A stretch of 64,000 nucleotides of DNA, taken from a marine gamma proteobacterium HTCC2080 (GTDB lineage Bacteria > Pseudomonadota > Gammaproteobacteria > Pseudomonadales > Halieaceae). The stretch is taken from positions 1-64,000 of the forward strand of contig AAVV01000007.1 of the NCBI GenBank assembly GCA_000169115.1, given 5' to 3'. A model generated the notes under the pieces. That model was given only the letters and a program-made list of their open reading frames with translations. It was not told the DNA's origin and did no database searches. Below, one piece after another: positions 1 to 64,000 of the stretch. The position numbers were made by a program, and so were the translations under genes. Position 1 is the first letter of the stretch. Each line of letters starts with the position of its first letter.

Positions 1-175
1 TGCTCGTATCGCGACTCATAAAACTCAAACCCAAGCAGCACACCTGGCGATTCAACAACTTCTAAAAGCCACTGCACTTTCAAGGGCATGGGGGCACACT
101 GCATTTAAGTTTTCTCAGGTTATTAACGACATATTCAATTCCCGTTCAGCAAGTATCACCCGACCCAAATTCTGA

Positions 176-1465
176 TTAGCGATTATCCAAGACACGCTTT
201 GCCTTGCCCTCTGAACGAGGTATGCCACCAACATCATGGACTTTGAGTGCGCAACTGATTCCAACGTAAGACTTAATTTGAGTTACTAATTCGTTGCTTT
301 GAACCGCAACCTCATCAGCAACGGCGCCCAAACACTTTTCTACATGCAATCGAACGGCATCCATATTTCCACTCTTTGATAACTCAAGCTGGTAATGGGG
401 CGCTAGAGTGGGGAATTTCAGCAATATTTCTTCAATCTGCGTGGGAAATACATTGACGCCTCGGATGATCAACATATCGTCGGTGCGTCCCGTGATCTTC
501 GCCATTCGGCGCATCACACACTCGCTACCGGGCAATAAGCGCGTAAGGTCGCGGGTTCGGTAGCGGATAACTGGAAAAGCTTGCTTGGTGAGGCTGGTAA
601 ACACCAGCTCCCCTTGCTCTCCGTCCTGCAGTACCTCCCCAGTATCAGGATCGATGATTTCTGGTAGGAAATGGTCCTCCCAAATTGTGGGGCCATCCTT
701 ACTGCCTACAAACTCCTGCGCAACACCTGGACCCATCACCTCGGAAAGGCCGTAGATATCTGTCGCGTCTATGCCGCAACGCGTTTCGATCGCCTGTCGC
801 ATAGCGTTCGTCCAGGGCTCGGCACCAAAGATCCCAAGACGCAAGTTTAGCTCTCGGGGGTCGACACCTTGGCGGTCTAGCTCATCGGCAATATTGAGCA
901 TGTACGACGGCGTAACCATGATGATGTCGGTTTGAAAGTCTTGTAAAAGCTGGACCTGCTTTTCTGTTTGACCACCCGACATCGGGATGACGGTACAACC
1001 TAATTTCTCAGCACCGTAGTGTGCGCCCAACCCTCCAGTAAAAAGACCATATCCGTAAGCTATTTGAACACGATCACCTGATCGGCCCCCAGCAGCCTCA
1101 ATAGACCTTGCGACACAGGTCGCCCAATGCTCAATATCTGCCTTTGTGTAGCCAACAACTGTCGGCTTTCCTGTCGTCCCACTCGAGGCATGAATACGAG
1201 TCACCTGCTCCATGGGTACGCTAAATAAACCAAATGGATATTGGCTGCGGAGATCCTCCTTGGTCGTAAATGGGAACTTTTTTAAATCTTCCAATGAAGC
1301 AAGGTCAGAAGGATGAACACCCGCCTCGGCAAATTTTGCACGGTAATGTGGCGAGTTTTCATAAACATGCGTTAATGTCTGCCGCAGCCGCTTAATCTGC
1401 ATCGTTTGCAGGGCATCATTGGACAGCTGCCTAACATCACTGAGACTGGTTAAGAATTCCTGCAC
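176..1465 (-). CDS. paaK: Phenylacetate-CoA ligase
   Basis: Adenylate-forming enzyme that converts phenylacetate (or another aryl acetate), ATP and CoA to the aryl-acetyl-CoA; cytoplasmic. The 429 residues match the usual PaaK length. The phosphate-binding loop SSGTTGKPT is at about residues 94-102, YGLSEVMGPG near 238, and the C-terminal GRTDDMLIIRGVNVFP stretch is typical of PaaK. The GTG start gives a full-length N-terminus; no nearer ATG would. It is divergent from the PaaX-type regulator 121 bp away, which suggests shared control. No paaABCDE epoxidase genes occur in the window, so the rest of a paa pathway, if present, lies elsewhere. A ligase for a related aryl acetate is the main alternative. 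Confidence 0.93.
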   Translation of the reverse strand: MQEFLTSLSDVRQLSNDALQTMQIKRLRQTLTHVYENSPHYRAKFAEAGVHPSDLASLEDLKKFPFTTKEDLRSQYPFGLFSVPMEQVTRIHASSGTTGKPTVVGYTKADIEHWATCVARSIEAAGGRSGDRVQIAYGYGLFTGGLGAHYGAEKLGCTVIPMSGGQTEKQVQLLQDFQTDIIMVTPSYMLNIADELDRQGVDPRELNLRLGIFGAEPWTNAMRQAIETRCGIDATDIYGLSEVMGPGVAQEFVGSKDGPTIWEDHFLPEIIDPDTGEVLQDGEQGELVFTSLTKQAFPVIRYRTRDLTRLLPGSECVMRRMAKITGRTDDMLIIRGVNVFPTQIEEILLKFPTLAPHYQLELSKSGNMDAVRLHVEKCLGAVADEVAVQSNELVTQIKSYVGISCALKVHDVGGIPRSEGKAKRVLDNR

Positions 1466-1586
1466 AGCGCGTGTTACCCGTGTGGCGATGTTTTCAGAGG
1501 CTGATAAAGTAATACAGTCAGCAAAGAAATTGCAATATTTTTGTATCGAATTTAAGTTCCTGCATAGTCAACATTGAGGAGGCAGC

Positions 1587-2519
1587 TTGAGCATCTCTAA
1601 ACAGCTCCAACCGATCATCAACGCATTTAGTGAACGACAACCAATGCGGGCGAAATCGCTGATCATCACACTGTTTGGTGACGTCATTTCACAACACGGT
1701 GGAGAAATTTGGCTGGGCAGTATCGCGAAGTCAGTTGAGGCTTTAGGCGTCAATGATCGCCTGGTGAGAACCTCTGTTTTCAGGCTGGCAAAAGAGGGCT
1801 GGCTGGAAGTGGAGCGAGAAGGCCGCAAGAGCTTTTACGGATTTACCCGCAGTGGCAGTAAAGAATATCAACGCGCAGCGCAGCGCATCTACAGTGCTGG
1901 CGGAGACAGTTGGCATGGCACTTGGCAGCTGCTTGTACCCACAAATTTACCGGAAGCTCAACGCGACAATTTTAGGCGCAGTTTACATTGGCTGGGCTTT
2001 CGCGCGATTAGTAATGGCACCTTCGCACGCCCAGGCGGAGACGAGGATTCGATTCGTGACCTACTCGACGAATTTGATCTGAATAGCGGCGTGGTAGTCA
2101 TGGAAGCAAAAACCTCATCACTGACCACACCGAAAGAGTGGCGCGAGCTTGTTAGCGAGCACTGGCAACTGCGGAATCTTGAGGATGAGTACCGCCAAAT
2201 CATCGGATTATTCAGCCCCCTGAAAAAGGCCCTCGATAAAGGTAAGGTACCCACCCCACTAGAGGCCTTTCAGGCACGACTGCTGCTCATTCACGAATAC
2301 CGCCGCATTCTTCTCAGAGATACCCCGCTGCCCACGGACCTTCTTCCAAACCGTTGGCAGGGCACAGTAGCCCGACAGCTCGCGCAGGCTTTGTATCGAG
2401 ATCTGGCCAAACCTTCTACAAGCTACATTCAAACTGAGCTTGTGAACCGTCAGGGACGGCTCCCGGAATCAGAATACTATTTCTATCAGCGGTTTGGGGG
2501 TATTAGTAAAAACCTGTAA
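1587..2519 (+). CDS. paaX: PaaX-family transcriptional repressor
   Basis: Probable phenylacetyl-CoA-responsive repressor. The 310 residues match PaaX length. An N-terminal winged helix (about residues 20-95, with LVRTSVFRLAKEGWL) is followed by the PaaX central and C-terminal domains (SWHGTWQLLVPTNLPE; the late LLIHEYRRILLRDTPLP). It starts at TTG, preceded by a strong GAGGAGG ribosome-binding site 4 bp upstream. It stands alone, divergent from paaK and next to the homoprotocatechuate genes, so it may control either or both. The effector is inferred from family knowledge. Confidence 0.9.
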   Translation: MSISKQLQPIINAFSERQPMRAKSLIITLFGDVISQHGGEIWLGSIAKSVEALGVNDRLVRTSVFRLAKEGWLEVEREGRKSFYGFTRSGSKEYQRAAQRIYSAGGDSWHGTWQLLVPTNLPEAQRDNFRRSLHWLGFRAISNGTFARPGGDEDSIRDLLDEFDLNSGVVVMEAKTSSLTTPKEWRELVSEHWQLRNLEDEYRQIIGLFSPLKKALDKGKVPTPLEAFQARLLLIHEYRRILLRDTPLPTDLLPNRWQGTVARQLAQALYRDLAKPSTSYIQTELVNRQGRLPESEYYFYQRFGGISKNL

Positions 2520-2604
2520 CGGCTAAAAACTGCGTGTAACCCCCGTAAAAAGCACTGAGGCCGACCTTACAACCCCGGCTTATCGTTTGCGCTTGTATGG
2601 TCGC

Positions 2605-3516
2605 TTAGACCTGCCGATTACTCCTCAGCTGCAACGTCATATCTGCTTCAGCAGTCGGATCATCGGCTACCGTGTTACGAAGCGTTCCGATCGATGGGCA
2701 GGTAACTTCTACGACATCACCTGGCGCCAGATACCTAGGTGGGTCAAACCGAGCACCCGCACCATTGGGCGTACCCGTGGAGATCATATCCCCTGGTTGC
2801 AGCGTGTAAAAAATTGAGAGATAGCTGACAAGGTAATCAAAAGGAAACATGAGATTAGCTGTCGTATCTTGCTGCCGTAACTCTCCGTTAACCCGCGTCT
2901 CTAGAGCTAGTTCAGCGTGATTACCCACCTCAGCAGCGTCTACCAGCCAAGGCCCAATCGCCCCCGAGCAGGGAAAGTTTTTGCCCTGAGTGACATTGAA
3001 CTTGGCATGACGCACCCAGTCACGAATCGTACCCTCATTCATCAGGGTGTAACCCGCCACATGCTCCATGGCCTTGTCTTGCGGTATGCGATGCCCCGCT
3101 TTACCAATCACCATCACAATCTCTCCCTCGTAATCAAGCTGAGGACTCTCTGGTGGCCGCCAAAGGCTTTGTCCACTGCCGGTGAAGGATTCTTGCCCTC
3201 TCATGAACAGGCTTGGCCATTCGGGATCAGGCGTCTGATCTTTGTATTCGGCATTACGATTCGCATAGTTCACACCAATGCAAATAATTTTTGGGCCACA
3301 AACCACAGGTGGCAGCAATATCACGTCGCCAACAGCCACATCAGGTGAATGCAGATCAGCCAGATCAGCAAGGGAGGCAATACCTCTGCCGCTCGTCAGC
3401 CTTTCCAAAACCGAACCTCCCTCACGCGCCCCCAAATCGACAATACCCTCTCCGTCAGTGGTCACTCCCCAAGAAGTCTTGTCACCAACCCTAAAACTTA
3501 CCGCTCGAATCGTCAT
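2605..3516 (-). CDS. hpaG: Fumarylacetoacetate hydrolase-family protein, HpaG-like decarboxylase/isomerase
   Basis: FAH-fold enzyme of 303 residues with the metal-binding region LDYEGEIVMVIG and the motif TGTPNGAGARFDPPRYLAPGD. In homoprotocatechuate breakdown, FAH-family HpaG decarboxylates 5-oxopent-3-ene-1,2,5-tricarboxylate and isomerises the product, the one step not covered by the hpaE-D-F-H-I genes nearby. Enteric HpaG has two FAH halves; this one is a single-domain protein with an N-terminal extension, so the substrate assignment comes from context. It begins 2 bp after the Rieske oxygenase gene ends, so the two form one transcription unit. A generic fumarylpyruvate or acylpyruvate hydrolase is the alternative. 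Confidence 0.75.
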   Translation of the reverse strand: MTIRAVSFRVGDKTSWGVTTDGEGIVDLGAREGGSVLERLTSGRGIASLADLADLHSPDVAVGDVILLPPVVCGPKIICIGVNYANRNAEYKDQTPDPEWPSLFMRGQESFTGSGQSLWRPPESPQLDYEGEIVMVIGKAGHRIPQDKAMEHVAGYTLMNEGTIRDWVRHAKFNVTQGKNFPCSGAIGPWLVDAAEVGNHAELALETRVNGELRQQDTTANLMFPFDYLVSYLSIFYTLQPGDMISTGTPNGAGARFDPPRYLAPGDVVEVTCPSIGTLRNTVADDPTAEADMTLQLRSNRQV

Positions 3517-3518
3517 TT

Positions 3519-4613
3519 TTATATCACCGGATTTTTAATGGTTTCCATTGGTACGGGAAAGCTCTTTCTCTCTTCAGCAATTCGTTCAAACCAAACTCGC
3601 CGAAATTGCGCCAAGGCATTATCACTGGCTAAACCACGGGGCTGAAAATCACCATGTGCTTCCAAGAGCTGCTGCTGAGCCTCGATAATTACTTTATCTT
3701 CAAAAAAGCCATCGAACATTGCCGCTTTAAGCGTCTCCCCTGCGTCGTTGTCACCCTTGCGGAAATTCCGTAGATACTCCCAGAAAAAATGCGAGGAGTT
3801 TCTTGTTTCAGGCGTCATATATTGGCAGTTGCGAAACTCCAGTAATTCGGGCCGCTGCGCTTCTTGATCCCAGCCTTCAGGCCCAAATTGAGTGTCCATG
3901 AGAAAAATACCCGGGGTGTACATGCGGACAAAATTTCGTCGGTCTACAATCCTATCAGCAGGCCACGGCGTAATTTTTTGCAAATATGGCGGTTGCTCAC
4001 TCCCCCGGTGCCAACGCTCGAACTCGAAGCCGTTATCGAGCTTGTCTACTTGCTGAGCCGACTCCGTTGCGTAATCTTCCGATCCCCCAAGGGTCGACGT
4101 ATGCACGAAAGCCAAATGCGAAAAGTCGGCAAGGTTATCGACGATAAGCATCCAATTAGCGTCGTAGTGTAAATAGCAGCGATTGGGAAGACCGCACCAC
4201 TGTGGATCGTCCAACGGCTCAAAATGTGGGATGTCGTCTGAATTGGCCTTATGGGCTTCTCCCATCCAGATCCAGAGCATGCCCCCTCGATCAACCAATG
4301 GGTAACTGTGCACACGGTGGTTACTACTGATCTTTGCCTGTCCGGGGATTTCAACACATTGACCGGAGGGGTCGTACTTCATCCCGTGATACATACACCG
4401 CAAACAGTCTCCCTCGATACGGCCCATCGACAGCGGCGCAGATCGGTGACAACAGCGATTATCTAAAGCCACGTAAACCCCAGATTCATTTTTGTAAATA
4501 ACAATGGGCTTTTCTAACAAAGTACGAGAAAAGGGTTTACCGTCATCAATTTCACTAGTCCAGGCCGCCGCGTACCAGCAGTTGTACAAAAACCAATCTT
4601 CCGCTTCACGCAT
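3519..4613 (-). CDS. Rieske non-haem iron aromatic monooxygenase, VanA-like oxygenase subunit
   Basis: Single-subunit Rieske oxygenase of 364 residues in the vanillate demethylase/toluenesulfonate monooxygenase class. The [2Fe-2S] ligands are visible as C54-x-H56 and C73-x2-H76, and the mononuclear iron site as DNLADFSHLAFVH (H166, H171). It is co-transcribed with the HpaG-like gene and divergent from hpaE-D-F-H-I, so it probably makes or tailors the catechol fed to HpaD, for example by hydroxylating or O-demethylating an aryl acetate. The usual flavin hydroxylase HpaBC is absent. No VanB-type reductase or ferredoxin gene adjoins it, so electrons must come from an unlinked partner. Substrate unknown. 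Confidence 0.85.
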   Translation of the reverse strand: MREAEDWFLYNCWYAAAWTSEIDDGKPFSRTLLEKPIVIYKNESGVYVALDNRCCHRSAPLSMGRIEGDCLRCMYHGMKYDPSGQCVEIPGQAKISSNHRVHSYPLVDRGGMLWIWMGEAHKANSDDIPHFEPLDDPQWCGLPNRCYLHYDANWMLIVDNLADFSHLAFVHTSTLGGSEDYATESAQQVDKLDNGFEFERWHRGSEQPPYLQKITPWPADRIVDRRNFVRMYTPGIFLMDTQFGPEGWDQEAQRPELLEFRNCQYMTPETRNSSHFFWEYLRNFRKGDNDAGETLKAAMFDGFFEDKVIIEAQQQLLEAHGDFQPRGLASDNALAQFRRVWFERIAEERKSFPVPMETIKNPVI

Positions 4614-4753
4614 TTAGTTATAGCCTCCAGTCCTTTTTACCGACATTTTAGTTTAGTTTGCGCAGATCACTCACACCTGTGGGTCATCACATCCAACTAG
4701 CAGTGCAATTGAAAACTAACTGTTAATCTAAGTTGTTGGCGCAGATTATAGTA

Positions 4754-4767
4754 GGTAACATGTTACC
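4754..4767. promoter_or_regulatory. Perfect 14-bp palindrome upstream of hpaE, candidate operator
   Basis: GGTAACATGTTACC reads identically on both strands and ends 37 bp before the preferred hpaE start. It lies in the divergent intergenic region between the Rieske/hpaG operon and the hpa operon, where an operator for a dimeric regulator is expected. It differs from the MarR-type repeats at 17-48 kb. The binding protein is unknown; the PaaX-family protein at 1.6-2.5 kb is one candidate, but no known PaaX consensus is matched. Confidence 0.4.
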
Positions 4768-4804
4768 CAATAACCCCGCCTTTGCGCCAGTGCTGGAGCT
4801 CACC

Positions 4805-6337
4805 ATGCCGTCTAACACCACATATGCTGACAATAAAGCCAGAGCAGCCGGTTATTTGTCGCGCTTCAGCTTGAAACCCGCGGGTCACTTTATCAACGGA
4901 AAATGGGACCCTTCAGAGGGACAAGAGACCTTCTCCAACCTTGATCCCGCCACCAATCAGTCTTTGGGGGAAATCGTTGCAGGCACCGAAGCAGACATGG
5001 ATCGCGCCTGCGAGGCGGCTGCAAACGCCTTTCCAGAATGGGCAGCTATGCCTGGCGCTGCGCGAAAGAAGTCCCTGCATCATTTCGCTGACCTAATCGA
5101 GCGGCGCGCTGACGAAATTGCACTCATTGAGTCTTCCGATTGTGGTCAGGCCATTCGATTTATGAAGCAGGCAGCCCTTCGGGGCGCCGCTAACTTTCGC
5201 TTTTTTGCCGACAAAGCACCCGAGGCACGCAACGGTCAATCGTTATTTCAACCTGATCACACCAACTTCACACTGCGAAGCCCCATTGGACCCGTGGGTA
5301 TCATTACGCCGTGGAACACCCCTTTTATGCTGGCCACCTGGAAAATCGCTCCTGCGCTCGCTGCAGGTTGTACGGTTGTCCATAAACCCGCTGAACTCAG
5401 CCCGCTATCGGCGCAGTTACTCGCCGAAATAAGCGCAGAAGCCGGCATTCCTCCCGGTGTCTGGAATACCGTGCAGGGGTACGGAGAGACCGTGGGACGA
5501 CGGCTTTGCGAGCACCCGGCTATTAAAGCTGTTGCACTGGTAGGAGAAACCCGCACAGGAAGCCAAATTTTGCGCCAAGGCGCTGACACCATTAAACGTG
5601 TACACCTCGAACTGGGGGGTAAAAACCCTGTCATTGTCTTTAACGATGCCGATTATGATCGGGCGCTGGATGCTGTCATTTTTATGATCTACAGTCTCAA
5701 CGGCCAGCGCTGCACCTCTAGCTCAAGACTGTTCATTCACAACGATATTCGTGAGCAATTTTTGCAAGATGTACGAAAGCGCGTTGAAACTTTGGTCGTC
5801 GGCCCACCCTTAGACCCTGCGACAGAGGTAGGCCCACTCATTCATGAAGGGCATCTCAAAAAAGTCATGCACTACCTAAACGCAGCCGTCGAAGATGGCG
5901 CTACCGTTGCCGCAGGTGGCAATCGACGCGAGGACTTGGGACCGGGCAACTATGTATCTCCCACCCTATTCATTGACGCCAATAATAAAATGCGCGTTGC
6001 AAGAGAAGAGATTTTTGGACCTGTGCTCACCGCTATCGGCTTTGATACTGAAGAGGAGGTGATCGGCCTCGCGAACGATACAGACTTTGGGCTGGCAGGT
6101 TATATCTGGACAAAGGACACAGGACGAGCGATGCGTTTGGCACAACGCATTGAAGCTGGGATGCTCTGGGTAAACTCAGAAAATAACCGGAACCTCCCCT
6201 CGCCCTTTGGTGGTATGAAAATGAGTGGCATGGGCCGTGATGGCGGCGACTATAGCTTCGATTTTTACATGGAAACTAAAAATGTTTGTGTCGCCCACGA
6301 CACCCACAGCATTCCCGTGTTAGGACACCATAATTAA
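4805..6337 (+). CDS. hpaE: 5-carboxymethyl-2-hydroxymuconate-6-semialdehyde dehydrogenase
   Basis: NAD-dependent aldehyde dehydrogenase that oxidises the ring-cleavage product of HpaD. Family motifs are complete: PWNTPFMLATWKIAPALAAG, the catalytic Glu in LELGGKNP, the nucleophile Cys in NGQRCTSSSR, and EEIFGPV near the C-terminus. The frame is open from 4733, but ATG 4805 is preferred. It has GGAG 6 bp upstream, gives the usual length of about 510 residues, and leaves the palindrome at 4754-4767 outside the gene. It is first in a tight operon with hpaD, hpaF, hpaH and hpaI, whose order fixes the substrate better than sequence alone. Confidence 0.92.
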   Translation: MPSNTTYADNKARAAGYLSRFSLKPAGHFINGKWDPSEGQETFSNLDPATNQSLGEIVAGTEADMDRACEAAANAFPEWAAMPGAARKKSLHHFADLIERRADEIALIESSDCGQAIRFMKQAALRGAANFRFFADKAPEARNGQSLFQPDHTNFTLRSPIGPVGIITPWNTPFMLATWKIAPALAAGCTVVHKPAELSPLSAQLLAEISAEAGIPPGVWNTVQGYGETVGRRLCEHPAIKAVALVGETRTGSQILRQGADTIKRVHLELGGKNPVIVFNDADYDRALDAVIFMIYSLNGQRCTSSSRLFIHNDIREQFLQDVRKRVETLVVGPPLDPATEVGPLIHEGHLKKVMHYLNAAVEDGATVAAGGNRREDLGPGNYVSPTLFIDANNKMRVAREEIFGPVLTAIGFDTEEEVIGLANDTDFGLAGYIWTKDTGRAMRLAQRIEAGMLWVNSENNRNLPSPFGGMKMSGMGRDGGDYSFDFYMETKNVCVAHDTHSIPVLGHHN

Positions 6338-6349
6338 GGAACTAGGTTT

Positions 6350-7201
6350 ATGGGTAGTATCGCCTTCGCTGCAAAAATAACCCACGTGCCCTCTATGTAC
6401 CTGTCGGAAATGGATGGGCCGCATAAGGGATGTCGTGACGCCGCCATCGCAGGGCATCATGAAATTGCGAGGCGCTGTCGTGAGCTGGGCGTGGATACTA
6501 TTGTGGTGTTTGACACACACTGGCTGGTTAATTCGGGTTACCACATCAATAACGCCCCACACTTTAAGGGGGTATACACCAGCAATGAACTGCCTCACTT
6601 CATCAAAAATATGCCCTATGAGTACGCTGGCAACACCGCCTTGGGCGACATTATTGCTGAGGGCTGTAATCGAGCGGGGGTTCACACCCGAGCCCACAGC
6701 GATACGACCTTGGCGCTTGAATACGGCACCTTGGTACCCATGCGCTACATGAACCCAGACCAACACTTTAAAGTCGTTTCTATTTCGGCAATGTGCCAGG
6801 TCCATGACCTAGAAGAGAGCGGACGCTTGGGTGCTGCCGTAAGAGCAAGCGTAGAACAGCACTACGACGGTAAGGTTGCCTTGCTGGCATCTGGGTCTCT
6901 TTCTCATCGCTTCGCTCAAAATGGCGTATCTGAGCACTACCTGCACCGTGTTTGGTCACCCATGATGGAGCGCTTGGACCGGGAAGTCGTTCAAATGTGG
7001 GAACAAGGTGAATGGCACGAGTTTGTCGACATGCTTCCTGAGTACGCTGAGAAATGTCATGGAGAGGGATTCATGCACGATACGGCTATGCTGCTCGGTG
7101 CCCTGGGCTGGGATAGCTATCAGGGCAAGGTCGAAGTATTGACCCCCTATTTTGGCAGCTCAGGAACTGGGCAAATCAATGCCGCCTTTCCACTTCATTA
7201 G
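6350..7201 (+). CDS. hpaD: 3,4-dihydroxyphenylacetate 2,3-dioxygenase, extradiol LigB type
   Basis: Ring-cleaving dioxygenase opening homoprotocatechuate between C2 and C3. At 283 residues it matches the HpaD/LigB-like class. Conserved metal-binding histidines lie in KITHVPSM near the N-terminus and in VVFDTHWLVNSGYH (about residues 55-68); LASGSLSHRFAQNG is also typical. It follows hpaE by 12 bp and precedes hpaF by 22 bp. Gene order hpaE-D-F-H-I strongly supports homoprotocatechuate rather than protocatechuate or gallate as substrate. Confidence 0.93.
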   Translation: MGSIAFAAKITHVPSMYLSEMDGPHKGCRDAAIAGHHEIARRCRELGVDTIVVFDTHWLVNSGYHINNAPHFKGVYTSNELPHFIKNMPYEYAGNTALGDIIAEGCNRAGVHTRAHSDTTLALEYGTLVPMRYMNPDQHFKVVSISAMCQVHDLEESGRLGAAVRASVEQHYDGKVALLASGSLSHRFAQNGVSEHYLHRVWSPMMERLDREVVQMWEQGEWHEFVDMLPEYAEKCHGEGFMHDTAMLLGALGWDSYQGKVEVLTPYFGSSGTGQINAAFPLH

Positions 7202-7223
7202 AACCTAGCAGAGCCCCACCAAT

Positions 7224-7589
7224 ATGCCGCACTTTATTGTTGAGTTTTCAAACAACCTTCCCGAAGACGCTCTTGACGTACCCGCTTTACTGGAAACCCT
7301 GTCAGAAACTGCGGTCAACACCGGGCTTTTCCCGAAGGCCGGCATCCGGGCAAGAGCTCATCGCGCTGCTTATCAGCGTGTTGGGACAGGGGACACCGCC
7401 AATGGCTTTGTGCATGTTGCGATGAATGTTGGTCAGGGTCGTAGCGAAGAGGATCGTAAAAAAGCCGGGGAAATAATTTTTGAAGCGACAAAAAATCACA
7501 TGGCTGCACTGTTAGAGACGCATAAAATTGCGCTGTCCTTTGAAATGCGAGAAATCGACACAGTAAAGTTCAACTTCAAAAACACCTAA
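7224..7589 (+). CDS. hpaF: 5-carboxymethyl-2-hydroxymuconate delta-isomerase
   Basis: Small tautomerase-superfamily enzyme of 121 residues that isomerises 5-carboxymethyl-2-hydroxymuconate after HpaE. The start MPHFIVEFS leaves Pro as the N-terminal catalytic base once Met is removed, which is diagnostic. The conserved GFVHVAMNVGQGRSEE stretch follows. It sits between hpaD and hpaH with a 2-bp gap to the latter, so translation is probably coupled. Confidence 0.93.
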   Translation: MPHFIVEFSNNLPEDALDVPALLETLSETAVNTGLFPKAGIRARAHRAAYQRVGTGDTANGFVHVAMNVGQGRSEEDRKKAGEIIFEATKNHMAALLETHKIALSFEMREIDTVKFNFKNT

Positions 7590-7591
7590 GG

Positions 7592-8401
7592 ATGCCCATG
7601 CTAGATTCAATAGCGATAGGAAACGCAGCCGCCGCACTTTTTGAGGCCGAAAAAACGCGTCAACAAATTAGGCCTTTAACGCTCACCTATCCCGATATGA
7701 CTATGGATGATGCCTACGCAGTGCAGCGTGCCTGGGTAGATCGAAAGGTTGCTGACGGTGACCGAATCACCGGCTACAAAATCGGTCTAACGTCACGGGC
7801 TATGCAAAACGCCATGAACATCACGACACCTGACTTTGGGGTGCTACTGGAGAGCATGTATTTTGCTAACAACAGTACGGTGGTTGCTGCAGATTTCTGT
7901 GATCCTAGAATCGAAGTAGAACTCGCCTTTGTCATGAAAAAACCGCTATTTGGCAATGACGTCTCCATTGAGCAAGTGCTTGATGCTACCGACTACGTAG
8001 TGCCCTCCCTAGAGCTAATCGCCGCGCGCAGCTTTCGCACCGATCCTGAATCGGGATACACCCGAAAAGTCTTCGATACGATTGCCGACAACGCTGCCAA
8101 CGCCGGGTATATTGTGGGTGACGAACGATTTTCGCCTGAAGACATTGACCTCCGCTGGTCGGGGGCGATTCTTTATGTGAACGGCGAAGTTGAAGAAACC
8201 GGACTCGCTGCCGGAGTGCAGGACCATCCGGCAAAGGGTATCTGCTGGGTTTGTAAGCGCTTTGCCAATCACGGCGTTGGATTAGAGCCAGGCCAGCTGG
8301 TTCTTAGCGGTTCGTTCACACGCCCCGTAGTGGCAAAAGCTGGTGATGTGATGCACTGCGATTACGGGCCGCTGGGCAGCATTGCTGTCAATTTTAGTTA
8401 G
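7592..8401 (+). CDS. hpaH: 2-oxohept-4-ene-1,7-dioate hydratase
   Basis: Hydratase of the MhpD/HpaH (FAH-like fold) family adding water to the oxo-heptenedioate made by HpaG. The 269 residues match the family. Conserved stretches are GYKIGLTSRAMQ (about residues 65-76), DPRIEVELAFVM with its metal-binding acidic residues, and the C-terminal VLSGSFTRPV and DYGPLGSIAVNF. It is tightly spaced between hpaF and hpaI in the operon. Confidence 0.93.
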   Translation: MPMLDSIAIGNAAAALFEAEKTRQQIRPLTLTYPDMTMDDAYAVQRAWVDRKVADGDRITGYKIGLTSRAMQNAMNITTPDFGVLLESMYFANNSTVVAADFCDPRIEVELAFVMKKPLFGNDVSIEQVLDATDYVVPSLELIAARSFRTDPESGYTRKVFDTIADNAANAGYIVGDERFSPEDIDLRWSGAILYVNGEVEETGLAAGVQDHPAKGICWVCKRFANHGVGLEPGQLVLSGSFTRPVVAKAGDVMHCDYGPLGSIAVNFS

Positions 8402-8411
8402 GAATTTGATC

Positions 8412-9176
8412 ATGAACCTGCCACGTAATGCGTTTCTAGAGCAACTTCAAAGTGGTAAAACTTTGTGGGGCTGCTGGTTGGGTTTACCTGACCCCAATGT
8501 GGCTGAAATTGCAGCCAATGCCGGTTTCGACTGGTTGTTGATAGACCACGAACATGCACCTTTTGAACTTAGCGATGTAATGGCGCATCTGCGGGCTATG
8601 GCGCCCTACCCCGTTGCACCTATAGTCCGACCCGTAAATGGGGACCCTGCTCTGCTCAAGAAGTTTCTTGAGATGGGCGTGCAAACGTTCATCGTTCCTA
8701 TGGTTGATACCCCCGAGCAAGCACAAGCTTGTGTGGATGCCGTTTACTATCCGCCAGAAGGTCGTAGAGGTGTAGGGACTGCTTTGGCACGTGCCTCACA
8801 CTGGAATCAGGTGCCCGATTATCTACACCATGCAAATGAGGAAATTTGTCTCATCGTGCAAGCTGAGACCGTCACTGCAATAGAAAATTTGGATGCGATT
8901 TTAGCTCTAGACAAGGTTCACGGGGTCTTCATTGGACCGTCTGATCTGGCTGCATCAATGGGAAAGATTGGCCAAGGCAATGACCCCGAACTTATAGCCC
9001 GCTGTATTAAAGCCATCAGAAAAATTAAAGCTGCCGGTAAGATTGCCGGCATCCTCACGGCTCACGAAGAGTTGATACAACAAAGCGCAGAAGCTGGAGC
9101 TAATTTCATCGGAATAGGCGTTGACACCCTACTCTTGGGTGAAGCACTTAGACAACGAGCCGCTAGTCGCCCCTAA
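8412..9176 (+). CDS. hpaI: 4-hydroxy-2-oxoheptane-1,7-dioate aldolase
   Basis: Class II metal-dependent aldolase (HpcH/HpaI family, TIM barrel) splitting the HpaH product into pyruvate and succinate semialdehyde. Motifs: GCWLGLPDPNVAEIAA, the LLIDHEHAPFE stretch with catalytic and metal-binding residues, and VHGVFIGPSDLAASMG. ATG 8412 is chosen over an upstream in-frame codon at 8382 that would overlap hpaH; a GGAA sequence overlaps the hpaH stop just before it. Last gene of the operon. A succinate semialdehyde dehydrogenase is not in the window. Confidence 0.93.
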   Translation: MNLPRNAFLEQLQSGKTLWGCWLGLPDPNVAEIAANAGFDWLLIDHEHAPFELSDVMAHLRAMAPYPVAPIVRPVNGDPALLKKFLEMGVQTFIVPMVDTPEQAQACVDAVYYPPEGRRGVGTALARASHWNQVPDYLHHANEEICLIVQAETVTAIENLDAILALDKVHGVFIGPSDLAASMGKIGQGNDPELIARCIKAIRKIKAAGKIAGILTAHEELIQQSAEAGANFIGIGVDTLLLGEALRQRAASRP

Positions 9177-9277
9177 TTTTTTTACCCTCACACGTTGTTG
9201 TCACCCCCCATAAGAAGCTATAAACACGGATTGTATTTTTCCTTCACTTTTTGCTGTGTTAACCGAACGAGGTAGCG

Positions 9278-10399
9278 ATGAACTTTGAGTTCTCAGAAGA
9301 ACAACTAATGCTGCGTGAGCAGGCCCGAGGCTTTCTGGCACAGCACTGCCCTCCTACCCGAGTGCGCAAGGTCTTTGATGGTGAACAAGATTACGATGCA
9401 GCGCTGTGGACAAGCATTGCTGAAATGGGCTGGACGGCGACCGCCATCCCCGAAGCTTACGGAGGTCTGGGGCTGGGGTACTACGAACTGGCCATTATCG
9501 CTGAGGAATTGGGCCGGGCGGTGGCACCAGTGCCATTTTCATCGTCAGTTTATCTTGCAACCGAGGCCATCATGGCTTTTGGCAATGAATCTCAAAAGGA
9601 ACGCTGGTTGCCGGGCCTCGCATCGGGCGAGTGTATTGCCACCTTGGCACACGCAGAAGGCGCGGGCCAAACCACGGCAAAATCTCTTAGCGCCGCGCTT
9701 TCTGATGGCGCCCTGACTGGCGTAAAAAAACCGGTTGCTGACGGTATAAATGCAAACATCGCAATTGTAACGACAGCCGCTGAGGATGGCTCGGTAACGC
9801 TATGCTTGGTTGAACTTAATCAAGACAACGTAGAACGCAGCCCCATTCAGACCCTCGATTTCAGTCGCGGGCACGCTACTCTGACCTTTAATAACGCTTC
9901 CGCGGAGGCCTTGGGTGATGGCACTGTCACTTGGTCTGCATTTGAGGCATTGCTAGATCGCGCGGCGGTGTTAATGGCTTGGGAGCAGCTAGGGCTCGCT
10001 GACAAAGCTCTCGAGCAAGCTTGCGACTACGCGCAGCAACGCTATGCCTTTGGCCGAGCGATTGGGTCATTTCAAGCGATCAAGCACAAACTCGCGGGTA
10101 TGTACGTCAAAAACGCCTTAGCTCGCAGCAATGCCTACCACGGTGCATGGGCACTAGCGAGCAATAGCGACACCCTACCCCTCGCAGCGTCGACTGCCCG
10201 GGTAGCCTCTATTCAAGCATCACTAAACGCAGCACAAGAAAACATTCAGACCCATGGCGGTATGGGCTTCACATGGGAATTTGACTGTCAGTTTTATTAT
10301 CGAAGGGCCAAATTATTGAGTCTTGCAATCGGCTCTGAACGGCATTGGCAAGACCGCCTGGTCACCGCCCTCGAGCAACAAAAACCTGCAGCTGCCTAA
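9278..10399 (+). CDS. Acyl-CoA dehydrogenase, probable subunit of a two-gene heteromer
   Basis: FAD-dependent acyl-CoA dehydrogenase of 373 residues (MNFEFSEEQLMLREQARGFL start, PEAYGGLGLGYYELAIIAEELG, QRYAFGRAIGSFQAIKHKLA, IQTHGGMGFTWEFD). It is followed within 20 bp by a second, different acyl-CoA dehydrogenase. Adjacent unequal pairs of this kind often form alpha2beta2 enzymes, as with the steroid side-chain FadE pairs. The usual catalytic Glu segment near the C-terminus is not evident here, which would fit a non-catalytic partner. Substrate unknown; a 100-bp gap separates it from hpaI, so it may be an independent unit. Confidence 0.85.
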   Translation: MNFEFSEEQLMLREQARGFLAQHCPPTRVRKVFDGEQDYDAALWTSIAEMGWTATAIPEAYGGLGLGYYELAIIAEELGRAVAPVPFSSSVYLATEAIMAFGNESQKERWLPGLASGECIATLAHAEGAGQTTAKSLSAALSDGALTGVKKPVADGINANIAIVTTAAEDGSVTLCLVELNQDNVERSPIQTLDFSRGHATLTFNNASAEALGDGTVTWSAFEALLDRAAVLMAWEQLGLADKALEQACDYAQQRYAFGRAIGSFQAIKHKLAGMYVKNALARSNAYHGAWALASNSDTLPLAASTARVASIQASLNAAQENIQTHGGMGFTWEFDCQFYYRRAKLLSLAIGSERHWQDRLVTALEQQKPAAA

Positions 10400-10418
10400 G
10401 GTCACGGAGAACAATCCT

Positions 10419-11627
10419 ATGGATTTCAAAGATACCCCAGAAGAAGCCATTTTCCGCAGCGAAGCCGCCGCGTGGATGGCCGAGAACCAGCTCACCGCTG
10501 AAGACAAGCAAGGGTTAAGTCGACTCGACGTTGCAAAGCTTTGGCAAAAGCGCAAATACGATGGTGGCTGGGCCTGCATCGGTTGGGATGAAAAATACGG
10601 CGGACGCGGTGCCTCGGCAATTGAACGAGTTATTTGGGATCAAGAAGAGAACAAATATGATGTCCCCTCCCGATTCTTTGTAATTGGTCAGGGCATGATC
10701 GCCCCCACTATTATGGCCTGGAGTACTCAGGAGTATTGCGACCAATTTCTACCCAAGTTGGCGAGTGGAGAAGAAATTTGGTGCCAGTTGTTTTCTGAAC
10801 CAGCCAGTGGCTCAGATCTAGCGGCGCTTCGAACAAAGGCCGAAAAAGATGGCGACGACTGGGTTATTAACGGCCAGAAAATATGGACCTCTGGGGCACA
10901 CTATTCCGATTACGGCATGATTGTGACCCGAACCGACCCTACCGTGGCCAAGCATAAAGGGCTCACTGCGTTCCTAGTGGACATGAAGGCTGTGGGTGTC
11001 GAAACCAAGCCAATCAAGCAGCTCACTGGCGATGCCGACTTCAACGAGGTTTACTTCACCGATGTCCGTATCCCCGACAGTTATCGTCTCGGTGAGGTAG
11101 GACAGGGCTGGCAAGTCGCGCTGACCACGCTAATGAACGAGCGTCTTGCAATTGGCGGCGGCGGTGCTGGTGCTGACGTACCTTTGGCAATGAAAATTGC
11201 CCAGACGGTCTCTATTAATGACCGCCCCGCAATCGAAGATAGTGCTGTGAGGGCAAAGATTGCTAATTTCCATGTGCAAGAAGCCGGACTTAAGTACAAC
11301 GGCTATCGCGCACTCAGTGCACTGTCCAGAGGCGATTTACCCGGCCCAGAGAACTCTATCGGCAAATTAGTGGGCGCCCCGAAACTACAAGATATCGCCT
11401 CATTTTGTATGGACCTGCTCGAGGAGCATGGTGCGCTTTGGGGGGACGATCTTGACTTCATGGCGGGCGCTGCACAACGGTCTTACATGGGCGCGCCGGG
11501 ACTCCGGATTGCCGGTGGTACCGATGAAATTATGACCAATATCATTGCCGAACGCGTGCTGGGACTGCCTCAGGACCCACGGGCAGATAAGGGCATTCCG
11601 TTTAATGAAGTGCCGACAGGTAATTGA
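10419..11627 (+). CDS. Acyl-CoA dehydrogenase, probable partner of the preceding gene
   Basis: Acyl-CoA dehydrogenase of 402 residues. Visible parts: CQLFSEPASGSDLAALRTKAE (FAD/acyl-binding middle domain), INGQKIWTSGAHYSDYGMIVTRTDP, and the C-terminal RIAGGTDEIMTNIIAERVLGLP, where the GTDEI region carries the usual acidic residue. ATG 10419 has GGAGA 8 bp upstream and is preferred to an open-frame start inside the preceding gene. The pair may oxidise a branched, cyclic or aryl side-chain CoA ester. No ligase or hydratase accompanies it. Confidence 0.88.
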   Translation: MDFKDTPEEAIFRSEAAAWMAENQLTAEDKQGLSRLDVAKLWQKRKYDGGWACIGWDEKYGGRGASAIERVIWDQEENKYDVPSRFFVIGQGMIAPTIMAWSTQEYCDQFLPKLASGEEIWCQLFSEPASGSDLAALRTKAEKDGDDWVINGQKIWTSGAHYSDYGMIVTRTDPTVAKHKGLTAFLVDMKAVGVETKPIKQLTGDADFNEVYFTDVRIPDSYRLGEVGQGWQVALTTLMNERLAIGGGGAGADVPLAMKIAQTVSINDRPAIEDSAVRAKIANFHVQEAGLKYNGYRALSALSRGDLPGPENSIGKLVGAPKLQDIASFCMDLLEEHGALWGDDLDFMAGAAQRSYMGAPGLRIAGGTDEIMTNIIAERVLGLPQDPRADKGIPFNEVPTGN

Positions 11628-11997
11628 GCAAAACCGCGAACCGTCATGAATATCGCTGGAGGGCCGACGCCCCCAGCGCCGTTTTAACGACCCTTCTTAG
11701 CAGAGAGTTTTCAGTCAATCCCGACACGCCATTTGTCGCGTCGAGCGCAATGCTCGAACCCATGGGATTGATGCGGTCAGCAGCAGCTTGACCCCCTAGC
11801 AAGCATACCCATGATGCATCGTTGTGAAGAATATTTAAGCGGGCTGACAACCCTAGGCTCCCTTAAGAGCAGACTCACCATGACGAAGACAATTAGACAG
11901 AATAATTCCGCGAAAAAACTTTCTCCCGAGCCTGGTGGGGGCTGGAGAATTGCGCTGAAATGTCCGACACTGCGAACTTAACTTAGGAGAAGATATC
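11628..11997. other. Intergenic region without a recognisable gene
   Basis: A 370-bp gap between the acyl-CoA dehydrogenase pair and frmA. No protein with a recognisable family was seen on either strand. It contains the hairpin at 11655-11677 near its left end, and a good AGGAGA ribosome-binding site for frmA at its right end. The frmA promoter is expected here, but no convincing -35/-10 pair was identified and no FrmR-type regulator gene adjoins. Confidence 0.5.
11655..11677 (+). terminator. Candidate intrinsic terminator after the acyl-CoA dehydrogenase pair
   Basis: GCTGGAGGGC and GCCCCCAGC pair around a CGAC loop with one bulged A, 28 bp after the stop codon. A short T run (GTTTT) follows after a further GCC. 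The T tract is short, so strength is uncertain. Confidence 0.45.
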
Positions 11998-13104
11998 ATG
12001 AAAACACGCGCCGCTGTGGCCTTCGAAGCTGGCAAGCCTCTAGAGATTGTTGACGTAGACTTGCAGGGCCCTCAAGCGGGTGAGGTCATGATTGAAATTA
12101 AGGCCACGGGGGTTTGTCATACTGATGCCTTCACACTCTCCGGGGACGATCCTGAGGGCGCCTTCCCAGCAATTTTGGGTCATGAAGGTGCTGGAGTTGT
12201 TGTCGAAGTTGGCGCTGGCGTGACTAGCGTAAAACCCGGCGATCATGTTATTCCCCTGTATACCCCCGAATGCCGCGAGTGCAATTTTTGCCTGCATCCT
12301 AAAACCAATCTTTGCCAAGCTATCAGGGAAACTCAGGGCCAAGGTGTTATGCCCGATAAAACCAGCCGCTTCTCCCTAGACGGCAAGCCCCTCCTGCACT
12401 ACATGGGCTGCTCAACGTTCTCTAATTTTACGGTTCTACCCGAAATTGCCGTTGCCAAAGTGCGAGAAGATGCCCCCTTCGATAAAATTTGTTACATCGG
12501 CTGCGGTGTCACGACTGGTATCGGCGCGGTTGCGTTCACCATGAATGTGGAAGCCGGCTCGACTGTTGCTGTTTTCGGTTTGGGCGGAATCGGTCTCAAT
12601 GTGATCCAAGGTGCACGCCTCGTCGGTGCCACTCGGATTATTGGTGTCGACTTAAATAACGACAGAATCGAAATGGCGAAGAGATTCGGCATGACCGACT
12701 TCGTCAATCCCAATGAAGTCGATAATGTGGTCGACCATTTAGTGCAGATGACCGGCGGTGGTGTTGACTACAGTTTTGAATGTATCGGCAACGTGAACGT
12801 CATGCGCCAAGCGTTAGAGTGCTGCCATAAAGGCTGGGGACAGAGCTGCATCATTGGCGTCGCCGGAGCCGGACAAGAAATAGCCACTCGACCGTTCCAG
12901 CTCGTCACTGGACGCTCCTGGCGAGGTACTGCATTTGGCGGTGCCCGAGGCCGCACCGACGTGCCAAAGATCGTCGACTGGTATATGGAAGGCAAGATTA
13001 ATATTGACGATCTAATCACCCACCAAATGCCTCTCTCGGATATCAACAAAGCTTTCGATTTAATGCACAGCGGCGAGAGCATTCGTTCTGTGGTGGTTTA
13101 CTAG
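11998..13104 (+). CDS. frmA: S-(hydroxymethyl)glutathione dehydrogenase (class III alcohol dehydrogenase)
   Basis: Zinc- and NAD-dependent oxidation of the formaldehyde-glutathione adduct to S-formylglutathione. The 368 residues match class III ADH. Visible are the catalytic-zinc [12 protein letters not shown] near residue 37, the GHEGAGVV motif, four structural-zinc cysteines in [17 protein letters not shown], and the Rossmann [28 protein letters not shown] ribosome-binding site precedes the ATG. It is 2 bp from the S-formylglutathione hydrolase gene, so together they are a complete glutathione-dependent formaldehyde detoxification module. Formaldehyde could come from O-demethylation, such as by the VanA-like Rieske enzyme nearby; that link is speculative. 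Confidence 0.96.
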
Positions 13105-13106
13105 AT

Positions 13107-13949
13107 ATGGCTGAGGTTATTGACAGCCACCGCTGCTTTGGCGGCGAACAGCGGCGCTACCGTCATCATGCTGAAAGCCTCGGTTGCGATATGGTGTTTT
13201 CAGTATTCCTGCCCCCACAAGCCGCTGACGGGCCAGTTCCTGTTCTCTACTACCTCTCTGGTTTGACCTGCACCGACGAGAACTTCGTTGCAAAGGCCGG
13301 AGCCCAGCAATATGCGGCAGAGCACGGCATTGCAATTGTGGCGCCTGACACCAGCCCCCGTGGTGACGGTGTGCCCGATGACCCAGAGGGAAGCTGGGAC
13401 TTTGGTTTAGGCGCCGGTTTTTATGTCAACGCCACTCAGGCCCCCTGGAACACGCACTACCGAATGTATGACTACGTCGTCGACGAATTGCCCGCACTAG
13501 TCAATGCCTTGCTGCCAGTCGATGGTCAACGCGCAGGTATCACAGGCCACTCTATGGGCGGCCATGGAGCGCTCACAATAGGCTTGCGCAACCCCGCACG
13601 CTTTCGATCAGTGTCAGCTTTTTCGCCCATTTGCTCACCGGCAAATTGCCCTTGGGGCCACAAGGCCCTAGGCAATTATCTCGGTGCCGACACCGCAGCT
13701 TGGCTAGAGCACGACGCCTGCCACCTGATACAGCAGACCGAAGAACATTTACCTATTTTGATTGATCAAGGTGGTAACGATGGCTTTCTAGTGGAGCAAC
13801 TCAAGCCTGAATTACTGTTAAAGGCAGCCACTGATGCCGGCTATCCCGTGACACTTAGGGTGCAAGCGGGTTACGACCACAGCTATTTTTTTGTGGCGAG
13901 TTTTATCGGTGAGCACCTAGCGTTTCACGCTACTCACCTTAACTCATGA
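13107..13949 (+). CDS. fghA: S-formylglutathione hydrolase
   Basis: Alpha/beta-hydrolase of the esterase D family, 280 residues, hydrolysing S-formylglutathione to formate and glutathione. The nucleophile lies in GHSMGGHG (Ser149). NDGFL and YDHSYFF near the C-terminus carry the Asp and His of the triad, and YLSGLTCTDENF is a family signature. It follows frmA by 2 bp. The convergent S41 protease gene ends 5 bp beyond its stop, leaving no room for a terminator between them. Confidence 0.95.
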   Translation: MAEVIDSHRCFGGEQRRYRHHAESLGCDMVFSVFLPPQAADGPVPVLYYLSGLTCTDENFVAKAGAQQYAAEHGIAIVAPDTSPRGDGVPDDPEGSWDFGLGAGFYVNATQAPWNTHYRMYDYVVDELPALVNALLPVDGQRAGITGHSMGGHGALTIGLRNPARFRSVSAFSPICSPANCPWGHKALGNYLGADTAAWLEHDACHLIQQTEEHLPILIDQGGNDGFLVEQLKPELLLKAATDAGYPVTLRVQAGYDHSYFFVASFIGEHLAFHATHLNS

Positions 13950-13954
13950 GGTGA

Positions 13955-15394
13955 TTACTGCACCCAAGGCGACTGGCCAAAGGGGGCATCAGGAAGCTGA
14001 GTCAGGTGCCACTCTGACCTCGCAGACATTTGTTCGTCGATTTTCCGTGCTCTGCTAGACGCGGAAGATGTGGTGTTAGCGCTACAAAAACCGTTATTTA
14101 GCCAACCCAAAGCCGCATTGAGTGATGCCTCAGCCGGATCCCCAAAGTTGCGGGTTAGATCATCTCTTGCAGGGCAAAGCGTGAAGCCACCAGAGCTCAC
14201 CAAACCGTTGTAATATTCCCCAGCGCCCTCCCCATTAACAATTTGGAAAGCAATGAGACGTAATCGGGTGTCGCAAGTGCTCCACTCGGCTGACCAACGG
14301 TCTTGATCGAACGCGTACTGTCCTACCGCTTTACCCAGGGTATCCTCTCCGATCAATACCACTTCGATATGGGGGGACAAACTATTAATGACCAGTTCGC
14401 TAGCCGACGCTGTTCCACCGGTCGTTATAAAAGCGATACGCAGCGGCCTCATGCTGTCTGGGAATTTCGCAAAATAAGCACCAAAATCTTCGTCACTATG
14501 CTTAGCGTTGTGAACGATACTCCAGCTATCTTGACCGGTTGCCACCAACCCTCCAAGCAAATCCAGCATGCGATCCGCGACGCTAACCAAGCCGCCCCCG
14601 TTGTAGCGTAAATCGATAACCAAGTCAGTGACTCCAGCATCACGGAACAATCGAGTTGCATCACTAAGAGCGTCGTTAGCTGTCAAAATAAAAGAACGGA
14701 GGTTAAGGTATCCCACAGGGGAGTTGCCCGCACGTTCCAGCAACAATGGCTCTGTTGCCAGGGGCGGGGTATCCAGCTCGCGTTTAGCCAATATCACCTC
14801 GACAACAGATTGATCTTGTCGAACTCGAAAGCCACGTTCCAATCCCGCTTCATTACCCCCAAATATTTCTGAAATTGTCGCCTGACGCTCCGAGAGCTCA
14901 TCGATGGTTTCATAACCAGCGCCCATATCAATCGCTAGCACCTCATTACCACGTTGGAAGTTTGCATCCCCCGCAGGTCCACCCTGAAGTACATCAGAGA
15001 ATAAAAATCTGTTCTGAAAATCGAATCCATAGCTGAACCCAAAACCCACGTAAGCACCGGTGCTTCCCTGGGCATCATCGGCGGCCTTGTCGGTCAGGTA
15101 TGAAAAACCGGGATCCCGACCATCAGGCGCAAGTGGCGCCGTGAGCGCATCGAGGTATGCCTGCGCAGTGTCAAAATCTTCAGGCTCCACTTCAGCGAGT
15201 TCCTCGTACCACAAATACCATGACTCGGCGACACTGGAGACAAAGGCTTTCTTGCTCTCCTCACCACAGACATCGTAGGCAGGGTTTCGGGCCGCCTCAG
15301 TTTGCTTGGCAAGCGCATCAAAGAAATTGCCGGGAGCAGCCTCTACTCTTTGCGAAACCGTCATCAAAAATGCAAGGAAAAATAAAGTTTTCAT
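13955..15394 (-). CDS. Exported S41-family serine protease (carboxyl-terminal-processing type)
   Basis: Secreted peptidase of 479 residues. It has an N-terminal Sec signal peptide (MKTLFFLAFLMTVSQRVEAA), a PDZ-like segment (about 110-210), and the S41 core with DLRYNGGG, the presumed nucleophile Ser in GGTASASELV, and the Lys in GEDTLGKAVGQ. Several cysteines in the C-terminal half suggest disulfides in the periplasm. It stands alone, convergent with fghA, with no pathway context. Closest in style to stand-alone tail-specific proteases rather than Prc or CtpA, which have other flanking domains. Substrate unknown. Confidence 0.85.
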   Translation of the reverse strand: MKTLFFLAFLMTVSQRVEAAPGNFFDALAKQTEAARNPAYDVCGEESKKAFVSSVAESWYLWYEELAEVEPEDFDTAQAYLDALTAPLAPDGRDPGFSYLTDKAADDAQGSTGAYVGFGFSYGFDFQNRFLFSDVLQGGPAGDANFQRGNEVLAIDMGAGYETIDELSERQATISEIFGGNEAGLERGFRVRQDQSVVEVILAKRELDTPPLATEPLLLERAGNSPVGYLNLRSFILTANDALSDATRLFRDAGVTDLVIDLRYNGGGLVSVADRMLDLLGGLVATGQDSWSIVHNAKHSDEDFGAYFAKFPDSMRPLRIAFITTGGTASASELVINSLSPHIEVVLIGEDTLGKAVGQYAFDQDRWSAEWSTCDTRLRLIAFQIVNGEGAGEYYNGLVSSGGFTLCPARDDLTRNFGDPAEASLNAALGWLNNGFCSANTTSSASSRARKIDEQMSARSEWHLTQLPDAPFGQSPWVQ

Positions 15395-15557
15395 ATTAAT
15401 TGGCTACAAGATGCGACCGTACTCTGGCACAAGCTCGATTCTAAACGAAGTCACGAGGCAGAACAGTAGGTTTTCTAAATCTTCTTGTCAGGATGAACAG
15501 CAATAAGCCCGGAAAACGGGGACACAAGGAATAGACGCTACTTGATTACAGCACTCA

Positions 15558-17018
15558 TTATCTTGAGTCACGCGACCATGGCGGCGCCACGAGCCTTCGC
15601 CTGCCATCCGTAGCCAAAATTACACTGTTGTCGTCGAGCTTTTCCCGATCCCACAGCTCACAGGTCACCTGCTTGTGCTTTTGATCCAAGCCCTCACAGT
15701 AGTTGCTGTACCGACACAGCATGACCTCTGAGCCATGGCCTGTGCGCACCTTTTCAAACCAATCTGGATCGGCAAGTGCTTGTCGAGCAAAGCCTACAAT
15801 GTCGGCCTTTTCGTCAGTAAGCAGCGCTTCGGCCTGATCGAAGCTGTAAATTCCACCCGCTGTCACTATCGGCGTTGTGAAGCCTGCCTCTCGCACTGAT
15901 GTGCGAATTTTTGCAACCGGCTCTACGTTTCGGCCCCAAGGCCCCTGCTCATCGGACAGATAAGCAGGCATACACTCATAGCCACTGCGACCTGTGTAGG
16001 GATAAGCCGCAGCGCCAACGCGAGGCTGCTTTGCATCATCGAACTTACCACCCCGGGACAAGCTCAGAAAATCCATACCTGCCGCTGCGAAAGCTTGTGC
16101 GAAAGAACAAGCGTCATCAATACCGCTGCCTTGGTTTATAATCTCGTCACTGAGGAAACGGCATCCCACCGTGTAGTCTGGCCCTACACTTCCTCTAACG
16201 GCCTCATATACCTCTAGCGGTAACCGCGCTCGCTCTTTTACCCCCCCGCCATAGCCATCTGTTCGAGTGTTAGTCGCTGATAAAAACGAAGACATGGTGT
16301 AGGCATGAGCATAGTGCAACTCAACACCGTCAAACCCTGCAGTCTTCGCGCGCACGGCCGCAGCGGCAAACAACGGCGGTAATGTTTGAGGAAGGTCAGC
16401 AACCGCAGGATTTTTTATGTCGGTAACACGATCTCGAGCGCCGAACTGAAGCGCATCCCACTCACGAGCACTCAAAATCGTTTCAAGGGTTTCGCTAGAA
16501 AGCGACGCTAGCGCTTGCCTCACCTCAGCTTCTGGTGCGTCATTCAAGTTCAGCGCCTGACGGTGCTCAGGGGTAATAATGAGGAACCGATCAAAGTACT
16601 TTGCGGGGTCAGGACGCCTTCGAATATTCAGAAAATCGATGAGCTGAATCAAAAGGCGCGTTTGACCCTCACTCGCCTGGTTTACGGCGTCAACGAGTTT
16701 CTTTAGCCCTTCGATGTAGCGATCATCAGAGATGCGTAACAATGGGCCGCTGGGAATATCTCTGATACCCGTCGCCTCTACGACAATCGCACCGGGCTTA
16801 CCCTGAGCAAAACGGGCATACCAGTCAATAACATCTTGGGTCACTTCCCCAGCTTCATTAGAGCGCCATGGAACCATTGCCGGTATCCAGGTGCGTTGCT
16901 CTAACGCTAAAGACCCAACGTTTATAGGAGCAAACAACTTTGATGTAGCCGTCACATCCTTAGCCGGCCATCGCGCAACCTCTGTTTGGTATTTAATTCT
17001 CTGATGAGGCTTCCACAC
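15558..17018 (-). CDS. Old yellow enzyme-family NADH:flavin oxidoreductase
   Basis: FMN-binding TIM-barrel oxidoreductase of about 486 residues. Barrel markers are KLFAPINVGSLALEQRT at the N-terminus, GVELHYAHAYTMSSFLS (the substrate-binding His pair), NTRTDGYGG and GFARQALADPDW. The usual QxNHxGR after strand 3 is replaced by QLIDFLNIRRRP, followed by an insertion of about 50 residues, so it is a divergent subfamily. Cysteines near the C-terminus (LCRYSNYCEG and TCELW) resemble a reduced Fe-S or zinc site. GTG 17018 is preferred because GGAGG over the marR stop precedes it by 10 bp. It is co-transcribed with marR, so probably under the same control as the aminobenzoyl-CoA operon. Confidence 0.82.
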   Translation of the reverse strand: MWKPHQRIKYQTEVARWPAKDVTATSKLFAPINVGSLALEQRTWIPAMVPWRSNEAGEVTQDVIDWYARFAQGKPGAIVVEATGIRDIPSGPLLRISDDRYIEGLKKLVDAVNQASEGQTRLLIQLIDFLNIRRRPDPAKYFDRFLIITPEHRQALNLNDAPEAEVRQALASLSSETLETILSAREWDALQFGARDRVTDIKNPAVADLPQTLPPLFAAAAVRAKTAGFDGVELHYAHAYTMSSFLSATNTRTDGYGGGVKERARLPLEVYEAVRGSVGPDYTVGCRFLSDEIINQGSGIDDACSFAQAFAAAGMDFLSLSRGGKFDDAKQPRVGAAAYPYTGRSGYECMPAYLSDEQGPWGRNVEPVAKIRTSVREAGFTTPIVTAGGIYSFDQAEALLTDEKADIVGFARQALADPDWFEKVRTGHGSEVMLCRYSNYCEGLDQKHKQVTCELWDREKLDDNSVILATDGRRRLVAPPWSRDSR

Positions 17019-17023
17019 AGTGC

Positions 17024-17518
17024 TTAGCCCTCCAACGGTACTACGGCGCACTTTAGCTGCGCGAGATGCTGCATGATCTGCTGATGCTCTGTCTGAGATA
17101 GGTCGCCCAGCATTTCTACCACCCAACCCTCGTGCGCTACGGCCATATCCACGAAGCGTGTACGACCCTTATCGGTCAACTTCACGCACAAAGTTCGGCG
17201 GTTATCGGGAACCGGGCTTCGATCAATGAGACCCTCTCCTTCGAGCTGATTAGCAATTCCCGAGACATTGCCGCCTGACACCATCATTCGCTGGGACAAC
17301 TCCCCCATCGTAAGTCCATCGGGCGCTCGCTCCAGCTGGGCCATAAAATCAAAGCGTGGCAATGTCGTTGCAAACTCTTCTCGCAAACGTGCGCGCAGGC
17401 GCTGCTCAATCATATTGGTACAGGTCAATAGTCGCAGCCAAAGGCGAATGCTTTGGTGATCTTCGCTTTGTAAGCGTGACTCATGGTTTAGTTCTGTGGC
17501 GGTCGCTTTCTGGTTCAA
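17024..17518 (-). CDS. MarR-family transcriptional regulator, candidate master regulator of the catabolic island
   Basis: Winged-helix repressor of 164 residues. Visible are RLWLRLLTCTNMIEQRLRAR (dimerisation helix), LTMGELSQRMMVSGGNVSGI (recognition helix, about 90-109) and the wing region around DNRRTLCVKLTDKGR. It starts at TTG with GAGGTGA upstream; no in-frame ATG exists before the DNA-binding domain. It is divergent from the aminobenzoyl-CoA operon, and the gap contains two copies of an inverted repeat that recurs before four other promoters at 33-48 kb. MarR proteins of aromatic-CoA pathways are commonly released by an acyl-CoA or the aromatic acid; the ligand here is unknown. Confidence 0.93.
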   Translation of the reverse strand: MNQKATATELNHESRLQSEDHQSIRLWLRLLTCTNMIEQRLRARLREEFATTLPRFDFMAQLERAPDGLTMGELSQRMMVSGGNVSGIANQLEGEGLIDRSPVPDNRRTLCVKLTDKGRTRFVDMAVAHEGWVVEMLGDLSQTEHQQIMQHLAQLKCAVVPLEG

Positions 17519-17592
17519 AACTTAGTCTCACCTCGCTGGAAGAGCCCTGCTACAGGGATCAGAACACTACTGGCCTTTCCTCGACTACATTA

Positions 17593-17611
17593 ACATTTTA
17601 AATATAAAACG
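17593..17611. promoter_or_regulatory. MarR-type operator copy 1 (marR/aminobenzoyl-CoA operon gap)
   Basis: ACATTTTAAATATAAAACG, an imperfect inverted repeat of the same type as five other sites in the window. It lies between the divergent marR and 2-aminobenzoyl-CoA monooxygenase/reductase genes, nearer marR, where it could serve autoregulation. Confidence 0.65.
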
Positions 17612-17630
17612 TTTTGTCTATACTAGTCTA

Positions 17631-17650
17631 ACATTTTAGATTTAAAGTAT
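17631..17650. promoter_or_regulatory. MarR-type operator copy 2 (marR/aminobenzoyl-CoA operon gap)
   Basis: ACATTTTAGATTTAAAGTAT. The right half, TTTAAAGTAT, is nearly the same as the right halves at 33081 and 47649. Its centre is 38 bp from that of copy 1, and it lies 30 bp before the start of the monooxygenase/reductase gene, a position suited to repression. Confidence 0.7.
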
Positions 17651-17680
17651 CAGGGCTGATAGCGCTGTGAAGGAGTTGTT

Positions 17681-20002
17681 ATGAAAGTGGTATGTGTAGG
17701 TGGAGGCCCTGCCGGGCTTTACTTCGGCATTAGCATGAAGCTTCGCAACCCCGAGCATGAAATCGAGATCTACGAACGAAACAAGCCTGATGATACTTTC
17801 GGCTGGGGAATTGTATTTTCGGATCAAACTGTCGACAACATCATGGCAAACGATCCTGTTAGCGCCCAAACTATCATCAATGAATTTATTCACTGGGACC
17901 TCATTGACTGCCATGTCAACGGCCAAGTCGAGCGCTCAGGCGGCCACGGGTTTATTGGGCTTGGGCGTAAACGTTTTCTGCAACTCCTTCATGCTCGGGC
18001 CCGTGAACTTGGCGTAACATTAAAATTTGAGCAAGAATTTAGCCTCGACGATATTGACGGTAAATTTGGCGATGCTGACCTAATCGTCGCCAGTGATGGT
18101 CTCAACTCTAAAATCCGCAACAGTAATCTTGAAGTTTTTGAGAGTTCCATAGAGGCGCGCCCCAACAAATTTGTATGGCTAGGAACTCATCAAACTTTTC
18201 GCGATGCGTTTACCTTCATCTTCGAAAAAACTGATCACGGTTGGATTTGGGCACACGCCTATCAATTCGATGACAACACCTCCACATTCATCGTTGAGAC
18301 CACGCCAGACGTTTACGACGCGCTGGGATTTGAGCACATGAGTCATGCAGAAAGCGCGGAGACTTGCCGAAAAATCTTCGAACAATATCTCGATGGCCAC
18401 ACCTTAATGACGAATTCAGGCCATGTTCGCGGGTCTGCCTGGATCAATTTTCCTGCCGTTTACTGCGACAATTGGATTAAAGACGACCGCGTGGTGCTTA
18501 TCGGCGATGCCGCTCACACGGCGCATTTTTCGATTGGTTCGGGTACCAAATTGGGCTTGGAAGACGCGATATCACTAGCCAAACACCTCAACGTTGATAC
18601 CTCAGTTCCAAACGCACTGAGGGCCTATCAAGAAGAGCGCAAAATAGATGTATTAAGGCTTCAAAATAGCGCCAGAAACGCCATGATTTGGTTTGAAAAT
18701 GTTCCCCGCTATATCGAGGCTTTTGACCTCAAACAATTTAACTACTCGATGCTGACGCGCAGCCAGCGGGTCAGTCATGAAAACCTTCGACTTCGTGACG
18801 CCGAGTGGCTCGAGAGCATGGAGCAACACCTGACTACGACCTTTAGTGGAGACGGGTCACAAGGCCCAACTCCCCCAATGTTTCTCCCTTTTCAGCTGAA
18901 AGATATGAAACTCAACAACAGGGTCTGCGTCTCACCCATGTGCATGTATAGCGCCGTAGACGGCCTCCCTGATGACTGGCATCTCGTACATTACGGCGGC
19001 CTAGCTAAGGGCGGTGCGGCATTGGTCTATACCGAGATGACTAACATTAGCGCTGACGCACGAATTACCCCCGGATGTACGGGGATCTGGAACGACGAGC
19101 AAACTGAAGCATGGGCTCGTATTACCCGCTTTGTGCACAACAGCACCCAGGCAAAAATGGCAATTCAAATTGGCCATGCCGGCCCCAAAGGAGCCACGCT
19201 AGAGCCTTGGAAATGGGATCCCGCCATACTTGATGAGCCGTTACCCGCGGGTCAGCAGTGGCCATTATTATCGGCGAGCGACCAACCCTTTGACGACTAC
19301 AGCCCAGTCCCGAAAGCCATGACTCGTGAAGATATGGACCACGTCCTTCAACAACATGTAGAAGCGGTAAAACGTGCCATTAAGGCTGGCTTTGACATGA
19401 TCGAAATGCACGCAGCTCATGGTTATTTGTTGTCGTCCTTTATTACGCCCGCGTTGAATCGGCGTGTCGATGAATATGGCGGCTCTTTGGAAAATAGAAT
19501 GCGGTACCCTCTTGAGGTCTGCACCGCAATGCGGAAAGCTTGGCCCGTGGAAAAACCCATGTCCGTTCGCATATCAGCACATGACTGGTTGGGCGCTGAA
19601 GGCGTGACTGAAGACGACTGCGTGGCAATTGCAACCGCCTTTATTGCGGCGGGTGCTGACATTGTGAACGTGTCCACCGGTCAAACGAGCCACCAAGCCA
19701 AACCTCAGCCGGGACGGATGTTCCAAACCCCTCTCTCAGATCTCATTCGTAACGAGGGCGGCATGCCGACCATCGCTGTGGGTAACATTTATGAGATCGA
19801 TCACGTGAACAGCATCATCGCGGCAGGCAGGGCCGATCTTGTATGCCTGGCGCGGCCGCACCTAGCAGACCCGAACTGGACCCTGCATGCAGCAGCCGAA
19901 ATGGGCTATCGCGGGAAAGGCGCAGCGGAACCCCATCAATACTTCTTGGGTTATCGACAGGCCCATACACTGGCCGATCGTGCACGTGAGGCAGCATCGT
20001 GA
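17681..20002 (+). CDS. 2-aminobenzoyl-CoA monooxygenase/reductase-type fusion (salicylyl-CoA 5-hydroxylase/oxidoreductase family)
   Basis: Bifunctional flavoprotein of 773 residues. The N-terminal half is an FAD aromatic hydroxylase (GGGPAG at residues 7-12; GDAAHTAH near 275). From about residue 400 it becomes an old-yellow-enzyme barrel ([35 protein letters not shown] near 575). This architecture and length are those of the aerobic anthranilate enzyme that hydroxylates 2-aminobenzoyl-CoA at C5 and then reduces the ring to a 2-amino-oxocyclohexene-carboxyl-CoA. It heads an operon with SDR, enoyl-CoA hydratase and acyl-CoA dehydrogenase genes and has two MarR-type operators upstream. Salicylyl-CoA or another ortho-substituted benzoyl-CoA remains possible. 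Confidence 0.9.
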
Positions 20003-20754
20003 GCCGCCATGCGCTCATTACCGGGGCTGGAACTGGTATCGGTGCGGCTATTGCAAAACAGTTGTACCGCGAAGGCCATAACGTCTCTTTGATAGGTCGG
20101 CGACTTGAACCTTTGGCGACACTTGCGGAAACACTGGGCAACTCCTGCCGTGCCATTACTGGCGATGTCACCGATCGGGAGAGTATTGAGGCGGCATTTT
20201 CTGAGGCTACCACCAACTTTGGTCCCGTAGAGATACTCATTAACTGCGCGGGAGTGGCGCCCTCAGCCCCCTTTCATCGCATCGAGTTTGATGACTGGCA
20301 AAAGACCCTAGACGTCAATCTAAACGGAGTATTTCACTGCACACAAATTGCCTTGGGCGATATGAAGGCTTCCGGTTGGGGGCGAATTGTCACCATTGCC
20401 AGTACTGCTTCCCTCAAAGGCTTTGCCTACGTCAGCGGGTACTGCGCGTCTAAGCACGCTGCACTTGGCTTGACTCGCGCACTGGCGCTCGAAACTGCTC
20501 AGCAAGGGATTACAGTCAATGCAATCTGCCCCGGTTATGTAGACACTGATATTGTGCGCGATTCCATTCAGGGAATTATGGCAAAAACGGGACGCAGTGA
20601 AGCCGAAGCACTGCAACACTTTACTCAGAGCAATCCTCAAGGGAGACTCATTGAAGCATCTGAAGTGGCTGCCTCAGTGAGCTGGTTGTGTTCAGAAGGC
20701 GCTGCCAGTGTTACTGGACAAGCGATTGCCATTGATGGCGGTAGCACCGCATAG
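19999..20754 (+). CDS. Short-chain dehydrogenase/reductase of the aminobenzoyl-CoA operon
   Basis: Classical SDR of 251 residues: nucleotide-binding TGAGTGIG (about 8-15), NCAG, catalytic Ser in IASTASL, YCASK with the catalytic Tyr/Lys, and the C-terminal [10 protein letters not shown]. The GTG start overlaps the upstream stop by 4 bp (GTGA), so the two genes are translationally coupled. It probably oxidises or reduces a ring hydroxyl or oxo group of the alicyclic CoA intermediate. A 3-oxoacyl-CoA reductase role is the general family alternative. Confidence 0.9.
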
Positions 20755-20768
20755 GAGACAGGAAGCGT

Positions 20769-21581
20769 ATGCAAACAAACACCATGAGTCAGTATCAGGC
20801 CGAACACTTTCTTTGGGCATGTGAAGACGGTGTCGGAACGATCACCCTTAACCGCCCAGAGCGAAAAAATCCGCTAACATTTGAGTCCTATGCCGAATTG
20901 CGCGACCTCTTTCGATCCCTGGTATATGCGACTGACGTAGATGCCGTTGTTGTTCGCGGTGCCGGTGGTAACTTTTGCTCTGGTGGTGATGTTCACGAGA
21001 TCATTGGCCCCCTTACCGAAATGAATATGAAGGACCTGATGGCCTTCACTCGGATGACCGGAGATTTAGTCAAGGCGATGCGGGCCTGCAGGCAACCGAT
21101 TATCAGCGCCGTGGAAGGCATTTGCGCTGGCGCTGGCGCCATCATTGCCATGGCAAGTGACCTGCGCTACGCCGCTCCCTCTGCCAAAGTCGCTTTTCTT
21201 TTCAATCGAGTTGGTTTGGCCGGCTGCGATATGGGGGCTTGCTCAATTCTTCCAAGGATTATTGGCCAGGGGCGTGCCAGCGAATTACTGTACTTTGGAC
21301 GAGCAATGAACGCCGAGGAAGGTGAACGCTGGGGATTTTTTAATGGCCTCGGCGACTCGCCCGAAAAGGACGCACAAAAAGCCGCGCAACGCATTGCCTC
21401 AGGCCCCACCTTTGCCAATGGCATTACCAAAAACCAATTGCACCAGCAGTGGAATATGTCTGTAGATCAATCGATAGAATGTGAGGCACAGGCCCAGGCA
21501 ATTTGCATGCAAACTGAGGACTTCAAGCGCGCCTACCGCGCCTTTGTTGGCAAAGAAAAGCCAGTCTTCGCAGGCGACTAA
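20769..21581 (+). CDS. Enoyl-CoA hydratase/isomerase-family protein
   Basis: Crotonase-fold protein of 270 residues. It shows the oxyanion-hole stretch [15 protein letters not shown] and the second CoA-binding loop [18 protein letters not shown], then [17 protein letters not shown], where the usual catalytic acid is replaced by the DMG region. The shift from the standard PE-x-x-G motif hints at a hydrolase, isomerase or ring-opening crotonase rather than a simple hydratase. Position between the SDR and the acyl-CoA dehydrogenase suggests action on the alicyclic CoA ester after aminobenzoyl-CoA reduction. Confidence 0.87.
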
Positions 21582-21610
21582 ACCGCCTCGAGCGGCTTGA
21601 GGAAACGACG

Positions 21611-22795
21611 ATGAGCGAAACAAGTTATCTAGGTTGGCCCTTCTTTGAAGAGCATCACAGAACACTGGCGAGTACGTTGGACGCCTGGGCTAAGGTACAC
21701 ATGGCGGAACTTACCGCCAACGAGCATGAAGATCTCGATGGCACTTGCGTCGCACTGGTGCGAGCCTTGGGCGATGCAGGCTTCACCGGGTACGCGGTGC
21801 CCGCTAGTGGCGGTGGAAACCAGGAAAAACTCGATGTTCGAACGCTTTGCATTATCAGAGAGACATTAGCTCGCTATAGTGCCCTCGCAGATTTCGCCTT
21901 TGCTATGCAGGGTTTGGGAAGCGGACCCATCTCACTATTCGGCTCTGAACAACAGCAGTCAAACTATCTCAATGCCGTAGCTAAAGGCCACAAAATCAGC
22001 GCTTTCTCTCTGTCTGAGCCCAATGCGGGCTCAGATGTTGCCGCTATGACCTGCTCTGCGCAGCGCGATGGCGATGAATGGGTTTTAAACGGCACTAAGA
22101 CATGGATTTCCAATGCGGGGATCGCTGACTTCTACACGGTATTTGCGCGTTCCAGTGACGCCGGCGGAGCCAAAGGCATTAGCTGCTTCATCGTCGAAGC
22201 GGGAACACCTGGGTTCGAGGTCACAGAGCGTATTGATCTGGTCGCCCCCCACCCACTGGGAACACTGCAATTTACCAACTGCCGAATTCCCGCGGCAAGT
22301 TTGGTGGGGGAAGAAGGCAGAGGTTTTGGCATCGCCATGGCCACTCTTGATGTATTTCGTTCAACAGTAGCTGCAGCCGCGCTAGGCATGGCTCGTCGTG
22401 CCCTTGATGAAACCCTCGATTACACCGCAGAGCGCGACATCTTCGGCGGAAAACTCGGTGACCTGCAGCTTGTGCAAGCCAAGATTGGCGAAATGGCTTT
22501 AGGCGTCGATGCCAGTGCGTTGCTTGTATACCGCGCAGCATGGACAAAAGACTGTGCGGCAGAGCGCGTCACTCGGGAAGCTGCCATGGCGAAATATCAC
22601 GCGACAGAGACTGCCCAGCAAGTTATTGATGCTGCTGTGCAACTGCACGGCGGTAAGGGCGTCACCAAGGGATACATTGTGGAATCACTGTATCGCGATA
22701 TTCGAGCCTTGCGAATCTATGAGGGCGCTAGCGAGGTTCAGACGACCATTATCGCCCGGCAAACGATTAATAATCACGAGCTCGGGCAGGCCTAG
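21611..22795 (+). CDS. Acyl-CoA dehydrogenase of the aminobenzoyl-CoA operon
   Basis: Acyl-CoA dehydrogenase of 394 residues: [15 protein letters not shown] and [20 protein letters not shown] in the FAD domain, [18 protein letters not shown], and the C-terminal [10 protein letters not shown] with the catalytic Glu. It ends the operon begun by the monooxygenase/reductase fusion. It could oxidise the cyclohexane-type CoA intermediate or a ring-opened dicarboxylyl-CoA. Confidence 0.9.
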
Positions 22796-22894
22796 GGAAC
22801 CCTGCCCAAGCGGGCATTTATCCACGTGGCATTAGTCGGAATATAAAAGCCCACATTAACGGCAGCTGCTAGGCCCCTGATTCGCGCTATGCTG

Positions 22895-22912
22895 ACAGGG
22901 CCTTAGGCCTGT
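22895..22912 (+). terminator. Candidate terminator hairpin after the aminobenzoyl-CoA operon
   Basis: ACAGGGCC and GGCCTGT pair around TTA with one bulged G, followed by ATCGTTT. A smaller hairpin, TGCCC-AAGC-GGGCA, sits at 22803-22816 directly after the last stop. Neither has a long T run, so either may be an inefficient terminator. Confidence 0.35.
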
Positions 22913-23014
22913 ATCGTTTGAACGCAGACGAAACAGGAGTAACTTCTGCCAGCATTGCCTCTGCACTTGTGTTTGGCGGGCTAAAAACAAAATAGAATCT
23001 TGAGTAATGCTGCG

Positions 23015-24169
23015 ATGAATCTAAATGACTGTCATAACTTCTCGGATTTTCGTCGGCTGGCCAAGAAGCGCTTACCGGGACCGATTTTTCACTATATTGA
23101 CGGTGCCGCGGATGACGAGCTCACGTACCGCAGGAATACTGCGGCTTACGAAGACGTCGACTTGGTACCCAATGTGCTTCGCGGCGTCGCCGACATAGAC
23201 ACATCTGTCGAGGTCATGGGGCAGAAGCTGGATATGCCCCTGTTTTGTGCGCCCACTGCATTGCAAAGGCTGTTTCATCACGATGGAGAACGGGCGGTCG
23301 CTAAGGCGGCAACCGAATACGGGACGATGTTTGGTGTCTCATCTCTTGCCACAGTAACGGTGGAAGAAATCGCAGAACTCGCCCCTGGGCCCAAACTTTT
23401 TCAGTTTTATTTTCATAAAGACCGAGGCCTCAATAACGCCCTACTAGAGCGAGCTAGAGCTGCCAACTTTAATGTCATGGCGCTCACGGTGGATACCATC
23501 ACTGGGGGTAACCGGGAGCGAGATCTTCGGACTGGCTTTACCTCACCACCCAAACTGAACTTGTCCTCAATGTGGAGTTTCGCCACCCACCCTGCCTGGG
23601 CTTGGAATTTTTTCACAGGAGACAAATTTGATATGCCCCATCTTTCAGGGCACATCAATGAAGGGACTAACGTCGCGGTCTCTGTAGGTGACTATTTTTC
23701 CACCATGCTAGATCCCACCATGAGCTGGGATGATGCAGAAAAACTCTGTGCCCAGTGGAACGGGCAGTTTGCCCTGAAAGGCATTATGAGCGTTGAAGAC
23801 GCAGAGCGCGCCGTTGATATCGGCTGCACGGGCATTATGGTGTCCAATCACGGTGGGCGACAACTCGATGGCTCAAGAGCGCCCTTTGATCAACTCGAGG
23901 AAATTTGCGATGCCGTTGGCGATAAAATCGATGTGATCTGTGAAGGCGGCATTCAACGCGGCACGCATGTTCTTAAGGCGCTATCAGCTGGTGCCAAAGC
24001 GGTTTCTGGAGGCCGGCTTTATCTTTATGCACTCGCCGCGGCGGGTCAGGCTGGGGTCGAACGCGCCTTAGGCAATTTTAAAACAGAAATAGAACGCGAC
24101 ATGCGCCTTATGGGCGTTCAACGCATCGATGAGCTGGGGCGCGGCAACTTGCGCCGGAGATGTCGCTAA
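23015..24169 (+). CDS. FMN-dependent alpha-hydroxy-acid oxidase/dehydrogenase
   Basis: Member of the lactate/mandelate dehydrogenase and glycolate oxidase family, about 384 residues. Visible are IFHYIDGAADDELTYRRN, the QFYFHKDRG and TVDTITGGNRERD segments, and the catalytic region MVSNHGGRQLDG followed by VICEGGIQRG. A TTG at 23000 would add five residues but has no ribosome-binding site, so ATG 23015 is preferred with modest certainty. No redox partner or transporter lies beside it. The substrate could be lactate, glycolate or an aryl-2-hydroxy acid such as mandelate; the aromatic neighbourhood makes the last attractive but unproven. Confidence 0.85.
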   Translation: MNLNDCHNFSDFRRLAKKRLPGPIFHYIDGAADDELTYRRNTAAYEDVDLVPNVLRGVADIDTSVEVMGQKLDMPLFCAPTALQRLFHHDGERAVAKAATEYGTMFGVSSLATVTVEEIAELAPGPKLFQFYFHKDRGLNNALLERARAANFNVMALTVDTITGGNRERDLRTGFTSPPKLNLSSMWSFATHPAWAWNFFTGDKFDMPHLSGHINEGTNVAVSVGDYFSTMLDPTMSWDDAEKLCAQWNGQFALKGIMSVEDAERAVDIGCTGIMVSNHGGRQLDGSRAPFDQLEEICDAVGDKIDVICEGGIQRGTHVLKALSAGAKAVSGGRLYLYALAAAGQAGVERALGNFKTEIERDMRLMGVQRIDELGRGNLRRRCR

Positions 24170-24284
24170 AACGGGCTAAGCTACCCTTGGATCCCTAAGT
24201 GCCCCTCAATCCTAGCCCTCACAATCACCCCACAGACTCAACCCTGGCACCGCTAGTAACATCCCGCAACAGCCTCACTAAGTG

Positions 24285-24896
24285 TTACTCGATGGCGTCA
24301 GCCACGTGCCACGCGGGACGACTCTCAAGTCGGTCTATATAGGCATTGAGTGCCTCAAGCTCGGGAGCCACACAGCCAAGACGTCGACTCATAATGCAGG
24401 CGTGTCCCAGCATAATATCGGCACCCGAAAAGTCTCCGATCAAATATTCCTTATCCGATAAAGCCTCTTCCAACGGCAAAAGCGCACGGGATAATAATTT
24501 CTGAGCTTGTCCCAACACCACTGGATCCCGCCGATCTGGTGGCAGTAATAGCGTATGTACAACAATGGTATTCATTGAGGGCATGACCATGCCTTCGCAA
24601 TAATGAAACCATTGCAAATACTTTCCATACATTGGGTGCGAAGAAGCCGGTTTGAGACCACCGTTTTTATGACACTCGAGAATGTAATCAACAATCGCAC
24701 CGCTCTCCCATATTTGCTGTCCATCATCTTCAAGCACAGGAATGCGCCCCAGGGGATGTCGTTCTCGATGCGCATCTGATTTCAGATCCTCAGGGTGAAA
24801 ACGCATCGCATTAAGCTCGTAGGGCAGATCCAGCTCAGCAAACAGCCAAGCGACGCGAACTGCCCGAGAATTGGGTGCAAAATGAAGGGTAAGCAT
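24285..24896 (-). CDS. Glutathione S-transferase family protein
   Basis: GST of about 203 residues with an N-terminal thioredoxin-like domain (MLTLHFAPNSRAVRVAWLFAEL; PLGRIPVLEDDGQQIWESGAIVDYI with the conserved cis-Pro and Glu/Ser glutathione-binding pair) and a helical C-terminal domain (LIGDFSGADIMLGH). ATG 24896 is chosen because GGAG lies 6 bp upstream; the open frame extends further back without a better site. No catalytic Tyr is obvious, and the Ser of the APNSRA segment may serve. Conjugation of aromatic epoxides or quinones is possible; no specific role can be assigned. Confidence 0.88.
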   Translation of the reverse strand: MLTLHFAPNSRAVRVAWLFAELDLPYELNAMRFHPEDLKSDAHRERHPLGRIPVLEDDGQQIWESGAIVDYILECHKNGGLKPASSHPMYGKYLQWFHYCEGMVMPSMNTIVVHTLLLPPDRRDPVVLGQAQKLLSRALLPLEEALSDKEYLIGDFSGADIMLGHACIMSRRLGCVAPELEALNAYIDRLESRPAWHVADAIE

Positions 24897-25104
24897 GGGT
24901 ATCTCCGTTTTCTTGTTAACTTGCATTTGCGGTTTACCACCGACCAAACCTTAGCTAGCGATCGGTGGGGTGGCAAATAAAAAGTGCCATCATCGTCATC
25001 TCATGACCACCGAAGCAACGCCGCGGCCAAACTGCTCAGATAGTGTTTGTTGCACTCGTCAAAGCGACACGCATTCCTTCGTAAGGCCTTAGACTGCGAC
25101 AACA

Positions 25105-26067
25105 TTAATCACCGATCGCCAACACGATTTTACCTCGAGTATGGCCATCCTCCGAACGCTGATGCGCCTCTACTGCAGCAGCGAGAGGAAGCACCTCAAC
25201 GGGAGGCGCGGGCAAAATTTCTTGCCCGTAGAGATCTGCTAACTCAGCCAGCATCGCGCCATCTGGCCTGTGATGTAAAAACTGACTGCGAATGCCCCTA
25301 GCCTCAATTTCAGGCAACTCCGGTGGCTCATTATTCATAAATATGACTGTGCCGCCATCTTTAGCCAAACCAATAGCCGTTTCAGCAACACCATCACCCA
25401 ACAGGGTTTCAAGTATCACATCCAAACCTTCAGGCTCTAAATCGCGCAGTACCTGAGCATAGTCCTGCTGAGTGTAATCGATCACAACGTCGGCCCCCCG
25501 GACGCTGACGTAGTCCGTGCTGGCACTGCTGCACGTTGCATAAACACGGGCTCCCAAATGCTTAGCCATGGGGATAGCGACACTTCCCACGCCTCCAGCG
25601 CCCGCCTGAATCAGCGCTGACTGCCCCTTCGTCAATCCGCCGTATTCATGAAGTGATTGCCAGGCGGTGAGACTCACCAAAGGCAATGCCGCGGCCTGAA
25701 ACAAATCAAAACCCGTTGGAACCTTCGCTATAGAAGCTGCGTCGACGGGGACATATTCAGCATAAGTCCCATGCTGGATAGACCAGGTAAAAGCTAAGCC
25801 CATAACCTGATCACCCACCTGCCAATCTGATGTTACGGCGGAACCCAGAGCCACAATTTCACCAGCGAAATCCCACCCGGGCACTACCGGAAAAGTGCGA
25901 GAAATATATTCCTGCAATTCACCACTGCGCAATCGGCGGTCAATGGGGTTCACTCCTGCCGCTGCAACACGAACAAGAACTTGCTCCGGAGCAGGCTCGG
26001 GCATGGCCAGGTCACCCACTTCCAGCACCTCTGCGGAACCATGTTGACGGTAAAAAACGGCTTTCAT
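25105..26067 (-). CDS. Zinc-independent NADPH:quinone reductase-type MDR oxidoreductase
   Basis: Medium-chain dehydrogenase/reductase of 320 residues without the zinc ligands of alcohol dehydrogenases. GroES-like N-terminal domain (VPGWDFAGEIVALGSAVTS) and Rossmann domain with IQAGAGGVGSVAIPMAKHLGA around residue 150. Closest in style to QOR and zeta-crystallin proteins that reduce quinones or enones. It is monocistronic. It may detoxify quinones formed during aromatic catabolism, but that is inference. Confidence 0.87.
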   Translation of the reverse strand: MKAVFYRQHGSAEVLEVGDLAMPEPAPEQVLVRVAAAGVNPIDRRLRSGELQEYISRTFPVVPGWDFAGEIVALGSAVTSDWQVGDQVMGLAFTWSIQHGTYAEYVPVDAASIAKVPTGFDLFQAAALPLVSLTAWQSLHEYGGLTKGQSALIQAGAGGVGSVAIPMAKHLGARVYATCSSASTDYVSVRGADVVIDYTQQDYAQVLRDLEPEGLDVILETLLGDGVAETAIGLAKDGGTVIFMNNEPPELPEIEARGIRSQFLHHRPDGAMLAELADLYGQEILPAPPVEVLPLAAAVEAHQRSEDGHTRGKIVLAIGD

Positions 26068-26542
26068 ATAGGCGCACTCCCAAAGTTTATTAAGCGCCCC
26101 GAATAAGCAGGACGTCTAGCAAAGCGCAGTTACGCATGGTCAACGAAGAAGCTACTGCCCCTTTGCACGTTGGAAATATTGATAACAGGCGCGAGTGAAA
26201 CTGACAATCAAAATCTTCGAGCTCTTTGGCACCTACATAAGGAGCTGGCAGCGACTGTAACTCCGAATAACTGCCTTTACGGAATTCAATAGTGACTCTG
26301 CGAACAAACGGTTAGCTGTGCAATGGTCGGGCTCACTCAGAGTTTTAGGCCAATATTCTGCGGCAAACTCTGTTAAACCCAGCCACTCAGGATCAGAGAC
26401 TAAGTAACGTCGGGATAAGATGTTGTAGGCCCAGCAATTTACCCAGCATCTCAAGCTAGATTACTTCAGGTTACAATTAAAAAACTGACAACGGCGAATA
26501 CACTGCGCCCTGTCCTATCTCGTATCAGGAATTTCTTGAATT
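26068..26542. other. Intergenic region without a supported gene
   Basis: A 475-bp gap between the divergent quinone reductase and MaoC genes. A minus-strand open frame of 73 codons at 26233-26454 has no family resemblance and no good ribosome-binding site, so it is not called. Promoters for both flanking genes should lie here. No copy of the MarR-type repeat was seen. Confidence 0.5.
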
Positions 26543-26974
26543 ATGTCGGAAGCACGCTCTGTAGATAGTCCCGCCATCACCTTGGATGAGCAAAGCATTG
26601 TTGATTTTGCGCAACTTTTCGATCCTCAGCCCTATCACCTTGATCGTGAGGCCGCTGACGCCTCAATTTTTGGCGGACTTTGTGCCAGCGGCTGGCAAAT
26701 AGGTGCACTGGCCTCGCGCCTCACCGGTGAGGCGCTTGTTGATGCGGGCGTTCCCTACGTTACAACCACTCAGGTCAACTATATGCGCTGGCTGCGCCCT
26801 ACGTTCGTCGATGATCAATTAGTCGCGCAGGTCTCATTTGGCGATGTATTGTCAGGTAGCCCTGTTCCTGACTGTGACTCCCTCGATGTTGTGGTAGTCC
26901 TACAAGATGCGAAAGACCAAGCGGTAGCCGAGATGACGTGTCGAGTCGCTGTAGCCACGGGTGAAATAATATGA
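26543..26974 (+). CDS. MaoC-like hot-dog hydratase, catalytic partner
   Basis: Single hot-dog protein of 143 residues with FAQLFDPQPYHLDREAA, matching the D-x4-H hydratase motif of the MaoC family, then FGGLCASGWQIGALASRL. MaoC proteins hydrate trans-2-enoyl-CoA to (R)-3-hydroxyacyl-CoA. It overlaps the second MaoC-like gene by 4 bp (ATGA), suggesting a heterodimer in which this subunit carries the active site. No MarR-type operator was seen upstream, so membership of the island regulon is not supported. Confidence 0.85.
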   Translation: MSEARSVDSPAITLDEQSIVDFAQLFDPQPYHLDREAADASIFGGLCASGWQIGALASRLTGEALVDAGVPYVTTTQVNYMRWLRPTFVDDQLVAQVSFGDVLSGSPVPDCDSLDVVVVLQDAKDQAVAEMTCRVAVATGEII

Positions 26975-27453
26975 GCGCGCTCTACTTAAGAAATCGCGGA
27001 TTTGAGGATATCCCCGTCGGTGAGTTTCATGTGTTCGGCAGCCACACCTTCAGCGAGCTTGAAATGGTTGAATTTGCAACACGCTACGCCCCAACCCCTG
27101 AATTTATGGACCCGGAGGCTGCTCGCCAGCTACGTTGGGGTGGCCTAGTGGCTACGCCCTGGCACCTCTGTGCCATGTGGATGCGCAAAATGGTCAACTA
27201 CATGGAGGTTTATGCCCAAGGGGTTAATGACGGGCGCAGAAATGGCGCTGGCGTCGCTATTCTGGAGCTCGATTGGCTGGAACCCGTACGGCCGGGCCAT
27301 ACCCTGACCTACACCTACGAAATAATCAGTAAGTCGGACAAGATCGTTCGTGATCGCTGGGGCATTATTCGTAGTCGCAATGAAGCATTTAACCAATACG
27401 GCAACAAGGTGATGAGCTTCGAAATTGATATTTTAGCTGAGCGAAATCACTGA
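26971..27453 (+). CDS. MaoC-like hot-dog protein, probably non-catalytic partner
   Basis: MaoC-like protein of 160 residues aligning by eye with the preceding gene (FATRYAPTPEFMDPEAARQLRWGGLVATPWHLCAM), but the catalytic Asp and His positions are occupied by Ala and Phe. Loss of both residues in one of two translationally coupled MaoC genes resembles heteromeric hydratases, where a degenerate subunit shapes the pocket for bulky acyl-CoA substrates. Actual substrate unknown. Confidence 0.8.
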   Translation: MSALYLRNRGFEDIPVGEFHVFGSHTFSELEMVEFATRYAPTPEFMDPEAARQLRWGGLVATPWHLCAMWMRKMVNYMEVYAQGVNDGRRNGAGVAILELDWLEPVRPGHTLTYTYEIISKSDKIVRDRWGIIRSRNEAFNQYGNKVMSFEIDILAERNH

Positions 27454-27473
27454 CGGTGTGAAACACCCGATAG

Positions 27474-28478
27474 CTACGTAGCTATCCACAGTAGATAAGC
27501 CACAATAATTGCTGCAATAAAAAGCGTCTCGCCCACAATTAATAAAACAGGCTTTAACCCAATAGTCATGACTTCTTGCATAGAAGTGCGTATTCCCAGA
27601 GCGGCAATAGCGACCAATAAAAGCGCAGGGGCGAGATTCGCGACTGGTTGAATAAGGTCTCCCGGAATCAACCCCGTGCTATTTACCGCAAATAAAACAA
27701 TAAAGCCGATGAGAAAGAAAGGAAAGGTAGGCGCCTTTTCCCGATCCGCGGCGGCGCTAACTTTGTTGCGAAAAATAATGCCTATCATCAGTACGACCGG
27801 CACCAACATTGCCACTCGTAGAAGTTTTATAAAGGTCCCTAAGTCACCTGTTGTGGGGGATACGCTATAGCCTGCCCCGACAACCTGCGCAACATCGTGA
27901 ATCGTCGCACCGATAAAAATACCCATTTCTTGGTCATTAAACTGCAAAACGTCACCGATAATCGGATAGAGCACCATGGCGATGGTACTCAAGCTTGTCA
28001 CGCCGATAATGGTAAACAACGTCTGACGCTGGGTATCCATTCCTTTAGGAAGGACGCTGCTAATCGCCATCGCTGCCGAGGCGCCACAAATCGCCACGCT
28101 GCCTCCTGTTAATACGCCCAGCTGTCGCTCACAACCCAAGAGCCGGCCTAGCACAACACCAAACAGCAGGGTTGCCAGCACTGCAGAGAGAACGAGTAGC
28201 ACGGGGGTCCAACCTAACGAAGCAACATCTGCGACGGTAAGACGCAGCCCAAGCAACGCCACACCTAACCGCAAGGCTTTAACCGCTACAAGCTCTAACC
28301 CCGGTCCAACGCGAGGCGTTTCGTTCAAAAAATGAAAGGCCATCCCGAGCAACAGGCCCATGAGCATAGCGGGCGCACCATAACGCTGCGCAATGAATGA
28401 GGCCGCAAGTGCCACCGCAGTGGCTACGGCAACACCGGGAAAGTATTGTGCCCAAGCGGCAATTAGACGATCTATCAC
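27474..28478 (-). CDS. YeiH-family (UPF0324) putative membrane exporter
   Basis: Integral membrane protein of 334 residues with about ten hydrophobic helices and the family stretches MGLLLGMAFHF, LGVALLGLRLTVADV and LTGGSVAICGASAAMAISSVLP. The family is annotated as putative sulfate exporters; related proteins occur with sulfonate and taurine catabolism. The GTG start overlaps the iorB stop by 4 bp, so it is the last gene of a cyclase-iorA-iorB-permease operon. Co-transcription with an indolepyruvate oxidoreductase is unexpected for a sulfate exporter and suggests transport of an organic acid or by-product. Confidence 0.85.
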   Translation of the reverse strand: MIDRLIAAWAQYFPGVAVATAVALAASFIAQRYGAPAMLMGLLLGMAFHFLNETPRVGPGLELVAVKALRLGVALLGLRLTVADVASLGWTPVLLVLSAVLATLLFGVVLGRLLGCERQLGVLTGGSVAICGASAAMAISSVLPKGMDTQRQTLFTIIGVTSLSTIAMVLYPIIGDVLQFNDQEMGIFIGATIHDVAQVVGAGYSVSPTTGDLGTFIKLLRVAMLVPVVLMIGIIFRNKVSAAADREKAPTFPFFLIGFIVLFAVNSTGLIPGDLIQPVANLAPALLLVAIAALGIRTSMQEVMTIGLKPVLLIVGETLFIAAIIVAYLLWIAT

Positions 28479-29977
28479 TGAACAGCATGTTCCATTAAAG
28501 ACGATTCACTCTGTATTAAATCATCAAATGCCGCCGAGTCTTCTCCCAGCATTGCCGCCTTTTGTGCTCGACAAATGAAATCAGCCGTCACCACATCCTG
28601 TGTCTTTATCGCATCTAAAATAACGAGCAGTCGTGAGGTCGTACGATGTCGCGTGGCGCCGTACCCCTTGACCATACCACCGCAATCCGCGATAGCTTTT
28701 GCGACGACTGGCGATGGTGCCGACAGCACAGCAGAAAACCAGCGCTCAATCATGACCCATTCCTGACTAAAACCTAGACTTTTCCGACGACCACCTTTCA
28801 AAGCCGCTAGCCGGCGCAGCGTCCACTGTGTCAGCACCTTGTCTGTTCGCAATTTCCTGGCGCCCAGCATCGACTCCAAGACTTTTGTCAGCAAATTAGA
28901 ATTCAACAATCGCTGCCCCCATGCTTTGGGGAGCAGCGCTGCCACCTCCTCAACACGAGGATGGAAAAATTCGGTGACCTGAATAAACTGACCCGAGGCT
29001 GCACGAACCTCCTCGCGAATTTCCGTTTCACGAGCGGGCCTGCACTTAAGCTGGGCTACTCTTGGTATATCTTCAAATGCCATCCAAAGTGCCAACCACC
29101 GAGCAGTTTCCTGCGTGAGGTCATAACCGTTGTGACCAGAATCAATATCCACCACCTGAGCAACTCGCTGGAGAAAGTCTGCTGCATAGGCTTCATCCTG
29201 ATAGTCCAATAGGCGCAAGACTCCCTGGTAAACAACCTCATGGACCCCCTCAGGCAGCGCAGCGACCAGTGGTAACAGCCTAGCTCCAAGTGGTGTGGTG
29301 GCCTCAGGCAAACCAAATACAGACGGTGGATCGGGATCATAAAGTGCAACGCCGCCGGAGTGTGCGCGATCAAAGCTTTCGTCAAAGGCGGCTCGATTTG
29401 CTGCCGCGCCCTTTCCAACGGCAAGGACTTCAGTAAAAACATCGCGCTGAAATGGCAGCACCCCTGCTCCAGCAATAGCACCAAATAAACCTGCAGAAAT
29501 TACCGTACCGTGCCGCTGCACTAATTCCAGCAAATCGAAATGCACGAAACGATTTGCATAGCGCGTCGAAAGATCAAGGATAAAAGCCGTATCAGCCGTA
29601 CCGTCTGCGGTAGCGCTTTTTTCTGTAATGCCATAAACCCGGTGATCTGAGGAAATTAGCGTGGTTCGCTCTGGGGAGATAAAGCCGCGGCTGATCATGC
29701 GGCCCGCCTCGGCTATCTCCGAGGTTACTGCAATATCAATGTCTCCCTGAGCAGGAAATAAACTCATGACCGGCTCAGGTTGATTCTTTGAGCGGGGTAT
29801 AAACTCTAAATAGTAAATCGTGGCGCCAGTACGCTGGGCAACTCCGGCCAATGAAGTGCTCTGACAGTACCAACCTGAGCGCTTCGCAACGTCAATCAGC
29901 CAGTTAGTCAGTACACCGCCGCCCTCGCCGCCAAGTGCCGCGACAATCATATTGATGGTTTTCAACGGTGCAGTCAC
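28475..29977 (-). CDS. iorB: Indolepyruvate oxidoreductase subunit beta, long form
   Basis: About 500 residues, against roughly 200 for archaeal IorB. The first 200 are the pyruvate-oxidoreductase gamma-type domain (IVAALGGEGGGVLTNWLIDVAKRSGW). The rest, about 300 residues, is an extra helical domain found in proteobacterial long forms. With IorA it oxidatively decarboxylates aryl pyruvates such as indole-3-pyruvate to the aryl-acetyl-CoA. GTG 29977 is preferred to an ATG at 30019 because it overlaps the iorA stop as GTGA and follows AAGG. Electron acceptor unknown; no ferredoxin gene adjoins. Phenylpyruvate is an equally possible substrate. Confidence 0.85.
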   Translation of the reverse strand: MTAPLKTINMIVAALGGEGGGVLTNWLIDVAKRSGWYCQSTSLAGVAQRTGATIYYLEFIPRSKNQPEPVMSLFPAQGDIDIAVTSEIAEAGRMISRGFISPERTTLISSDHRVYGITEKSATADGTADTAFILDLSTRYANRFVHFDLLELVQRHGTVISAGLFGAIAGAGVLPFQRDVFTEVLAVGKGAAANRAAFDESFDRAHSGGVALYDPDPPSVFGLPEATTPLGARLLPLVAALPEGVHEVVYQGVLRLLDYQDEAYAADFLQRVAQVVDIDSGHNGYDLTQETARWLALWMAFEDIPRVAQLKCRPARETEIREEVRAASGQFIQVTEFFHPRVEEVAALLPKAWGQRLLNSNLLTKVLESMLGARKLRTDKVLTQWTLRRLAALKGGRRKSLGFSQEWVMIERWFSAVLSAPSPVVAKAIADCGGMVKGYGATRHRTTSRLLVILDAIKTQDVVTADFICRAQKAAMLGEDSAAFDDLIQSESSLMEHAVQ

Positions 29978-32160
29978 AGCCTTGCCAGCTCCCTTCGGCG
30001 AAGATCTCGGTCTCGCCACCAGTTGCGAACACGCGCACGCAACCCGTGGCGAAGTCGTTCAAAGCGTGTGGGATTATAAACAAGGTCAATCTGAGAGAAG
30101 GACGGGCACAATATGGCGCTGTGTGCGTTAGTGCCACAAACACCGCACCCCACACAACTGTTATCGACGTAAGACACCGGATCGACCCGAAGAGGGTCTG
30201 GGTTATCTTTAATGGTTAATGAGGGGCAACCTGATAGACGAATACATCCATGGTCACCCGTGCAGGTCTCAGCATCAATATAAAACCGCGCGCGATCAAC
30301 ACGCTGCCCGGTATCAATCGCTTTTTTCAGCAGGGGCTTTATCCGCCGCTGACGGTTAAGCATGCATTCACCCTCTGCGATCACGACTTTGAGGCCTGGA
30401 GCGTCTGTCGTTAACGCTTCACGCAACGTGTGCTTCATCGCTTCGATATTGTAAGTGCTAACCGTTTGTAGCCAATCGACCCCTGCCCCTCGACAGGCAT
30501 CTTCAATGCTTTGCCATTGTTCGCGCTGGGGCTGCTGCGCATCAATAGTCGACGCAATTAAGCTGGGCTCAACTAAAGAGGGAATATCCTGTCCGCCCGT
30601 CGCCGCCGAATAACCGTTGTCAATAATAATTAGCAGACCATCATGACCATTAAATACCGCGCTAGTCACACCGCTGGTCAATCCGTTATGCCAAAACCCG
30701 CCATCTCCCATAATACTGATAGCTTTGTGGGGTAACGCATGTCGCATTCCAGACGAGCTCGCCAAAGACAACCCGTAACCCATAATGGTATTACCCAAGT
30801 TAAATGGCGCTGCCGTTGCAAAGGAGTGGCAGCCGATGTCTGATGAAATATGGAAGGGGCCCATCTCCTCCTGCAACTGCTTAATGGCGGAAAATAGTGG
30901 CCGCTCCGGACATCCTGTACACAACCCCGCAGGCCTAGGGGGTAAATTCTCCATGAGCGCAGCAATATCCTCATCGCTCACGGGGGTTTGCAGGGCGAGC
31001 ACCGATGCCAGATCTAACTCCAGGGGAATCTGCTGCTCGGTGGCGGCAAGTAAAAATCGAGTCACTCCCTCCAACATGACTTGACCGGTGTACTCCCCAG
31101 CCATGGGCATAATGTCCTTGCCATACACTCGTGTCTGAACATCGCGGCGCCGTAAGATCGTTTGTATGCCCTGCTCAATATATTCGGGCTGACCCTCCTC
31201 CAACACCAGCACCTGCTCTTTGCCGACACAAAATTCGATTAGCTCATCGGGCACCAAAGGGTAAGCTACGTTCATGCAGTAAATTGGAACCTCGGCATTA
31301 CCGTACACATCGGCTAACCCCTGCCGTTGTAACGCTCGAATAACCGTGTTGTAGGAACCACCACAAGTAATAATTCCCAGGGATTCGTAACGCCCCGGAA
31401 AGTGTTCGTTAAGCCCCTGCTCACGAATAAATTTAATCGCCGCGGGCAAACGCTGGGCAATTTTCTCCCGCTCTTGCTCATAGACGTAGGGTGGCAGGAT
31501 GATTTTTTCAGGCTCGCGCTGTGGTACCACTGGAGCGTGCTTGTTGAAGGCAGGCGCTACATTGTCCTTGGCAGTAAATTCCCCAGTCACATGACAGCCT
31601 CGAATACGCATCATGTAAAAGACGGGGGTATTAGAGGCCTCTGATAGCTCAAAGCCCCGCTCCACCATTTCGGTAATGCTGGTTAGGTTTGGTCTTGGAT
31701 CCATTAGCCACATTTGAGCCTTCATTGCGAAAGCGTAGCTGCGCTCTTGCATAATGCTGGAGCCTTCGCCGTAATCCTCCCCTACGATCACTAGCGCCCC
31801 ACCAGTAACACCTGCAGATGCAAGATTAGACAACGCATCTGAAGCCACATTAGTTCCAACGGTGGACTTCCACGTTACTGCGCCCCTCAGGGGATAATTA
31901 ATCGACGCAGATAACATTGCGGCGGCGGTGGCTTCAGATCCATTCGCCTCAAAATGCACACCCAGCTCACTCAGAATTTCCTGAGCATCGTTGAGGACAT
32001 CCATAAGGTGTGAAATCGGCGAACCTTGATAGCCGCCAACATAAGACACCCCAGACTGCAGCAGTGCCTTGGTGATAGCCAAGATACCTTCACCTTCGAA
32101 GATATCCCCTGCACCGGCTCGCAGTTTCTTTACCTCTTCCGAAAACGAGCGTTCAGCCAT
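29974..32160 (-). CDS. iorA: Indolepyruvate oxidoreductase subunit alpha with C-terminal ferredoxin domain
   Basis: Thiamine-diphosphate enzyme of 728 residues. N-terminal pyrimidine-binding domain (ALLQSGVSYVGGYQGSPISH), central domain, C-terminal TPP domain (SIMGDGGFWHNGLTSG near 488), and a final two-cluster ferredoxin segment (ETCTGDHGC and CVGCGVCGTNAHSAILCPSF). It starts 44 bp after the cyclase gene ends and is coupled to iorB. A cyclase/isatin-hydrolase-like gene upstream on the same transcript, with a MarR-type operator at its promoter, argues that an indolic rather than phenolic substrate is used. Confidence 0.92.
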   Translation of the reverse strand: MAERSFSEEVKKLRAGAGDIFEGEGILAITKALLQSGVSYVGGYQGSPISHLMDVLNDAQEILSELGVHFEANGSEATAAAMLSASINYPLRGAVTWKSTVGTNVASDALSNLASAGVTGGALVIVGEDYGEGSSIMQERSYAFAMKAQMWLMDPRPNLTSITEMVERGFELSEASNTPVFYMMRIRGCHVTGEFTAKDNVAPAFNKHAPVVPQREPEKIILPPYVYEQEREKIAQRLPAAIKFIREQGLNEHFPGRYESLGIITCGGSYNTVIRALQRQGLADVYGNAEVPIYCMNVAYPLVPDELIEFCVGKEQVLVLEEGQPEYIEQGIQTILRRRDVQTRVYGKDIMPMAGEYTGQVMLEGVTRFLLAATEQQIPLELDLASVLALQTPVSDEDIAALMENLPPRPAGLCTGCPERPLFSAIKQLQEEMGPFHISSDIGCHSFATAAPFNLGNTIMGYGLSLASSSGMRHALPHKAISIMGDGGFWHNGLTSGVTSAVFNGHDGLLIIIDNGYSAATGGQDIPSLVEPSLIASTIDAQQPQREQWQSIEDACRGAGVDWLQTVSTYNIEAMKHTLREALTTDAPGLKVVIAEGECMLNRQRRIKPLLKKAIDTGQRVDRARFYIDAETCTGDHGCIRLSGCPSLTIKDNPDPLRVDPVSYVDNSCVGCGVCGTNAHSAILCPSFSQIDLVYNPTRFERLRHGLRARVRNWWRDRDLRRRELARL

Positions 32161-32204
32161 ACCTTACTTTCCTGATTATCAAGCCGTTAATACGACGTCC
32201 GCGC

Positions 32205-32990
32205 TCAGGCAGGCACTAACGCAATAACTCGACAGGGGCTGCCAGAACCGTTTTGTATTTTAAGCGGCGCCGCTACTAGTATAGCCCCGGTAGCGGGCAA
32301 CTCGTCGAGATTACACAGACTAGCCAAACCACATTTATTGGCGCCGTGCATCAGATTGTGACAGGGAAACATAGGATCTTGCGCAGCTGCCTGTCCAGCG
32401 TCAGTCCCCACGGTTTCAGTACCTACACCGAGAATATCTCGCTCCTCGGCAAGGAAAGTAATAGTAGCAGGATCCCACCCAGGACTGTGATTGCCATCTT
32501 CGCGCTTGTTAAGAAATTCCTCGGGGTCTTTACGTTTAGACCAGTCGGTTCGGTAAAGCACCCAGGCCCCTTTAGGGATTTGTCCGTGCTCTGCCTCCCA
32601 GTTCTTAAGGAAATCAACGCTGAGAAGAAAGTCTTCATCCGCCTGACTTTCAGCTGTTGCATCAATAACGACAGCGGGGCCCACGAAAGTGCTTGGCGGC
32701 AGCGTGTCAGTCGCATGATTTTCATGGTCCTTACCGGTTACCCAGTGAATCGGGGCATCAAAATGCGTGCCCGTATGCTCACCGCATTTGATGTTATTCC
32801 AGTACCAAGCCGGTCCACGTTCGTCATAACGCGATATTTCTTCCTTACTAAACGGCCAAGCATTCTTCCACCCAAACTCTTCAGGCAACTGTAGGATGGG
32901 CGTCTCTGATGTTAGCGTCACGCTAAGATCTACGACCTTAATTGAGCCCGACACTAAGCCTGCTGCTACGTCCATTAGTACATTATTCAT
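32205..32990 (-). CDS. Cyclase-family metal hydrolase (isatin hydrolase or kynurenine formamidase-like)
   Basis: Metal-dependent amidohydrolase of 261 residues carrying the family signature HTGTHFDAPIHW at residues 72-83, where the His and Asp residues bind Mn or Zn. The related families open isatin to isatinate, cleave N-formylkynurenine, or act on cyclic amides, and all can lead to anthranilate-type products. It is first gene of the operon with iorA, iorB and the YeiH-like permease, and divergent from ridA across a MarR-type operator. With an aminobenzoyl-CoA operon under the same operator, isatin or oxindole lactam hydrolysis is the favoured guess. Confidence 0.87.
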   Translation of the reverse strand: MNNVLMDVAAGLVSGSIKVVDLSVTLTSETPILQLPEEFGWKNAWPFSKEEISRYDERGPAWYWNNIKCGEHTGTHFDAPIHWVTGKDHENHATDTLPPSTFVGPAVVIDATAESQADEDFLLSVDFLKNWEAEHGQIPKGAWVLYRTDWSKRKDPEEFLNKREDGNHSPGWDPATITFLAEERDILGVGTETVGTDAGQAAAQDPMFPCHNLMHGANKCGLASLCNLDELPATGAILVAAPLKIQNGSGSPCRVIALVPA

Positions 32991-33080
32991 TTCGTTCCCC
33001 CTCGCGTCGCTACGCGAATACTGAATTTAATAACGGTAGTGCTGCCGTAGGTTGGGCTGGCCTCTTGACCACTCCTAATG

Positions 33081-33100
33081 ATACTTTAGGTATAAAGTAT
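33081..33100. promoter_or_regulatory. MarR-type operator copy 3 (cyclase-iorAB / ridA gap)
   Basis: ATACTTTAGGTATAAAGTAT: two perfect 8-bp arms (ATACTTTA and TAAAGTAT) around GGTA. It is the clearest full-length copy and lies in the divergent gap between the cyclase gene (start 32990) and ridA (start 33135), so one site could control both operons. Confidence 0.75.
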
Positions 33101-33134
33101 TACGCTTCACAACTCATTGCAAATGGAAGAGCTC

Positions 33135-33527
33135 ATGCATACCACATTACTCCCCGATGGATGGCCGCGACCTAAAGGTTATGCAAATGGCGTTATGGCA
33201 CAAGGCACCCATCACATTTTTTGCGGCGGACAAATTGGTTGGAATTCAGCGGAAGTTTTTGAATGCCAAGATTTCGCAGGGCAGCTCCGTCAAGCCTTGG
33301 AAAATGTGTTGGCCATTTTACGAGCAGCCGAGGCAGGTCCAGAGCACATGACGCGCATGACTTGGTATATCACCGATAAGCAAGCTTATCTGGGTAACCT
33401 TCGAGAGGTGGGGGCCATTTACCGCGAAATCATGGGCAAACACTATCCGGCCATGAGTGTGGTTGAGGTTACCGCACTCATAGAAGATGACGCGCTCGTT
33501 GAAGTTGAAGTTACTGCACTACGATGA
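33135..33527 (+). CDS. RidA-family enamine/imine deaminase
   Basis: RidA/YjgF/RutC-type protein of 130 residues: GYANGVMAQGTHHIFCGGQIGWN, QALENVLAILRAAEAGPEHMTRMTWY and the C-terminal SVVEVTALIEDDALVEVEVTAL. ATG 33135 has GGAAGAG just upstream and is preferred over an open frame from 33117. Family members hydrolyse reactive enamines and imines, and RutC works beside RutA. Here it precedes a RutA-like flavoenzyme. The aminobenzoyl-CoA reductase product is itself an enamine, so a deamination role in that branch is plausible. Confidence 0.9.
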   Translation: MHTTLLPDGWPRPKGYANGVMAQGTHHIFCGGQIGWNSAEVFECQDFAGQLRQALENVLAILRAAEAGPEHMTRMTWYITDKQAYLGNLREVGAIYREIMGKHYPAMSVVEVTALIEDDALVEVEVTALR

Positions 33528-33597
33528 CCTATGGAGCCCAGTTTTACAGGACAACTCAAAAAAATGGGTTGTCAGGCTCGGGCAGTCCTGCTATTTA

Positions 33598-33615
33598 TAT
33601 TTTAAGCTTAAAATA
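33598..33615. promoter_or_regulatory. MarR-type operator copy 4 (before the RutA-like gene)
   Basis: TATTTTAAGCTTAAAATA is a perfect 18-bp palindrome ending 63 bp before the RutA-like start codon. Its presence between ridA and the next gene means the latter has its own regulated promoter rather than depending on ridA readthrough. Confidence 0.72.
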
Positions 33616-33678
33616 AAACGAGAGATGTTGCAGACACACAGAGCAAAAACGAACGCCAACACGAAAGGTCTTTAACGA

Positions 33679-34788
33679 ATGACTGCACTGATGCGCGAAT
33701 CAAAAAACAAATTGAAATTGGGCACCTTCTCTGCCAATTGCTCAGGGGGCATGGCCGTTACCAAAGTTGAAGAGCGCTGGAATAACAACTGGGAAAACAA
33801 CATCAACTTGGTCAAGCAGTGCGACGACGCCGGTATTGAGTTTATGCTACCCATAGCGCGCTGGATTGGCTACGGCGGCGAAAAAGATTTTCATGGCAAT
33901 GTCCTCGAAACAGTGACGTGGGCCGCGGGATTAGCGGCACACTCCAAAAATATCCAGGTTTTTGCGACCGTTCATACGGCGTTTAATCACCCCATAGTGA
34001 CCGCAAAACAACTAGCCACACTCGACCAAATGTCGGGAGGACGGTTAGGGCTAAATGTCGTCGCTGGCTGGAACAAACCTGAATACGACGCCTTCGGTAA
34101 AGATCTGCCTGGCGATCACTGCGACCGTTACGCCATGGCACAAGAGTGGTTCGATTACGTGCAAAAGCTGTGGAATGAAGACAAGCCGTTTGACTGGGAA
34201 GGCACGTTTTATCAGGGCAAGGGCGTTTACAGCCTCCCCCACCCTATTCAAAAAAGAATGCCCATCATCAATGCAGCTGCGTCTGATGAGGGTCGCAACT
34301 TTGCCATGCGTAACGCTGATTTCCTGTTTACACCGGTCTTTGATTTTGAACAGGCAGCGGAAACCGTTAAAGACATAACGGCTAGAGCCGCCAGTGCTCA
34401 ACGCACAGTCGATGTATTGACCTTTTGTACGGTTGTTTGTCGCCCCACTCAAAAAGAAGCCGATGACTACCTCAACTGGTACGCAAACGAAAATGCCGAT
34501 TGGGAAGCCGTTGACAACCTAATGACCCTGCAAGGTCTGCATGCTCAGTCCTTCCCGCCCGAGGCGTTATCGATGTTTAGGGATCGCTTTGCGGCTGGCC
34601 ATGGCGGCTTCCCCTTAGTGGGAACCCCAGACAAAATTGCCGACTTGCTCGAACAATTGAGTAACACCGGGATAGCCGGCACCACGTTATCCTTTGTCGA
34701 TTACGCCAAAGAGTTCCCCTATTTTAGGCAGGAGGTTATGCCTCGACTGGAGCGCAAGGGGTTGCGACTACCCAGACAAGACTCTTAA
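33679..34788 (+). CDS. RutA-like LLM-class flavin-dependent monooxygenase
   Basis: Bacterial-luciferase-fold FMN monooxygenase of 369 residues, close in style to pyrimidine monooxygenase RutA: NINLVKQCDDAGIEFMLPIARWIGYGG, VLETVTWAAGLAAHSKNIQVFATVHT, SGGRLGLNVVAGWNKPEYDAFG. RutA cleaves the uracil ring amide using a flavin-N5-oxygen species. No rutB, rutD, rutF or rutG homologue is present, so pyrimidine use is unlikely. With RidA upstream and a MarR-type operator at its promoter, it probably oxidises a nitrogen heterocycle or lactam intermediate of the island pathway. An unlinked NADH:FMN reductase would be required. Confidence 0.87.
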   Translation: MTALMRESKNKLKLGTFSANCSGGMAVTKVEERWNNNWENNINLVKQCDDAGIEFMLPIARWIGYGGEKDFHGNVLETVTWAAGLAAHSKNIQVFATVHTAFNHPIVTAKQLATLDQMSGGRLGLNVVAGWNKPEYDAFGKDLPGDHCDRYAMAQEWFDYVQKLWNEDKPFDWEGTFYQGKGVYSLPHPIQKRMPIINAAASDEGRNFAMRNADFLFTPVFDFEQAAETVKDITARAASAQRTVDVLTFCTVVCRPTQKEADDYLNWYANENADWEAVDNLMTLQGLHAQSFPPEALSMFRDRFAAGHGGFPLVGTPDKIADLLEQLSNTGIAGTTLSFVDYAKEFPYFRQEVMPRLERKGLRLPRQDS

Positions 34789-34872
34789 AGTGAAAAAAAT
34801 CTGGCCGTACTTAGCTGAAACAAGCAATAAAATTAACCTAAAAATACAATAAACCACTCTCAGGAGCTCATG

Positions 34873-37356
34873 ATGAAACAACCACTTTCAATGCTATCTA
34901 AACTAGCCGTTGCCATCAGCGCGATCACTCTTGCCGCACCTGCCTTTAGTCAGAGTGTTTTAGAGGAGATCGTCGTCGTTGCTCAAAAACGCGAGCAAAA
35001 TCTTCAGGATGTCCCAATCGCCATCTCCGCTTTTACTGGCGCACAAATGGATGCCCTTGGCGTCTCTGAGAGCTTTGACATCGCCACCTTTGCGCCTGGC
35101 GTTCATATTTCAGGGAACCTCGCCGGCCAGAACACGCAGTTCTCTATTCGCGGCGTAACCCAAAACGATTTCAACGACATTATCGAGGCACCCAACGCTG
35201 TTTATCTCGATGAGGGTTATATTGCCGTCGCTCAAGCGCAGACCTTTGCTGTTTTTGATATTGATCGCGTTGAAATTCTGAAGGGACCTCAGGGAACGCT
35301 TTTCGGACGCAACGCTACCGGCGGCCTAGTACATTTTATATCCAACTCGCCTAGTTTTGATGAGACCTCAGGCTATCTAGACGTCGAAGTGGGTCAGTTT
35401 GACACCGCAAACAACGCTAACCGATATGTGGTTGAAGGCGCTGTTGGCGGCCCCCTCAGCGATACCATCGCCGCTCGTGCAGCCTTTCGATACAGCAAGC
35501 AAGATCCTTACTTAAAGAACCTTTACAGCAATGCAGACCAACTGCCATTTCTGGGCGATCCCGGACCAGGTTCCGGTGCCGATCTTGGTGACGATGACAC
35601 CATGGCTGCGCGTTTAAGGTTCGCCTTTCAGCCCAGTGACGACCTTCGCATGGACTTGAGCTTTAATTACTCTGACAGCGAAGTCGCCACCGGTCCTTAC
35701 CAAAGCAAATCGACTCTCGGTATTGCTCAGGATCACGACAACAATCCAGACACACCACCTGAGCTCATTAATGTCATCAACACGCCTAGCAACGAAACTC
35801 GCCTAACTGCACTGTTAGACGCGAGCGGCAACGATACGGGCCTAGATGCAGGTGCCGATATTGAAGATGGCGACTCCTTCCTTCCCGGTGGCGGCGGTGG
35901 CTTGCCCGGTCGTCTTGCTCCGGGCGCTGACTTCTTTGGCTACATTGACCCCGATGGCGATGACTTCACGTTCTCTGGAGATTTTGCGTTTGCAGACCAA
36001 GGCAGCACAGAAAATTCGGGCGTCAATTTCAAACTGGCTTGGGACCTTTCAGACAGCACCACGTTCACGTCGATAACCGATTATAAAAACTATGAAAAGT
36101 TATTATTTATCGACGTCGATTCAGCACCTGTAAACCAGCTAGCCAACTATGCTGCCGTTGATGCAGACAGCTTCACACAAGAACTCCGCCTCAATGGAGA
36201 AAATGATCGAAGCCGATGGGTGGCGGGCTTTTTCTACCTGAATATCGACTCTCAGTCAGAGAACGGTCTGAAAGGGCCACAAGCCTCTTTCGCCGACGTA
36301 TTTGGCGGCGTTCCGATTGATGTCGGTACTACGGCTCAATTAGAAACGGACTCTTACAGTATTTTTGGTCAATATGAGTACGATATCTCCGATCGCCTTA
36401 CGGTGATTGCCGGCTTGCGAGCTATGCGCGAAGAGAAAGACTTTGGTTTAGTGCTTGGTGTTGCGCCGTCCGAGTCGTCTTTTGTAGTCAACACCTCACC
36501 GTGCTTCTCAGGTCAACTCGATCAATGCTTCCCAGGCACAGGGGTCAGCTATACCGATGAGCGCTCTGAAAACCTCTGGGCTGGAAAGCTACAGCTGACT
36601 TATCAAGTTAACGACGACCTCATGCTCTATGGTGGCGTCAACCGGGGCGTAAAGGCAGGGAGCTACAATGCACCACTGCTAGGTGCCTATTTTGGTTCCG
36701 GTGGCGACGCAGGTCTTCCCTACGATTCAGAAGAACTCACATCCTATGAAGGTGGCTTTAAGGCCACTTTAGGAGGAGGAAAGACTCGCATCAATGGTAC
36801 GGCGTTTTACTACGACTACGCCGATTACCAAGCCTTCCTATTTGTGGGCGTGGGTGGCGTTGTCATCAACAAGGATGCTGATAACTACGGCGTCGAGCTT
36901 GAGATCCAAACCAACCCTGTCGAAGGCCTAGACCTCATACTGAGCGGCTCTTACTTTGACGCAACGGTTAAAGACGTTTCTCTGCGTAACGGATCACCCT
37001 TGCCCGCCAGCGACGTAGATCCGACCTATGCTCCTGAATTCCAAGTGACCGGTTTAGCACGTTATAGCTTCGATGCCATGGGCGGCCAAATGGCCATACA
37101 AGGGGATGTAAGTTACTCAGATGAGTACTACTACAACCTGCGTAATTTCGATGCCGATGTCTTCGATAGTTACACCGTCATAAATGCACAGATCAGCTAC
37201 GCAAATAATGGCTGGCTGGCAACACTGGCAGCCAGAAATTTGACCGATGAGCGCCCAGGAATTCAAGGCTTTGACCTTGCGACCCTGTGTGGCTGTAACG
37301 AAGTAGCCTACAAAGCACCACGCTATTACGCTCTCAGCCTACGTAAGGAGTTTTAA
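34873..37356 (+). CDS. TonB-dependent outer-membrane receptor
   Basis: Outer-membrane transporter of about 827 residues with a signal peptide (cleavage near AFSQ), a TonB box-like EEIVVVAQKR, a plug domain (DVPIAISAFTGAQM, RVEILKGPQGTLFGRNATGG) and a beta-barrel ending in YYALSLRKEF with the terminal Phe. ATG 34873 is 6 bp from AGGAG; an ATG one codon earlier is also possible. It overlaps the next gene by one base, so it is co-transcribed with a Tat-tagged subunit and a GMC oxidase. It probably imports the pathway substrate; no siderophore or cobalamin genes adjoin. Confidence 0.93.
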   Translation: MKQPLSMLSKLAVAISAITLAAPAFSQSVLEEIVVVAQKREQNLQDVPIAISAFTGAQMDALGVSESFDIATFAPGVHISGNLAGQNTQFSIRGVTQNDFNDIIEAPNAVYLDEGYIAVAQAQTFAVFDIDRVEILKGPQGTLFGRNATGGLVHFISNSPSFDETSGYLDVEVGQFDTANNANRYVVEGAVGGPLSDTIAARAAFRYSKQDPYLKNLYSNADQLPFLGDPGPGSGADLGDDDTMAARLRFAFQPSDDLRMDLSFNYSDSEVATGPYQSKSTLGIAQDHDNNPDTPPELINVINTPSNETRLTALLDASGNDTGLDAGADIEDGDSFLPGGGGGLPGRLAPGADFFGYIDPDGDDFTFSGDFAFADQGSTENSGVNFKLAWDLSDSTTFTSITDYKNYEKLLFIDVDSAPVNQLANYAAVDADSFTQELRLNGENDRSRWVAGFFYLNIDSQSENGLKGPQASFADVFGGVPIDVGTTAQLETDSYSIFGQYEYDISDRLTVIAGLRAMREEKDFGLVLGVAPSESSFVVNTSPCFSGQLDQCFPGTGVSYTDERSENLWAGKLQLTYQVNDDLMLYGGVNRGVKAGSYNAPLLGAYFGSGGDAGLPYDSEELTSYEGGFKATLGGGKTRINGTAFYYDYADYQAFLFVGVGGVVINKDADNYGVELEIQTNPVEGLDLILSGSYFDATVKDVSLRNGSPLPASDVDPTYAPEFQVTGLARYSFDAMGGQMAIQGDVSYSDEYYYNLRNFDADVFDSYTVINAQISYANNGWLATLAARNLTDERPGIQGFDLATLCGCNEVAYKAPRYYALSLRKEF

Positions 37357-37886
37357 TGGCAGCCGGTCCTACCCGGCGTGATGTGATTTCCGGGGGCGCT
37401 ACCGCCCTCGGTTTCTTTTTAATTGGCGGGCAGCAGGTCTGGGCGACAGCTAGTGAAGCCGTAGCCCGAGATTTTACGCCTCAAATACTTTCCGCCCCCC
37501 AAATCAAAGCGTTGACTGCCCTCACCGAGCACTTGGTTCCGGGTAGTGCCAAGGCCGGCATCAGTGCCTACATTGATGCACAACTAGCCGCGGGTGCAGA
37601 CTCACTCCTCATGGCAAAATATGTAGGGGTTCCTGTTGAACAACAGATAGATTTTTACTCATCAGCGCTTAATGCAGTTATGAATGCTTTAGAAAAAGGA
37701 TCGGTTGATGCTGTAGCCGCTACGATGGCAACAGACACCGTTCCTGATTGGCAAGGCCCACCCGCAAGCTATGTATTCTTTTTGCTCAGAGCAGATGCAC
37801 TCGACGCCACCTACGGGTCAGAAGCCGGATTCGCAACCCTTGATATCCCCTACAGTGCCCACATTCGCCCGGAGACTACTTGGTGA
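37356..37886 (+). CDS. Gluconate 2-dehydrogenase subunit 3-family protein with Tat signal
   Basis: Small accessory subunit of 176 residues. The N-terminus has a twin-arginine motif (TRRDVISGGA) and a hydrophobic stretch, so it should be exported folded. The remainder matches the subunit-3 family (ALTALTEHLVPGSAKAGISAYIDAQLA). The start codon overlaps the TonB receptor stop (TAATG), and the end overlaps the GMC gene. In known enzymes the Tat tag on this subunit carries the signal-less GMC flavoprotein to the periplasm. Confidence 0.87.
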   Translation: MAAGPTRRDVISGGATALGFFLIGGQQVWATASEAVARDFTPQILSAPQIKALTALTEHLVPGSAKAGISAYIDAQLAAGADSLLMAKYVGVPVEQQIDFYSSALNAVMNALEKGSVDAVAATMATDTVPDWQGPPASYVFFLLRADALDATYGSEAGFATLDIPYSAHIRPETTW

Positions 37887-39445
37887 CAACAAGCGCACCC
37901 GATACCGTCATTGTTGGCGCCGGCGCAGCGGGCTTACTTTTGGCAGCGAGACTGTCTGAAGCCGGCGAGTCCGTAGTCGTTTTAGAAGCCGGGCCCGAGC
38001 GCTCAACCGACGACATGATCAGCTCCCAAATCTGGGCTCGAAAACTCAAATGGTCTGGTGCTGCTGTTGAAGAAACGGGCACTCACCCCGTAGGACATGC
38101 GTTTAACGCAGGTTCCGGTACTGGTGGCTCAGCAGCGCATCATTACGGCGTCTGGCTGCGCTTGCATCCTGAAGATTTCAAAGTACGCAACAAGCATAAG
38201 CGCAGTCTCGACTGGCCACTGTCCTATGAAGACCTGCAACCTTACTACGATCGTATCCAAGATTCCGTCGGCCTTAGCGGCGACCACACGGCGGAAGTTT
38301 GGCGACCACCCGGGACTCCCTATCCCATGCCACCACTGCCAGTCTTCGCACAAGGACGCGTTCTCGACCGGGGCTTTCAGGCAACCGGTCGAAGCACCGC
38401 CCCGCTGCCGTTAGCCATCAACAGTATTCCTCGGAATGGTCGAGCCCCCTGCCAGTTTGATGGCTGGTGCGACGCAGGATGTCCAATCGGTGCCCTCGCG
38501 AACCCACTCGTCACATCGTTACCCCAAGCTCTAAAAGCAGGTGCCGAAATTCGCTACGGCGCTCAGGTACTTAGAGTGCTTCGGGATTCGGGAAATGCGA
38601 AAAATATCCGTGCCGTTGAATACTCCCAGCACGGCGAACGACACCAGATAGCTGCTAAACGTTTCATTATTGCGGCATTCACCGTACAAACCAGTCGTAT
38701 TCTTCTGAATTCTGGTGACAGCTCAGCAGTTGCTCCAGGCAATCGTCACGATCAGCTGGGTCGATATATAACCACACACCCAGCCGGAACAGTCTTCGGA
38801 TTATTTGATGACGAAACGACGCCCCACCTCGGGGTCTCAGGGGGCCAACTACTGTGCCATGATGACTATGCCGACAAAGATCAGGCCGGGGGCTTTGGTT
38901 CGTCACAATGGTTAATTGCTAACGCCATTAAACCCCACGACTTATTAGGCTATGGAACTTCCAGGCCCGACATTACCGGTGCAGCACTGCGCCCATGGCT
39001 TCAGCGAGCCGCAAAACATCTGGCCAACATGACACTAGTTGTTGAAGACATTTCAAGCTCAAATAACCGCGTAACCCTAAGCGATAGCCTCGACGATGTA
39101 GGCATGCCAAAAGCCCATGCTCACCACGACATTGACCCTGACGCAGCTGCTCGTTGGCAACAAAGAGTTGAAGAAGGCGAGGAAATTTTCCGTGCTGCCG
39201 GAGCCAGTGAAGTTTGGCACGGGCCCCGAGTAGCTATGCACATTATGGGCGGCACTGTCATGGGAAGTCATGAGGCAGAATCTGTCACCGACGAGTTTGG
39301 TCGCGTGCACGATACCGACAACCTATATGTCTCTGGACCCAGCCTTTTCCCCAGTAGCGGCGCTGTTAATCCGACATTTACGCTGACTGCATTAGCCGAG
39401 CGCCAAGCCGACCACCTACTCGGCATACCGCTGGCAAATCCCTGA
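37883..39445 (+). CDS. GMC-family oxidoreductase, catalytic subunit
   Basis: FAD-dependent dehydrogenase of about 520 residues: VIVGAGAAGLLLAARLSEAGESV at the N-terminus, GSGTGGSAAHHYGVWLRLHPEDF, CDAGCPIGALANPL, and the C-terminal NLYVSGPSLFPSSGAVNPTFTLTALAERQADHL containing the active-site Asn region. GTG 37883 overlaps the preceding stop as GTGA and follows GGAGA. No export signal is visible, so it probably travels with the Tat-tagged small subunit and acts in the periplasm on an alcohol or sugar acid delivered by the TonB receptor. No cytochrome c subunit gene is adjacent. Confidence 0.9.
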   Translation: MTTSAPDTVIVGAGAAGLLLAARLSEAGESVVVLEAGPERSTDDMISSQIWARKLKWSGAAVEETGTHPVGHAFNAGSGTGGSAAHHYGVWLRLHPEDFKVRNKHKRSLDWPLSYEDLQPYYDRIQDSVGLSGDHTAEVWRPPGTPYPMPPLPVFAQGRVLDRGFQATGRSTAPLPLAINSIPRNGRAPCQFDGWCDAGCPIGALANPLVTSLPQALKAGAEIRYGAQVLRVLRDSGNAKNIRAVEYSQHGERHQIAAKRFIIAAFTVQTSRILLNSGDSSAVAPGNRHDQLGRYITTHPAGTVFGLFDDETTPHLGVSGGQLLCHDDYADKDQAGGFGSSQWLIANAIKPHDLLGYGTSRPDITGAALRPWLQRAAKHLANMTLVVEDISSSNNRVTLSDSLDDVGMPKAHAHHDIDPDAAARWQQRVEEGEEIFRAAGASEVWHGPRVAMHIMGGTVMGSHEAESVTDEFGRVHDTDNLYVSGPSLFPSSGAVNPTFTLTALAERQADHLLGIPLANP

Positions 39446-39467
39446 TATCTCTCGCACCTGCCAGATG

Positions 39468-39481
39468 CTTTAAGCTTAAAG
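39468..39481. promoter_or_regulatory. MarR-type operator copy 5 (before the FadB-to-Rieske operon)
   Basis: CTTTAAGCTTAAAG is a perfect 14-bp palindrome matching the core of the other sites. It lies about 100 bp upstream of the FadB-like start codon and 22 bp after the GMC stop, so it probably controls the seven-gene operon that follows. Confidence 0.7.
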
Positions 39482-39581
39482 TGTTTGTGTTTGTTTGATA
39501 AACTCCCATGAACACCGGACTGCCTATACACTCAACAACACGGCACGTGCCGAATTACACGCATTACCAAGGGGTTTCAAG

Positions 39582-41681
39582 ATGGGAACAGTGGTGAACT
39601 ACGAGCGACATGGTCAGATCGGTGTTATCCGCATCAACAACCCACCTGTTAATGCGCTATCCCACGCGGTCAGATCTGGAATCGTGGATGCACTGGCAAC
39701 CGCCGCTGCTGATGACTCATCAGCCGTTGTACTATGCTGTGAAGGCCGAACATTTATTGCCGGAGCCGACATCACCGAATTCGGTAAACCACCTCAAGCG
39801 CCGTCGCTGCCTGACCTTCTGCATGTACTCGACCACCACCCAAAATTAACCGTCGCCGCCATTCACGGGACCGCATTAGGGGGCGGCTTTGAGGTTGCAC
39901 TAACCTGCAACTACCGGATCGCCTTAGCCAGTGGAAAAGTGGGGTTGCCTGAAGTCAAGTTAGGTCTGCTCCCCGGCGCAGGCGGTACCCAGCGCACTCC
40001 CCGGCTTGCCGGCCTCCCTGCCGCTGTCGAGCTGATTACATCAGGTAATCCCATAAACGCCCAGCGCGCTATGGCACTGCAACTCGTGGATAAAGTCGCT
40101 GAGGATAATCTGTTAGACGCAGCCATCGCTTATAGCGTCGCGCTCGTGGAGCAAAGTGCTCCCCAAAGACAGGCAAGCGCTTTGACGCTATCCGTAAGTA
40201 CAGAGGACACCGACCTTATAGCGAGTATGAGGGCTAAACTTTTGAAAAAAACTCGGGGCGAACGTGCGCCACAGCGCATCCTCGACTGCTTGCTGGCCGC
40301 CGCTGACAGCCCCTTTGAGACAGGCTTAAAACGAGAGCGCGAAGAGTTTATGGCATGCCTTGAAGACCCACAATCCGCCGCTTTACGACACATGTTCTTT
40401 GCGGAGCGTGCGGCTGGAAAAATCGACAGCCTGCCTAAAGACACCAAAGCCCTAGACATTGCCAGCGTGGGAATAATTGGCGCAGGCACCATGGGCGGCG
40501 GTATTGCGATGTGTTTCGCCCAGGCAGGCATCGCAGTCACCCTCGTCGATATGACTGACGAGGCTGTTAAAGGGGGCCTCGAAAAAATTGCTAAGAACTA
40601 CGCGATCAGCGTCAAAAAAGGACGACTTACAGTCGCTCAAACAGACGCAATCCTGGCCAACATTACCACCTCATCATCCTTTGACGACCTCGCTAATGTC
40701 GACATGGTGATCGAAGCGGTCTTTGAGAATCTCGAAGTCAAGAAGGAGGTCTTTGGGAAACTGGACGTCATCTGCAAGCCCGGCGCCGTTCTCGCAAGCA
40801 ACACTTCGTACCAAAGTATCGACGCTATAGCAGCCGCTACTTCACGTCCCGAGTCAGTTTTAGGCATGCATTTTTTCAGCCCAGCCAATGTCATGAAGCT
40901 GCTTGAAGTCGTGAAAGGTGCCAGCAGCAGCGATATCGTCATCGCAACCGCGATGGCTGTTGGTAAAAAAATTGGCAAAGTGTCCGTGCTATCCGGTATG
41001 TGCTACGGGTTTATCGGTAATCGTATGCTGCGGCACTACGGTAGAGAAGCCGCCCTTTGCCTCATTGAGGGAGGTACGCCCGCTCAAATCGACAGCGCTA
41101 TGGAGTCTTGGGGAATGGCTATGGGCCCTCTAGCAGTTAGTGATCTAGCGGGGCTAGACATAGGCTACAAGGCGAGAGAACAACTTACTGCGGAACAAAA
41201 GGGAGATCCCGCGAGCTACATGGTTGCAGATCGCTTGGTAGAAGCCGGCCGGCTGGGACAAAAATCTGGTGCAGGCTATTACCAATACGATCCCGAGACT
41301 CGTCAGCGGCAGGAAGATCCCGCCGTCATGGCAATAGTCGCTGAAGCACGTCGGGAGCTGGGTATCACACCCCGCCGTTTTGAAGACGAAGAAATTATTA
41401 ATCGCCTGACCCTTGCCTTAGCCAACGAGGGCGCGAAACTTTTGCAAGAAGGTATTGCACAACGCGCCAGTGATATTGATGTTGTATATTGCTACGGCTA
41501 TGGCTTTCCCAGATTCAAAGGCGGCCCCATGCATACCGTTGAATCAATGGGCCTTGATAAAGCCGTCTCGCTGCTCAACGAATTCCATGATCAACTCAAC
41601 CCTGAGCATTGGCAGGTCGCTCCACTACTCACGAAACTGGTAGCAAATGGAGGACAGCTCGCTGATTCCCACCGTGACTGA
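39582..41681 (+). CDS. Bifunctional enoyl-CoA hydratase/3-hydroxyacyl-CoA dehydrogenase (FadB/FadJ-like)
   Basis: Two-domain beta-oxidation enzyme of about 699 residues. The crotonase half keeps both catalytic glutamates (GGGFEVAL; GLPEVKLGLLPGAGGTQ). The dehydrogenase half starts at VGIIGAGTMGGGIAMCFAQAG and contains MHFFSPANVMKLLEVV. ATG 39582 has AAGGGG 7 bp upstream and leaves the palindrome at 39468 in the promoter; the longer open frame from 39495 begins at TTG. It is first in an operon with ligase, thiolase-like, DUF35, SDR and Rieske genes, so it acts on a ring-derived acyl-CoA rather than ordinary fatty acids. Confidence 0.9.
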   Translation: MGTVVNYERHGQIGVIRINNPPVNALSHAVRSGIVDALATAAADDSSAVVLCCEGRTFIAGADITEFGKPPQAPSLPDLLHVLDHHPKLTVAAIHGTALGGGFEVALTCNYRIALASGKVGLPEVKLGLLPGAGGTQRTPRLAGLPAAVELITSGNPINAQRAMALQLVDKVAEDNLLDAAIAYSVALVEQSAPQRQASALTLSVSTEDTDLIASMRAKLLKKTRGERAPQRILDCLLAAADSPFETGLKREREEFMACLEDPQSAALRHMFFAERAAGKIDSLPKDTKALDIASVGIIGAGTMGGGIAMCFAQAGIAVTLVDMTDEAVKGGLEKIAKNYAISVKKGRLTVAQTDAILANITTSSSFDDLANVDMVIEAVFENLEVKKEVFGKLDVICKPGAVLASNTSYQSIDAIAAATSRPESVLGMHFFSPANVMKLLEVVKGASSSDIVIATAMAVGKKIGKVSVLSGMCYGFIGNRMLRHYGREAALCLIEGGTPAQIDSAMESWGMAMGPLAVSDLAGLDIGYKAREQLTAEQKGDPASYMVADRLVEAGRLGQKSGAGYYQYDPETRQRQEDPAVMAIVAEARRELGITPRRFEDEEIINRLTLALANEGAKLLQEGIAQRASDIDVVYCYGYGFPRFKGGPMHTVESMGLDKAVSLLNEFHDQLNPEHWQVAPLLTKLVANGGQLADSHRD

Positions 41682-43308
41682 AATGCTGCCAGAGAGCCCC
41701 AGAGATGTGCTGGCCCTGACTGCCACGCGCTTCCCTAACCATGATGCTCTACATATTCCAATAAGCGCCTGTCAGCACTACTCGTCGCAGGAAATTACTC
41801 TAAGCTACAGCGAACTCGATGCTGCTGTCTCTCAAGCCACTGAGGTTTGGCGACAGGCGGGGGTCGCCGGTCGCGTTGCTCTGATGTTGGAAAATCGCCC
41901 CGAATTTTTCGTACAGTGGCTTGCGCTCAACGCCCTTGGAATTTCCGTAATTCCCATTAATCACGAAATGCCAGATGCCGAAATCCCCTATTATTTAGAG
42001 CACGGTGAGGCCACGGCCGTACTGACACTAGGCGCACACCGTACCCGACTCATGAACGTTATCGCCTCGCTGACAAAATCAATTCCAGTTATTACCCAAG
42101 ATGAAGTTAGTACGCTGAAGCTCGCTGACGTACCGGGGATAACCGAAACTACAACTGACTCAAACAGCGAATGCGCCCTACTCTATACATCAGGAAGCAC
42201 TGGTAAACCCAAGGGCTGCCTACTTAACAATGATTACTTCCTCCAACAGGGCGTTTGGTATCAAAACCTGGGTGGTCACATTGACTTACGCGAGGGGCGC
42301 GAACGCCTGCTTACGCCCCTGCCGCTAAGCCATATGAACGCCATGTCAGTCTCCACCATGGCCATGTTTATGACCGGCGGATGCCTGATTCAGCTAGACC
42401 GCTTTCATCCCGGAACATGGTGGCAAAGCCTGCGTGACTCGAAGGCTACTGCCATCCACTATCTAGGCGTTTTACCGGCGATCTTGTTAGCCTTACCCGA
42501 AGACTCCCAGGACGACTTTTCCACGCAAATTCGCTTTGGGTTCGGTGCCGGGGTCAATCCAGCGCACCATGAACGCTTTGAAAAGCGCTTTGGATTTCCC
42601 TTGATCGAAGCATGGGCTATGACAGAGTGCGGGGCTGGGGGCGCCATCATTGCCTGTGACGAGCCCCGGCATGTCGGCCATTGCTGTTTCGGCAAACCTC
42701 CAGAGGCTATGGAATGGCAACTTGTGGACGAGCAGAAACTCCCAGTAGAAAAAGGAAGACCTGGCGAGTTACGAGTACGCGCCCGAGGTCCCAACCCACA
42801 AAAAGGCTATTTTTCTGGCTATCTAAAAAATGCTGAGGCTACCGCCGACGCTTGGGCAGATGGCTGGCTCAATACAGGTGATGTTGTCGTAGAGCTCGAA
42901 GACGGCAATCTCGCTTTTGTGGATCGCAGAAAAAACATCATCCGGCGCTCTGGTGAAAACATCTCGGCGTTAGAAATTGAGGCAGCTCTGGGAGACCACC
43001 CGGCGATTAAGTCTGCCATCGCCACTGCCGTTTCAGACGAGATACGCGGGGATGAAGTTGCCTTGTGCGTTATTCTCAACACAGCAGTCCCAAACAACCT
43101 CGATACGGCCCGTGCCATACAAGCAATCGCCCTAGAAAAGCTGGTGTACTTTAAAGCGCCAGGCTGGATTCTCTTTGCGGAAACCCTACCGGTGACGGCC
43201 GCTAACAAACCTAAGCGTGCCGATATAAAACAATATGCCAAAACACGCGTCAGCAACGGTGAAGCCTATGACCTTCGTGCTTATAAAACTCGGAGAAAGC
43301 CGGCATGA
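41647..43308 (+). CDS. ATP-dependent acyl-CoA ligase (CaiC-like AMP-binding family)
   Basis: Class I adenylate-forming enzyme of 553 residues: LLYTSGSTGKPKG P-loop, IEAWAMTECGAGG, ADGWLNTGDVV, RRKNIIRRSGENISALEIE hinge, and the catalytic Lys in NKPKRADIKQ. The start is uncertain: ATG 41647 overlaps the previous gene by 35 bp, and ATG 41683 just after its stop is possible. As the only ligase in the Rieske operon, it should activate the carboxylic acid substrate or its dioxygenated product. An anthranilate-activating role is the alternative. Confidence 0.88.
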   Translation: MEDSSLIPTVTEMLPESPRDVLALTATRFPNHDALHIPISACQHYSSQEITLSYSELDAAVSQATEVWRQAGVAGRVALMLENRPEFFVQWLALNALGISVIPINHEMPDAEIPYYLEHGEATAVLTLGAHRTRLMNVIASLTKSIPVITQDEVSTLKLADVPGITETTTDSNSECALLYTSGSTGKPKGCLLNNDYFLQQGVWYQNLGGHIDLREGRERLLTPLPLSHMNAMSVSTMAMFMTGGCLIQLDRFHPGTWWQSLRDSKATAIHYLGVLPAILLALPEDSQDDFSTQIRFGFGAGVNPAHHERFEKRFGFPLIEAWAMTECGAGGAIIACDEPRHVGHCCFGKPPEAMEWQLVDEQKLPVEKGRPGELRVRARGPNPQKGYFSGYLKNAEATADAWADGWLNTGDVVVELEDGNLAFVDRRKNIIRRSGENISALEIEAALGDHPAIKSAIATAVSDEIRGDEVALCVILNTAVPNNLDTARAIQAIALEKLVYFKAPGWILFAETLPVTAANKPKRADIKQYAKTRVSNGEAYDLRAYKTRRKPA

Positions 43309-44489
43309 AGGACTATAGCGGCGTCGTCTTAACAACGCCCATTAGTATGGGCTATGCGCGCCAAAGCCCCCACGGGGCCGCATGGTTTGTCGGCTCAGTG
43401 TTACGCGAAATGATAAGCGCTGCCGGCCTCACAAAAAAAGATATAAACGGCTTTTCTGTCTCGAGTTTTTCTCTGGGAATCGATTCTGCAGTTGCGCTTA
43501 CTCAGCACTTTGGACTTTGTGTTCGCTGGTTAGAGCAGGCAAATGTGGGGGGCGTTTCGGGGATACTGACGCTGCGGCGGGCTGCCCGAGCGGTTCAGTG
43601 TGGGGAAGCGGACATTGTTGCCTGCATCGGCGGCGATGGCGCTGCACATCGATCTTTTGAACATACTGCTGCCCACTTTTCCAACTGGAGTACCGACGCG
43701 GCATTCCCTTACGGTGCTGCAGGCCCTAACGGCCCTTTCAGCCTGATCACTGCTCATTATATGGAGCGCTATCAAGCCCAACGCGAAGACTTTGCCCGTA
43801 TCTGCCTTGACCAACGTTACAACGCCAACCATTTTCCTGGCGCGCTGCTCGGCCATAAAAAACTTTCGCTGTCAGACTATTTGAACGCAAGACCCATTGC
43901 TGGCCCCCTGCATCTCTTTGACTGCGTCATGCCCTGTGCCGGCGGCGAGGGCTTTTTGGTTATGAGCGAAGAACGTGCGCGGCAGCTCAAACTTCCGGCC
44001 GTTAAAATTCTTGCCGCTGATGAGTGCCACAACGCTCATGCTGACGATCCAGTACAGGAGCGAGGGGGCTGGACTCAATACATTGAGGGTCTCTACAACC
44101 GCGCAGCTGTGGGGCCCAAAGATGTCGATTTCTTGCAAACCTATGATGACTATCCGGTGATCAGTATGTTGCAAATGGAAGACTTGGGGTTCTGTGGCAA
44201 AGGGGAAGCGCCCGAGTTCGTGGGACAGACAGATATGCGCTTTGACGGCTCCGGTCCCGGCCTGAACAAACTGCCCCACAACACCTCAGGCGGGCAATTA
44301 TCCTGCGGTCAAGCAGGCGCTGCTGCTGGGTTTCTCGGGGTTACCGAATCTCTGCGGCAACTCACTGGTCAGTCGCAACAAAATCAGGTGAGCAATGCCC
44401 GCCTAGGCTTGGTGAGTGGCTATGGCATGGTTAATTACGATCGGGGCATTTGCACCGCGGCGGCTATGCTGCAAGGGGTTGACCGTTGA
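43305..44489 (+). CDS. SCP2-thiolase-like protein lacking the thiolase Cys and His; candidate retro-aldolase
   Basis: Thiolase-fold protein of 394 residues. Where thiolases have the nucleophile Cys before SG, this has ANVGGVSG. The usual GHP-GASG near the C-terminus reads CGQAGAAAG, so both classic catalytic residues are gone. It retains TYDDYPVISMLQMEDLGFC, typical of the Ltp2 lipid-transfer/thiolase-like branch. It is followed with a 4-bp overlap by a DUF35 protein, the same pairing as the steroid side-chain aldolase Ltp2-ChsH2(DUF35), which splits a tertiary beta-hydroxyacyl-CoA. A retro-aldol side-chain cleavage is therefore preferred over thiolysis. Confidence 0.85.
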   Translation: MKDYSGVVLTTPISMGYARQSPHGAAWFVGSVLREMISAAGLTKKDINGFSVSSFSLGIDSAVALTQHFGLCVRWLEQANVGGVSGILTLRRAARAVQCGEADIVACIGGDGAAHRSFEHTAAHFSNWSTDAAFPYGAAGPNGPFSLITAHYMERYQAQREDFARICLDQRYNANHFPGALLGHKKLSLSDYLNARPIAGPLHLFDCVMPCAGGEGFLVMSEERARQLKLPAVKILAADECHNAHADDPVQERGGWTQYIEGLYNRAAVGPKDVDFLQTYDDYPVISMLQMEDLGFCGKGEAPEFVGQTDMRFDGSGPGLNKLPHNTSGGQLSCGQAGAAAGFLGVTESLRQLTGQSQQNQVSNARLGLVSGYGMVNYDRGICTAAAMLQGVDR

Positions 44490-45031
44490 ACATCAAAGAT
44501 AAGATGCGTAAGCGGCTCAAACTCAGCCGCCCTTCGCTGAGAGCGCGGGCACGGCCGCCAAAGCATCGCTCGGTTTGTGGCAGTCAATTTTCGGCTGCGA
44601 ATCTCCCCGGTGTTTTGCAACTCCAAAACTGCACAGACTGTGGCCACGTCCAGTATCCCCCTGCGGAGTTATGCGGCGCCTGTTTAGGCGGCACTCTGAT
44701 CTATAAGGAAACAGCGTGCACGGGCACCCTGCTCGCTCAATCCCAACTTCACCACAGCCTTTGGGAGTACTTTAAACGGCGTATTAAAAGAGCCCCGTGG
44801 CCCATAGCCTCAGTGCAACTCGATGTTGGCCCAGTCGCTATCGTTCACCTTACCGAACTGGACCTAGACACCGGAGATCGAGTGAAGGTGTTCTCTCATT
44901 CAGATGCGTCACGTTCGGTCGTACTCATCGCAGTACCTGCCGCAACGGATATCACTACACCAGAGTTGCGACAGGCCGTCATTGTCGGAATGCAACTCGA
45001 TAAATCCGCCGAACGCCTAAAGGGCGTCTAG
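44486..45031 (+). CDS. DUF35 zinc-ribbon/OB-fold partner of the thiolase-like protein
   Basis: Small protein of 181 residues with a rubredoxin-like zinc ribbon (NCTDCGHVQYPPAELCGAC: C-x2-C and C-x2-C) and a following OB-fold, the DUF35/acyl-CoA-associated architecture. Its TTG start overlaps the thiolase-like stop by 4 bp and has AAGGGG 7 bp upstream. The basic N-terminal 30 residues are unusual for the family. DUF35 proteins bind and activate thiolase-like partners, in some cases as aldolases, so a two-protein complex is expected. Confidence 0.88.
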   Translation: MNIKDKMRKRLKLSRPSLRARARPPKHRSVCGSQFSAANLPGVLQLQNCTDCGHVQYPPAELCGACLGGTLIYKETACTGTLLAQSQLHHSLWEYFKRRIKRAPWPIASVQLDVGPVAIVHLTELDLDTGDRVKVFSHSDASRSVVLIAVPAATDITTPELRQAVIVGMQLDKSAERLKGV

Positions 45032-45064
45032 TAAAACGCTCAGACATCAAGGAGGTTTACCGCG

Positions 45065-45793
45065 ATGGCCCATGATAGTTTCATTGTAACGGGAGGAAGT
45101 ACCGGTATTGGCGCGGCTATCTGTTCGCGCCTGCTAGAGCGCGGCTATCGAGTCATCAACCTCTCTCGGCGCCCCCTTGAACACCCCAGCAAACAGCTCG
45201 AAAATATGACGCTTGATCTAAGCGACAGGGCTGCCGTTAAAGAAGCAGCACAAACGATTACCCAACGTTACAACGTCACTGGACTCATTCACAATGCCGG
45301 TCTTATACGGCCGAATTTAGTTGAGGACGTAAATCTGGAAGATTTTGACTATCTTAGTGAGGTACATATAGGAGCTGCGATTACTCTGGCTCAAGCGGTG
45401 ATACCCAGCATGAAATCACAGACGTTTGGACGTATCGTTTTAATCACATCTAGAGCGGCTCTAGGCCTCGCAACACGCACCAGTTACAGTGCGACTAAGT
45501 CAGGCATGATGGGCATGGCTCGCACCTGGGCTTTGGAATTAGGCCAGTACGGCATTACTGTAAACACCGTTGCCCCCGGCCCCATTCAGGACACTGAAAT
45601 GTTCGAGGCCGTTGTGCCAGCTGACAGCGAAAAACTAGACGATATGGCCGCTAGCATCCCGGTACAGCGTTTAGGCAGATCGACCGACGTCGCACATGCC
45701 GTGGACTTTCTTGCCGATGAGGCTTCGGGTTTTATCACGGGACAAACACTTATGGTTTGTGGCGGTGCTAGTCTAGGTTCTTTAGCGCTATAG
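45065..45793 (+). CDS. Short-chain dehydrogenase/reductase in the Rieske operon
   Basis: Classical SDR of 242 residues: TGGSTGIG (about 9-16), HNAG, Ser in LITSRAALG, YSATKSG catalytic motif, TGQTLMVCGG. A strong AAGGAGG precedes ATG. Directly upstream of the Rieske alpha gene, the position of cis-dihydrodiol dehydrogenases in many ring-hydroxylating operons. It may instead act on a hydroxyacyl-CoA together with the FadB-like enzyme. Confidence 0.9.
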   Translation: MAHDSFIVTGGSTGIGAAICSRLLERGYRVINLSRRPLEHPSKQLENMTLDLSDRAAVKEAAQTITQRYNVTGLIHNAGLIRPNLVEDVNLEDFDYLSEVHIGAAITLAQAVIPSMKSQTFGRIVLITSRAALGLATRTSYSATKSGMMGMARTWALELGQYGITVNTVAPGPIQDTEMFEAVVPADSEKLDDMAASIPVQRLGRSTDVAHAVDFLADEASGFITGQTLMVCGGASLGSLAL

Positions 45794-45804
45794 CGGAGGT
45801 CAGT

Positions 45805-47139
45805 ATGCAGAAAATTCCTGATCGTAACTTTGATGCGCTGGTCACACCGACCAAGCTACACCGCAGCCTGTATACCGACCCCGATATTTTTGAACTTGAA
45901 ATGAGCCGAATTTGGGGTGAGGCCTGGATTTTTATTGGCCATGAATCTCAGGTACCGAACTTTGGTGACTACTTTACAACCAACATCAATCACAAAGTGC
46001 CGGTTGTAATGATTAGAGATAAAGACGCCGCTGTGCACGTACTTCATAATCGTTGCGGCCATAAGGGTGCCAAAGTTGTCGATAAACAATCGGGCAACGT
46101 ACGAGGGGCTCTACGCTGTGCTTACCACGGCTGGAGCTATCGGTTTGACGGCTCACTCTTAAAAATACCCAATCAACAAGGCTATGAAGATACCGGATTT
46201 GATGCCTCAGACCCCTGTTATAGCATGCAGCCGCTTGCGCAAGTTGCCAGTTATCGAGGGTTTGTCTTCGCCACGTTGTCTAGCACCATCACCGATCTTG
46301 TAACTTGGATGGGGGGCGCTATTACCTGCTTCGACAATCTCTGCGATCGTGCGCCCGAGGGCGAGGTAGAAGTCGCTGGTGGCGTCTTGCGCTACGAGCA
46401 TGACTGCAACTGGAAATTCATCCTCGAGAATCTCAATGACACAATGCACCCAATGGTCGTCCATGAATCATTGGTCAAAGCCGCCGAATCTTATATTGCC
46501 ACCCTACCCCAAGAAGCCGTCGAGCAACGGCGGGAAGCAGAAATCATTCCTCCCTTCGGGGCAAGCTATGAAAACTTTGAGAACAGTGGCATAACAGGGT
46601 TTGAATACGGTCATCACTACGATGGCGGTAAAACAAGTATTCATGCTGACTACTCGGTGGATCCAGATTATCACGCCGCCATGGTCGCAGCTTATGGTGA
46701 AACTAGAACTCGAGAAATTTATGCCTTCAACACCCACAACGTACTTTATTATCCGTCGCTGACCATTAAGTGCGCTATACAAAACATCCGCATCATTCGC
46801 CCTGTTAGCGTTGATCGCTTTGTCGTCGAGAGCTGGTCATTCAGACTTAAGGGTGCGCCCGATTCGATGCTGCAGCGAACGGTGCTTTACAGTCGTCTGA
46901 TCAACTCAGCGATGGGCATGGTTGGACCCGATGACCTAGAGGTTTATCGGCGGGCGCAGAAAGGGCTCGAGTGTCCAGCTAATGATTGGGTTGAATTTCA
47001 TCGGCAGTATGGGAAGGATCGAATACTTGCAGATCGAGTCGAAGGGGGTGGCACGTCAGATTTAGATATGCGCACCCAGTATCGAGCATGGAAGGCTTAC
47101 ATGGAGCAGGGTCAACAGCTAGGAATGAAAGATGCCTGA
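45805..47139 (+). CDS. Aromatic ring-hydroxylating dioxygenase, alpha subunit
   Basis: Rieske oxygenase large subunit of 444 residues. Ligands of the [2Fe-2S] cluster are C84-x-H86 and C105-x2-H108. The mononuclear iron site is in ENLNDTMHPMVVH (H215, H220), with a distal acidic ligand later. It overlaps the beta-subunit gene by 8 bp, so a multimeric alpha-beta oxygenase is expected. A MarR-type operator 6.3 kb upstream controls the operon. IAA-degrading bacteria use a two-subunit Rieske dioxygenase for the first attack on the indole ring, which is the proposed role here. Benzoate- or anthranilate-type dioxygenation is the alternative. No ferredoxin or reductase gene adjoins. Confidence 0.9.
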   Translation: MQKIPDRNFDALVTPTKLHRSLYTDPDIFELEMSRIWGEAWIFIGHESQVPNFGDYFTTNINHKVPVVMIRDKDAAVHVLHNRCGHKGAKVVDKQSGNVRGALRCAYHGWSYRFDGSLLKIPNQQGYEDTGFDASDPCYSMQPLAQVASYRGFVFATLSSTITDLVTWMGGAITCFDNLCDRAPEGEVEVAGGVLRYEHDCNWKFILENLNDTMHPMVVHESLVKAAESYIATLPQEAVEQRREAEIIPPFGASYENFENSGITGFEYGHHYDGGKTSIHADYSVDPDYHAAMVAAYGETRTREIYAFNTHNVLYYPSLTIKCAIQNIRIIRPVSVDRFVVESWSFRLKGAPDSMLQRTVLYSRLINSAMGMVGPDDLEVYRRAQKGLECPANDWVEFHRQYGKDRILADRVEGGGTSDLDMRTQYRAWKAYMEQGQQLGMKDA

Positions 47140-47605
47140 TCTCGCTGCGATTGAGGAATTTCTCTACAAAGAAGCCAGTTTTCTAGACCGTCCCAATCTC
47201 GATAGCTGGATAGAGCTTTACACCGAGGATGCCTACTATTGGATTCCCGCAACCGAGGACCAAACAGACCCTATTAACCACGTCTCTCATGTTTATGATG
47301 ATCGCGTCATGATGGAAATTCGACGGCGCAACTTTGTTCACCCTCGTGCCGCTTCCAAAGACAGCCAAACGAGATGCTCACACATCATAGGAAACGTTCG
47401 AATTAAGGAACAATCTCCTGAAGGTGGCCTTCTCATCGAGTCCACCCAGCATGTCGTGGTTTGGTACCTGAACGAGCAGCGAATTTATGCTTTTACAGCC
47501 CAGCATGAACTCAGGCCTGCAAATGGCAGCTTCAAGATAAAAAGCAAACGCGTCAATTTGATAAACCCAGACGCCGCCCAAAAATCACTGGTTATTTATT
47601 TGTAA
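47132..47605 (+). CDS. Aromatic ring-hydroxylating dioxygenase, beta subunit
   Basis: Small subunit of 157 residues with the NTF2-like cone fold typical of dioxygenase beta subunits: EEFLYKEASFLDRPNLDSWIELYTEDAYYWIPA, SQTRCSHIIGNVRI, KSKRVNLINPDA. It is translationally coupled to the alpha subunit and ends the operon. Structural role, stabilising the alpha-beta assembly. Confidence 0.9.
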   Translation: MPDLAAIEEFLYKEASFLDRPNLDSWIELYTEDAYYWIPATEDQTDPINHVSHVYDDRVMMEIRRRNFVHPRAASKDSQTRCSHIIGNVRIKEQSPEGGLLIESTQHVVVWYLNEQRIYAFTAQHELRPANGSFKIKSKRVNLINPDAAQKSLVIYL

Positions 47606-47648
47606 AAAAGACCAGTCTGAATAGCCAGAGCTTGGTAAGCCAGCTCAG

Positions 47649-47668
47649 ATATTTTAAACTTAAAGTAT
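47649..47668. promoter_or_regulatory. MarR-type operator copy 6 (before glutaryl-CoA dehydrogenase)
   Basis: ATATTTTAAACTTAAAGTAT; its right half is nearly that of the copies at 17631 and 33081. It ends 24 bp before the preferred start codon of the glutaryl-CoA dehydrogenase gene, so this lower-pathway gene appears to be in the same regulon. Confidence 0.7.
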
Positions 47669-47692
47669 ATCGACGTGAATGCGGAGTTCGCA

Positions 47693-48877
47693 ATGGCCAA
47701 CAAAACTAACTGGACTCAACTCAATTGGGAAGATCCCTTTGAACTGGACAGCCAGCTGAATGATGAGCAGCGCATGGTACGTGATAGTGCTAGGCAATAT
47801 GCCCAAGAAAAATTGCTGCCTCGGGTAAAAGACGCCTTTAGAAATGAAAGCACCGACCCTAATATTTTTAGAGAGATGGGCGAGATGGGGCTGCTGGGCT
47901 CCACCATCGACGGCTATGGCTGCCCAGGAGTCGATTATGTCTGCTACGGCCTCGTTGCGCGCGAAGTCGAGCGCGTCGATTCGGGCTATCGTTCAATGCT
48001 GAGCGTTCAATCATCCCTTGTGATGTACCCTATTTACGCCTACGGCGACGACGCTCAGCGAGAAAAGTATTTGCCCAAACTAGCCACTGGTGAGTGGATT
48101 GGCTGTTTCGGTCTCACCGAGCCGGATCACGGCTCAGACCCCGGTGGTATGACCACCCGGGCTAAAAGTGTCGACGGAGGCTATCGAGTTTCTGGCGCAA
48201 AAATGTGGATATCCAACTCCCCTATTGCCGATGTTTTTGTTGTTTGGGCCAAAACCGACGACGACGTTATCCGTGGCTTCATACTTGAAAAAGGCATGGA
48301 AGGGCTGAGTGCGCCCAAGATAGAAGGTAAGCTTGCGCTGCGAGCCTCTGTTACTGGCGAGATTGTAATGGACGAGGTTTTTGTTCCAGAAGAAAACCTG
48401 TTGCCCAACGTGCGAGGACTTAAAGGCCCCTTCGGATGCCTTAACAACGCACGCTACGGTATTGCCTGGGGAACTTTGGGTGCTGCAGAGACTTGCTGGC
48501 ATACCGCAAGACAATACACCCTCGATCGGCAGCAGTTTGGCCGCCCCCTTGCAGCGAATCAGTTAATACAACTGAAGCTTGCCGATATGCAAACCGACAT
48601 CTCCCTCGCTATGCAGGGCTGTTTTCGCGCCGGGCAAATGCTGAGTGCTGGCACGATATCCCCAGACCTCATAAGCTTGATCAAGCGAAACTCTTGCGGA
48701 AAAGCGCTAGAAATAGCGCGCAAAGCTCGAGATATGCTCGGCGGCAACGGAATATCTGACGAGTACCCGATCATGCGCCACATGATGAATCTAGAGGTTG
48801 TGAACACCTATGAGGGCACTCATGATATCCACGCACTGATTCTTGGCCGCAGCCAAACTGATATTCCGGCATTTTAA
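47693..48877 (+). CDS. gcdH: Glutaryl-CoA dehydrogenase
   Basis: FAD enzyme of about 394 residues converting glutaryl-CoA to crotonyl-CoA and CO2. The GCDH-specific stretch [20 protein letters not shown], the [17 protein letters not shown] loop and the [16 protein letters not shown] end with the catalytic Glu are clear. ATG 47693 follows GGAG by 6 bp, while the GTG at 47675 lacks a site. It sits downstream of the Rieske operon behind its own MarR-type operator. Glutaryl-CoA is a common end point of alicyclic CoA ring breakdown as well as of lysine and tryptophan degradation, so the regulon probably delivers carbon through this step. Confidence 0.95.
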
Positions 48878-48913
48878 CCCGGCAATCAGCTGGTATTGGA
48901 ATCGACAGCGCGG

Positions 48914-50858
48914 TCAAGCTCCTAAGGTCGCGCTGCTCATTTCTTTGTAGAGATCAGCAACAGCACCTTCTAACGCTAAAACTAGTGGGTCTCCCTCGGG
49001 CAAATGCCGGCGGGCACGATTCAATGTCTGCAACGGTGGCTCACCAAATCCCCGGATCAGACCGCGTCGCTCTAGACGTGAGCATAGCGCGATAAAACGC
49101 TGCTCCTCAGGCAACAACGGTTGTACTCCGCGTCCTCGATTCAACCACAGCATTAGGGGTAGCAGAACTCCAGCCCAACTGCCCAGCAAGATAGCCACAA
49201 ACCACGACACTCTGATCTCACCGAACCAGTCTTTCAATAAATCAATCTGACGCGCGCTATCGAAGCCAATAACAAAACTCTGCCAACCGAAGGCCAATGC
49301 GTCATAACGAAGTCGCATCCAATTCAATATCTTGATACCTCGGAATCGATAGGCCGACAGTACTGAATCAGATAGAAAGCCAGGCTGCCCATCTAAGGCC
49401 GCTTCCATTCCCAATTCGATCCGACTCGGTGCAACCGCTGCAGTGGGATCAATCCGCGTCCAACCCCCATCACCAAACCACACCTCTGCCCAAGCATGGG
49501 CATCAAACTGCCGCACTATCAGCGTGTTGTTTAGAGGGTTAACTTCGCCGCCCTGATAGCCTGCAATAATTCTTGCGGGTATTCCTACCATCCTGAGCAT
49601 AGCAACGAAGCTATAAGCGTAGTGCTCACAAAATCCACGACGCGAATCGAACATGAATTTATCCACAAAATCGGAAGACAAAATTTCCGGGGGTTCTAAG
49701 GTGTAATAAAACGGCTGCGTTCTAAAATAATTGAGCAGTGCGCTCACAAAATCACGATCGTTACTATATTGAGCATGCAAATCCCTTACCCATGCTTCGG
49801 TCAACGGATTTAGTCCTGGGGGAAAGTCCGTTTCCAAGCGCCTTCGCCAATCACTCAGGCTTGGCTGAAGCACCGCTGTCACCCAAGAAGTAACGTCATA
49901 ACCAAATTGGAATTCAATTGGATTGAGCGCACCCAATCTATAATCAGCCGCTTCATAGACGCCTGCAGTCGGCGACTCTGCGTAGGCCATGCCATATAAC
50001 CACCGTTGTTGCGTTGGCTCTAACACGATGCGGTATCGCAACGGATCATCAAAAGTTTCTGGCGCCTCGGGCTTTCTTTCCGAACCGGTAACTCGGTCAC
50101 TGAAGCGTCGCCAGGTACGTCTTCAATTTACTAAACACCAATCCCCGCCAATACAAAGCCGCTTTCTCAGGAATTACCCCTGCGAATCGAGCCCGAAAAG
50201 CCACATCAGCAGAGCGCCCAAGCTTAGTCACTGCACCCGGGCGCAGGAAGTCACTCATGCCAGTCGTCCCTTGCCCCGAAGTTGACGGCACGCTCCAAAT
50301 TGGACCAATGCGTGGAAATAAAAAGAACAACACAATCATCATTGGGATTGCGAGGGTCATCATTTTCAACGCTAAAAGAGGTTCGTGATTCGAGACGCCC
50401 GCGCCTGGGCTCTGATTCAAAGTGATCAGTGCGGTTACCAATAGTCCCGTGCAGAAAACAGAGTAAAGCGTGGCAGGTAAGGTTTGAGTGAAAATGAAAT
50501 GCGTGACACAGATGAAGAAACCCAAAAACACCAACAGGTAACCATCCCTTTCACGAATAGCTTCTAGAAGCTTTAACGCTGATGCAACAAGCAGTAGCGC
50601 CACCATGGGCTCCAAGCCTATAAAGGTTCCAAAACTTGTGAACAGTAGCGTTGCACCTGCAATGCCCAGTAACAATCGCCACCACTTACCCGGCATTTCA
50701 GCACGCTGACGATACATCTGCAGGCGCCACAGTGCGGCTGCCAGATAAATAACAACAATCCAAATAGGAACCCTCTGAAGATGGGGCACCATCACAGCAA
50801 TTTGACAAACAATCAGCCAAATCAAGGATCGCCGAGGTAACTGCTCACCCAAAATCAC
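48914..50858 (-). pseudogene. TgpA-like transglutaminase (DUF3488-transglutaminase), split by a frameshift
   Basis: Two consecutive frames together make one TgpA-family membrane protein. The 5' part (50858 down to 50097, 253 codons) has several transmembrane helices and ends at YWRGLVFSKLKTYLATLQ-stop. The 3' part (open from about 50125 to 48914) has the catalytic core with Cys in RRGFCEHYAYSF, His in DAHAWAEVWF and Asp in RIDPTA, one more membrane helix and a cytosolic tail. Reading in the second frame before its first ATG gives TWRRFSDRVTGSE, exactly the expected continuation, so a net shift lies between 50100 and 50125. Either a pseudogene or sequence errors. The GTG start overlaps the DUF58 gene by 4 bp. 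Confidence 0.85.
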
Positions 50859-51847
50859 GCTATCTCACCTCGACTCAGACCATGCAATGCGAGGGCACGC
50901 AATGCCAATTCTCGTTGACGATCTCCTGTAGCCAGAGCCAGCTCCACACCAGGCAAACGAAGGCCAAAACTTTCACCTCGCCTATGGTGCTGCAAAACTA
51001 GCCAGCACAACCAAGAGAGTCTTTGCTCTACAGACCCCGAGCTAAAGTCTTTCCAGTCTAGCCAGTGATCTTCGTCGACGGGCAATGAATACAACTTAGT
51101 TTGTAGGGGTGATCCTCTCGCATGGCTGCGCCAGTCGATTAATCTGGGCGCATCTCCAAGGCGGTAATCCCGAAATCCCATGAGGTCTTCAAGGCCTTCA
51201 TGCTCGCTAAACCCATAGCTAGCATTTTCACTGTAAGGAGAAGCCCACCGCTCAACCTCTAAAGGTCTAGGCCAAACCAAAGCGCGACTATCAAAATAGG
51301 CGAAGCTCCAACAGCGGAGAAGCCCAAGGGGGTAGGTTGACTCAATACGTAACTTAGGGGGATCAAACCAACCTCGCTCAAGGACCTTATGGCGCAGTGA
51401 CACCTCAACCTCACCACCTGCAGGAACATCCACCATAACCTCACTGCACGGCCAGACCAGCTTAACGGCGTGATGTCCTCGGCGCGGACTACAGCAACTT
51501 ATTCGAAACACAAATTCCGCCTGCTGACCCGGATACACGGATTCTGCCCGAAGACTGGTGATCGTCATGTTGAGTAAATTAGCGTGGGTGAAGTGAACGG
51601 CGATAATGAACAGCATGGCGAGCCAAAAAGTTAAGCCATACGCAAGATTGTTTTGGTAGTTAATCGCAGTTAACAACATAAGCAGTAGCGTTAAAGCGAA
51701 CAAAAAGCCCTGCCGCGACGGGAAAATAAAAAGCCTCCGTTGTTCAAGCTTGATAGTTCGGGCGGCAGGTAGCCGTCGCCCCAGCCAACGGCGATAGCGT
51801 TGGAACAGAAAATTCTTTAGGCGCTCTGTGACGTTAGCCCGGGATAA
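50855..51847 (-). CDS. DUF58-domain membrane protein of the moxR operon
   Basis: Protein of 330 residues with two N-terminal transmembrane helices (FPSRQGFLFALTLLLMLL; LTFWLAMLFIIAVHF) followed by the DUF58 domain (EGLEDLMGFRDYRLGDAPRLIDWRSHARG). ATG 51847 lies inside the moxR 3' end (14-bp overlap) and is preferred to longer frames. MoxR, DUF58 and transglutaminase genes form a widespread operon thought to act in envelope protein maturation or stress. Biochemical role unknown. Confidence 0.9.
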   Translation of the reverse strand, partial: LSRANVTERLKNFLFQRYRRWLGRRLPAARTIKLEQRRLFIFPSRQGFLFALTLLLMLLTAINYQNNLAYGLTFWLAMLFIIAVHFTHANLLNMTITSLRAESVYPGQQAEFVFRISCCSPRRGHHAVKLVWPCSEVMVDVPAGGEVEVSLRHKVLERGWFDPPKLRIESTYPLGLLRCWSFAYFDSRALVWPRPLEVERWASPYSENASYGFSEHEGLEDLMGFRDYRLGDAPRLIDWRSHARGSPLQTKLYSLPVDEDHWLDWKDFSSGSVEQRLSWLCWLVLQHHRRGESFGLRLPGVELALATGDRQRELALRALALHGLSRGEIA

Positions 51848-52766
51848 CATCGACTTGGCTACGCAATAGCGCCACCAACGCATTCCCATCCCCCGCATAA
51901 TCTGCGCTAGGGATCAATCGATGGGCAATGACGGGAGCCAGCACAGCCTGAACATCATCTGGAGCCACATAATTTCGCCCCTCCATCTGCGCCCAGGTTT
52001 TAGCTGCACCAACGAGGGCCAAGGCACCACGGGGAGACAATCCAACAGAAAACTCTGGGGCTTCGCGCGTAAAAGCCGTCAAACGTTGGATGTAGCCCAA
52101 CAAGCTATCGGATAATGTCGTCCGACTGATTACCGCTCTCATTTCCATAAGTTGCTCGGGGGAAATGCACGGATCAACCGCAGATTTGCTAAGGTCATGA
52201 CCGCGCTGTAACAGCGCTCGTTCAGCTTCAAAATCGGGATAGCCCAATGAAAGTCGCATGAGAAAACGATCCAGCTGAGATTCAGGGAGCACGTAAGTGC
52301 CAGACTGATGCGCCGGATTTTGAGTGGCGATAACAAAAAAAGGTTCGGGCAGCCCACGAGGAGCACCATCGATACTCACCTGCCGTTCAGCCATAGCCTC
52401 CAGCAAAGCACTCTGGGTGCGGGGTGTCGCCCTATTTATCTCATCAGCTAGGAGCAGTTGGTTAAATATTGGGCCGGAACGAAACTGAAACGTCTCCGTC
52501 TCGCGATTGAAAACTGAGACCCCCAAAATATCCGAAGGCAATAGATCAGAGGTAAACTGTACCCGAGCATAACTAAGCCCCAAAACGTCGGCCAGTGCAT
52601 GAGCCAAGGTTGTCTTGCCCATACCGGGAAGGTCTTCAAGGAGTAAATGCCCTGATGTTAGCAAACAGCATAGTGCCTGCCGAACCGCCTGCTCTTTACC
52701 AAACAACACCTCGCCAATAGCCGATACTGCGCGGTCAATTAGGTCTGGCAAGGTGGCTACTGACAT
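51834..52766 (-). CDS. MoxR-family AAA+ ATPase
   Basis: Chaperone-like ATPase of 310 residues: Walker A LEDLPGMGKTT (about 44-53), Walker B LLLADEINRATPRTQSALLEAM, sensor region VIATQNPAHQSGTYVLPESQLDRFLMRL, C-terminal lid with ALVGAAKTWAQMEGR. First gene of a moxR-DUF58-tgpA operon whose members overlap. Such ATPases are thought to remodel or insert cofactors into partner proteins; the client here is unknown. The gap to metZ is only 8 bp, so it may be read from the metZ promoter. Confidence 0.93.
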   Translation of the reverse strand: MSVATLPDLIDRAVSAIGEVLFGKEQAVRQALCCLLTSGHLLLEDLPGMGKTTLAHALADVLGLSYARVQFTSDLLPSDILGVSVFNRETETFQFRSGPIFNQLLLADEINRATPRTQSALLEAMAERQVSIDGAPRGLPEPFFVIATQNPAHQSGTYVLPESQLDRFLMRLSLGYPDFEAERALLQRGHDLSKSAVDPCISPEQLMEMRAVISRTTLSDSLLGYIQRLTAFTREAPEFSVGLSPRGALALVGAAKTWAQMEGRNYVAPDDVQAVLAPVIAHRLIPSADYAGDGNALVALLRSQVDVIPG

Positions 52767-52774
52767 GGCAATAG

Positions 52775-53989
52775 CTAGACGCGAAGCGCGTCAAACCCCC
52801 GCTGGCAATCGACTTGCAGGTCTTCGATATGCTCAAGCCCAACAGCAATCCGTATCAGCCCCGGCACAATACCCGCGGCATCGCGTTGCTCTGCTGCGAG
52901 CCGCCCGTGAGTCGTCGTAGCCGGATGTACGATGGTGGTCTTAACGTCACCTAGGTTTGCAGTGAGTGACATCAGCTTTGTTGCGTCGATAAAACGCCAA
53001 GCCGCTTCCTGCCCACCAGGCACCTCAAAAGACAGCACGCCACCAAACCCACTTTGCTGACGACTCGCTAATTCGTGCCCCGGATGTTCCGGTAGTCCAG
53101 CATAGTGAACCCGAGATACGTCTGATCGTTGCTGCAACCAGTGTGCGAGCTTATTAGCGTTCTCGCAGTGCGCGCGCATACGAAGACTCAGGGTCTCAAG
53201 GCCCTTTAAAAAAACCCAGGCATTAAACGGACTCATCGAAGGGCCACAGGTGCGAATAAAATTAGTGACCTCTGCCATATCCTCAGCTGACCCTACAGCC
53301 GCACCACCCAACATGCGCCCCTGACCATCGAGGTACTTCGTCGCAGAATGGATAACAATATCTGCACCGAGCTCAAGGGGCTTTTGCAATGCCGGTGTGC
53401 AAAAACAATTGTCAACGACCAGACGAGCCCCGGAAGCTTTAGCGATCTCCGCCAGAGCAGCAATATCGGCAACCTCGCAAATAGGATTAGAAGGTGTTTC
53501 ACAGTAAAACAGCCGAGTCTTGGCAGTTGCTGCGGCACGCCATGCTGCTAGGTCTCCTAGAGGCACAAAAGATACCGAGACCCCCATACGCGGTAGGTAC
53601 TTATCAAACAGCCCCACCGTGCTGCCGAAAACATCTCGCGAACAGACAACATGATCACCGTGCCTAAGAAATGCCATACAGGTTGCTAAAATAGCAGACA
53701 TGCCTGATGCAGTTCCCACTGCAGATTCCGCATTTTCCAGAGCCGCTAGCCGCTCTTCAAATACACGAACCGTTGGGTTGGTGTAGCGGGAATAAACGTT
53801 GCCGCTGGACGCACCACTGAATCGGGCTGCAGCATCCGCTGCGCTATCAAAAACATAGCTTGATGTGGTGAATATGGGCTCGCCATGTTCGCCCTCGCCG
53901 CTGCGCGCGATGCCCGCTCGAATACCCAGTGTCTCCGCATGAGCATCCCGCAGAAAATCGGGCAAGGCATTTTCGTCGTCTGGGGTCAC
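52775..53989 (-). CDS. metZ: O-succinylhomoserine sulfhydrylase
   Basis: PLP enzyme of 404 residues making homocysteine directly from O-succinylhomoserine and sulfide in methionine synthesis. Cys/Met-metabolism signatures: TTSSYVFDSAADAAARF, YSRYTNPTVRVFEERLAALE, and the PLP Lys in HSATKYLDGQGR. It follows purF by 42 bp, and purF-metZ adjacency is standard in pseudomonad-type gammaproteobacteria, which favours MetZ over MetB or a methionine gamma-lyase. Confidence 0.93.
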   Translation of the reverse strand: MTPDDENALPDFLRDAHAETLGIRAGIARSGEGEHGEPIFTTSSYVFDSAADAAARFSGASSGNVYSRYTNPTVRVFEERLAALENAESAVGTASGMSAILATCMAFLRHGDHVVCSRDVFGSTVGLFDKYLPRMGVSVSFVPLGDLAAWRAAATAKTRLFYCETPSNPICEVADIAALAEIAKASGARLVVDNCFCTPALQKPLELGADIVIHSATKYLDGQGRMLGGAAVGSAEDMAEVTNFIRTCGPSMSPFNAWVFLKGLETLSLRMRAHCENANKLAHWLQQRSDVSRVHYAGLPEHPGHELASRQQSGFGGVLSFEVPGGQEAAWRFIDATKLMSLTANLGDVKTTIVHPATTTHGRLAAEQRDAAGIVPGLIRIAVGLEHIEDLQVDCQRGFDALRV

Positions 53990-54031
53990 CGCGCTGCTGC
54001 GCCTATAACCACGTTACGCTCGGCGCTTGCT

Positions 54032-55549
54032 TCAGACATCATTATGTAGACCCACGACCGCGCCGTCCTGAGAAGCCGCGATTCGCATCTCAGAGCCCTC
54101 AGAGCGCGCAGCCTCAATCGTATTAAGGTATTGCTCATCGATTTTACCTGCCTTGTAACAGCCATCGAATACCGAGCATTCAAAGTCTTCAATGGCTTCG
54201 TTCCCTTCGTGAGAACAGGCTAGCAAATCCTCTAAATCCTGATAAACCAACCAGTCGGCTCCGATCAATTCAGCAATTTCAGCTTCGGTACGATTGTGAG
54301 CGATAAGTTCGCTAGCCGCTGGCATATCGATACCGTAAACATTAGGAAATCTAATGGCAGGCGCTGCTGACGCAAAATATACGTTTTTGGCACCGGCGTC
54401 CCGGGCCATTTGTATAATTTGGCCACAGGTTGTGCCACGAACAATTGAGTCATCAACCAACATCACATTCTTTCCCGCAAACTCCAAGGGCACGGGATTT
54501 AGTTTTTGTCGAACTGATTTTTTTCGCTGACTTTGACCTGGCATAATAAAAGTTCGACCGATGTAGCGATTCTTCATAAACCCCTCACGAAACTTTACGC
54601 CAAGCTCATGGGCGAGGGATTGACCAGCAACTCGACTCGTATCCGGTATTGGAATCACAACATCTATGTCATGGTCAGGGCGCAACCTAAGGACTTTACG
54701 GGCTAATCGCTCCCCCTGCCGCATTCGCGTTTTATACACCGAAACACCATCGATTAGTGAATCAGGTCGTGCGAAATAAACATGCTCAAAAATGCAGGGC
54801 ATCAACTTGGTAACTTCTGAACATTGTCTGCGAATTAAGGTTCCTGATGCGGAAATAAAGATACCCTCACCAGGAGCGACGTCGCCCACAAGTCGGAACC
54901 CAAGAACGTCTAACGCGACGCTTTCTGAAGCCACCATGTACTCCGGCTCTAGGCCCTCGCGCTCTCGAACACCGATGACTAATGGGCGAATTCCAAAGGG
55001 ATCGCGGAAAGCAACTAGGCCAAGATTAGCAATCATTGCTACCGCTGCGTAGCCGCCCTCACAACGCTCGTGCATGGCCGAAATCGCGGCAAAAATATCG
55101 TCGGCATCGGGGAATAACTTACCCAGCCGCTGTATTTCGTGGGCAAAGACATTAAGCAGCACCTCTGAGTCAGAATCAGTATTGAGATGCCGACGGTCAC
55201 TTTCAAAAATCTCTGCGCTCAACTGGGCCGCATTGGTGAGATTGCCATTGTGTGCGAGTGCGATGCCATGAGGCGAGTTCACATAAAACGGCTGAGCAAG
55301 CGCCGTCCCCGAACTACCTTGTGTCGGGTAGCGAACATGTCCAATACCAAATGCGCCTAGAAGACGAGACATATGCTGTGTACGAAACACATCCTTAACG
55401 AGTCCCTCCCCTTTACGCTGCAGAAACTTCCCCTGGTAGCAGGTCATGATACCAGCGGCATCCTGACCTCGGTGTTGAAGCATCGTTAGGGCATCATAGA
55501 TTTCCGCCGCGACGTCGTTACCGCCGACGATACCTACCAATCCACACAT
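54032..55549 (-). CDS. purF: Amidophosphoribosyltransferase
   Basis: First committed enzyme of purine synthesis, 505 residues. Class II glutamine amidotransferase domain with the nucleophile Cys2 exposed after Met removal (MCGLVGIVGG), then a phosphoribosyltransferase domain with the PRPP loop VMLVDDSIVRGTT. No inserted propeptide or Fe-S cysteines, as in proteobacterial PurF. cvpA lies 15 bp upstream, the usual cvpA-purF pair. Confidence 0.97.
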   Translation of the reverse strand: MCGLVGIVGGNDVAAEIYDALTMLQHRGQDAAGIMTCYQGKFLQRKGEGLVKDVFRTQHMSRLLGAFGIGHVRYPTQGSSGTALAQPFYVNSPHGIALAHNGNLTNAAQLSAEIFESDRRHLNTDSDSEVLLNVFAHEIQRLGKLFPDADDIFAAISAMHERCEGGYAAVAMIANLGLVAFRDPFGIRPLVIGVREREGLEPEYMVASESVALDVLGFRLVGDVAPGEGIFISASGTLIRRQCSEVTKLMPCIFEHVYFARPDSLIDGVSVYKTRMRQGERLARKVLRLRPDHDIDVVIPIPDTSRVAGQSLAHELGVKFREGFMKNRYIGRTFIMPGQSQRKKSVRQKLNPVPLEFAGKNVMLVDDSIVRGTTCGQIIQMARDAGAKNVYFASAAPAIRFPNVYGIDMPAASELIAHNRTEAEIAELIGADWLVYQDLEDLLACSHEGNEAIEDFECSVFDGCYKAGKIDEQYLNTIEAARSEGSEMRIAASQDGAVVGLHNDV

Positions 55550-55564
55550 GGATATGTCTCCGAA

Positions 55565-56134
55565 TCAGATCATTTCAGCAGATTCAAGGGTTTCCTCGAT
55601 CTGCTCAACAGGTTCAGCTTTTAAAAGTTCAGCGGTGTGCCCACCTAGCTCAGTTGAAATCTCATCAATGGTCGGCATGAGTGCAGAACGATTGACTAGG
55701 TCTTGTTCTGAGTTAGGGACCACTGAGCGCAGTACAAAGGTCGCGACGATTACAAACACGACGCCCCTCAACAATCCAAATACGCCGCCGAGAATACGAT
55801 TTCCTAGATTGAAGCCCGGTTGACGCATCTGCCGCGCCATTAAACGTCCCAAAACGCTAAAGATTGCCAACACACCCACAAATATCAGCGCCCAGCCCAT
55901 CAGATAACGTAACGTCTCACTGTCTGTGATTACGGTCAGGGAGTTCGCCAGTGATTGCGCCAGCAGATTGGCCCCGATAAACGCACACAACCAACCAGCC
56001 AAGGAAAGGATTTCACGACCGAACCCTCGATATAGACCCACTAAAAGAGAAATGAATAAAACGAGTGCGATAAACCAGTCAAAACCGTTAAAACCGGAAG
56101 TCGCGCCATTAAGTTGCTGTTCAATTTCATTCAT
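55565..56134 (-). CDS. cvpA: CvpA-family inner-membrane protein
   Basis: Membrane protein of 189 residues with four predicted transmembrane helices in the first 130 (starting FNGFDWFIALVLFISLLVGL, then GREILSLAGWLCAFIGANL). The C-terminal tail is cytosolic and acidic. CvpA is needed for colicin V production and envelope or bile resistance in enterics; its molecular activity is unclear. The start overlaps the SPOR-domain gene by 4 bp. Confidence 0.92.
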   Translation of the reverse strand: MNEIEQQLNGATSGFNGFDWFIALVLFISLLVGLYRGFGREILSLAGWLCAFIGANLLAQSLANSLTVITDSETLRYLMGWALIFVGVLAIFSVLGRLMARQMRQPGFNLGNRILGGVFGLLRGVVFVIVATFVLRSVVPNSEQDLVNRSALMPTIDEISTELGGHTAELLKAEPVEQIEETLESAEMI

Positions 56135-56745
56135 AAGGGTTGCTGATACCTCACGATCATGGATTCAACCTTCAGCACGCGGTCAACCTCTAACTTTATA
56201 GATGCAAAGCTCTTTTTTTCAAACTTCGGACCAATCTGGATGCGCCACTGCGCTGATGCTCCATTAGCGACCCTTACCTGAAAAGCCGGATAACCCTTAT
56301 CAATGAGTTGCTCAACCAGAGTCCCTGCTCGAAGTTCTGAGCTGACCGTCGCGACCTGCAGCACCCAAGCCTGAGGATATCCAGATGCATCAAGCAATGG
56401 GGTGACTGGCGCTTCTTCACGGAGCTCAAGCTGCTCAACTGAATCTACGTCGCTCAATTCGGAAAGATTAGGAGCAGACTCGCCATCCTCCAAACGAGTC
56501 ATTTCATCCGCTCGCATTTGAGACTCACGATCAACTTCTGGGGGGTTTACAACGTCACGAACTTTCGCTTCGGGAGACTGAGGTTTTGCGATGGGCGAGG
56601 TGTCAACACGGGGGCGTTCTGGCGTCGGCCGCAACTCAATGGGCTGCTGTTCGATAGGCTCAACGAAAACAATGGGCCAGAAAACCACACACAGGGCTAT
56701 TAGGACCAAAGCACCAACCGTGCGCTGACGAAGAATGGGGTTCAT
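56131..56745 (-). CDS. SPOR-domain protein (DedD-like)
   Basis: Bitopic inner-membrane protein of 204 residues: a single N-terminal helix (TVGALVLIALCVVFWPIVFV), a proline- and glutamate-rich periplasmic linker, and a C-terminal SPOR domain from about residue 125 (WVLQVATVSSELRAGTLVEQLIDKGYPAFQVRV). SPOR domains bind denuded septal peptidoglycan, so a cell-division role like DedD is likely. The folC-dedD-cvpA-purF order is conserved in many gammaproteobacteria. Confidence 0.9.
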   Translation of the reverse strand: MNPILRQRTVGALVLIALCVVFWPIVFVEPIEQQPIELRPTPERPRVDTSPIAKPQSPEAKVRDVVNPPEVDRESQMRADEMTRLEDGESAPNLSELSDVDSVEQLELREEAPVTPLLDASGYPQAWVLQVATVSSELRAGTLVEQLIDKGYPAFQVRVANGASAQWRIQIGPKFEKKSFASIKLEVDRVLKVESMIVRYQQPL

Positions 56746-58029
56746 TCAGTCGAAGGTCTCCTGACCAGTAATAGCCAGCTGCTGTAGGCAGGCTAGCTGT
56801 GCACCAACTGTCACAAATGATCCGAATACCACAATGCGATCTCCGGGCTTAGAAACGTTCTCGATACCATTAAAGGCCGACTCGGGCGTAGGATAACACT
56901 GCACCGTTGCCTTCGGTGAGATCCTTTTAATCAGCTGTGCCAGATCCGCAGGATTTGCTGCCCGCGCAATGCCTTCGTGAGCGGGAAGATGCCAGCTCGA
57001 GATACCCTCTGAAATGAGCTCGATCATAGCGCGCAGGGGTTTATCAGCCATGGCACCAAAAATAGCGTGGGTCTGTACCCCACCAGTTTTTTCGGCTATC
57101 GCGGCCGCCAATCGCGCGACGGACTCACAATTATGTGCCACGTCTAGCCACCAAAGCCGATCCATTGCCACGAGCTGTTGCTGACGTCCAGGAACAGACA
57201 ATGCCAGAAAGGCTTTATCTATACAGTCTTGGTCAGGAGTGACATTTAATTTCATCGCTGCAACAACAGCTGCACCAAGGTTACTCGTTTGCAAACCCGG
57301 TACAGTAGGCAGAAGTCGTTGAGTGCCATCAGGCAAGGTCAACATCTGCTCGGAGATCAGCCAGTCACGATCTAACGCCGCTACATTAGCACCCAGAGCT
57401 TCCAGGGTGGGGAGTAGTGTTAATGGCAAATCACTCTCAGCAACGACTGCAGGCTTGCCCAAACGAGCCACCCCGGCCTTTTCAATAGCAATGAGATCTC
57501 GCGTATCCCCAAGCCATTCAGTATGGTCAATGCCAATACTCGTGATAACGCAGGCATCAGCGTCAACCATATTAACCGCGTCGAGCCGCCCTCCTAGCCC
57601 AACTTCCAATATCTGGACCGCAACGCCCTTTTCTTGAAACAAAAGTAAGGCCGCCAAAGTGGCAAACTCAAAGTAGCTGAGGGAGATAGCCGCCCTGCGC
57701 TCTTCAATCAGCGCAAATGCCCCCATGATTTCAGCATCGCTCGCTGGAATGCCATTAATGGTGATTCGCTCATTGAAGGTCAGCAGGTGTGGTGAGGTGT
57801 AGCAGCCGACGGAAAGCCCCTTTTGACGTAGAAGCGCCGAAAGAGCACTGACGCAACTTCCCTTTCCATTAGTACCGGCGACAGTGACCGTACGACACCC
57901 CGCAGGCAAGAGACCCAGTTGGTGTGCCACAGTTTTGACTCGGGTTAACTCAAGATCGATTTTCTGCGGATGCAGTGTTTCAAGATGAGTCAGCCAGGCA
58001 TCCAGTGTTTCGGCGCCAGCCAGTGCCAT
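56746..58029 (-). CDS. folC: Bifunctional folylpolyglutamate/dihydrofolate synthase
   Basis: Mur-ligase-fold enzyme of 427 residues that joins glutamate to dihydropteroate and lengthens folate polyglutamates. It shows the ATP loop VTVAGTNGKGSCVSAL (about 47-62), SPHLLTFNERITING, and the carbamylated-Lys/Mg region EVGLGGRLDAVN. The stop is immediately followed by the SPOR gene start. It lies 5 bp after accD. Confidence 0.96.
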   Translation of the reverse strand: MALAGAETLDAWLTHLETLHPQKIDLELTRVKTVAHQLGLLPAGCRTVTVAGTNGKGSCVSALSALLRQKGLSVGCYTSPHLLTFNERITINGIPASDAEIMGAFALIEERRAAISLSYFEFATLAALLLFQEKGVAVQILEVGLGGRLDAVNMVDADACVITSIGIDHTEWLGDTRDLIAIEKAGVARLGKPAVVAESDLPLTLLPTLEALGANVAALDRDWLISEQMLTLPDGTQRLLPTVPGLQTSNLGAAVVAAMKLNVTPDQDCIDKAFLALSVPGRQQQLVAMDRLWWLDVAHNCESVARLAAAIAEKTGGVQTHAIFGAMADKPLRAMIELISEGISSWHLPAHEGIARAANPADLAQLIKRISPKATVQCYPTPESAFNGIENVSKPGDRIVVFGSFVTVGAQLACLQQLAITGQETFD

Positions 58030-58034
58030 GGAAG

Positions 58035-58940
58035 TTATTCGACAGGTTCAGAATAAGGAGCCGTAATATCCTCTTGACTGCCCTCCTGACCTGCCAGCTT
58101 AGAAAGGATGCGGCCTAGGGTGTCGCGCATGTCGGCGCGGTGCACAATCATATCGATCGCACCGTGCTCAAGCAAAAATTCACTGCGCTGGAAGCCTTTG
58201 GGCAGCTTTTGACGAATAGTTTGCTCAATAATATTAGGGCCAGCAAATCCGGCTCGGGCATCGGGTTCAGCGACATTAACATCACCTAAAAGCGCAAGAG
58301 ACGCTGAAACCCCACCATAAATCGGATCTGTCATCACCGAAATAAAGGGCAGCCCACTGAGCTTGAGGCGCTCGAGTACTGCAGAGGTTTTAGCCATTTG
58401 CATGAGGGAGATAAGAGCTTCTTGCATTCTAGCTCCGCCGGAGGCCGCAAAGCACACCAAAGGCAAGCCGTTATTTAACGCATGAGTTGCAGACCGCGTA
58501 AATTTCTCGCCAACGGCGTATCCCATGGATCCACCGTGAAAGTTAAACTCAAAGGCAACAGTGACAAGATCCAAACCGTGCAGCCGCCCTTGCATAGCAA
58601 TCAGTGCGTCGCGTTCTCCGGTGCTTTTTTGAGCAGCGGTCAAGCGATCACGATATTTCCTTTTGTCTTTGAACTTGAGTCTGTCGATGGGTTCAATATC
58701 AGAAAACAGCTCTTGACGACCGTCTTCATCTAGAAAGATGTCCAGCCTTCTTCGAGCGCCCACCCGCATGTGATGGTCACACTTGGGGCAGACCTCCAGA
58801 TTGCGGTCTAAGTCTGGCCAATAAAGCACTGCGTCGCACTTGATGCACTTTTTCCAGAGCCCCTCTGGCACGTTGACGCGCTTTTGTTCGGCCTCGTCCT
58901 TGCGAACGCCGGAAGGCAGAATTTTGTCAATCCAACTCAT
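58035..58940 (-). CDS. accD: Acetyl-CoA carboxylase carboxyltransferase, beta subunit
   Basis: Makes malonyl-CoA together with AccA and biotinylated AccB. About 301 residues, with the zinc ribbon (CIKC and CPKC, about residues 34-60) and the carboxyltransferase core ([34 protein letters not shown]). ATG 58940 (MSWIDKILP) has GGAG 6 bp upstream and is preferred to an in-frame TTG four codons earlier. The trpFBA-accD-folC order is typical of this lineage. Confidence 0.97.
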
Positions 58941-59005
58941 ATCGGACTCCAATCAGCTAACCCTGGATATTATAACCCTTCGCTAGCCACCAGTAATGGA
59001 CACAA

Positions 59006-59821
59006 TTACATATTATCAATGCCAGTGCGGATAGACCCTAGGAGCGCTACTGCCTTGTTAACACCATCATTGAGGGATCCACCCGCCTCTAAAGCACCCG
59101 CCATAGTATCGATGAGGGCACTTCCCACAACCACACCATCTGCCATAGCTCCCACCGCAGTCGCTGATTCCGCATCTTTAATGCCAAACCCCACACAAAC
59201 AGGGAGTGTCGTCTCTGCACGAATGAGATCGAGATGCATGGAAACATCTGAGCTATCTAAATGCCCCGCGCCCGTTACGCCTTTGACGGCCACATAATAA
59301 ATAAATCCTGAAGCGTTAGCCGTGATCGTGCTTATCCTCGGGGCCGGCGTCGTCGGTGAAATCAAAAAGATATTGTCGATCGCTACCTTTTGTAACTCTA
59401 CATTGAGGGGCCCAACCTCCTCAGGTGGCAAGTCAACAGTGATTAACCCATCCACCCCGGCTGCTGCACACGCCGCGGCAAAATCGGCGTAACCCATTCT
59501 TTCCACCGGATTTGCATAACCCATAATAACCACAGGGGTCGTCTGATCCTCTTGCCGGAATTCAGCCACCATGTCCAACACTTGCGAGAGAGAGACATCA
59601 TTGTCGAGTGCTCGCTCATGACCGCGCTGTATAACCGGCCCCTCTGACATGGGATCAGAGAACGGCACGCCCAATTCGAGGACGTTTGCACCAGCAGCAA
59701 CAAGGCTGTGCAGCATGGGCACCGTTGTAGCCACGGTAGGATCCCCCGCGACAATGTAAGGTATAACAGCCTTGCGCCCCGAGTTACGAAGCGCTTCAAA
59801 ACATGGAGTGAGTCTGCTCAC
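59006..59821 (-). CDS. trpA: Tryptophan synthase alpha chain
   Basis: TIM-barrel subunit of 271 residues that cleaves indole-3-glycerol phosphate to indole, channelled to TrpB. The catalytic Glu is in ANVLELGVPFSDP, the Asp region in GVDGLITVDLPPEE, and the phosphate loop in GFGIKDAESA. It is 21 bp downstream of trpB. No leader peptide or attenuator was seen, and the window holds no trpE, G, D or C. Confidence 0.97.
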   Translation of the reverse strand: MSRLTPCFEALRNSGRKAVIPYIVAGDPTVATTVPMLHSLVAAGANVLELGVPFSDPMSEGPVIQRGHERALDNDVSLSQVLDMVAEFRQEDQTTPVVIMGYANPVERMGYADFAAACAAAGVDGLITVDLPPEEVGPLNVELQKVAIDNIFLISPTTPAPRISTITANASGFIYYVAVKGVTGAGHLDSSDVSMHLDLIRAETTLPVCVGFGIKDAESATAVGAMADGVVVGSALIDTMAGALEAGGSLNDGVNKAVALLGSIRTGIDNM

Positions 59822-59842
59822 GATCTATCCTACTTTTACGGT

Positions 59843-61063
59843 TTAAACTTCGATACCTTCAATTGCCGCGACAGTGAGAATATCTTTATCTCCCCGCCCT
59901 GAAAGATTAACAATGATGTGTTGGTCAGGCGTCATATCCGCAGCTAATTTTTCTGCATAAGCCAGGGCATGCGCCGTTTCTAACGCGGGCATGATGCCCT
60001 CAGTCCTAGTCCAGTGATGAAATGCTGTTAGCGCCTCGTCATCATTTGCCGCAACATAATTGACTCGGCCGATGTCCTTTAACCAACTATGCTCCGGACC
60101 TACACCTGGATAATCGAGGCCTGCGGAGACCGAGTGTGTCTCCATGATCTGGCCATTTTTATCCTGCATGAGATAGGTCCGGTTGCCGTGTAAAACTCCG
60201 GGAGTACCCGCAGAAAGTGGCGCTGCATGCTGTCCTGTTTCGACGCCGTGACCGCCCGCCTCAACCCCGTACATTGCTACTTTTTCATCCCCCAGGAAAG
60301 GATGAAAAAGACCAATCGCATTGGAGCCACCACCAACACACGCCACCAGTGCATCGGGCAGCTTCCCCGTCATTGCGAGGGATTGTCTGCGCGCTTCACG
60401 GCCAATCACACTCTGAAAGTCACGGACCAACATTGGATACGGGTGCGGTCCCGCTACTGTGCCAATAATATAAAACGTATTATCGACATATGTGACCCAG
60501 TCTCGTAGCGCTTCATTCATAGCATCTTTAAGTGTTTTTGAGCCTGACGTTACCGGTATTACTTCAGCCCCTAATAACTTCATTCGATATACATTTAACG
60601 CCTGGCGTTTAATATCCTCTGCACCCATAAACACATGGCATTCCAAGCCGAGACGAGCAGCAACAGTTGCACTAGCCACTCCATGCTGGCCAGCACCTGT
60701 CTCTGCAATAATGCGCTTCTTACCCATGTGCTTGGCCAATAAAGCTTGACCAATCGTGTTGTTTACCTTGTGAGCCCCGGTATGGTTTAGGTCTTCCCGC
60801 TTAAGGAAAATGCGCGCCCCACCAATGGCGTCAGACATACGGCTCGCCTCGTACAGTGGCGAAGGCCTGCCCACATAATGTGCAAGATCTGAGTCAAACT
60901 CCTTCTGAAAGTCAGGATCACAAGACAGATCACGATAAACCAACTCTAAATCTGCCAACGCCGACATCAGGGTTTCCGCAACGAACTTGCCACCGTAGGG
61001 ACCAAAGCGTCCATCGGGATCAGGAACAGAGGCGAACACATCTGGGCTAATCATTTCAGTCAT
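59843..61063 (-). CDS. trpB: Tryptophan synthase beta chain
   Basis: PLP-dependent subunit of 406 residues condensing indole and serine. Visible are [15 protein letters not shown] at the N-terminus, the PLP Lys in [28 protein letters not shown], the phosphate-binding [12 protein letters not shown] and the C-terminal [13 protein letters not shown]. It lies between trpF and trpA in one transcription unit. Confidence 0.98.
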
Positions 61064-61068
61064 AAAAC

Positions 61069-61695
61069 TTATGCCTCAGCCGCCTCACGAGCGGCATCTA
61101 TAAATTGCTTAATTTTTTCTGGTTGTTTAATGCCCGGCGAGCATTCAACACCACTACTAACGTCAACAGCGCTGGGGCGAACTTTAATAACCGCCTCGGC
61201 AACATTAGCGGGATTGAGCCCTCCCGCCAAAATGATCGGCCTACTTCTTACCGATGGAATAGCATCCCAGTCAAAGCAGTGCCCAGTTCCCCCAAATTGT
61301 CCATTAGTCACCGCATCTAGAAGGAACCCGCGAGCATTAGGGTATTGCGCCATAACTGACTCGAGTTTGCAGCTGTCACCTCCGGGTAGCGCTCTAATGT
61401 AAGGACGCTGCCACTGCTCACAAAACTCAGGACTCTCGCTTCCGTGCCACTGCAAAAGGTTGATCGGCAGTGTCTCTAAAACCCTCGTAACTTGTTCGAC
61501 CGTTGGATCGACCATTAATGCCGTCACAGTAATCAGCGGCGGCAACACTGCACAAATACTAGCGGCGGTATCCAAGGATACCGCGCGTTTACTACCCGAC
61601 CAAAATACCAACCCTATGGCGTTCGCCCCGGCATCTGCCGCGGCCAAAGCATCTATTTCTCGAGTAACACCGCAAATTTTGACCTGAACGGACAC
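61069..61695 (-). CDS. trpF: Phosphoribosylanthranilate isomerase
   Basis: TIM-barrel isomerase of 208 residues in tryptophan synthesis: [24 protein letters not shown] with the catalytic Cys, [12 protein letters not shown], and [15 protein letters not shown] with the phosphate-binding loop; [10 protein letters not shown] completes the site. GTG start. It is 5 bp upstream of trpB and follows the truA remnant. Confidence 0.97.
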
Positions 61696-61747
61696 GTAAT
61701 ATCCCTAGTGCCAAACGACGCGCAAAGTGTAGCAAACCTCGAGTGGC

Positions 61748-62591
61748 TTAACTGCCCCCTAACAACAATGAGTTTGACGCTGAATTTACGGGTAAACCGA
61801 AGTGCTCGGGATAGGTAATTGATTGTAAGTAAAGCCCGCTAGCGCTGGCGGTGTCCCCGCCCAACGTTCGATCTTTTCCCTCCAATAATTGTTCAATCCA
61901 CTCCGGGGGCCGCTGACCACTGCCCACCATTTGTAGCGAACCGACCAAATTGCGGACCATGTGATAGAGAAATGCATTGGCTTCAATATCTAAAATTACA
62001 AAATCTCCAACACGGTTTACGCTAACCCCAAAAATCTGCCGTACTGGGTGTGCTGCCTGACATTGAGCAGCACGAAACGCGCTAAAGTCGTGCTCACCCA
62101 ACAGAATCTGACTAGCATTGTGCATCGCAATGCATCTAGAGGCTGCGACAGTGGCTAACAAGGCCACAGTGATGAGGCGACTGAATAGCACTATTGCTGA
62201 TGATATAGCGGTAATGCCGAGAAGCAGCGCTGAATCGCGCGTGAAAATCACATGACACAGAATGTGCCCACAACACTCGAACCGTTGAAGGAAGGTTTCG
62301 ATTACACCCCATGACCCAAGCTTTTTGGGAGCGACCCACGGGATCATCAAAGTGCACAATCTGAGCGACTCCATGGACGCCGGTGTCAGTTCGTCCAGCA
62401 CAATGAGTACTGACTGGCGTTGCAGCAACCTTACTCAGCGCCTGCTCTAAAGTTTTTTGAACCGTTGCTACCGGAAGGTGCGGCTGCGCCTGCCACCCGC
62501 AAAAACCACCGCCATGGTAGCTAACGCACAATGCAATGCGTGTACCTGAGGGCCAGCTAACCGGGCTAAATGAGGGAAATGGTTCAGTCAA
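61748..62591 (-). pseudogene. truA: tRNA pseudouridine synthase A, interrupted by two single-base losses
   Basis: TruA pseudouridylates U38-40 of tRNAs. The N-terminal part (open to about 62136) has the catalytic Asp in HCAGRTDTGVHG and ends at YRYIISNSAIQSPHHCGLVSHCRSL-stop. The C-terminal part, in another frame, resumes at MHNASQILLGEHDFSAFRAAQCQ and runs to 61748. Between them, in the third frame, reads QPLDALR, which aligns with the conserved PLDAERMH region. Restoring one C in CGCAG and one A in CGATG rebuilds a continuous protein. So two 1-bp deletions lie within about 25 bp, either real or assembly error. The start is uncertain: TTG 62591 overlapping the fimV stop is the best candidate. 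Confidence 0.85.
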
Positions 62592-64000
62592 TATTAAGGA
62601 GAAGTTCGCGGGCCTCTGCCTGCTGGCGCAAATCACCCGCGGATATCACCTCCTTCAGTACAGGGCGCGCGCCATCCTCGTCCCCCATATCGATATAAGC
62701 TCGGGCCAGATCCAACTGAGTATCTACAGGGTCTACCTCCGCAGCATAGACCAGTCCCTGGGGCTCATTATCCTCGTCTTGGACAGTTGGCGGAGGAACA
62801 TCTGTACCCAGTACCGCGGCAAGTTCAGGCGGCAGCACATCGGCTTGCTCAAAGAACTGATCATCGGAAAGGAAGCCTTTATCATCAGATGAGAGGTCTT
62901 GACCCACTGTGCCCGAGTTATCGCCGCCCAGTGGAGTTGACTCTGGCGCTGCAGAAAGATTCCCATCGGTTGACTCTGCGTACGGCATTATCTCATCGAG
63001 GACATCATCTTCCAGATCTAAGGTCAGGGGGACATCCGTCACCGGCTGAGCAAGCTCACCTAGATCAAGGCCTCTAGTTGGTGAGGTCACATCAGCAAGC
63101 ATTCGAGAGGCCTCGCCAAAGGCGAGCCCGTTGCCCATGCCCTCAAGTTTTTTGGCGGTGATCTTTGCCTCTTCCTGGCGATCGTTTTTGAGGTAGATCT
63201 CCACCATTTTTAACAGAGCCAGCGAATCTTCAGGATTAGCCTCTGCAGCAGACTCCAATAGATTCAGCGCTTGTTGATGCCGTCCATAAGCTATGTAGAT
63301 ATCTGCCTCGGCTATTGCATCAGCGACAACACCCTCGTCAACATAGTCATTATGCAGACGCTGTCCGTAACCTCGCTCGCCATCACTGGCAGGCTGCGGG
63401 GTTGGGTTCGCGCCTGTCTTTTCCTGCCCTGAGTTTACGGGCTCGGGTGCAGCCCGCGTCGGCGCAGGCGTACGAGCAGGTCTAGGGTCAAGTTCTTTGG
63501 GCCGATTAACCGTTGGCTCGCGTTCGGTGGGCAGGTTGCGCTTTAAAATCATCACGGGCTGCTGAACCCGACGCGAGTAGACCACTGCACCCACGGCCAG
63601 TAAGGCAACGCCCCCCAACGCAAAGGCCCACCAAGGAAAGCCTCGATCAATGGGCCCAGATGAACGAGGAGGCGTGGATATTGTATCGCCTGCAGCAGCG
63701 ACCTCCGTCGCCTCGCGCTGTGCCGCTAGCTGAGCCTCTAACGCTGCGATTTGCTGATCTTTTAATACGACCAAATTGCGCAAATTACCCATCTGCTCTG
63801 ACAGAGCTGTAAGCCGCGCCTGAATTTCTAAAAGCTCTCTCGAGTTTGGTCCCGCTGCTGTTGAAGCAGTATTGTCTTGCCCAACTGCAGGGCTAGCGGG
63901 TAACGCTTCTGGCGTATCTCCGGGTGCACTTGTCTCTTGCTCTGAACCCGCGGCAAGCACGCCGTCGTCGCTGCGTTGCGCAGAGCTGCTGCCTTCATCT
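62584..64000 (-). CDS. fimV: FimV-like pilus/polar-hub protein, C-terminal part (cut by window end)
   Basis: The open frame continues past the window edge, so the N-terminus with its LysM-type peptidoglycan-binding domain is missing. Seen here: a coiled-coil segment (SRELLEIQARLTALSEQMGNL), one transmembrane helix (FPWWAFALGGVALLAVGAVVY), a Pro/Ala-rich linker, a TPR-like part (AYGRHQQALNLLESAAEANPEDSLALLKMVEIYLK), an acidic stretch, and the diagnostic FimV C-terminal domain (QLDLARAYIDMGDEDGARPVLKEV). FimV supports type IV pilus assembly, secretion and polar localisation. fimV-truA-trpF order is conserved in the group. Confidence 0.92.
   Translation of the reverse strand, partial: DEGSSSAQRSDDGVLAAGSEQETSAPGDTPEALPASPAVGQDNTASTAAGPNSRELLEIQARLTALSEQMGNLRNLVVLKDQQIAALEAQLAAQREATEVAAAGDTISTPPRSSGPIDRGFPWWAFALGGVALLAVGAVVYSRRVQQPVMILKRNLPTEREPTVNRPKELDPRPARTPAPTRAAPEPVNSGQEKTGANPTPQPASDGERGYGQRLHNDYVDEGVVADAIAEADIYIAYGRHQQALNLLESAAEANPEDSLALLKMVEIYLKNDRQEEAKITAKKLEGMGNGLAFGEASRMLADVTSPTRGLDLGELAQPVTDVPLTLDLEDDVLDEIMPYAESTDGNLSAAPESTPLGGDNSGTVGQDLSSDDKGFLSDDQFFEQADVLPPELAAVLGTDVPPPTVQDEDNEPQGLVYAAEVDPVDTQLDLARAYIDMGDEDGARPVLKEVISAGDLRQQAEARELLLNID

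Follow-up and report, generated by a model that had tools for sequence, protein, structure and literature searches.

We have analysed positions 1 to 64,000 of contig AAVV01000007.1 from the marine gamma proteobacterium HTCC2080 (GCA_000169115.1; genome 3.58 Mb), and refer to this whole stretch of DNA as the window. The genes of interest and the six inverted repeats, which we treat as putative operators A to F, are located as follows.

15558-16940, minus strand: old-yellow-enzyme (OYE) family oxidoreductase, behind marR (Pfam Oxidored_FMN; NCBIfam matches all below cut-off; the start at 16940 is our choice)
17024-17518, minus strand: MarR-family regulator, aminobenzoyl-CoA/IadR2-type clade (Pfam MarR_2 and MarR above cut-off; tree)
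17593-17612: putative operator A; the ACMR promoter's -35-like TTTAAA falls within it
17631-17650: putative operator B, 38 bp from operator A
17681-20002, plus strand: ACMR-type protein (PRK08255, salicylyl-CoA 5-hydroxylase/oxidoreductase; 1171 bits, cut-off 1078)
19999-22795, plus strand: ACMR-operon genes in conserved order for an SDR, an enoyl-CoA hydratase (above the PRK08258 cut-off) and an acyl-CoA dehydrogenase
27474-28478, minus strand: YeiH-family membrane protein (TIGR00698, 156 bits, cut-off 233)
28475-32160, minus strand: IorB and IorA (iadB/iadA type), a 2-oxoacid oxidoreductase resembling indolepyruvate oxidoreductase (above the cut-off for PRK08312, under it for IOR_alpha)
32205-32990, minus strand: isatin hydrolase (PDB 5nmp, E 9.6e-99; 4j0n, E 6e-84)
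33081-33100: putative operator C, between the divergent isatin hydrolase gene and ridA; kept in relatives
33117-33527, plus strand: RidA-family protein
33597-33616: putative operator D, ahead of the LLM-class monooxygenase gene; kept in relatives
33679-39445, plus strand: LLM-class flavin monooxygenase, TonB-dependent receptor, gluconate-2-dehydrogenase-3-like subunit, GMC oxidoreductase
39465-39484: putative operator E, ahead of the FadB-to-Rieske operon
39582-45793, plus strand: FadB-like protein, CoA ligase, Ltp2-like thiolase, ChsH2-like DUF35 protein, SDR
45805-47605, plus strand: alpha and beta subunits of an IadDE-like Rieske oxygenase (alpha by PDB matches; beta below cut-offs)
47649-47668: putative operator F, ahead of the acyl-CoA dehydrogenase gene
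47675-48877, plus strand: acyl-CoA dehydrogenase (ATG probably at 47693)

We take the gene at 17681-20002 to be of the 2-aminobenzoyl-CoA monooxygenase/reductase type (ACMR). Three other genes had been named differently in an earlier, sequence-only reading of this DNA. Its 'cyclase' is an isatin hydrolase by the PDB matches listed above, and its 'gcdH' is an acyl-CoA dehydrogenase that fell below every listed cut-off. Its 'RutA-like' gene, that of the LLM-class enzyme, scored higher with SfnG (179 bits) than with RutA (149 bits), both scores being under the cut-offs, and a role in dimethylsulfone or pyrimidine metabolism is no more than a possibility. PDB 7yls and 9o71 were the strongest matches of the Rieske alpha subunit, with E 3e-128 and about 431 bits, against 149 bits for the family that came next. 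Close relatives of it were found in 4 of 369 genomes in a class scan and 8 of 398 in a phylum scan, its own genome being included in both, and these scans were the source of the neighbourhoods and tree material used below.

All six inverted-repeat copies that had been claimed between 17593 and 47668 were found in place, the corresponding 20-mers starting at 17593, 17631, 33081, 33597, 39465 and 47649. The palindromes described at 33081 (8-bp arms around GGTA), 33598 (18 bp) and 39468 (14 bp) are exact; site A, given previously as 17593-17611, begins as described and extends to 17612. As had also been claimed, each of the six lies between genes and upstream of a gene start, with a likely start codon 16-97 bp away on at least one side, the start codons behind these distances being a matter of our judgement. 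When ATACTTTAAGCTTAAAGTAT, a 20-mer, was searched with up to 3 mismatches through the whole 3.58-Mb genome, we observed 4 matches, all 4 of them inside the window, and the same motif read backwards as a control gave 0 matches genome-wide. The degenerate motif AYWYTTTARRYWTAAARYRW matched 6/6 sites with 0 mismatches and no other place in the genome without mismatch; outside the window it occurred at 1 place with 1 mismatch and 9 with 2 mismatches, the control giving 4+2 matches, and this test is partly circular since AYWYTTTARRYWTAAARYRW was derived from the six sites themselves. With leave-one-out weight matrices in the window, the held-out site always outscored every non-site position. The ATACTTTAAGCTTAAAGTAT and AYWYTTTARRYWTAAARYRW scans thus gave a negative answer to a check named in the sequence-only reading, that is, whether the motif is frequent at unrelated positions of the genome, and the reading of one regulon withstood that check because the motif is near-absent elsewhere.

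The window's sole tandem pair of sites is that at the marR promoter, and the pair recurs in relatives. A promoter scan found 2 promoter-like sites overlapping this pair, where 0.3 were expected, and a -10-like TATACT, located at 17619-17624 between operators A and B, is kept in 12 of 14 aligned promoters. The same scan found no consensus promoter at operators C, D and E, and at operator F minus-strand promoters only, the wrong direction for its gene. The AT-richness of the repeats, together with the overlap with promoter-like hexamers at the marR pair, could be taken to mean that they are promoter elements, terminators, remnants of repeat elements or chance occurrences and not operators at all. 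Yet such repeats are nearly absent from the rest of the genome and hold their promoter positions in relatives, and a terminator scan found no terminator-like site over any of them, by which we rejected terminators and promoter elements as a full explanation; we give this view almost no credence.

The MarR gene, whose start we read as a TTG preceded by GAGGTGAG, encodes a protein that scored 45.5 bits with PF12802 (cut-off 27) and 41 bits with PF01047 (cut-off 24.6). It had been described as the only MarR of the region, and it is indeed the sole MarR_2 match on its contig (C19), among 6 in the genome, of which 4 are over cut-off. In a tree (53 rows; 2 short ones were left out, and several branches are long), the window MarR grouped with regulators of aminobenzoyl-CoA operons and was split, with support 100/99, from the IadR clade, represented by a row (L101) that scored 303 bits to PDB 7kfo. 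It fell in one clade with L171, the second iad-locus MarR of a Variovorax-like genome (G765); the exact position of L171 is weakly supported (92/58), and placement in the IadR2 group rests on this row, the published IadR2 sequences being outside the tree. None of the seven residues named as contacts of IadR with indole-3-acetate (IAA), namely Tyr15, Ala18, Ser28, His32, Trp45, Arg46 and Val65, is kept in the window MarR, which has Arg25, Leu28, Glu38, Arg42, Phe56, Asp57 and Arg77 at the equivalent positions; the Phe and Asp at the Trp45 and Arg46 positions are invariant in 46/46 clade rows. The tree and the contact residues together rule out the window MarR as an IadR orthologue. A recognition-helix pattern of V, G-N and G, each at 90% or more of the 46 clade rows, is common across lineages.

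Two further candidates were set aside. The genome's best match to IadR is encoded on contig C9 (28% identity, 56 bits); this MarR was considered as a hidden IadR, and tblastn found no window gene within the surrounding 18 kb. The top NCBIfam model for the window MarR is BilQ (NF045593), a regulator of bilirubin utilization, and the adjoining OYE-family gene matched bilirubin-reductase models, all far under their cut-offs; with 42.2 bits against a cut-off of 125, the window MarR is not a BilQ member.

The motif copies follow the MarR gene among relatives. Genus members with the gene (n=10) had 3-8 copies and those without it (n=15) had 0-2, and all six operator positions are kept in two relatives (G002 and G003). 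The claim of a single MarR regulon over 30 kb is thereby supported, since copy number tracks the presence of MarR and the sites keep their positions at promoters. In G027, which belongs to another family and has another gene order, sites were found at the marR pair (2 mismatches each), between isatin hydrolase and ridA (0 mismatches) and at the LLM gene (3 mismatches), and none at fadB or the second acyl-CoA dehydrogenase gene (ACAD2). At the cut-offs applied there was no site ahead of fadB in G010 and G004, nor one directly ahead of isatin hydrolase in G020, where that gene has moved, and in some relatives just one member of the marR pair passed the filter. G032, with a 42% identical MarR, had 0 motif matches.

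Two relatives lack a match to the window MarR and have motif matches nonetheless: G037, where the motif matched at 9 places with one mismatch and the control at 1, and G009, with a perfect match. Considering also that the genome holds the other MarR genes counted above, and that binding by this MarR is something we infer, the palindromes might belong to a different regulator co-inherited with the cluster. This appears improbable, however, in view of the recurrent tandem pair at the marR promoter and of a motif core that is common across lineages, as is the recognition-helix pattern.

We therefore hold with good confidence that the six palindromes would act as operators of the MarR at 17024-17518, a predicted repressor, and would form one regulon. 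A MarR dimer may occupy each AT-rich site, the core of which is TTTA-N4-TAAA. At the divergent promoter of marR itself, where two sites lie 38 bp apart, operator A would cover the -35-like element of ACMR and operator B the expected start point, so that the ACMR promoter, and probably that of marR too, would be shut. Operator C would control isatin hydrolase-IorAB and ridA, operator D the LLM monooxygenase-TonB receptor-GMC genes, operator E the FadB-to-Rieske operon and operator F the acyl-CoA dehydrogenase.

With an IadD-like Rieske oxygenase, isatin hydrolase and IorAB among them, the regulon genes very probably constitute an iad-type IAA pathway that feeds the 2-aminobenzoyl-CoA operon. 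The steps very probably run from IAA to isatin, isatinate and 2-aminobenzoyl-CoA and on to central metabolism; iad-type loci take IAA by way of isatin to anthranilate, and the route here probably enters 2-aminobenzoyl-CoA directly. This reading predicts auxin catabolism in marine Halieaceae; none of the papers listed by a literature search on Halieaceae and auxin dealt with bacteria of this family. The sequence-only reading had named neither the auxin pathway nor the MarR subgroup. By the accessible part of one report (PMC9613470), the iad locus of Variovorax paradoxus CL14 has two regulators, IadR (MarR_73) and IadR2 (MarR_50), and iorA/iadA and iorB/iadB are iad marker genes; both are present here at 28475-32160. 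The window resembles the CL14 locus in its IadD-like Rieske oxygenase, CoA ligase, thiolase, isatin hydrolase-type cyclase, iorA/iorB and IadR2-type MarR. It differs in that the HTCC2080 genome offers as its best IadR match only the distant C9 protein, in that the IAA branch and the ACMR operon seem to come under a single MarR and its six putative operators, and in that the set extends to genes for a TonB receptor and for GMC and LLM enzymes. No IadC-type reductase was noted among the annotated genes.

The same type of MarR (45-58% identical) accompanies ACMR in Trinickia, Halomonadaceae and a Variovorax-like genus, with ACMR, enoyl-CoA hydratase and acyl-CoA dehydrogenase neighbours and the same operator core, although marR there lies on the same strand within the gene row and is not divergent as in the window. 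In the stretches fetched from these genomes, tblastn with window genes as queries detected neither an isatin hydrolase nor a Rieske gene, which leaves 2-aminobenzoyl-CoA as the common denominator. The core TTYA-N4-TRAA was present within 150 bp upstream of ACMR at 41 of 43 chosen loci (control, 0/43; background, 11/935 windows with true sites counted in), being absent ahead of ACMR in G239 and an Eremiobacteria MAG.

From the sequences, we lean towards 2-aminobenzoyl-CoA or a close derivative, and not IAA, as the compound that would release the repressor. There is a precedent in CouR, a MarR protein for which the accessible part of PMC4737184 describes release by an aryl-CoA; the window MarR shares its fold, its setting in aromatic CoA catabolism and the proposed release by a CoA thioester, but is similar to it only remotely in sequence (PDB 6c28, 24.8 bits). 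Possibly, the MarR binds the sites and responds to another compound of the pathway, such as IAA, isatin/isatinate or free anthranilate, as would suit a regulon that spans the whole IAA branch and the response of Variovorax IadR to IAA described in the accessible part of PMC9613470. We consider this possible and short of likely, given the loss of all the named IAA contacts, the statement in the same part of that report that IadR2 proteins (MarR_50, and also MarR_Bj2) did not bind IAA, and the occurrence of this MarR type and core beside ACMR in the stretches just described. Of these compounds, anthranilate is still a candidate. With 2-aminobenzoyl-CoA as the signal, a broader proposal, which we regard as about evenly poised, is that the IadR2/aminobenzoyl-CoA class of several proteobacterial lineages has an ancient operator, TTYA-N4-TRAA, and senses this compound, and that in Halieaceae the sensor took over the whole auxin pathway. 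If so, auxin breakdown would be switched on by a late product, with no auxin sensor.

We found no published report of the DNA target and chemical trigger of this repressor type: neither a ligand nor a DNA site for IadR2 is given in the accessible parts of PMC9613470, of a preprint or of a 2023 commentary, and among the papers listed by a literature search that covered few subscription papers there was no report of the operator sequence or of an aminobenzoyl-CoA MarR regulon. The name iadR2 has also been used, in another paper, for a different Pseudomonas gene. The sites described here offer a concrete operator, a target gene set and a candidate effector for an IadR2-type MarR. At Variovorax-like IadR2 loci, the core lies ahead of the adjoining SDR gene in 11 of 18 and is missing in 7 of 18; such a site would fit the rise of gene 51 in a MarR_50 deletion, noted in the accessible part of PMC9613470, if the SDR gene is gene 51.

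All six sequences that the sequence-only reading had assigned to a MarR regulon as copies of one inverted repeat are present, and their palindromes are exactly as it described. As 20-mers, the sites and the regulator gene are:

17024..17518, minus strand: marR, divergent from the ACMR operon
17593-17612: site A, first of a tandem pair between marR and ACMR
17631-17650: site B, second of that pair
33081-33100: site C
33597-33616: site D, ahead of the LLM flavin monooxygenase gene
39465-39484: site E
47649-47668: site F, ahead of the acyl-CoA dehydrogenase gene ACAD2

At least 8 of 10 positions paired in five of the six sites and 7 of 10 in one; the higher level was reached by 41 of the ~64,000 20-mers of the window, the sites among them. 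In the genome (3,576,081 bases, 25 contigs, 99% complete), an idealised 20-mer was searched for with a tolerance of 3 mismatches, for which the marR-proximal sites A and B were too divergent. It was found in 4 places, every one inside the window, and its backwards control in none. A degenerate form, derived from the sites themselves, matched 6/6 sites and no further place in the genome at 0 mismatches; outside the window it occurred in 1 place at 1 mismatch and in 9 at 2 (control, 4+2 matches). Because this pattern had been built from the sites, we added a leave-one-out weight matrix, and in all six trials no non-site position in the window equalled the held-out site; with the full matrix, the sites scored 25-31 and the next window position 11. 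By both genome searches the motif is thus not frequent genome-wide, which supports the regulon reading. We have kept that reading and add to it a probable biological identity, an iad-type auxin pathway.

The 2-aminobenzoyl-CoA monooxygenase/reductase (ACMR) matched NCBIfam PRK08255 with 1171 bits, above the cut-off of 1078, and the Rieske alpha subunit matched 7yls and 9o71, which we take to be Variovorax IadD, with ~431 bits (next family, 149). The supposed cyclase matched solved isatin hydrolases (E 1e-98), and the thiolase matched lipid-transfer-protein-type thiolases, its partner protein having ChsH2-type domains. IorA and IorB are described as markers of iad-type auxin loci in the available part of PMC9613470. 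In the pathway that we propose, indole-3-acetate (IAA) would be converted to dioxindole-acetyl-CoA, from which a retro-aldol or thiolase-type cleavage would release isatin; isatin would be hydrolysed to isatinate, which IorAB would convert by oxidative decarboxylation to 2-aminobenzoyl-CoA, and this would pass through ACMR to beta-oxidation. The early steps stand in a different order in the accessible text of PMC12633357, a preprint from 2025 that deals with the Variovorax pathway.

An LLM-class flavin monooxygenase gene (33679-34788), which is absent from the iad genes in the partial descriptions of iad loci at hand, was preceded by an operator of its own, both here and in the relatives that were checked. 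The OYE-family gene at 15558-16940 adjoined marR, as its counterpart did in many Halieaceae loci. A TonB-dependent receptor (34870-37356) was among the operator-controlled genes; other TonB receptors were preceded by the motif in two relatives (L227, G004:C242, 7060-9575; L230, G009:C30, 7153-9573), and these receptors are candidates for an outer-membrane route for indolic compounds. Behind the motif-bearing TonB gene of G004 was a second Rieske alpha/beta pair (L227, 9672-11497; sharing 43% and 34% identity with the pair in the window), which perhaps serves another indole substrate.

The best solved relative of the window MarR was 3boq (88 bits); Variovorax IadR (MarR_73, 7kfo) gave 27 bits. 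A tree of 53 rows, with two short rows dropped and long branches flagged, grouped the window MarR with the ACMR-operon MarRs of Trinickia, of Halomonadaceae and of the Variovorax-like genus. The group also included L171, the second MarR of the iad locus in G765, although the exact position of L171 was weakly supported. L101, which is of the IAA-sensing type and scored 303 bits with 7kfo, fell outside this group with support of 100/99. The portion of the published IadR work available to us names Tyr15, Ala18, Ser28, His32, Trp45, Arg46 and Val65 as contacts for IAA, and the window MarR has a different residue at all seven positions; Phe and Asp, which replaced Trp45 and Arg46, were invariant in 46/46 clade rows. 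The kind of regulon is known and the arrangement, in which one IadR2-type (MarR_50-type) regulator would govern a complete iad-type pathway, is new. We also looked for IadR elsewhere in the genome and rejected the best match (28% identical, 56 bits), near which none of the window's genes was found.

The motif occupied each of the six window positions in G002 and G003. In G027, of another family and gene order, the marR pair was present with 2 mismatches each, the isatin hydrolase/ridA site with 0 and the LLM site with 3, and no site was seen at fadB or ACAD2. We fetched and checked stretches from G004, G005, G007, G010, G020 and G024: ridA and LLM had an upstream site in 6/6, and ACAD2 in 5/5 genomes where it was seen. 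A site preceded fadB in G007 (2 mismatches) and, by ~310 bp, in G005, where a GMC fragment lay between and isatin hydrolase on the opposite side; none was upstream of fadB in the stretches from G004 and G010, nor directly before the relocated isatin hydrolase of G020. The tandem pair at marR was spaced 37-41 bp in relatives, in some of which a single site passed the filter or the contig ended.

Within the genus, a MarR match was counted as close at E 1e-64 or better. Copies of AYRYTTTANNNNTAAARYRT at up to 1 mismatch numbered 3-8 in the 10 genomes that had such a match, the genome of the window among them, and 0-2 in the 15 others (controls, 0-3); a rank test gave p 1e-5, with genomes treated as independent and several incomplete. 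Thirteen other-family genomes (counts 0-9, controls 0-7) were excluded from this test. Among other families, G037, without a MarR match, had 9 one-mismatch matches on nine contigs (control, 1), and in G032, whose MarR was 42% identical, the motif had no match; both go against a simple rule that the motif follows MarR. One perfect copy was found in G009 (82% complete, no MarR match; L230, 7153-7172).

At the marR pair, two plus-strand hexamers formed a sigma-70-like ACMR promoter: TTTAAA (17597-17602), its -35 part, lies within site A, and TATACT (17619-17624) lies in the gap from A to B. The expected transcription start coincided with the beginning of site B; the scan gave one minus-strand candidate besides (expected, 0.3 in all). 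TATACT was kept in 12/14 aligned Halieaceae-type promoters, the exceptions being G002 and G003. Variovorax-like ACMR promoters (20/20) had TTGACA and then a palindrome of the same core reaching into the expected -10 region. Since the scan gave no promoter at sites C, D and E and only minus-strand candidates at F, the mode of repression at these four is unproven. A terminator-like hairpin (33566-33588) between ridA and operator D suggests that ridA and the LLM operon have separate transcripts.

The core TTYA-N4-TRAA, generalised after some of the tested promoters had been inspected, lay no more than 150 bp upstream of ACMR in 41/43 loci, a chosen set of non-independent relatives (control pattern, 0/43; background windows, 11/935, true sites among them). 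By lineage, these were Variovorax-like (20/20, drawn from 39 genomes with a match), Halieaceae and kin (7/7), Trinickia/Paraburkholderia (6/6), genus g376 of another class (4/4; five stretches fetched, one without ACMR), Halomonadaceae (3/3), G032 and G239 (1/2) and an Eremiobacteria MAG (0/1). The core was also present in 11/18 promoters of the SDR gene adjoining the second MarR in Variovorax-like iad loci (of 20 fetched, 2 had no start located; control, 0/18). Deletion of MarR_50 is described, in the available part of PMC9613470, as raising gene 51 alone, regardless of IAA; from its position next to the regulator, we infer that this SDR gene is gene 51. TTYA-N4-TRAA appears to be an old operator. 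Several motif-like copies, some with 2-3 mismatches, were seen at SDR, ACMR, marR and CoA-ligase promoters in g376 (L172-L176), suggesting a multi-site regulon there also. A contig titled Candidatus Eremiobacteria (L061, JANWLL010000091.1, 2955-8494) had the order ACMR-SDR-MarR-ECH-ACAD, reflecting either gene transfer or misbinning.

Because the ACMR operon genes were common to most loci compared and the IAA branch was optional, and because release by an aryl-CoA is described for another MarR protein, CouR (PMC4737184, seen in part), we lean cautiously towards 2-aminobenzoyl-CoA or a close derivative as the effector; the main rival is anthranilate, in which the iad-type route ends in the partial accounts available (IAA to isatin to isatinic acid to anthranilate). 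If 2-aminobenzoyl-CoA were the effector, the auxin pathway would be switched on by its own late product. For IadR2, neither ligand nor DNA site is reported in the available part of PMC9613470, and with a defined operator and a candidate ligand at hand this published open question becomes testable. Two loci of Rhizobium lusitanum (L067, 697-1001; L069, 218-521) departed from this pattern of shared ACMR genes: IorAB and isatin hydrolase were near this MarR type, with no ACMR in the fetched 20 kb. Both of these loci had a one-mismatch motif ~300 bp before iorA.
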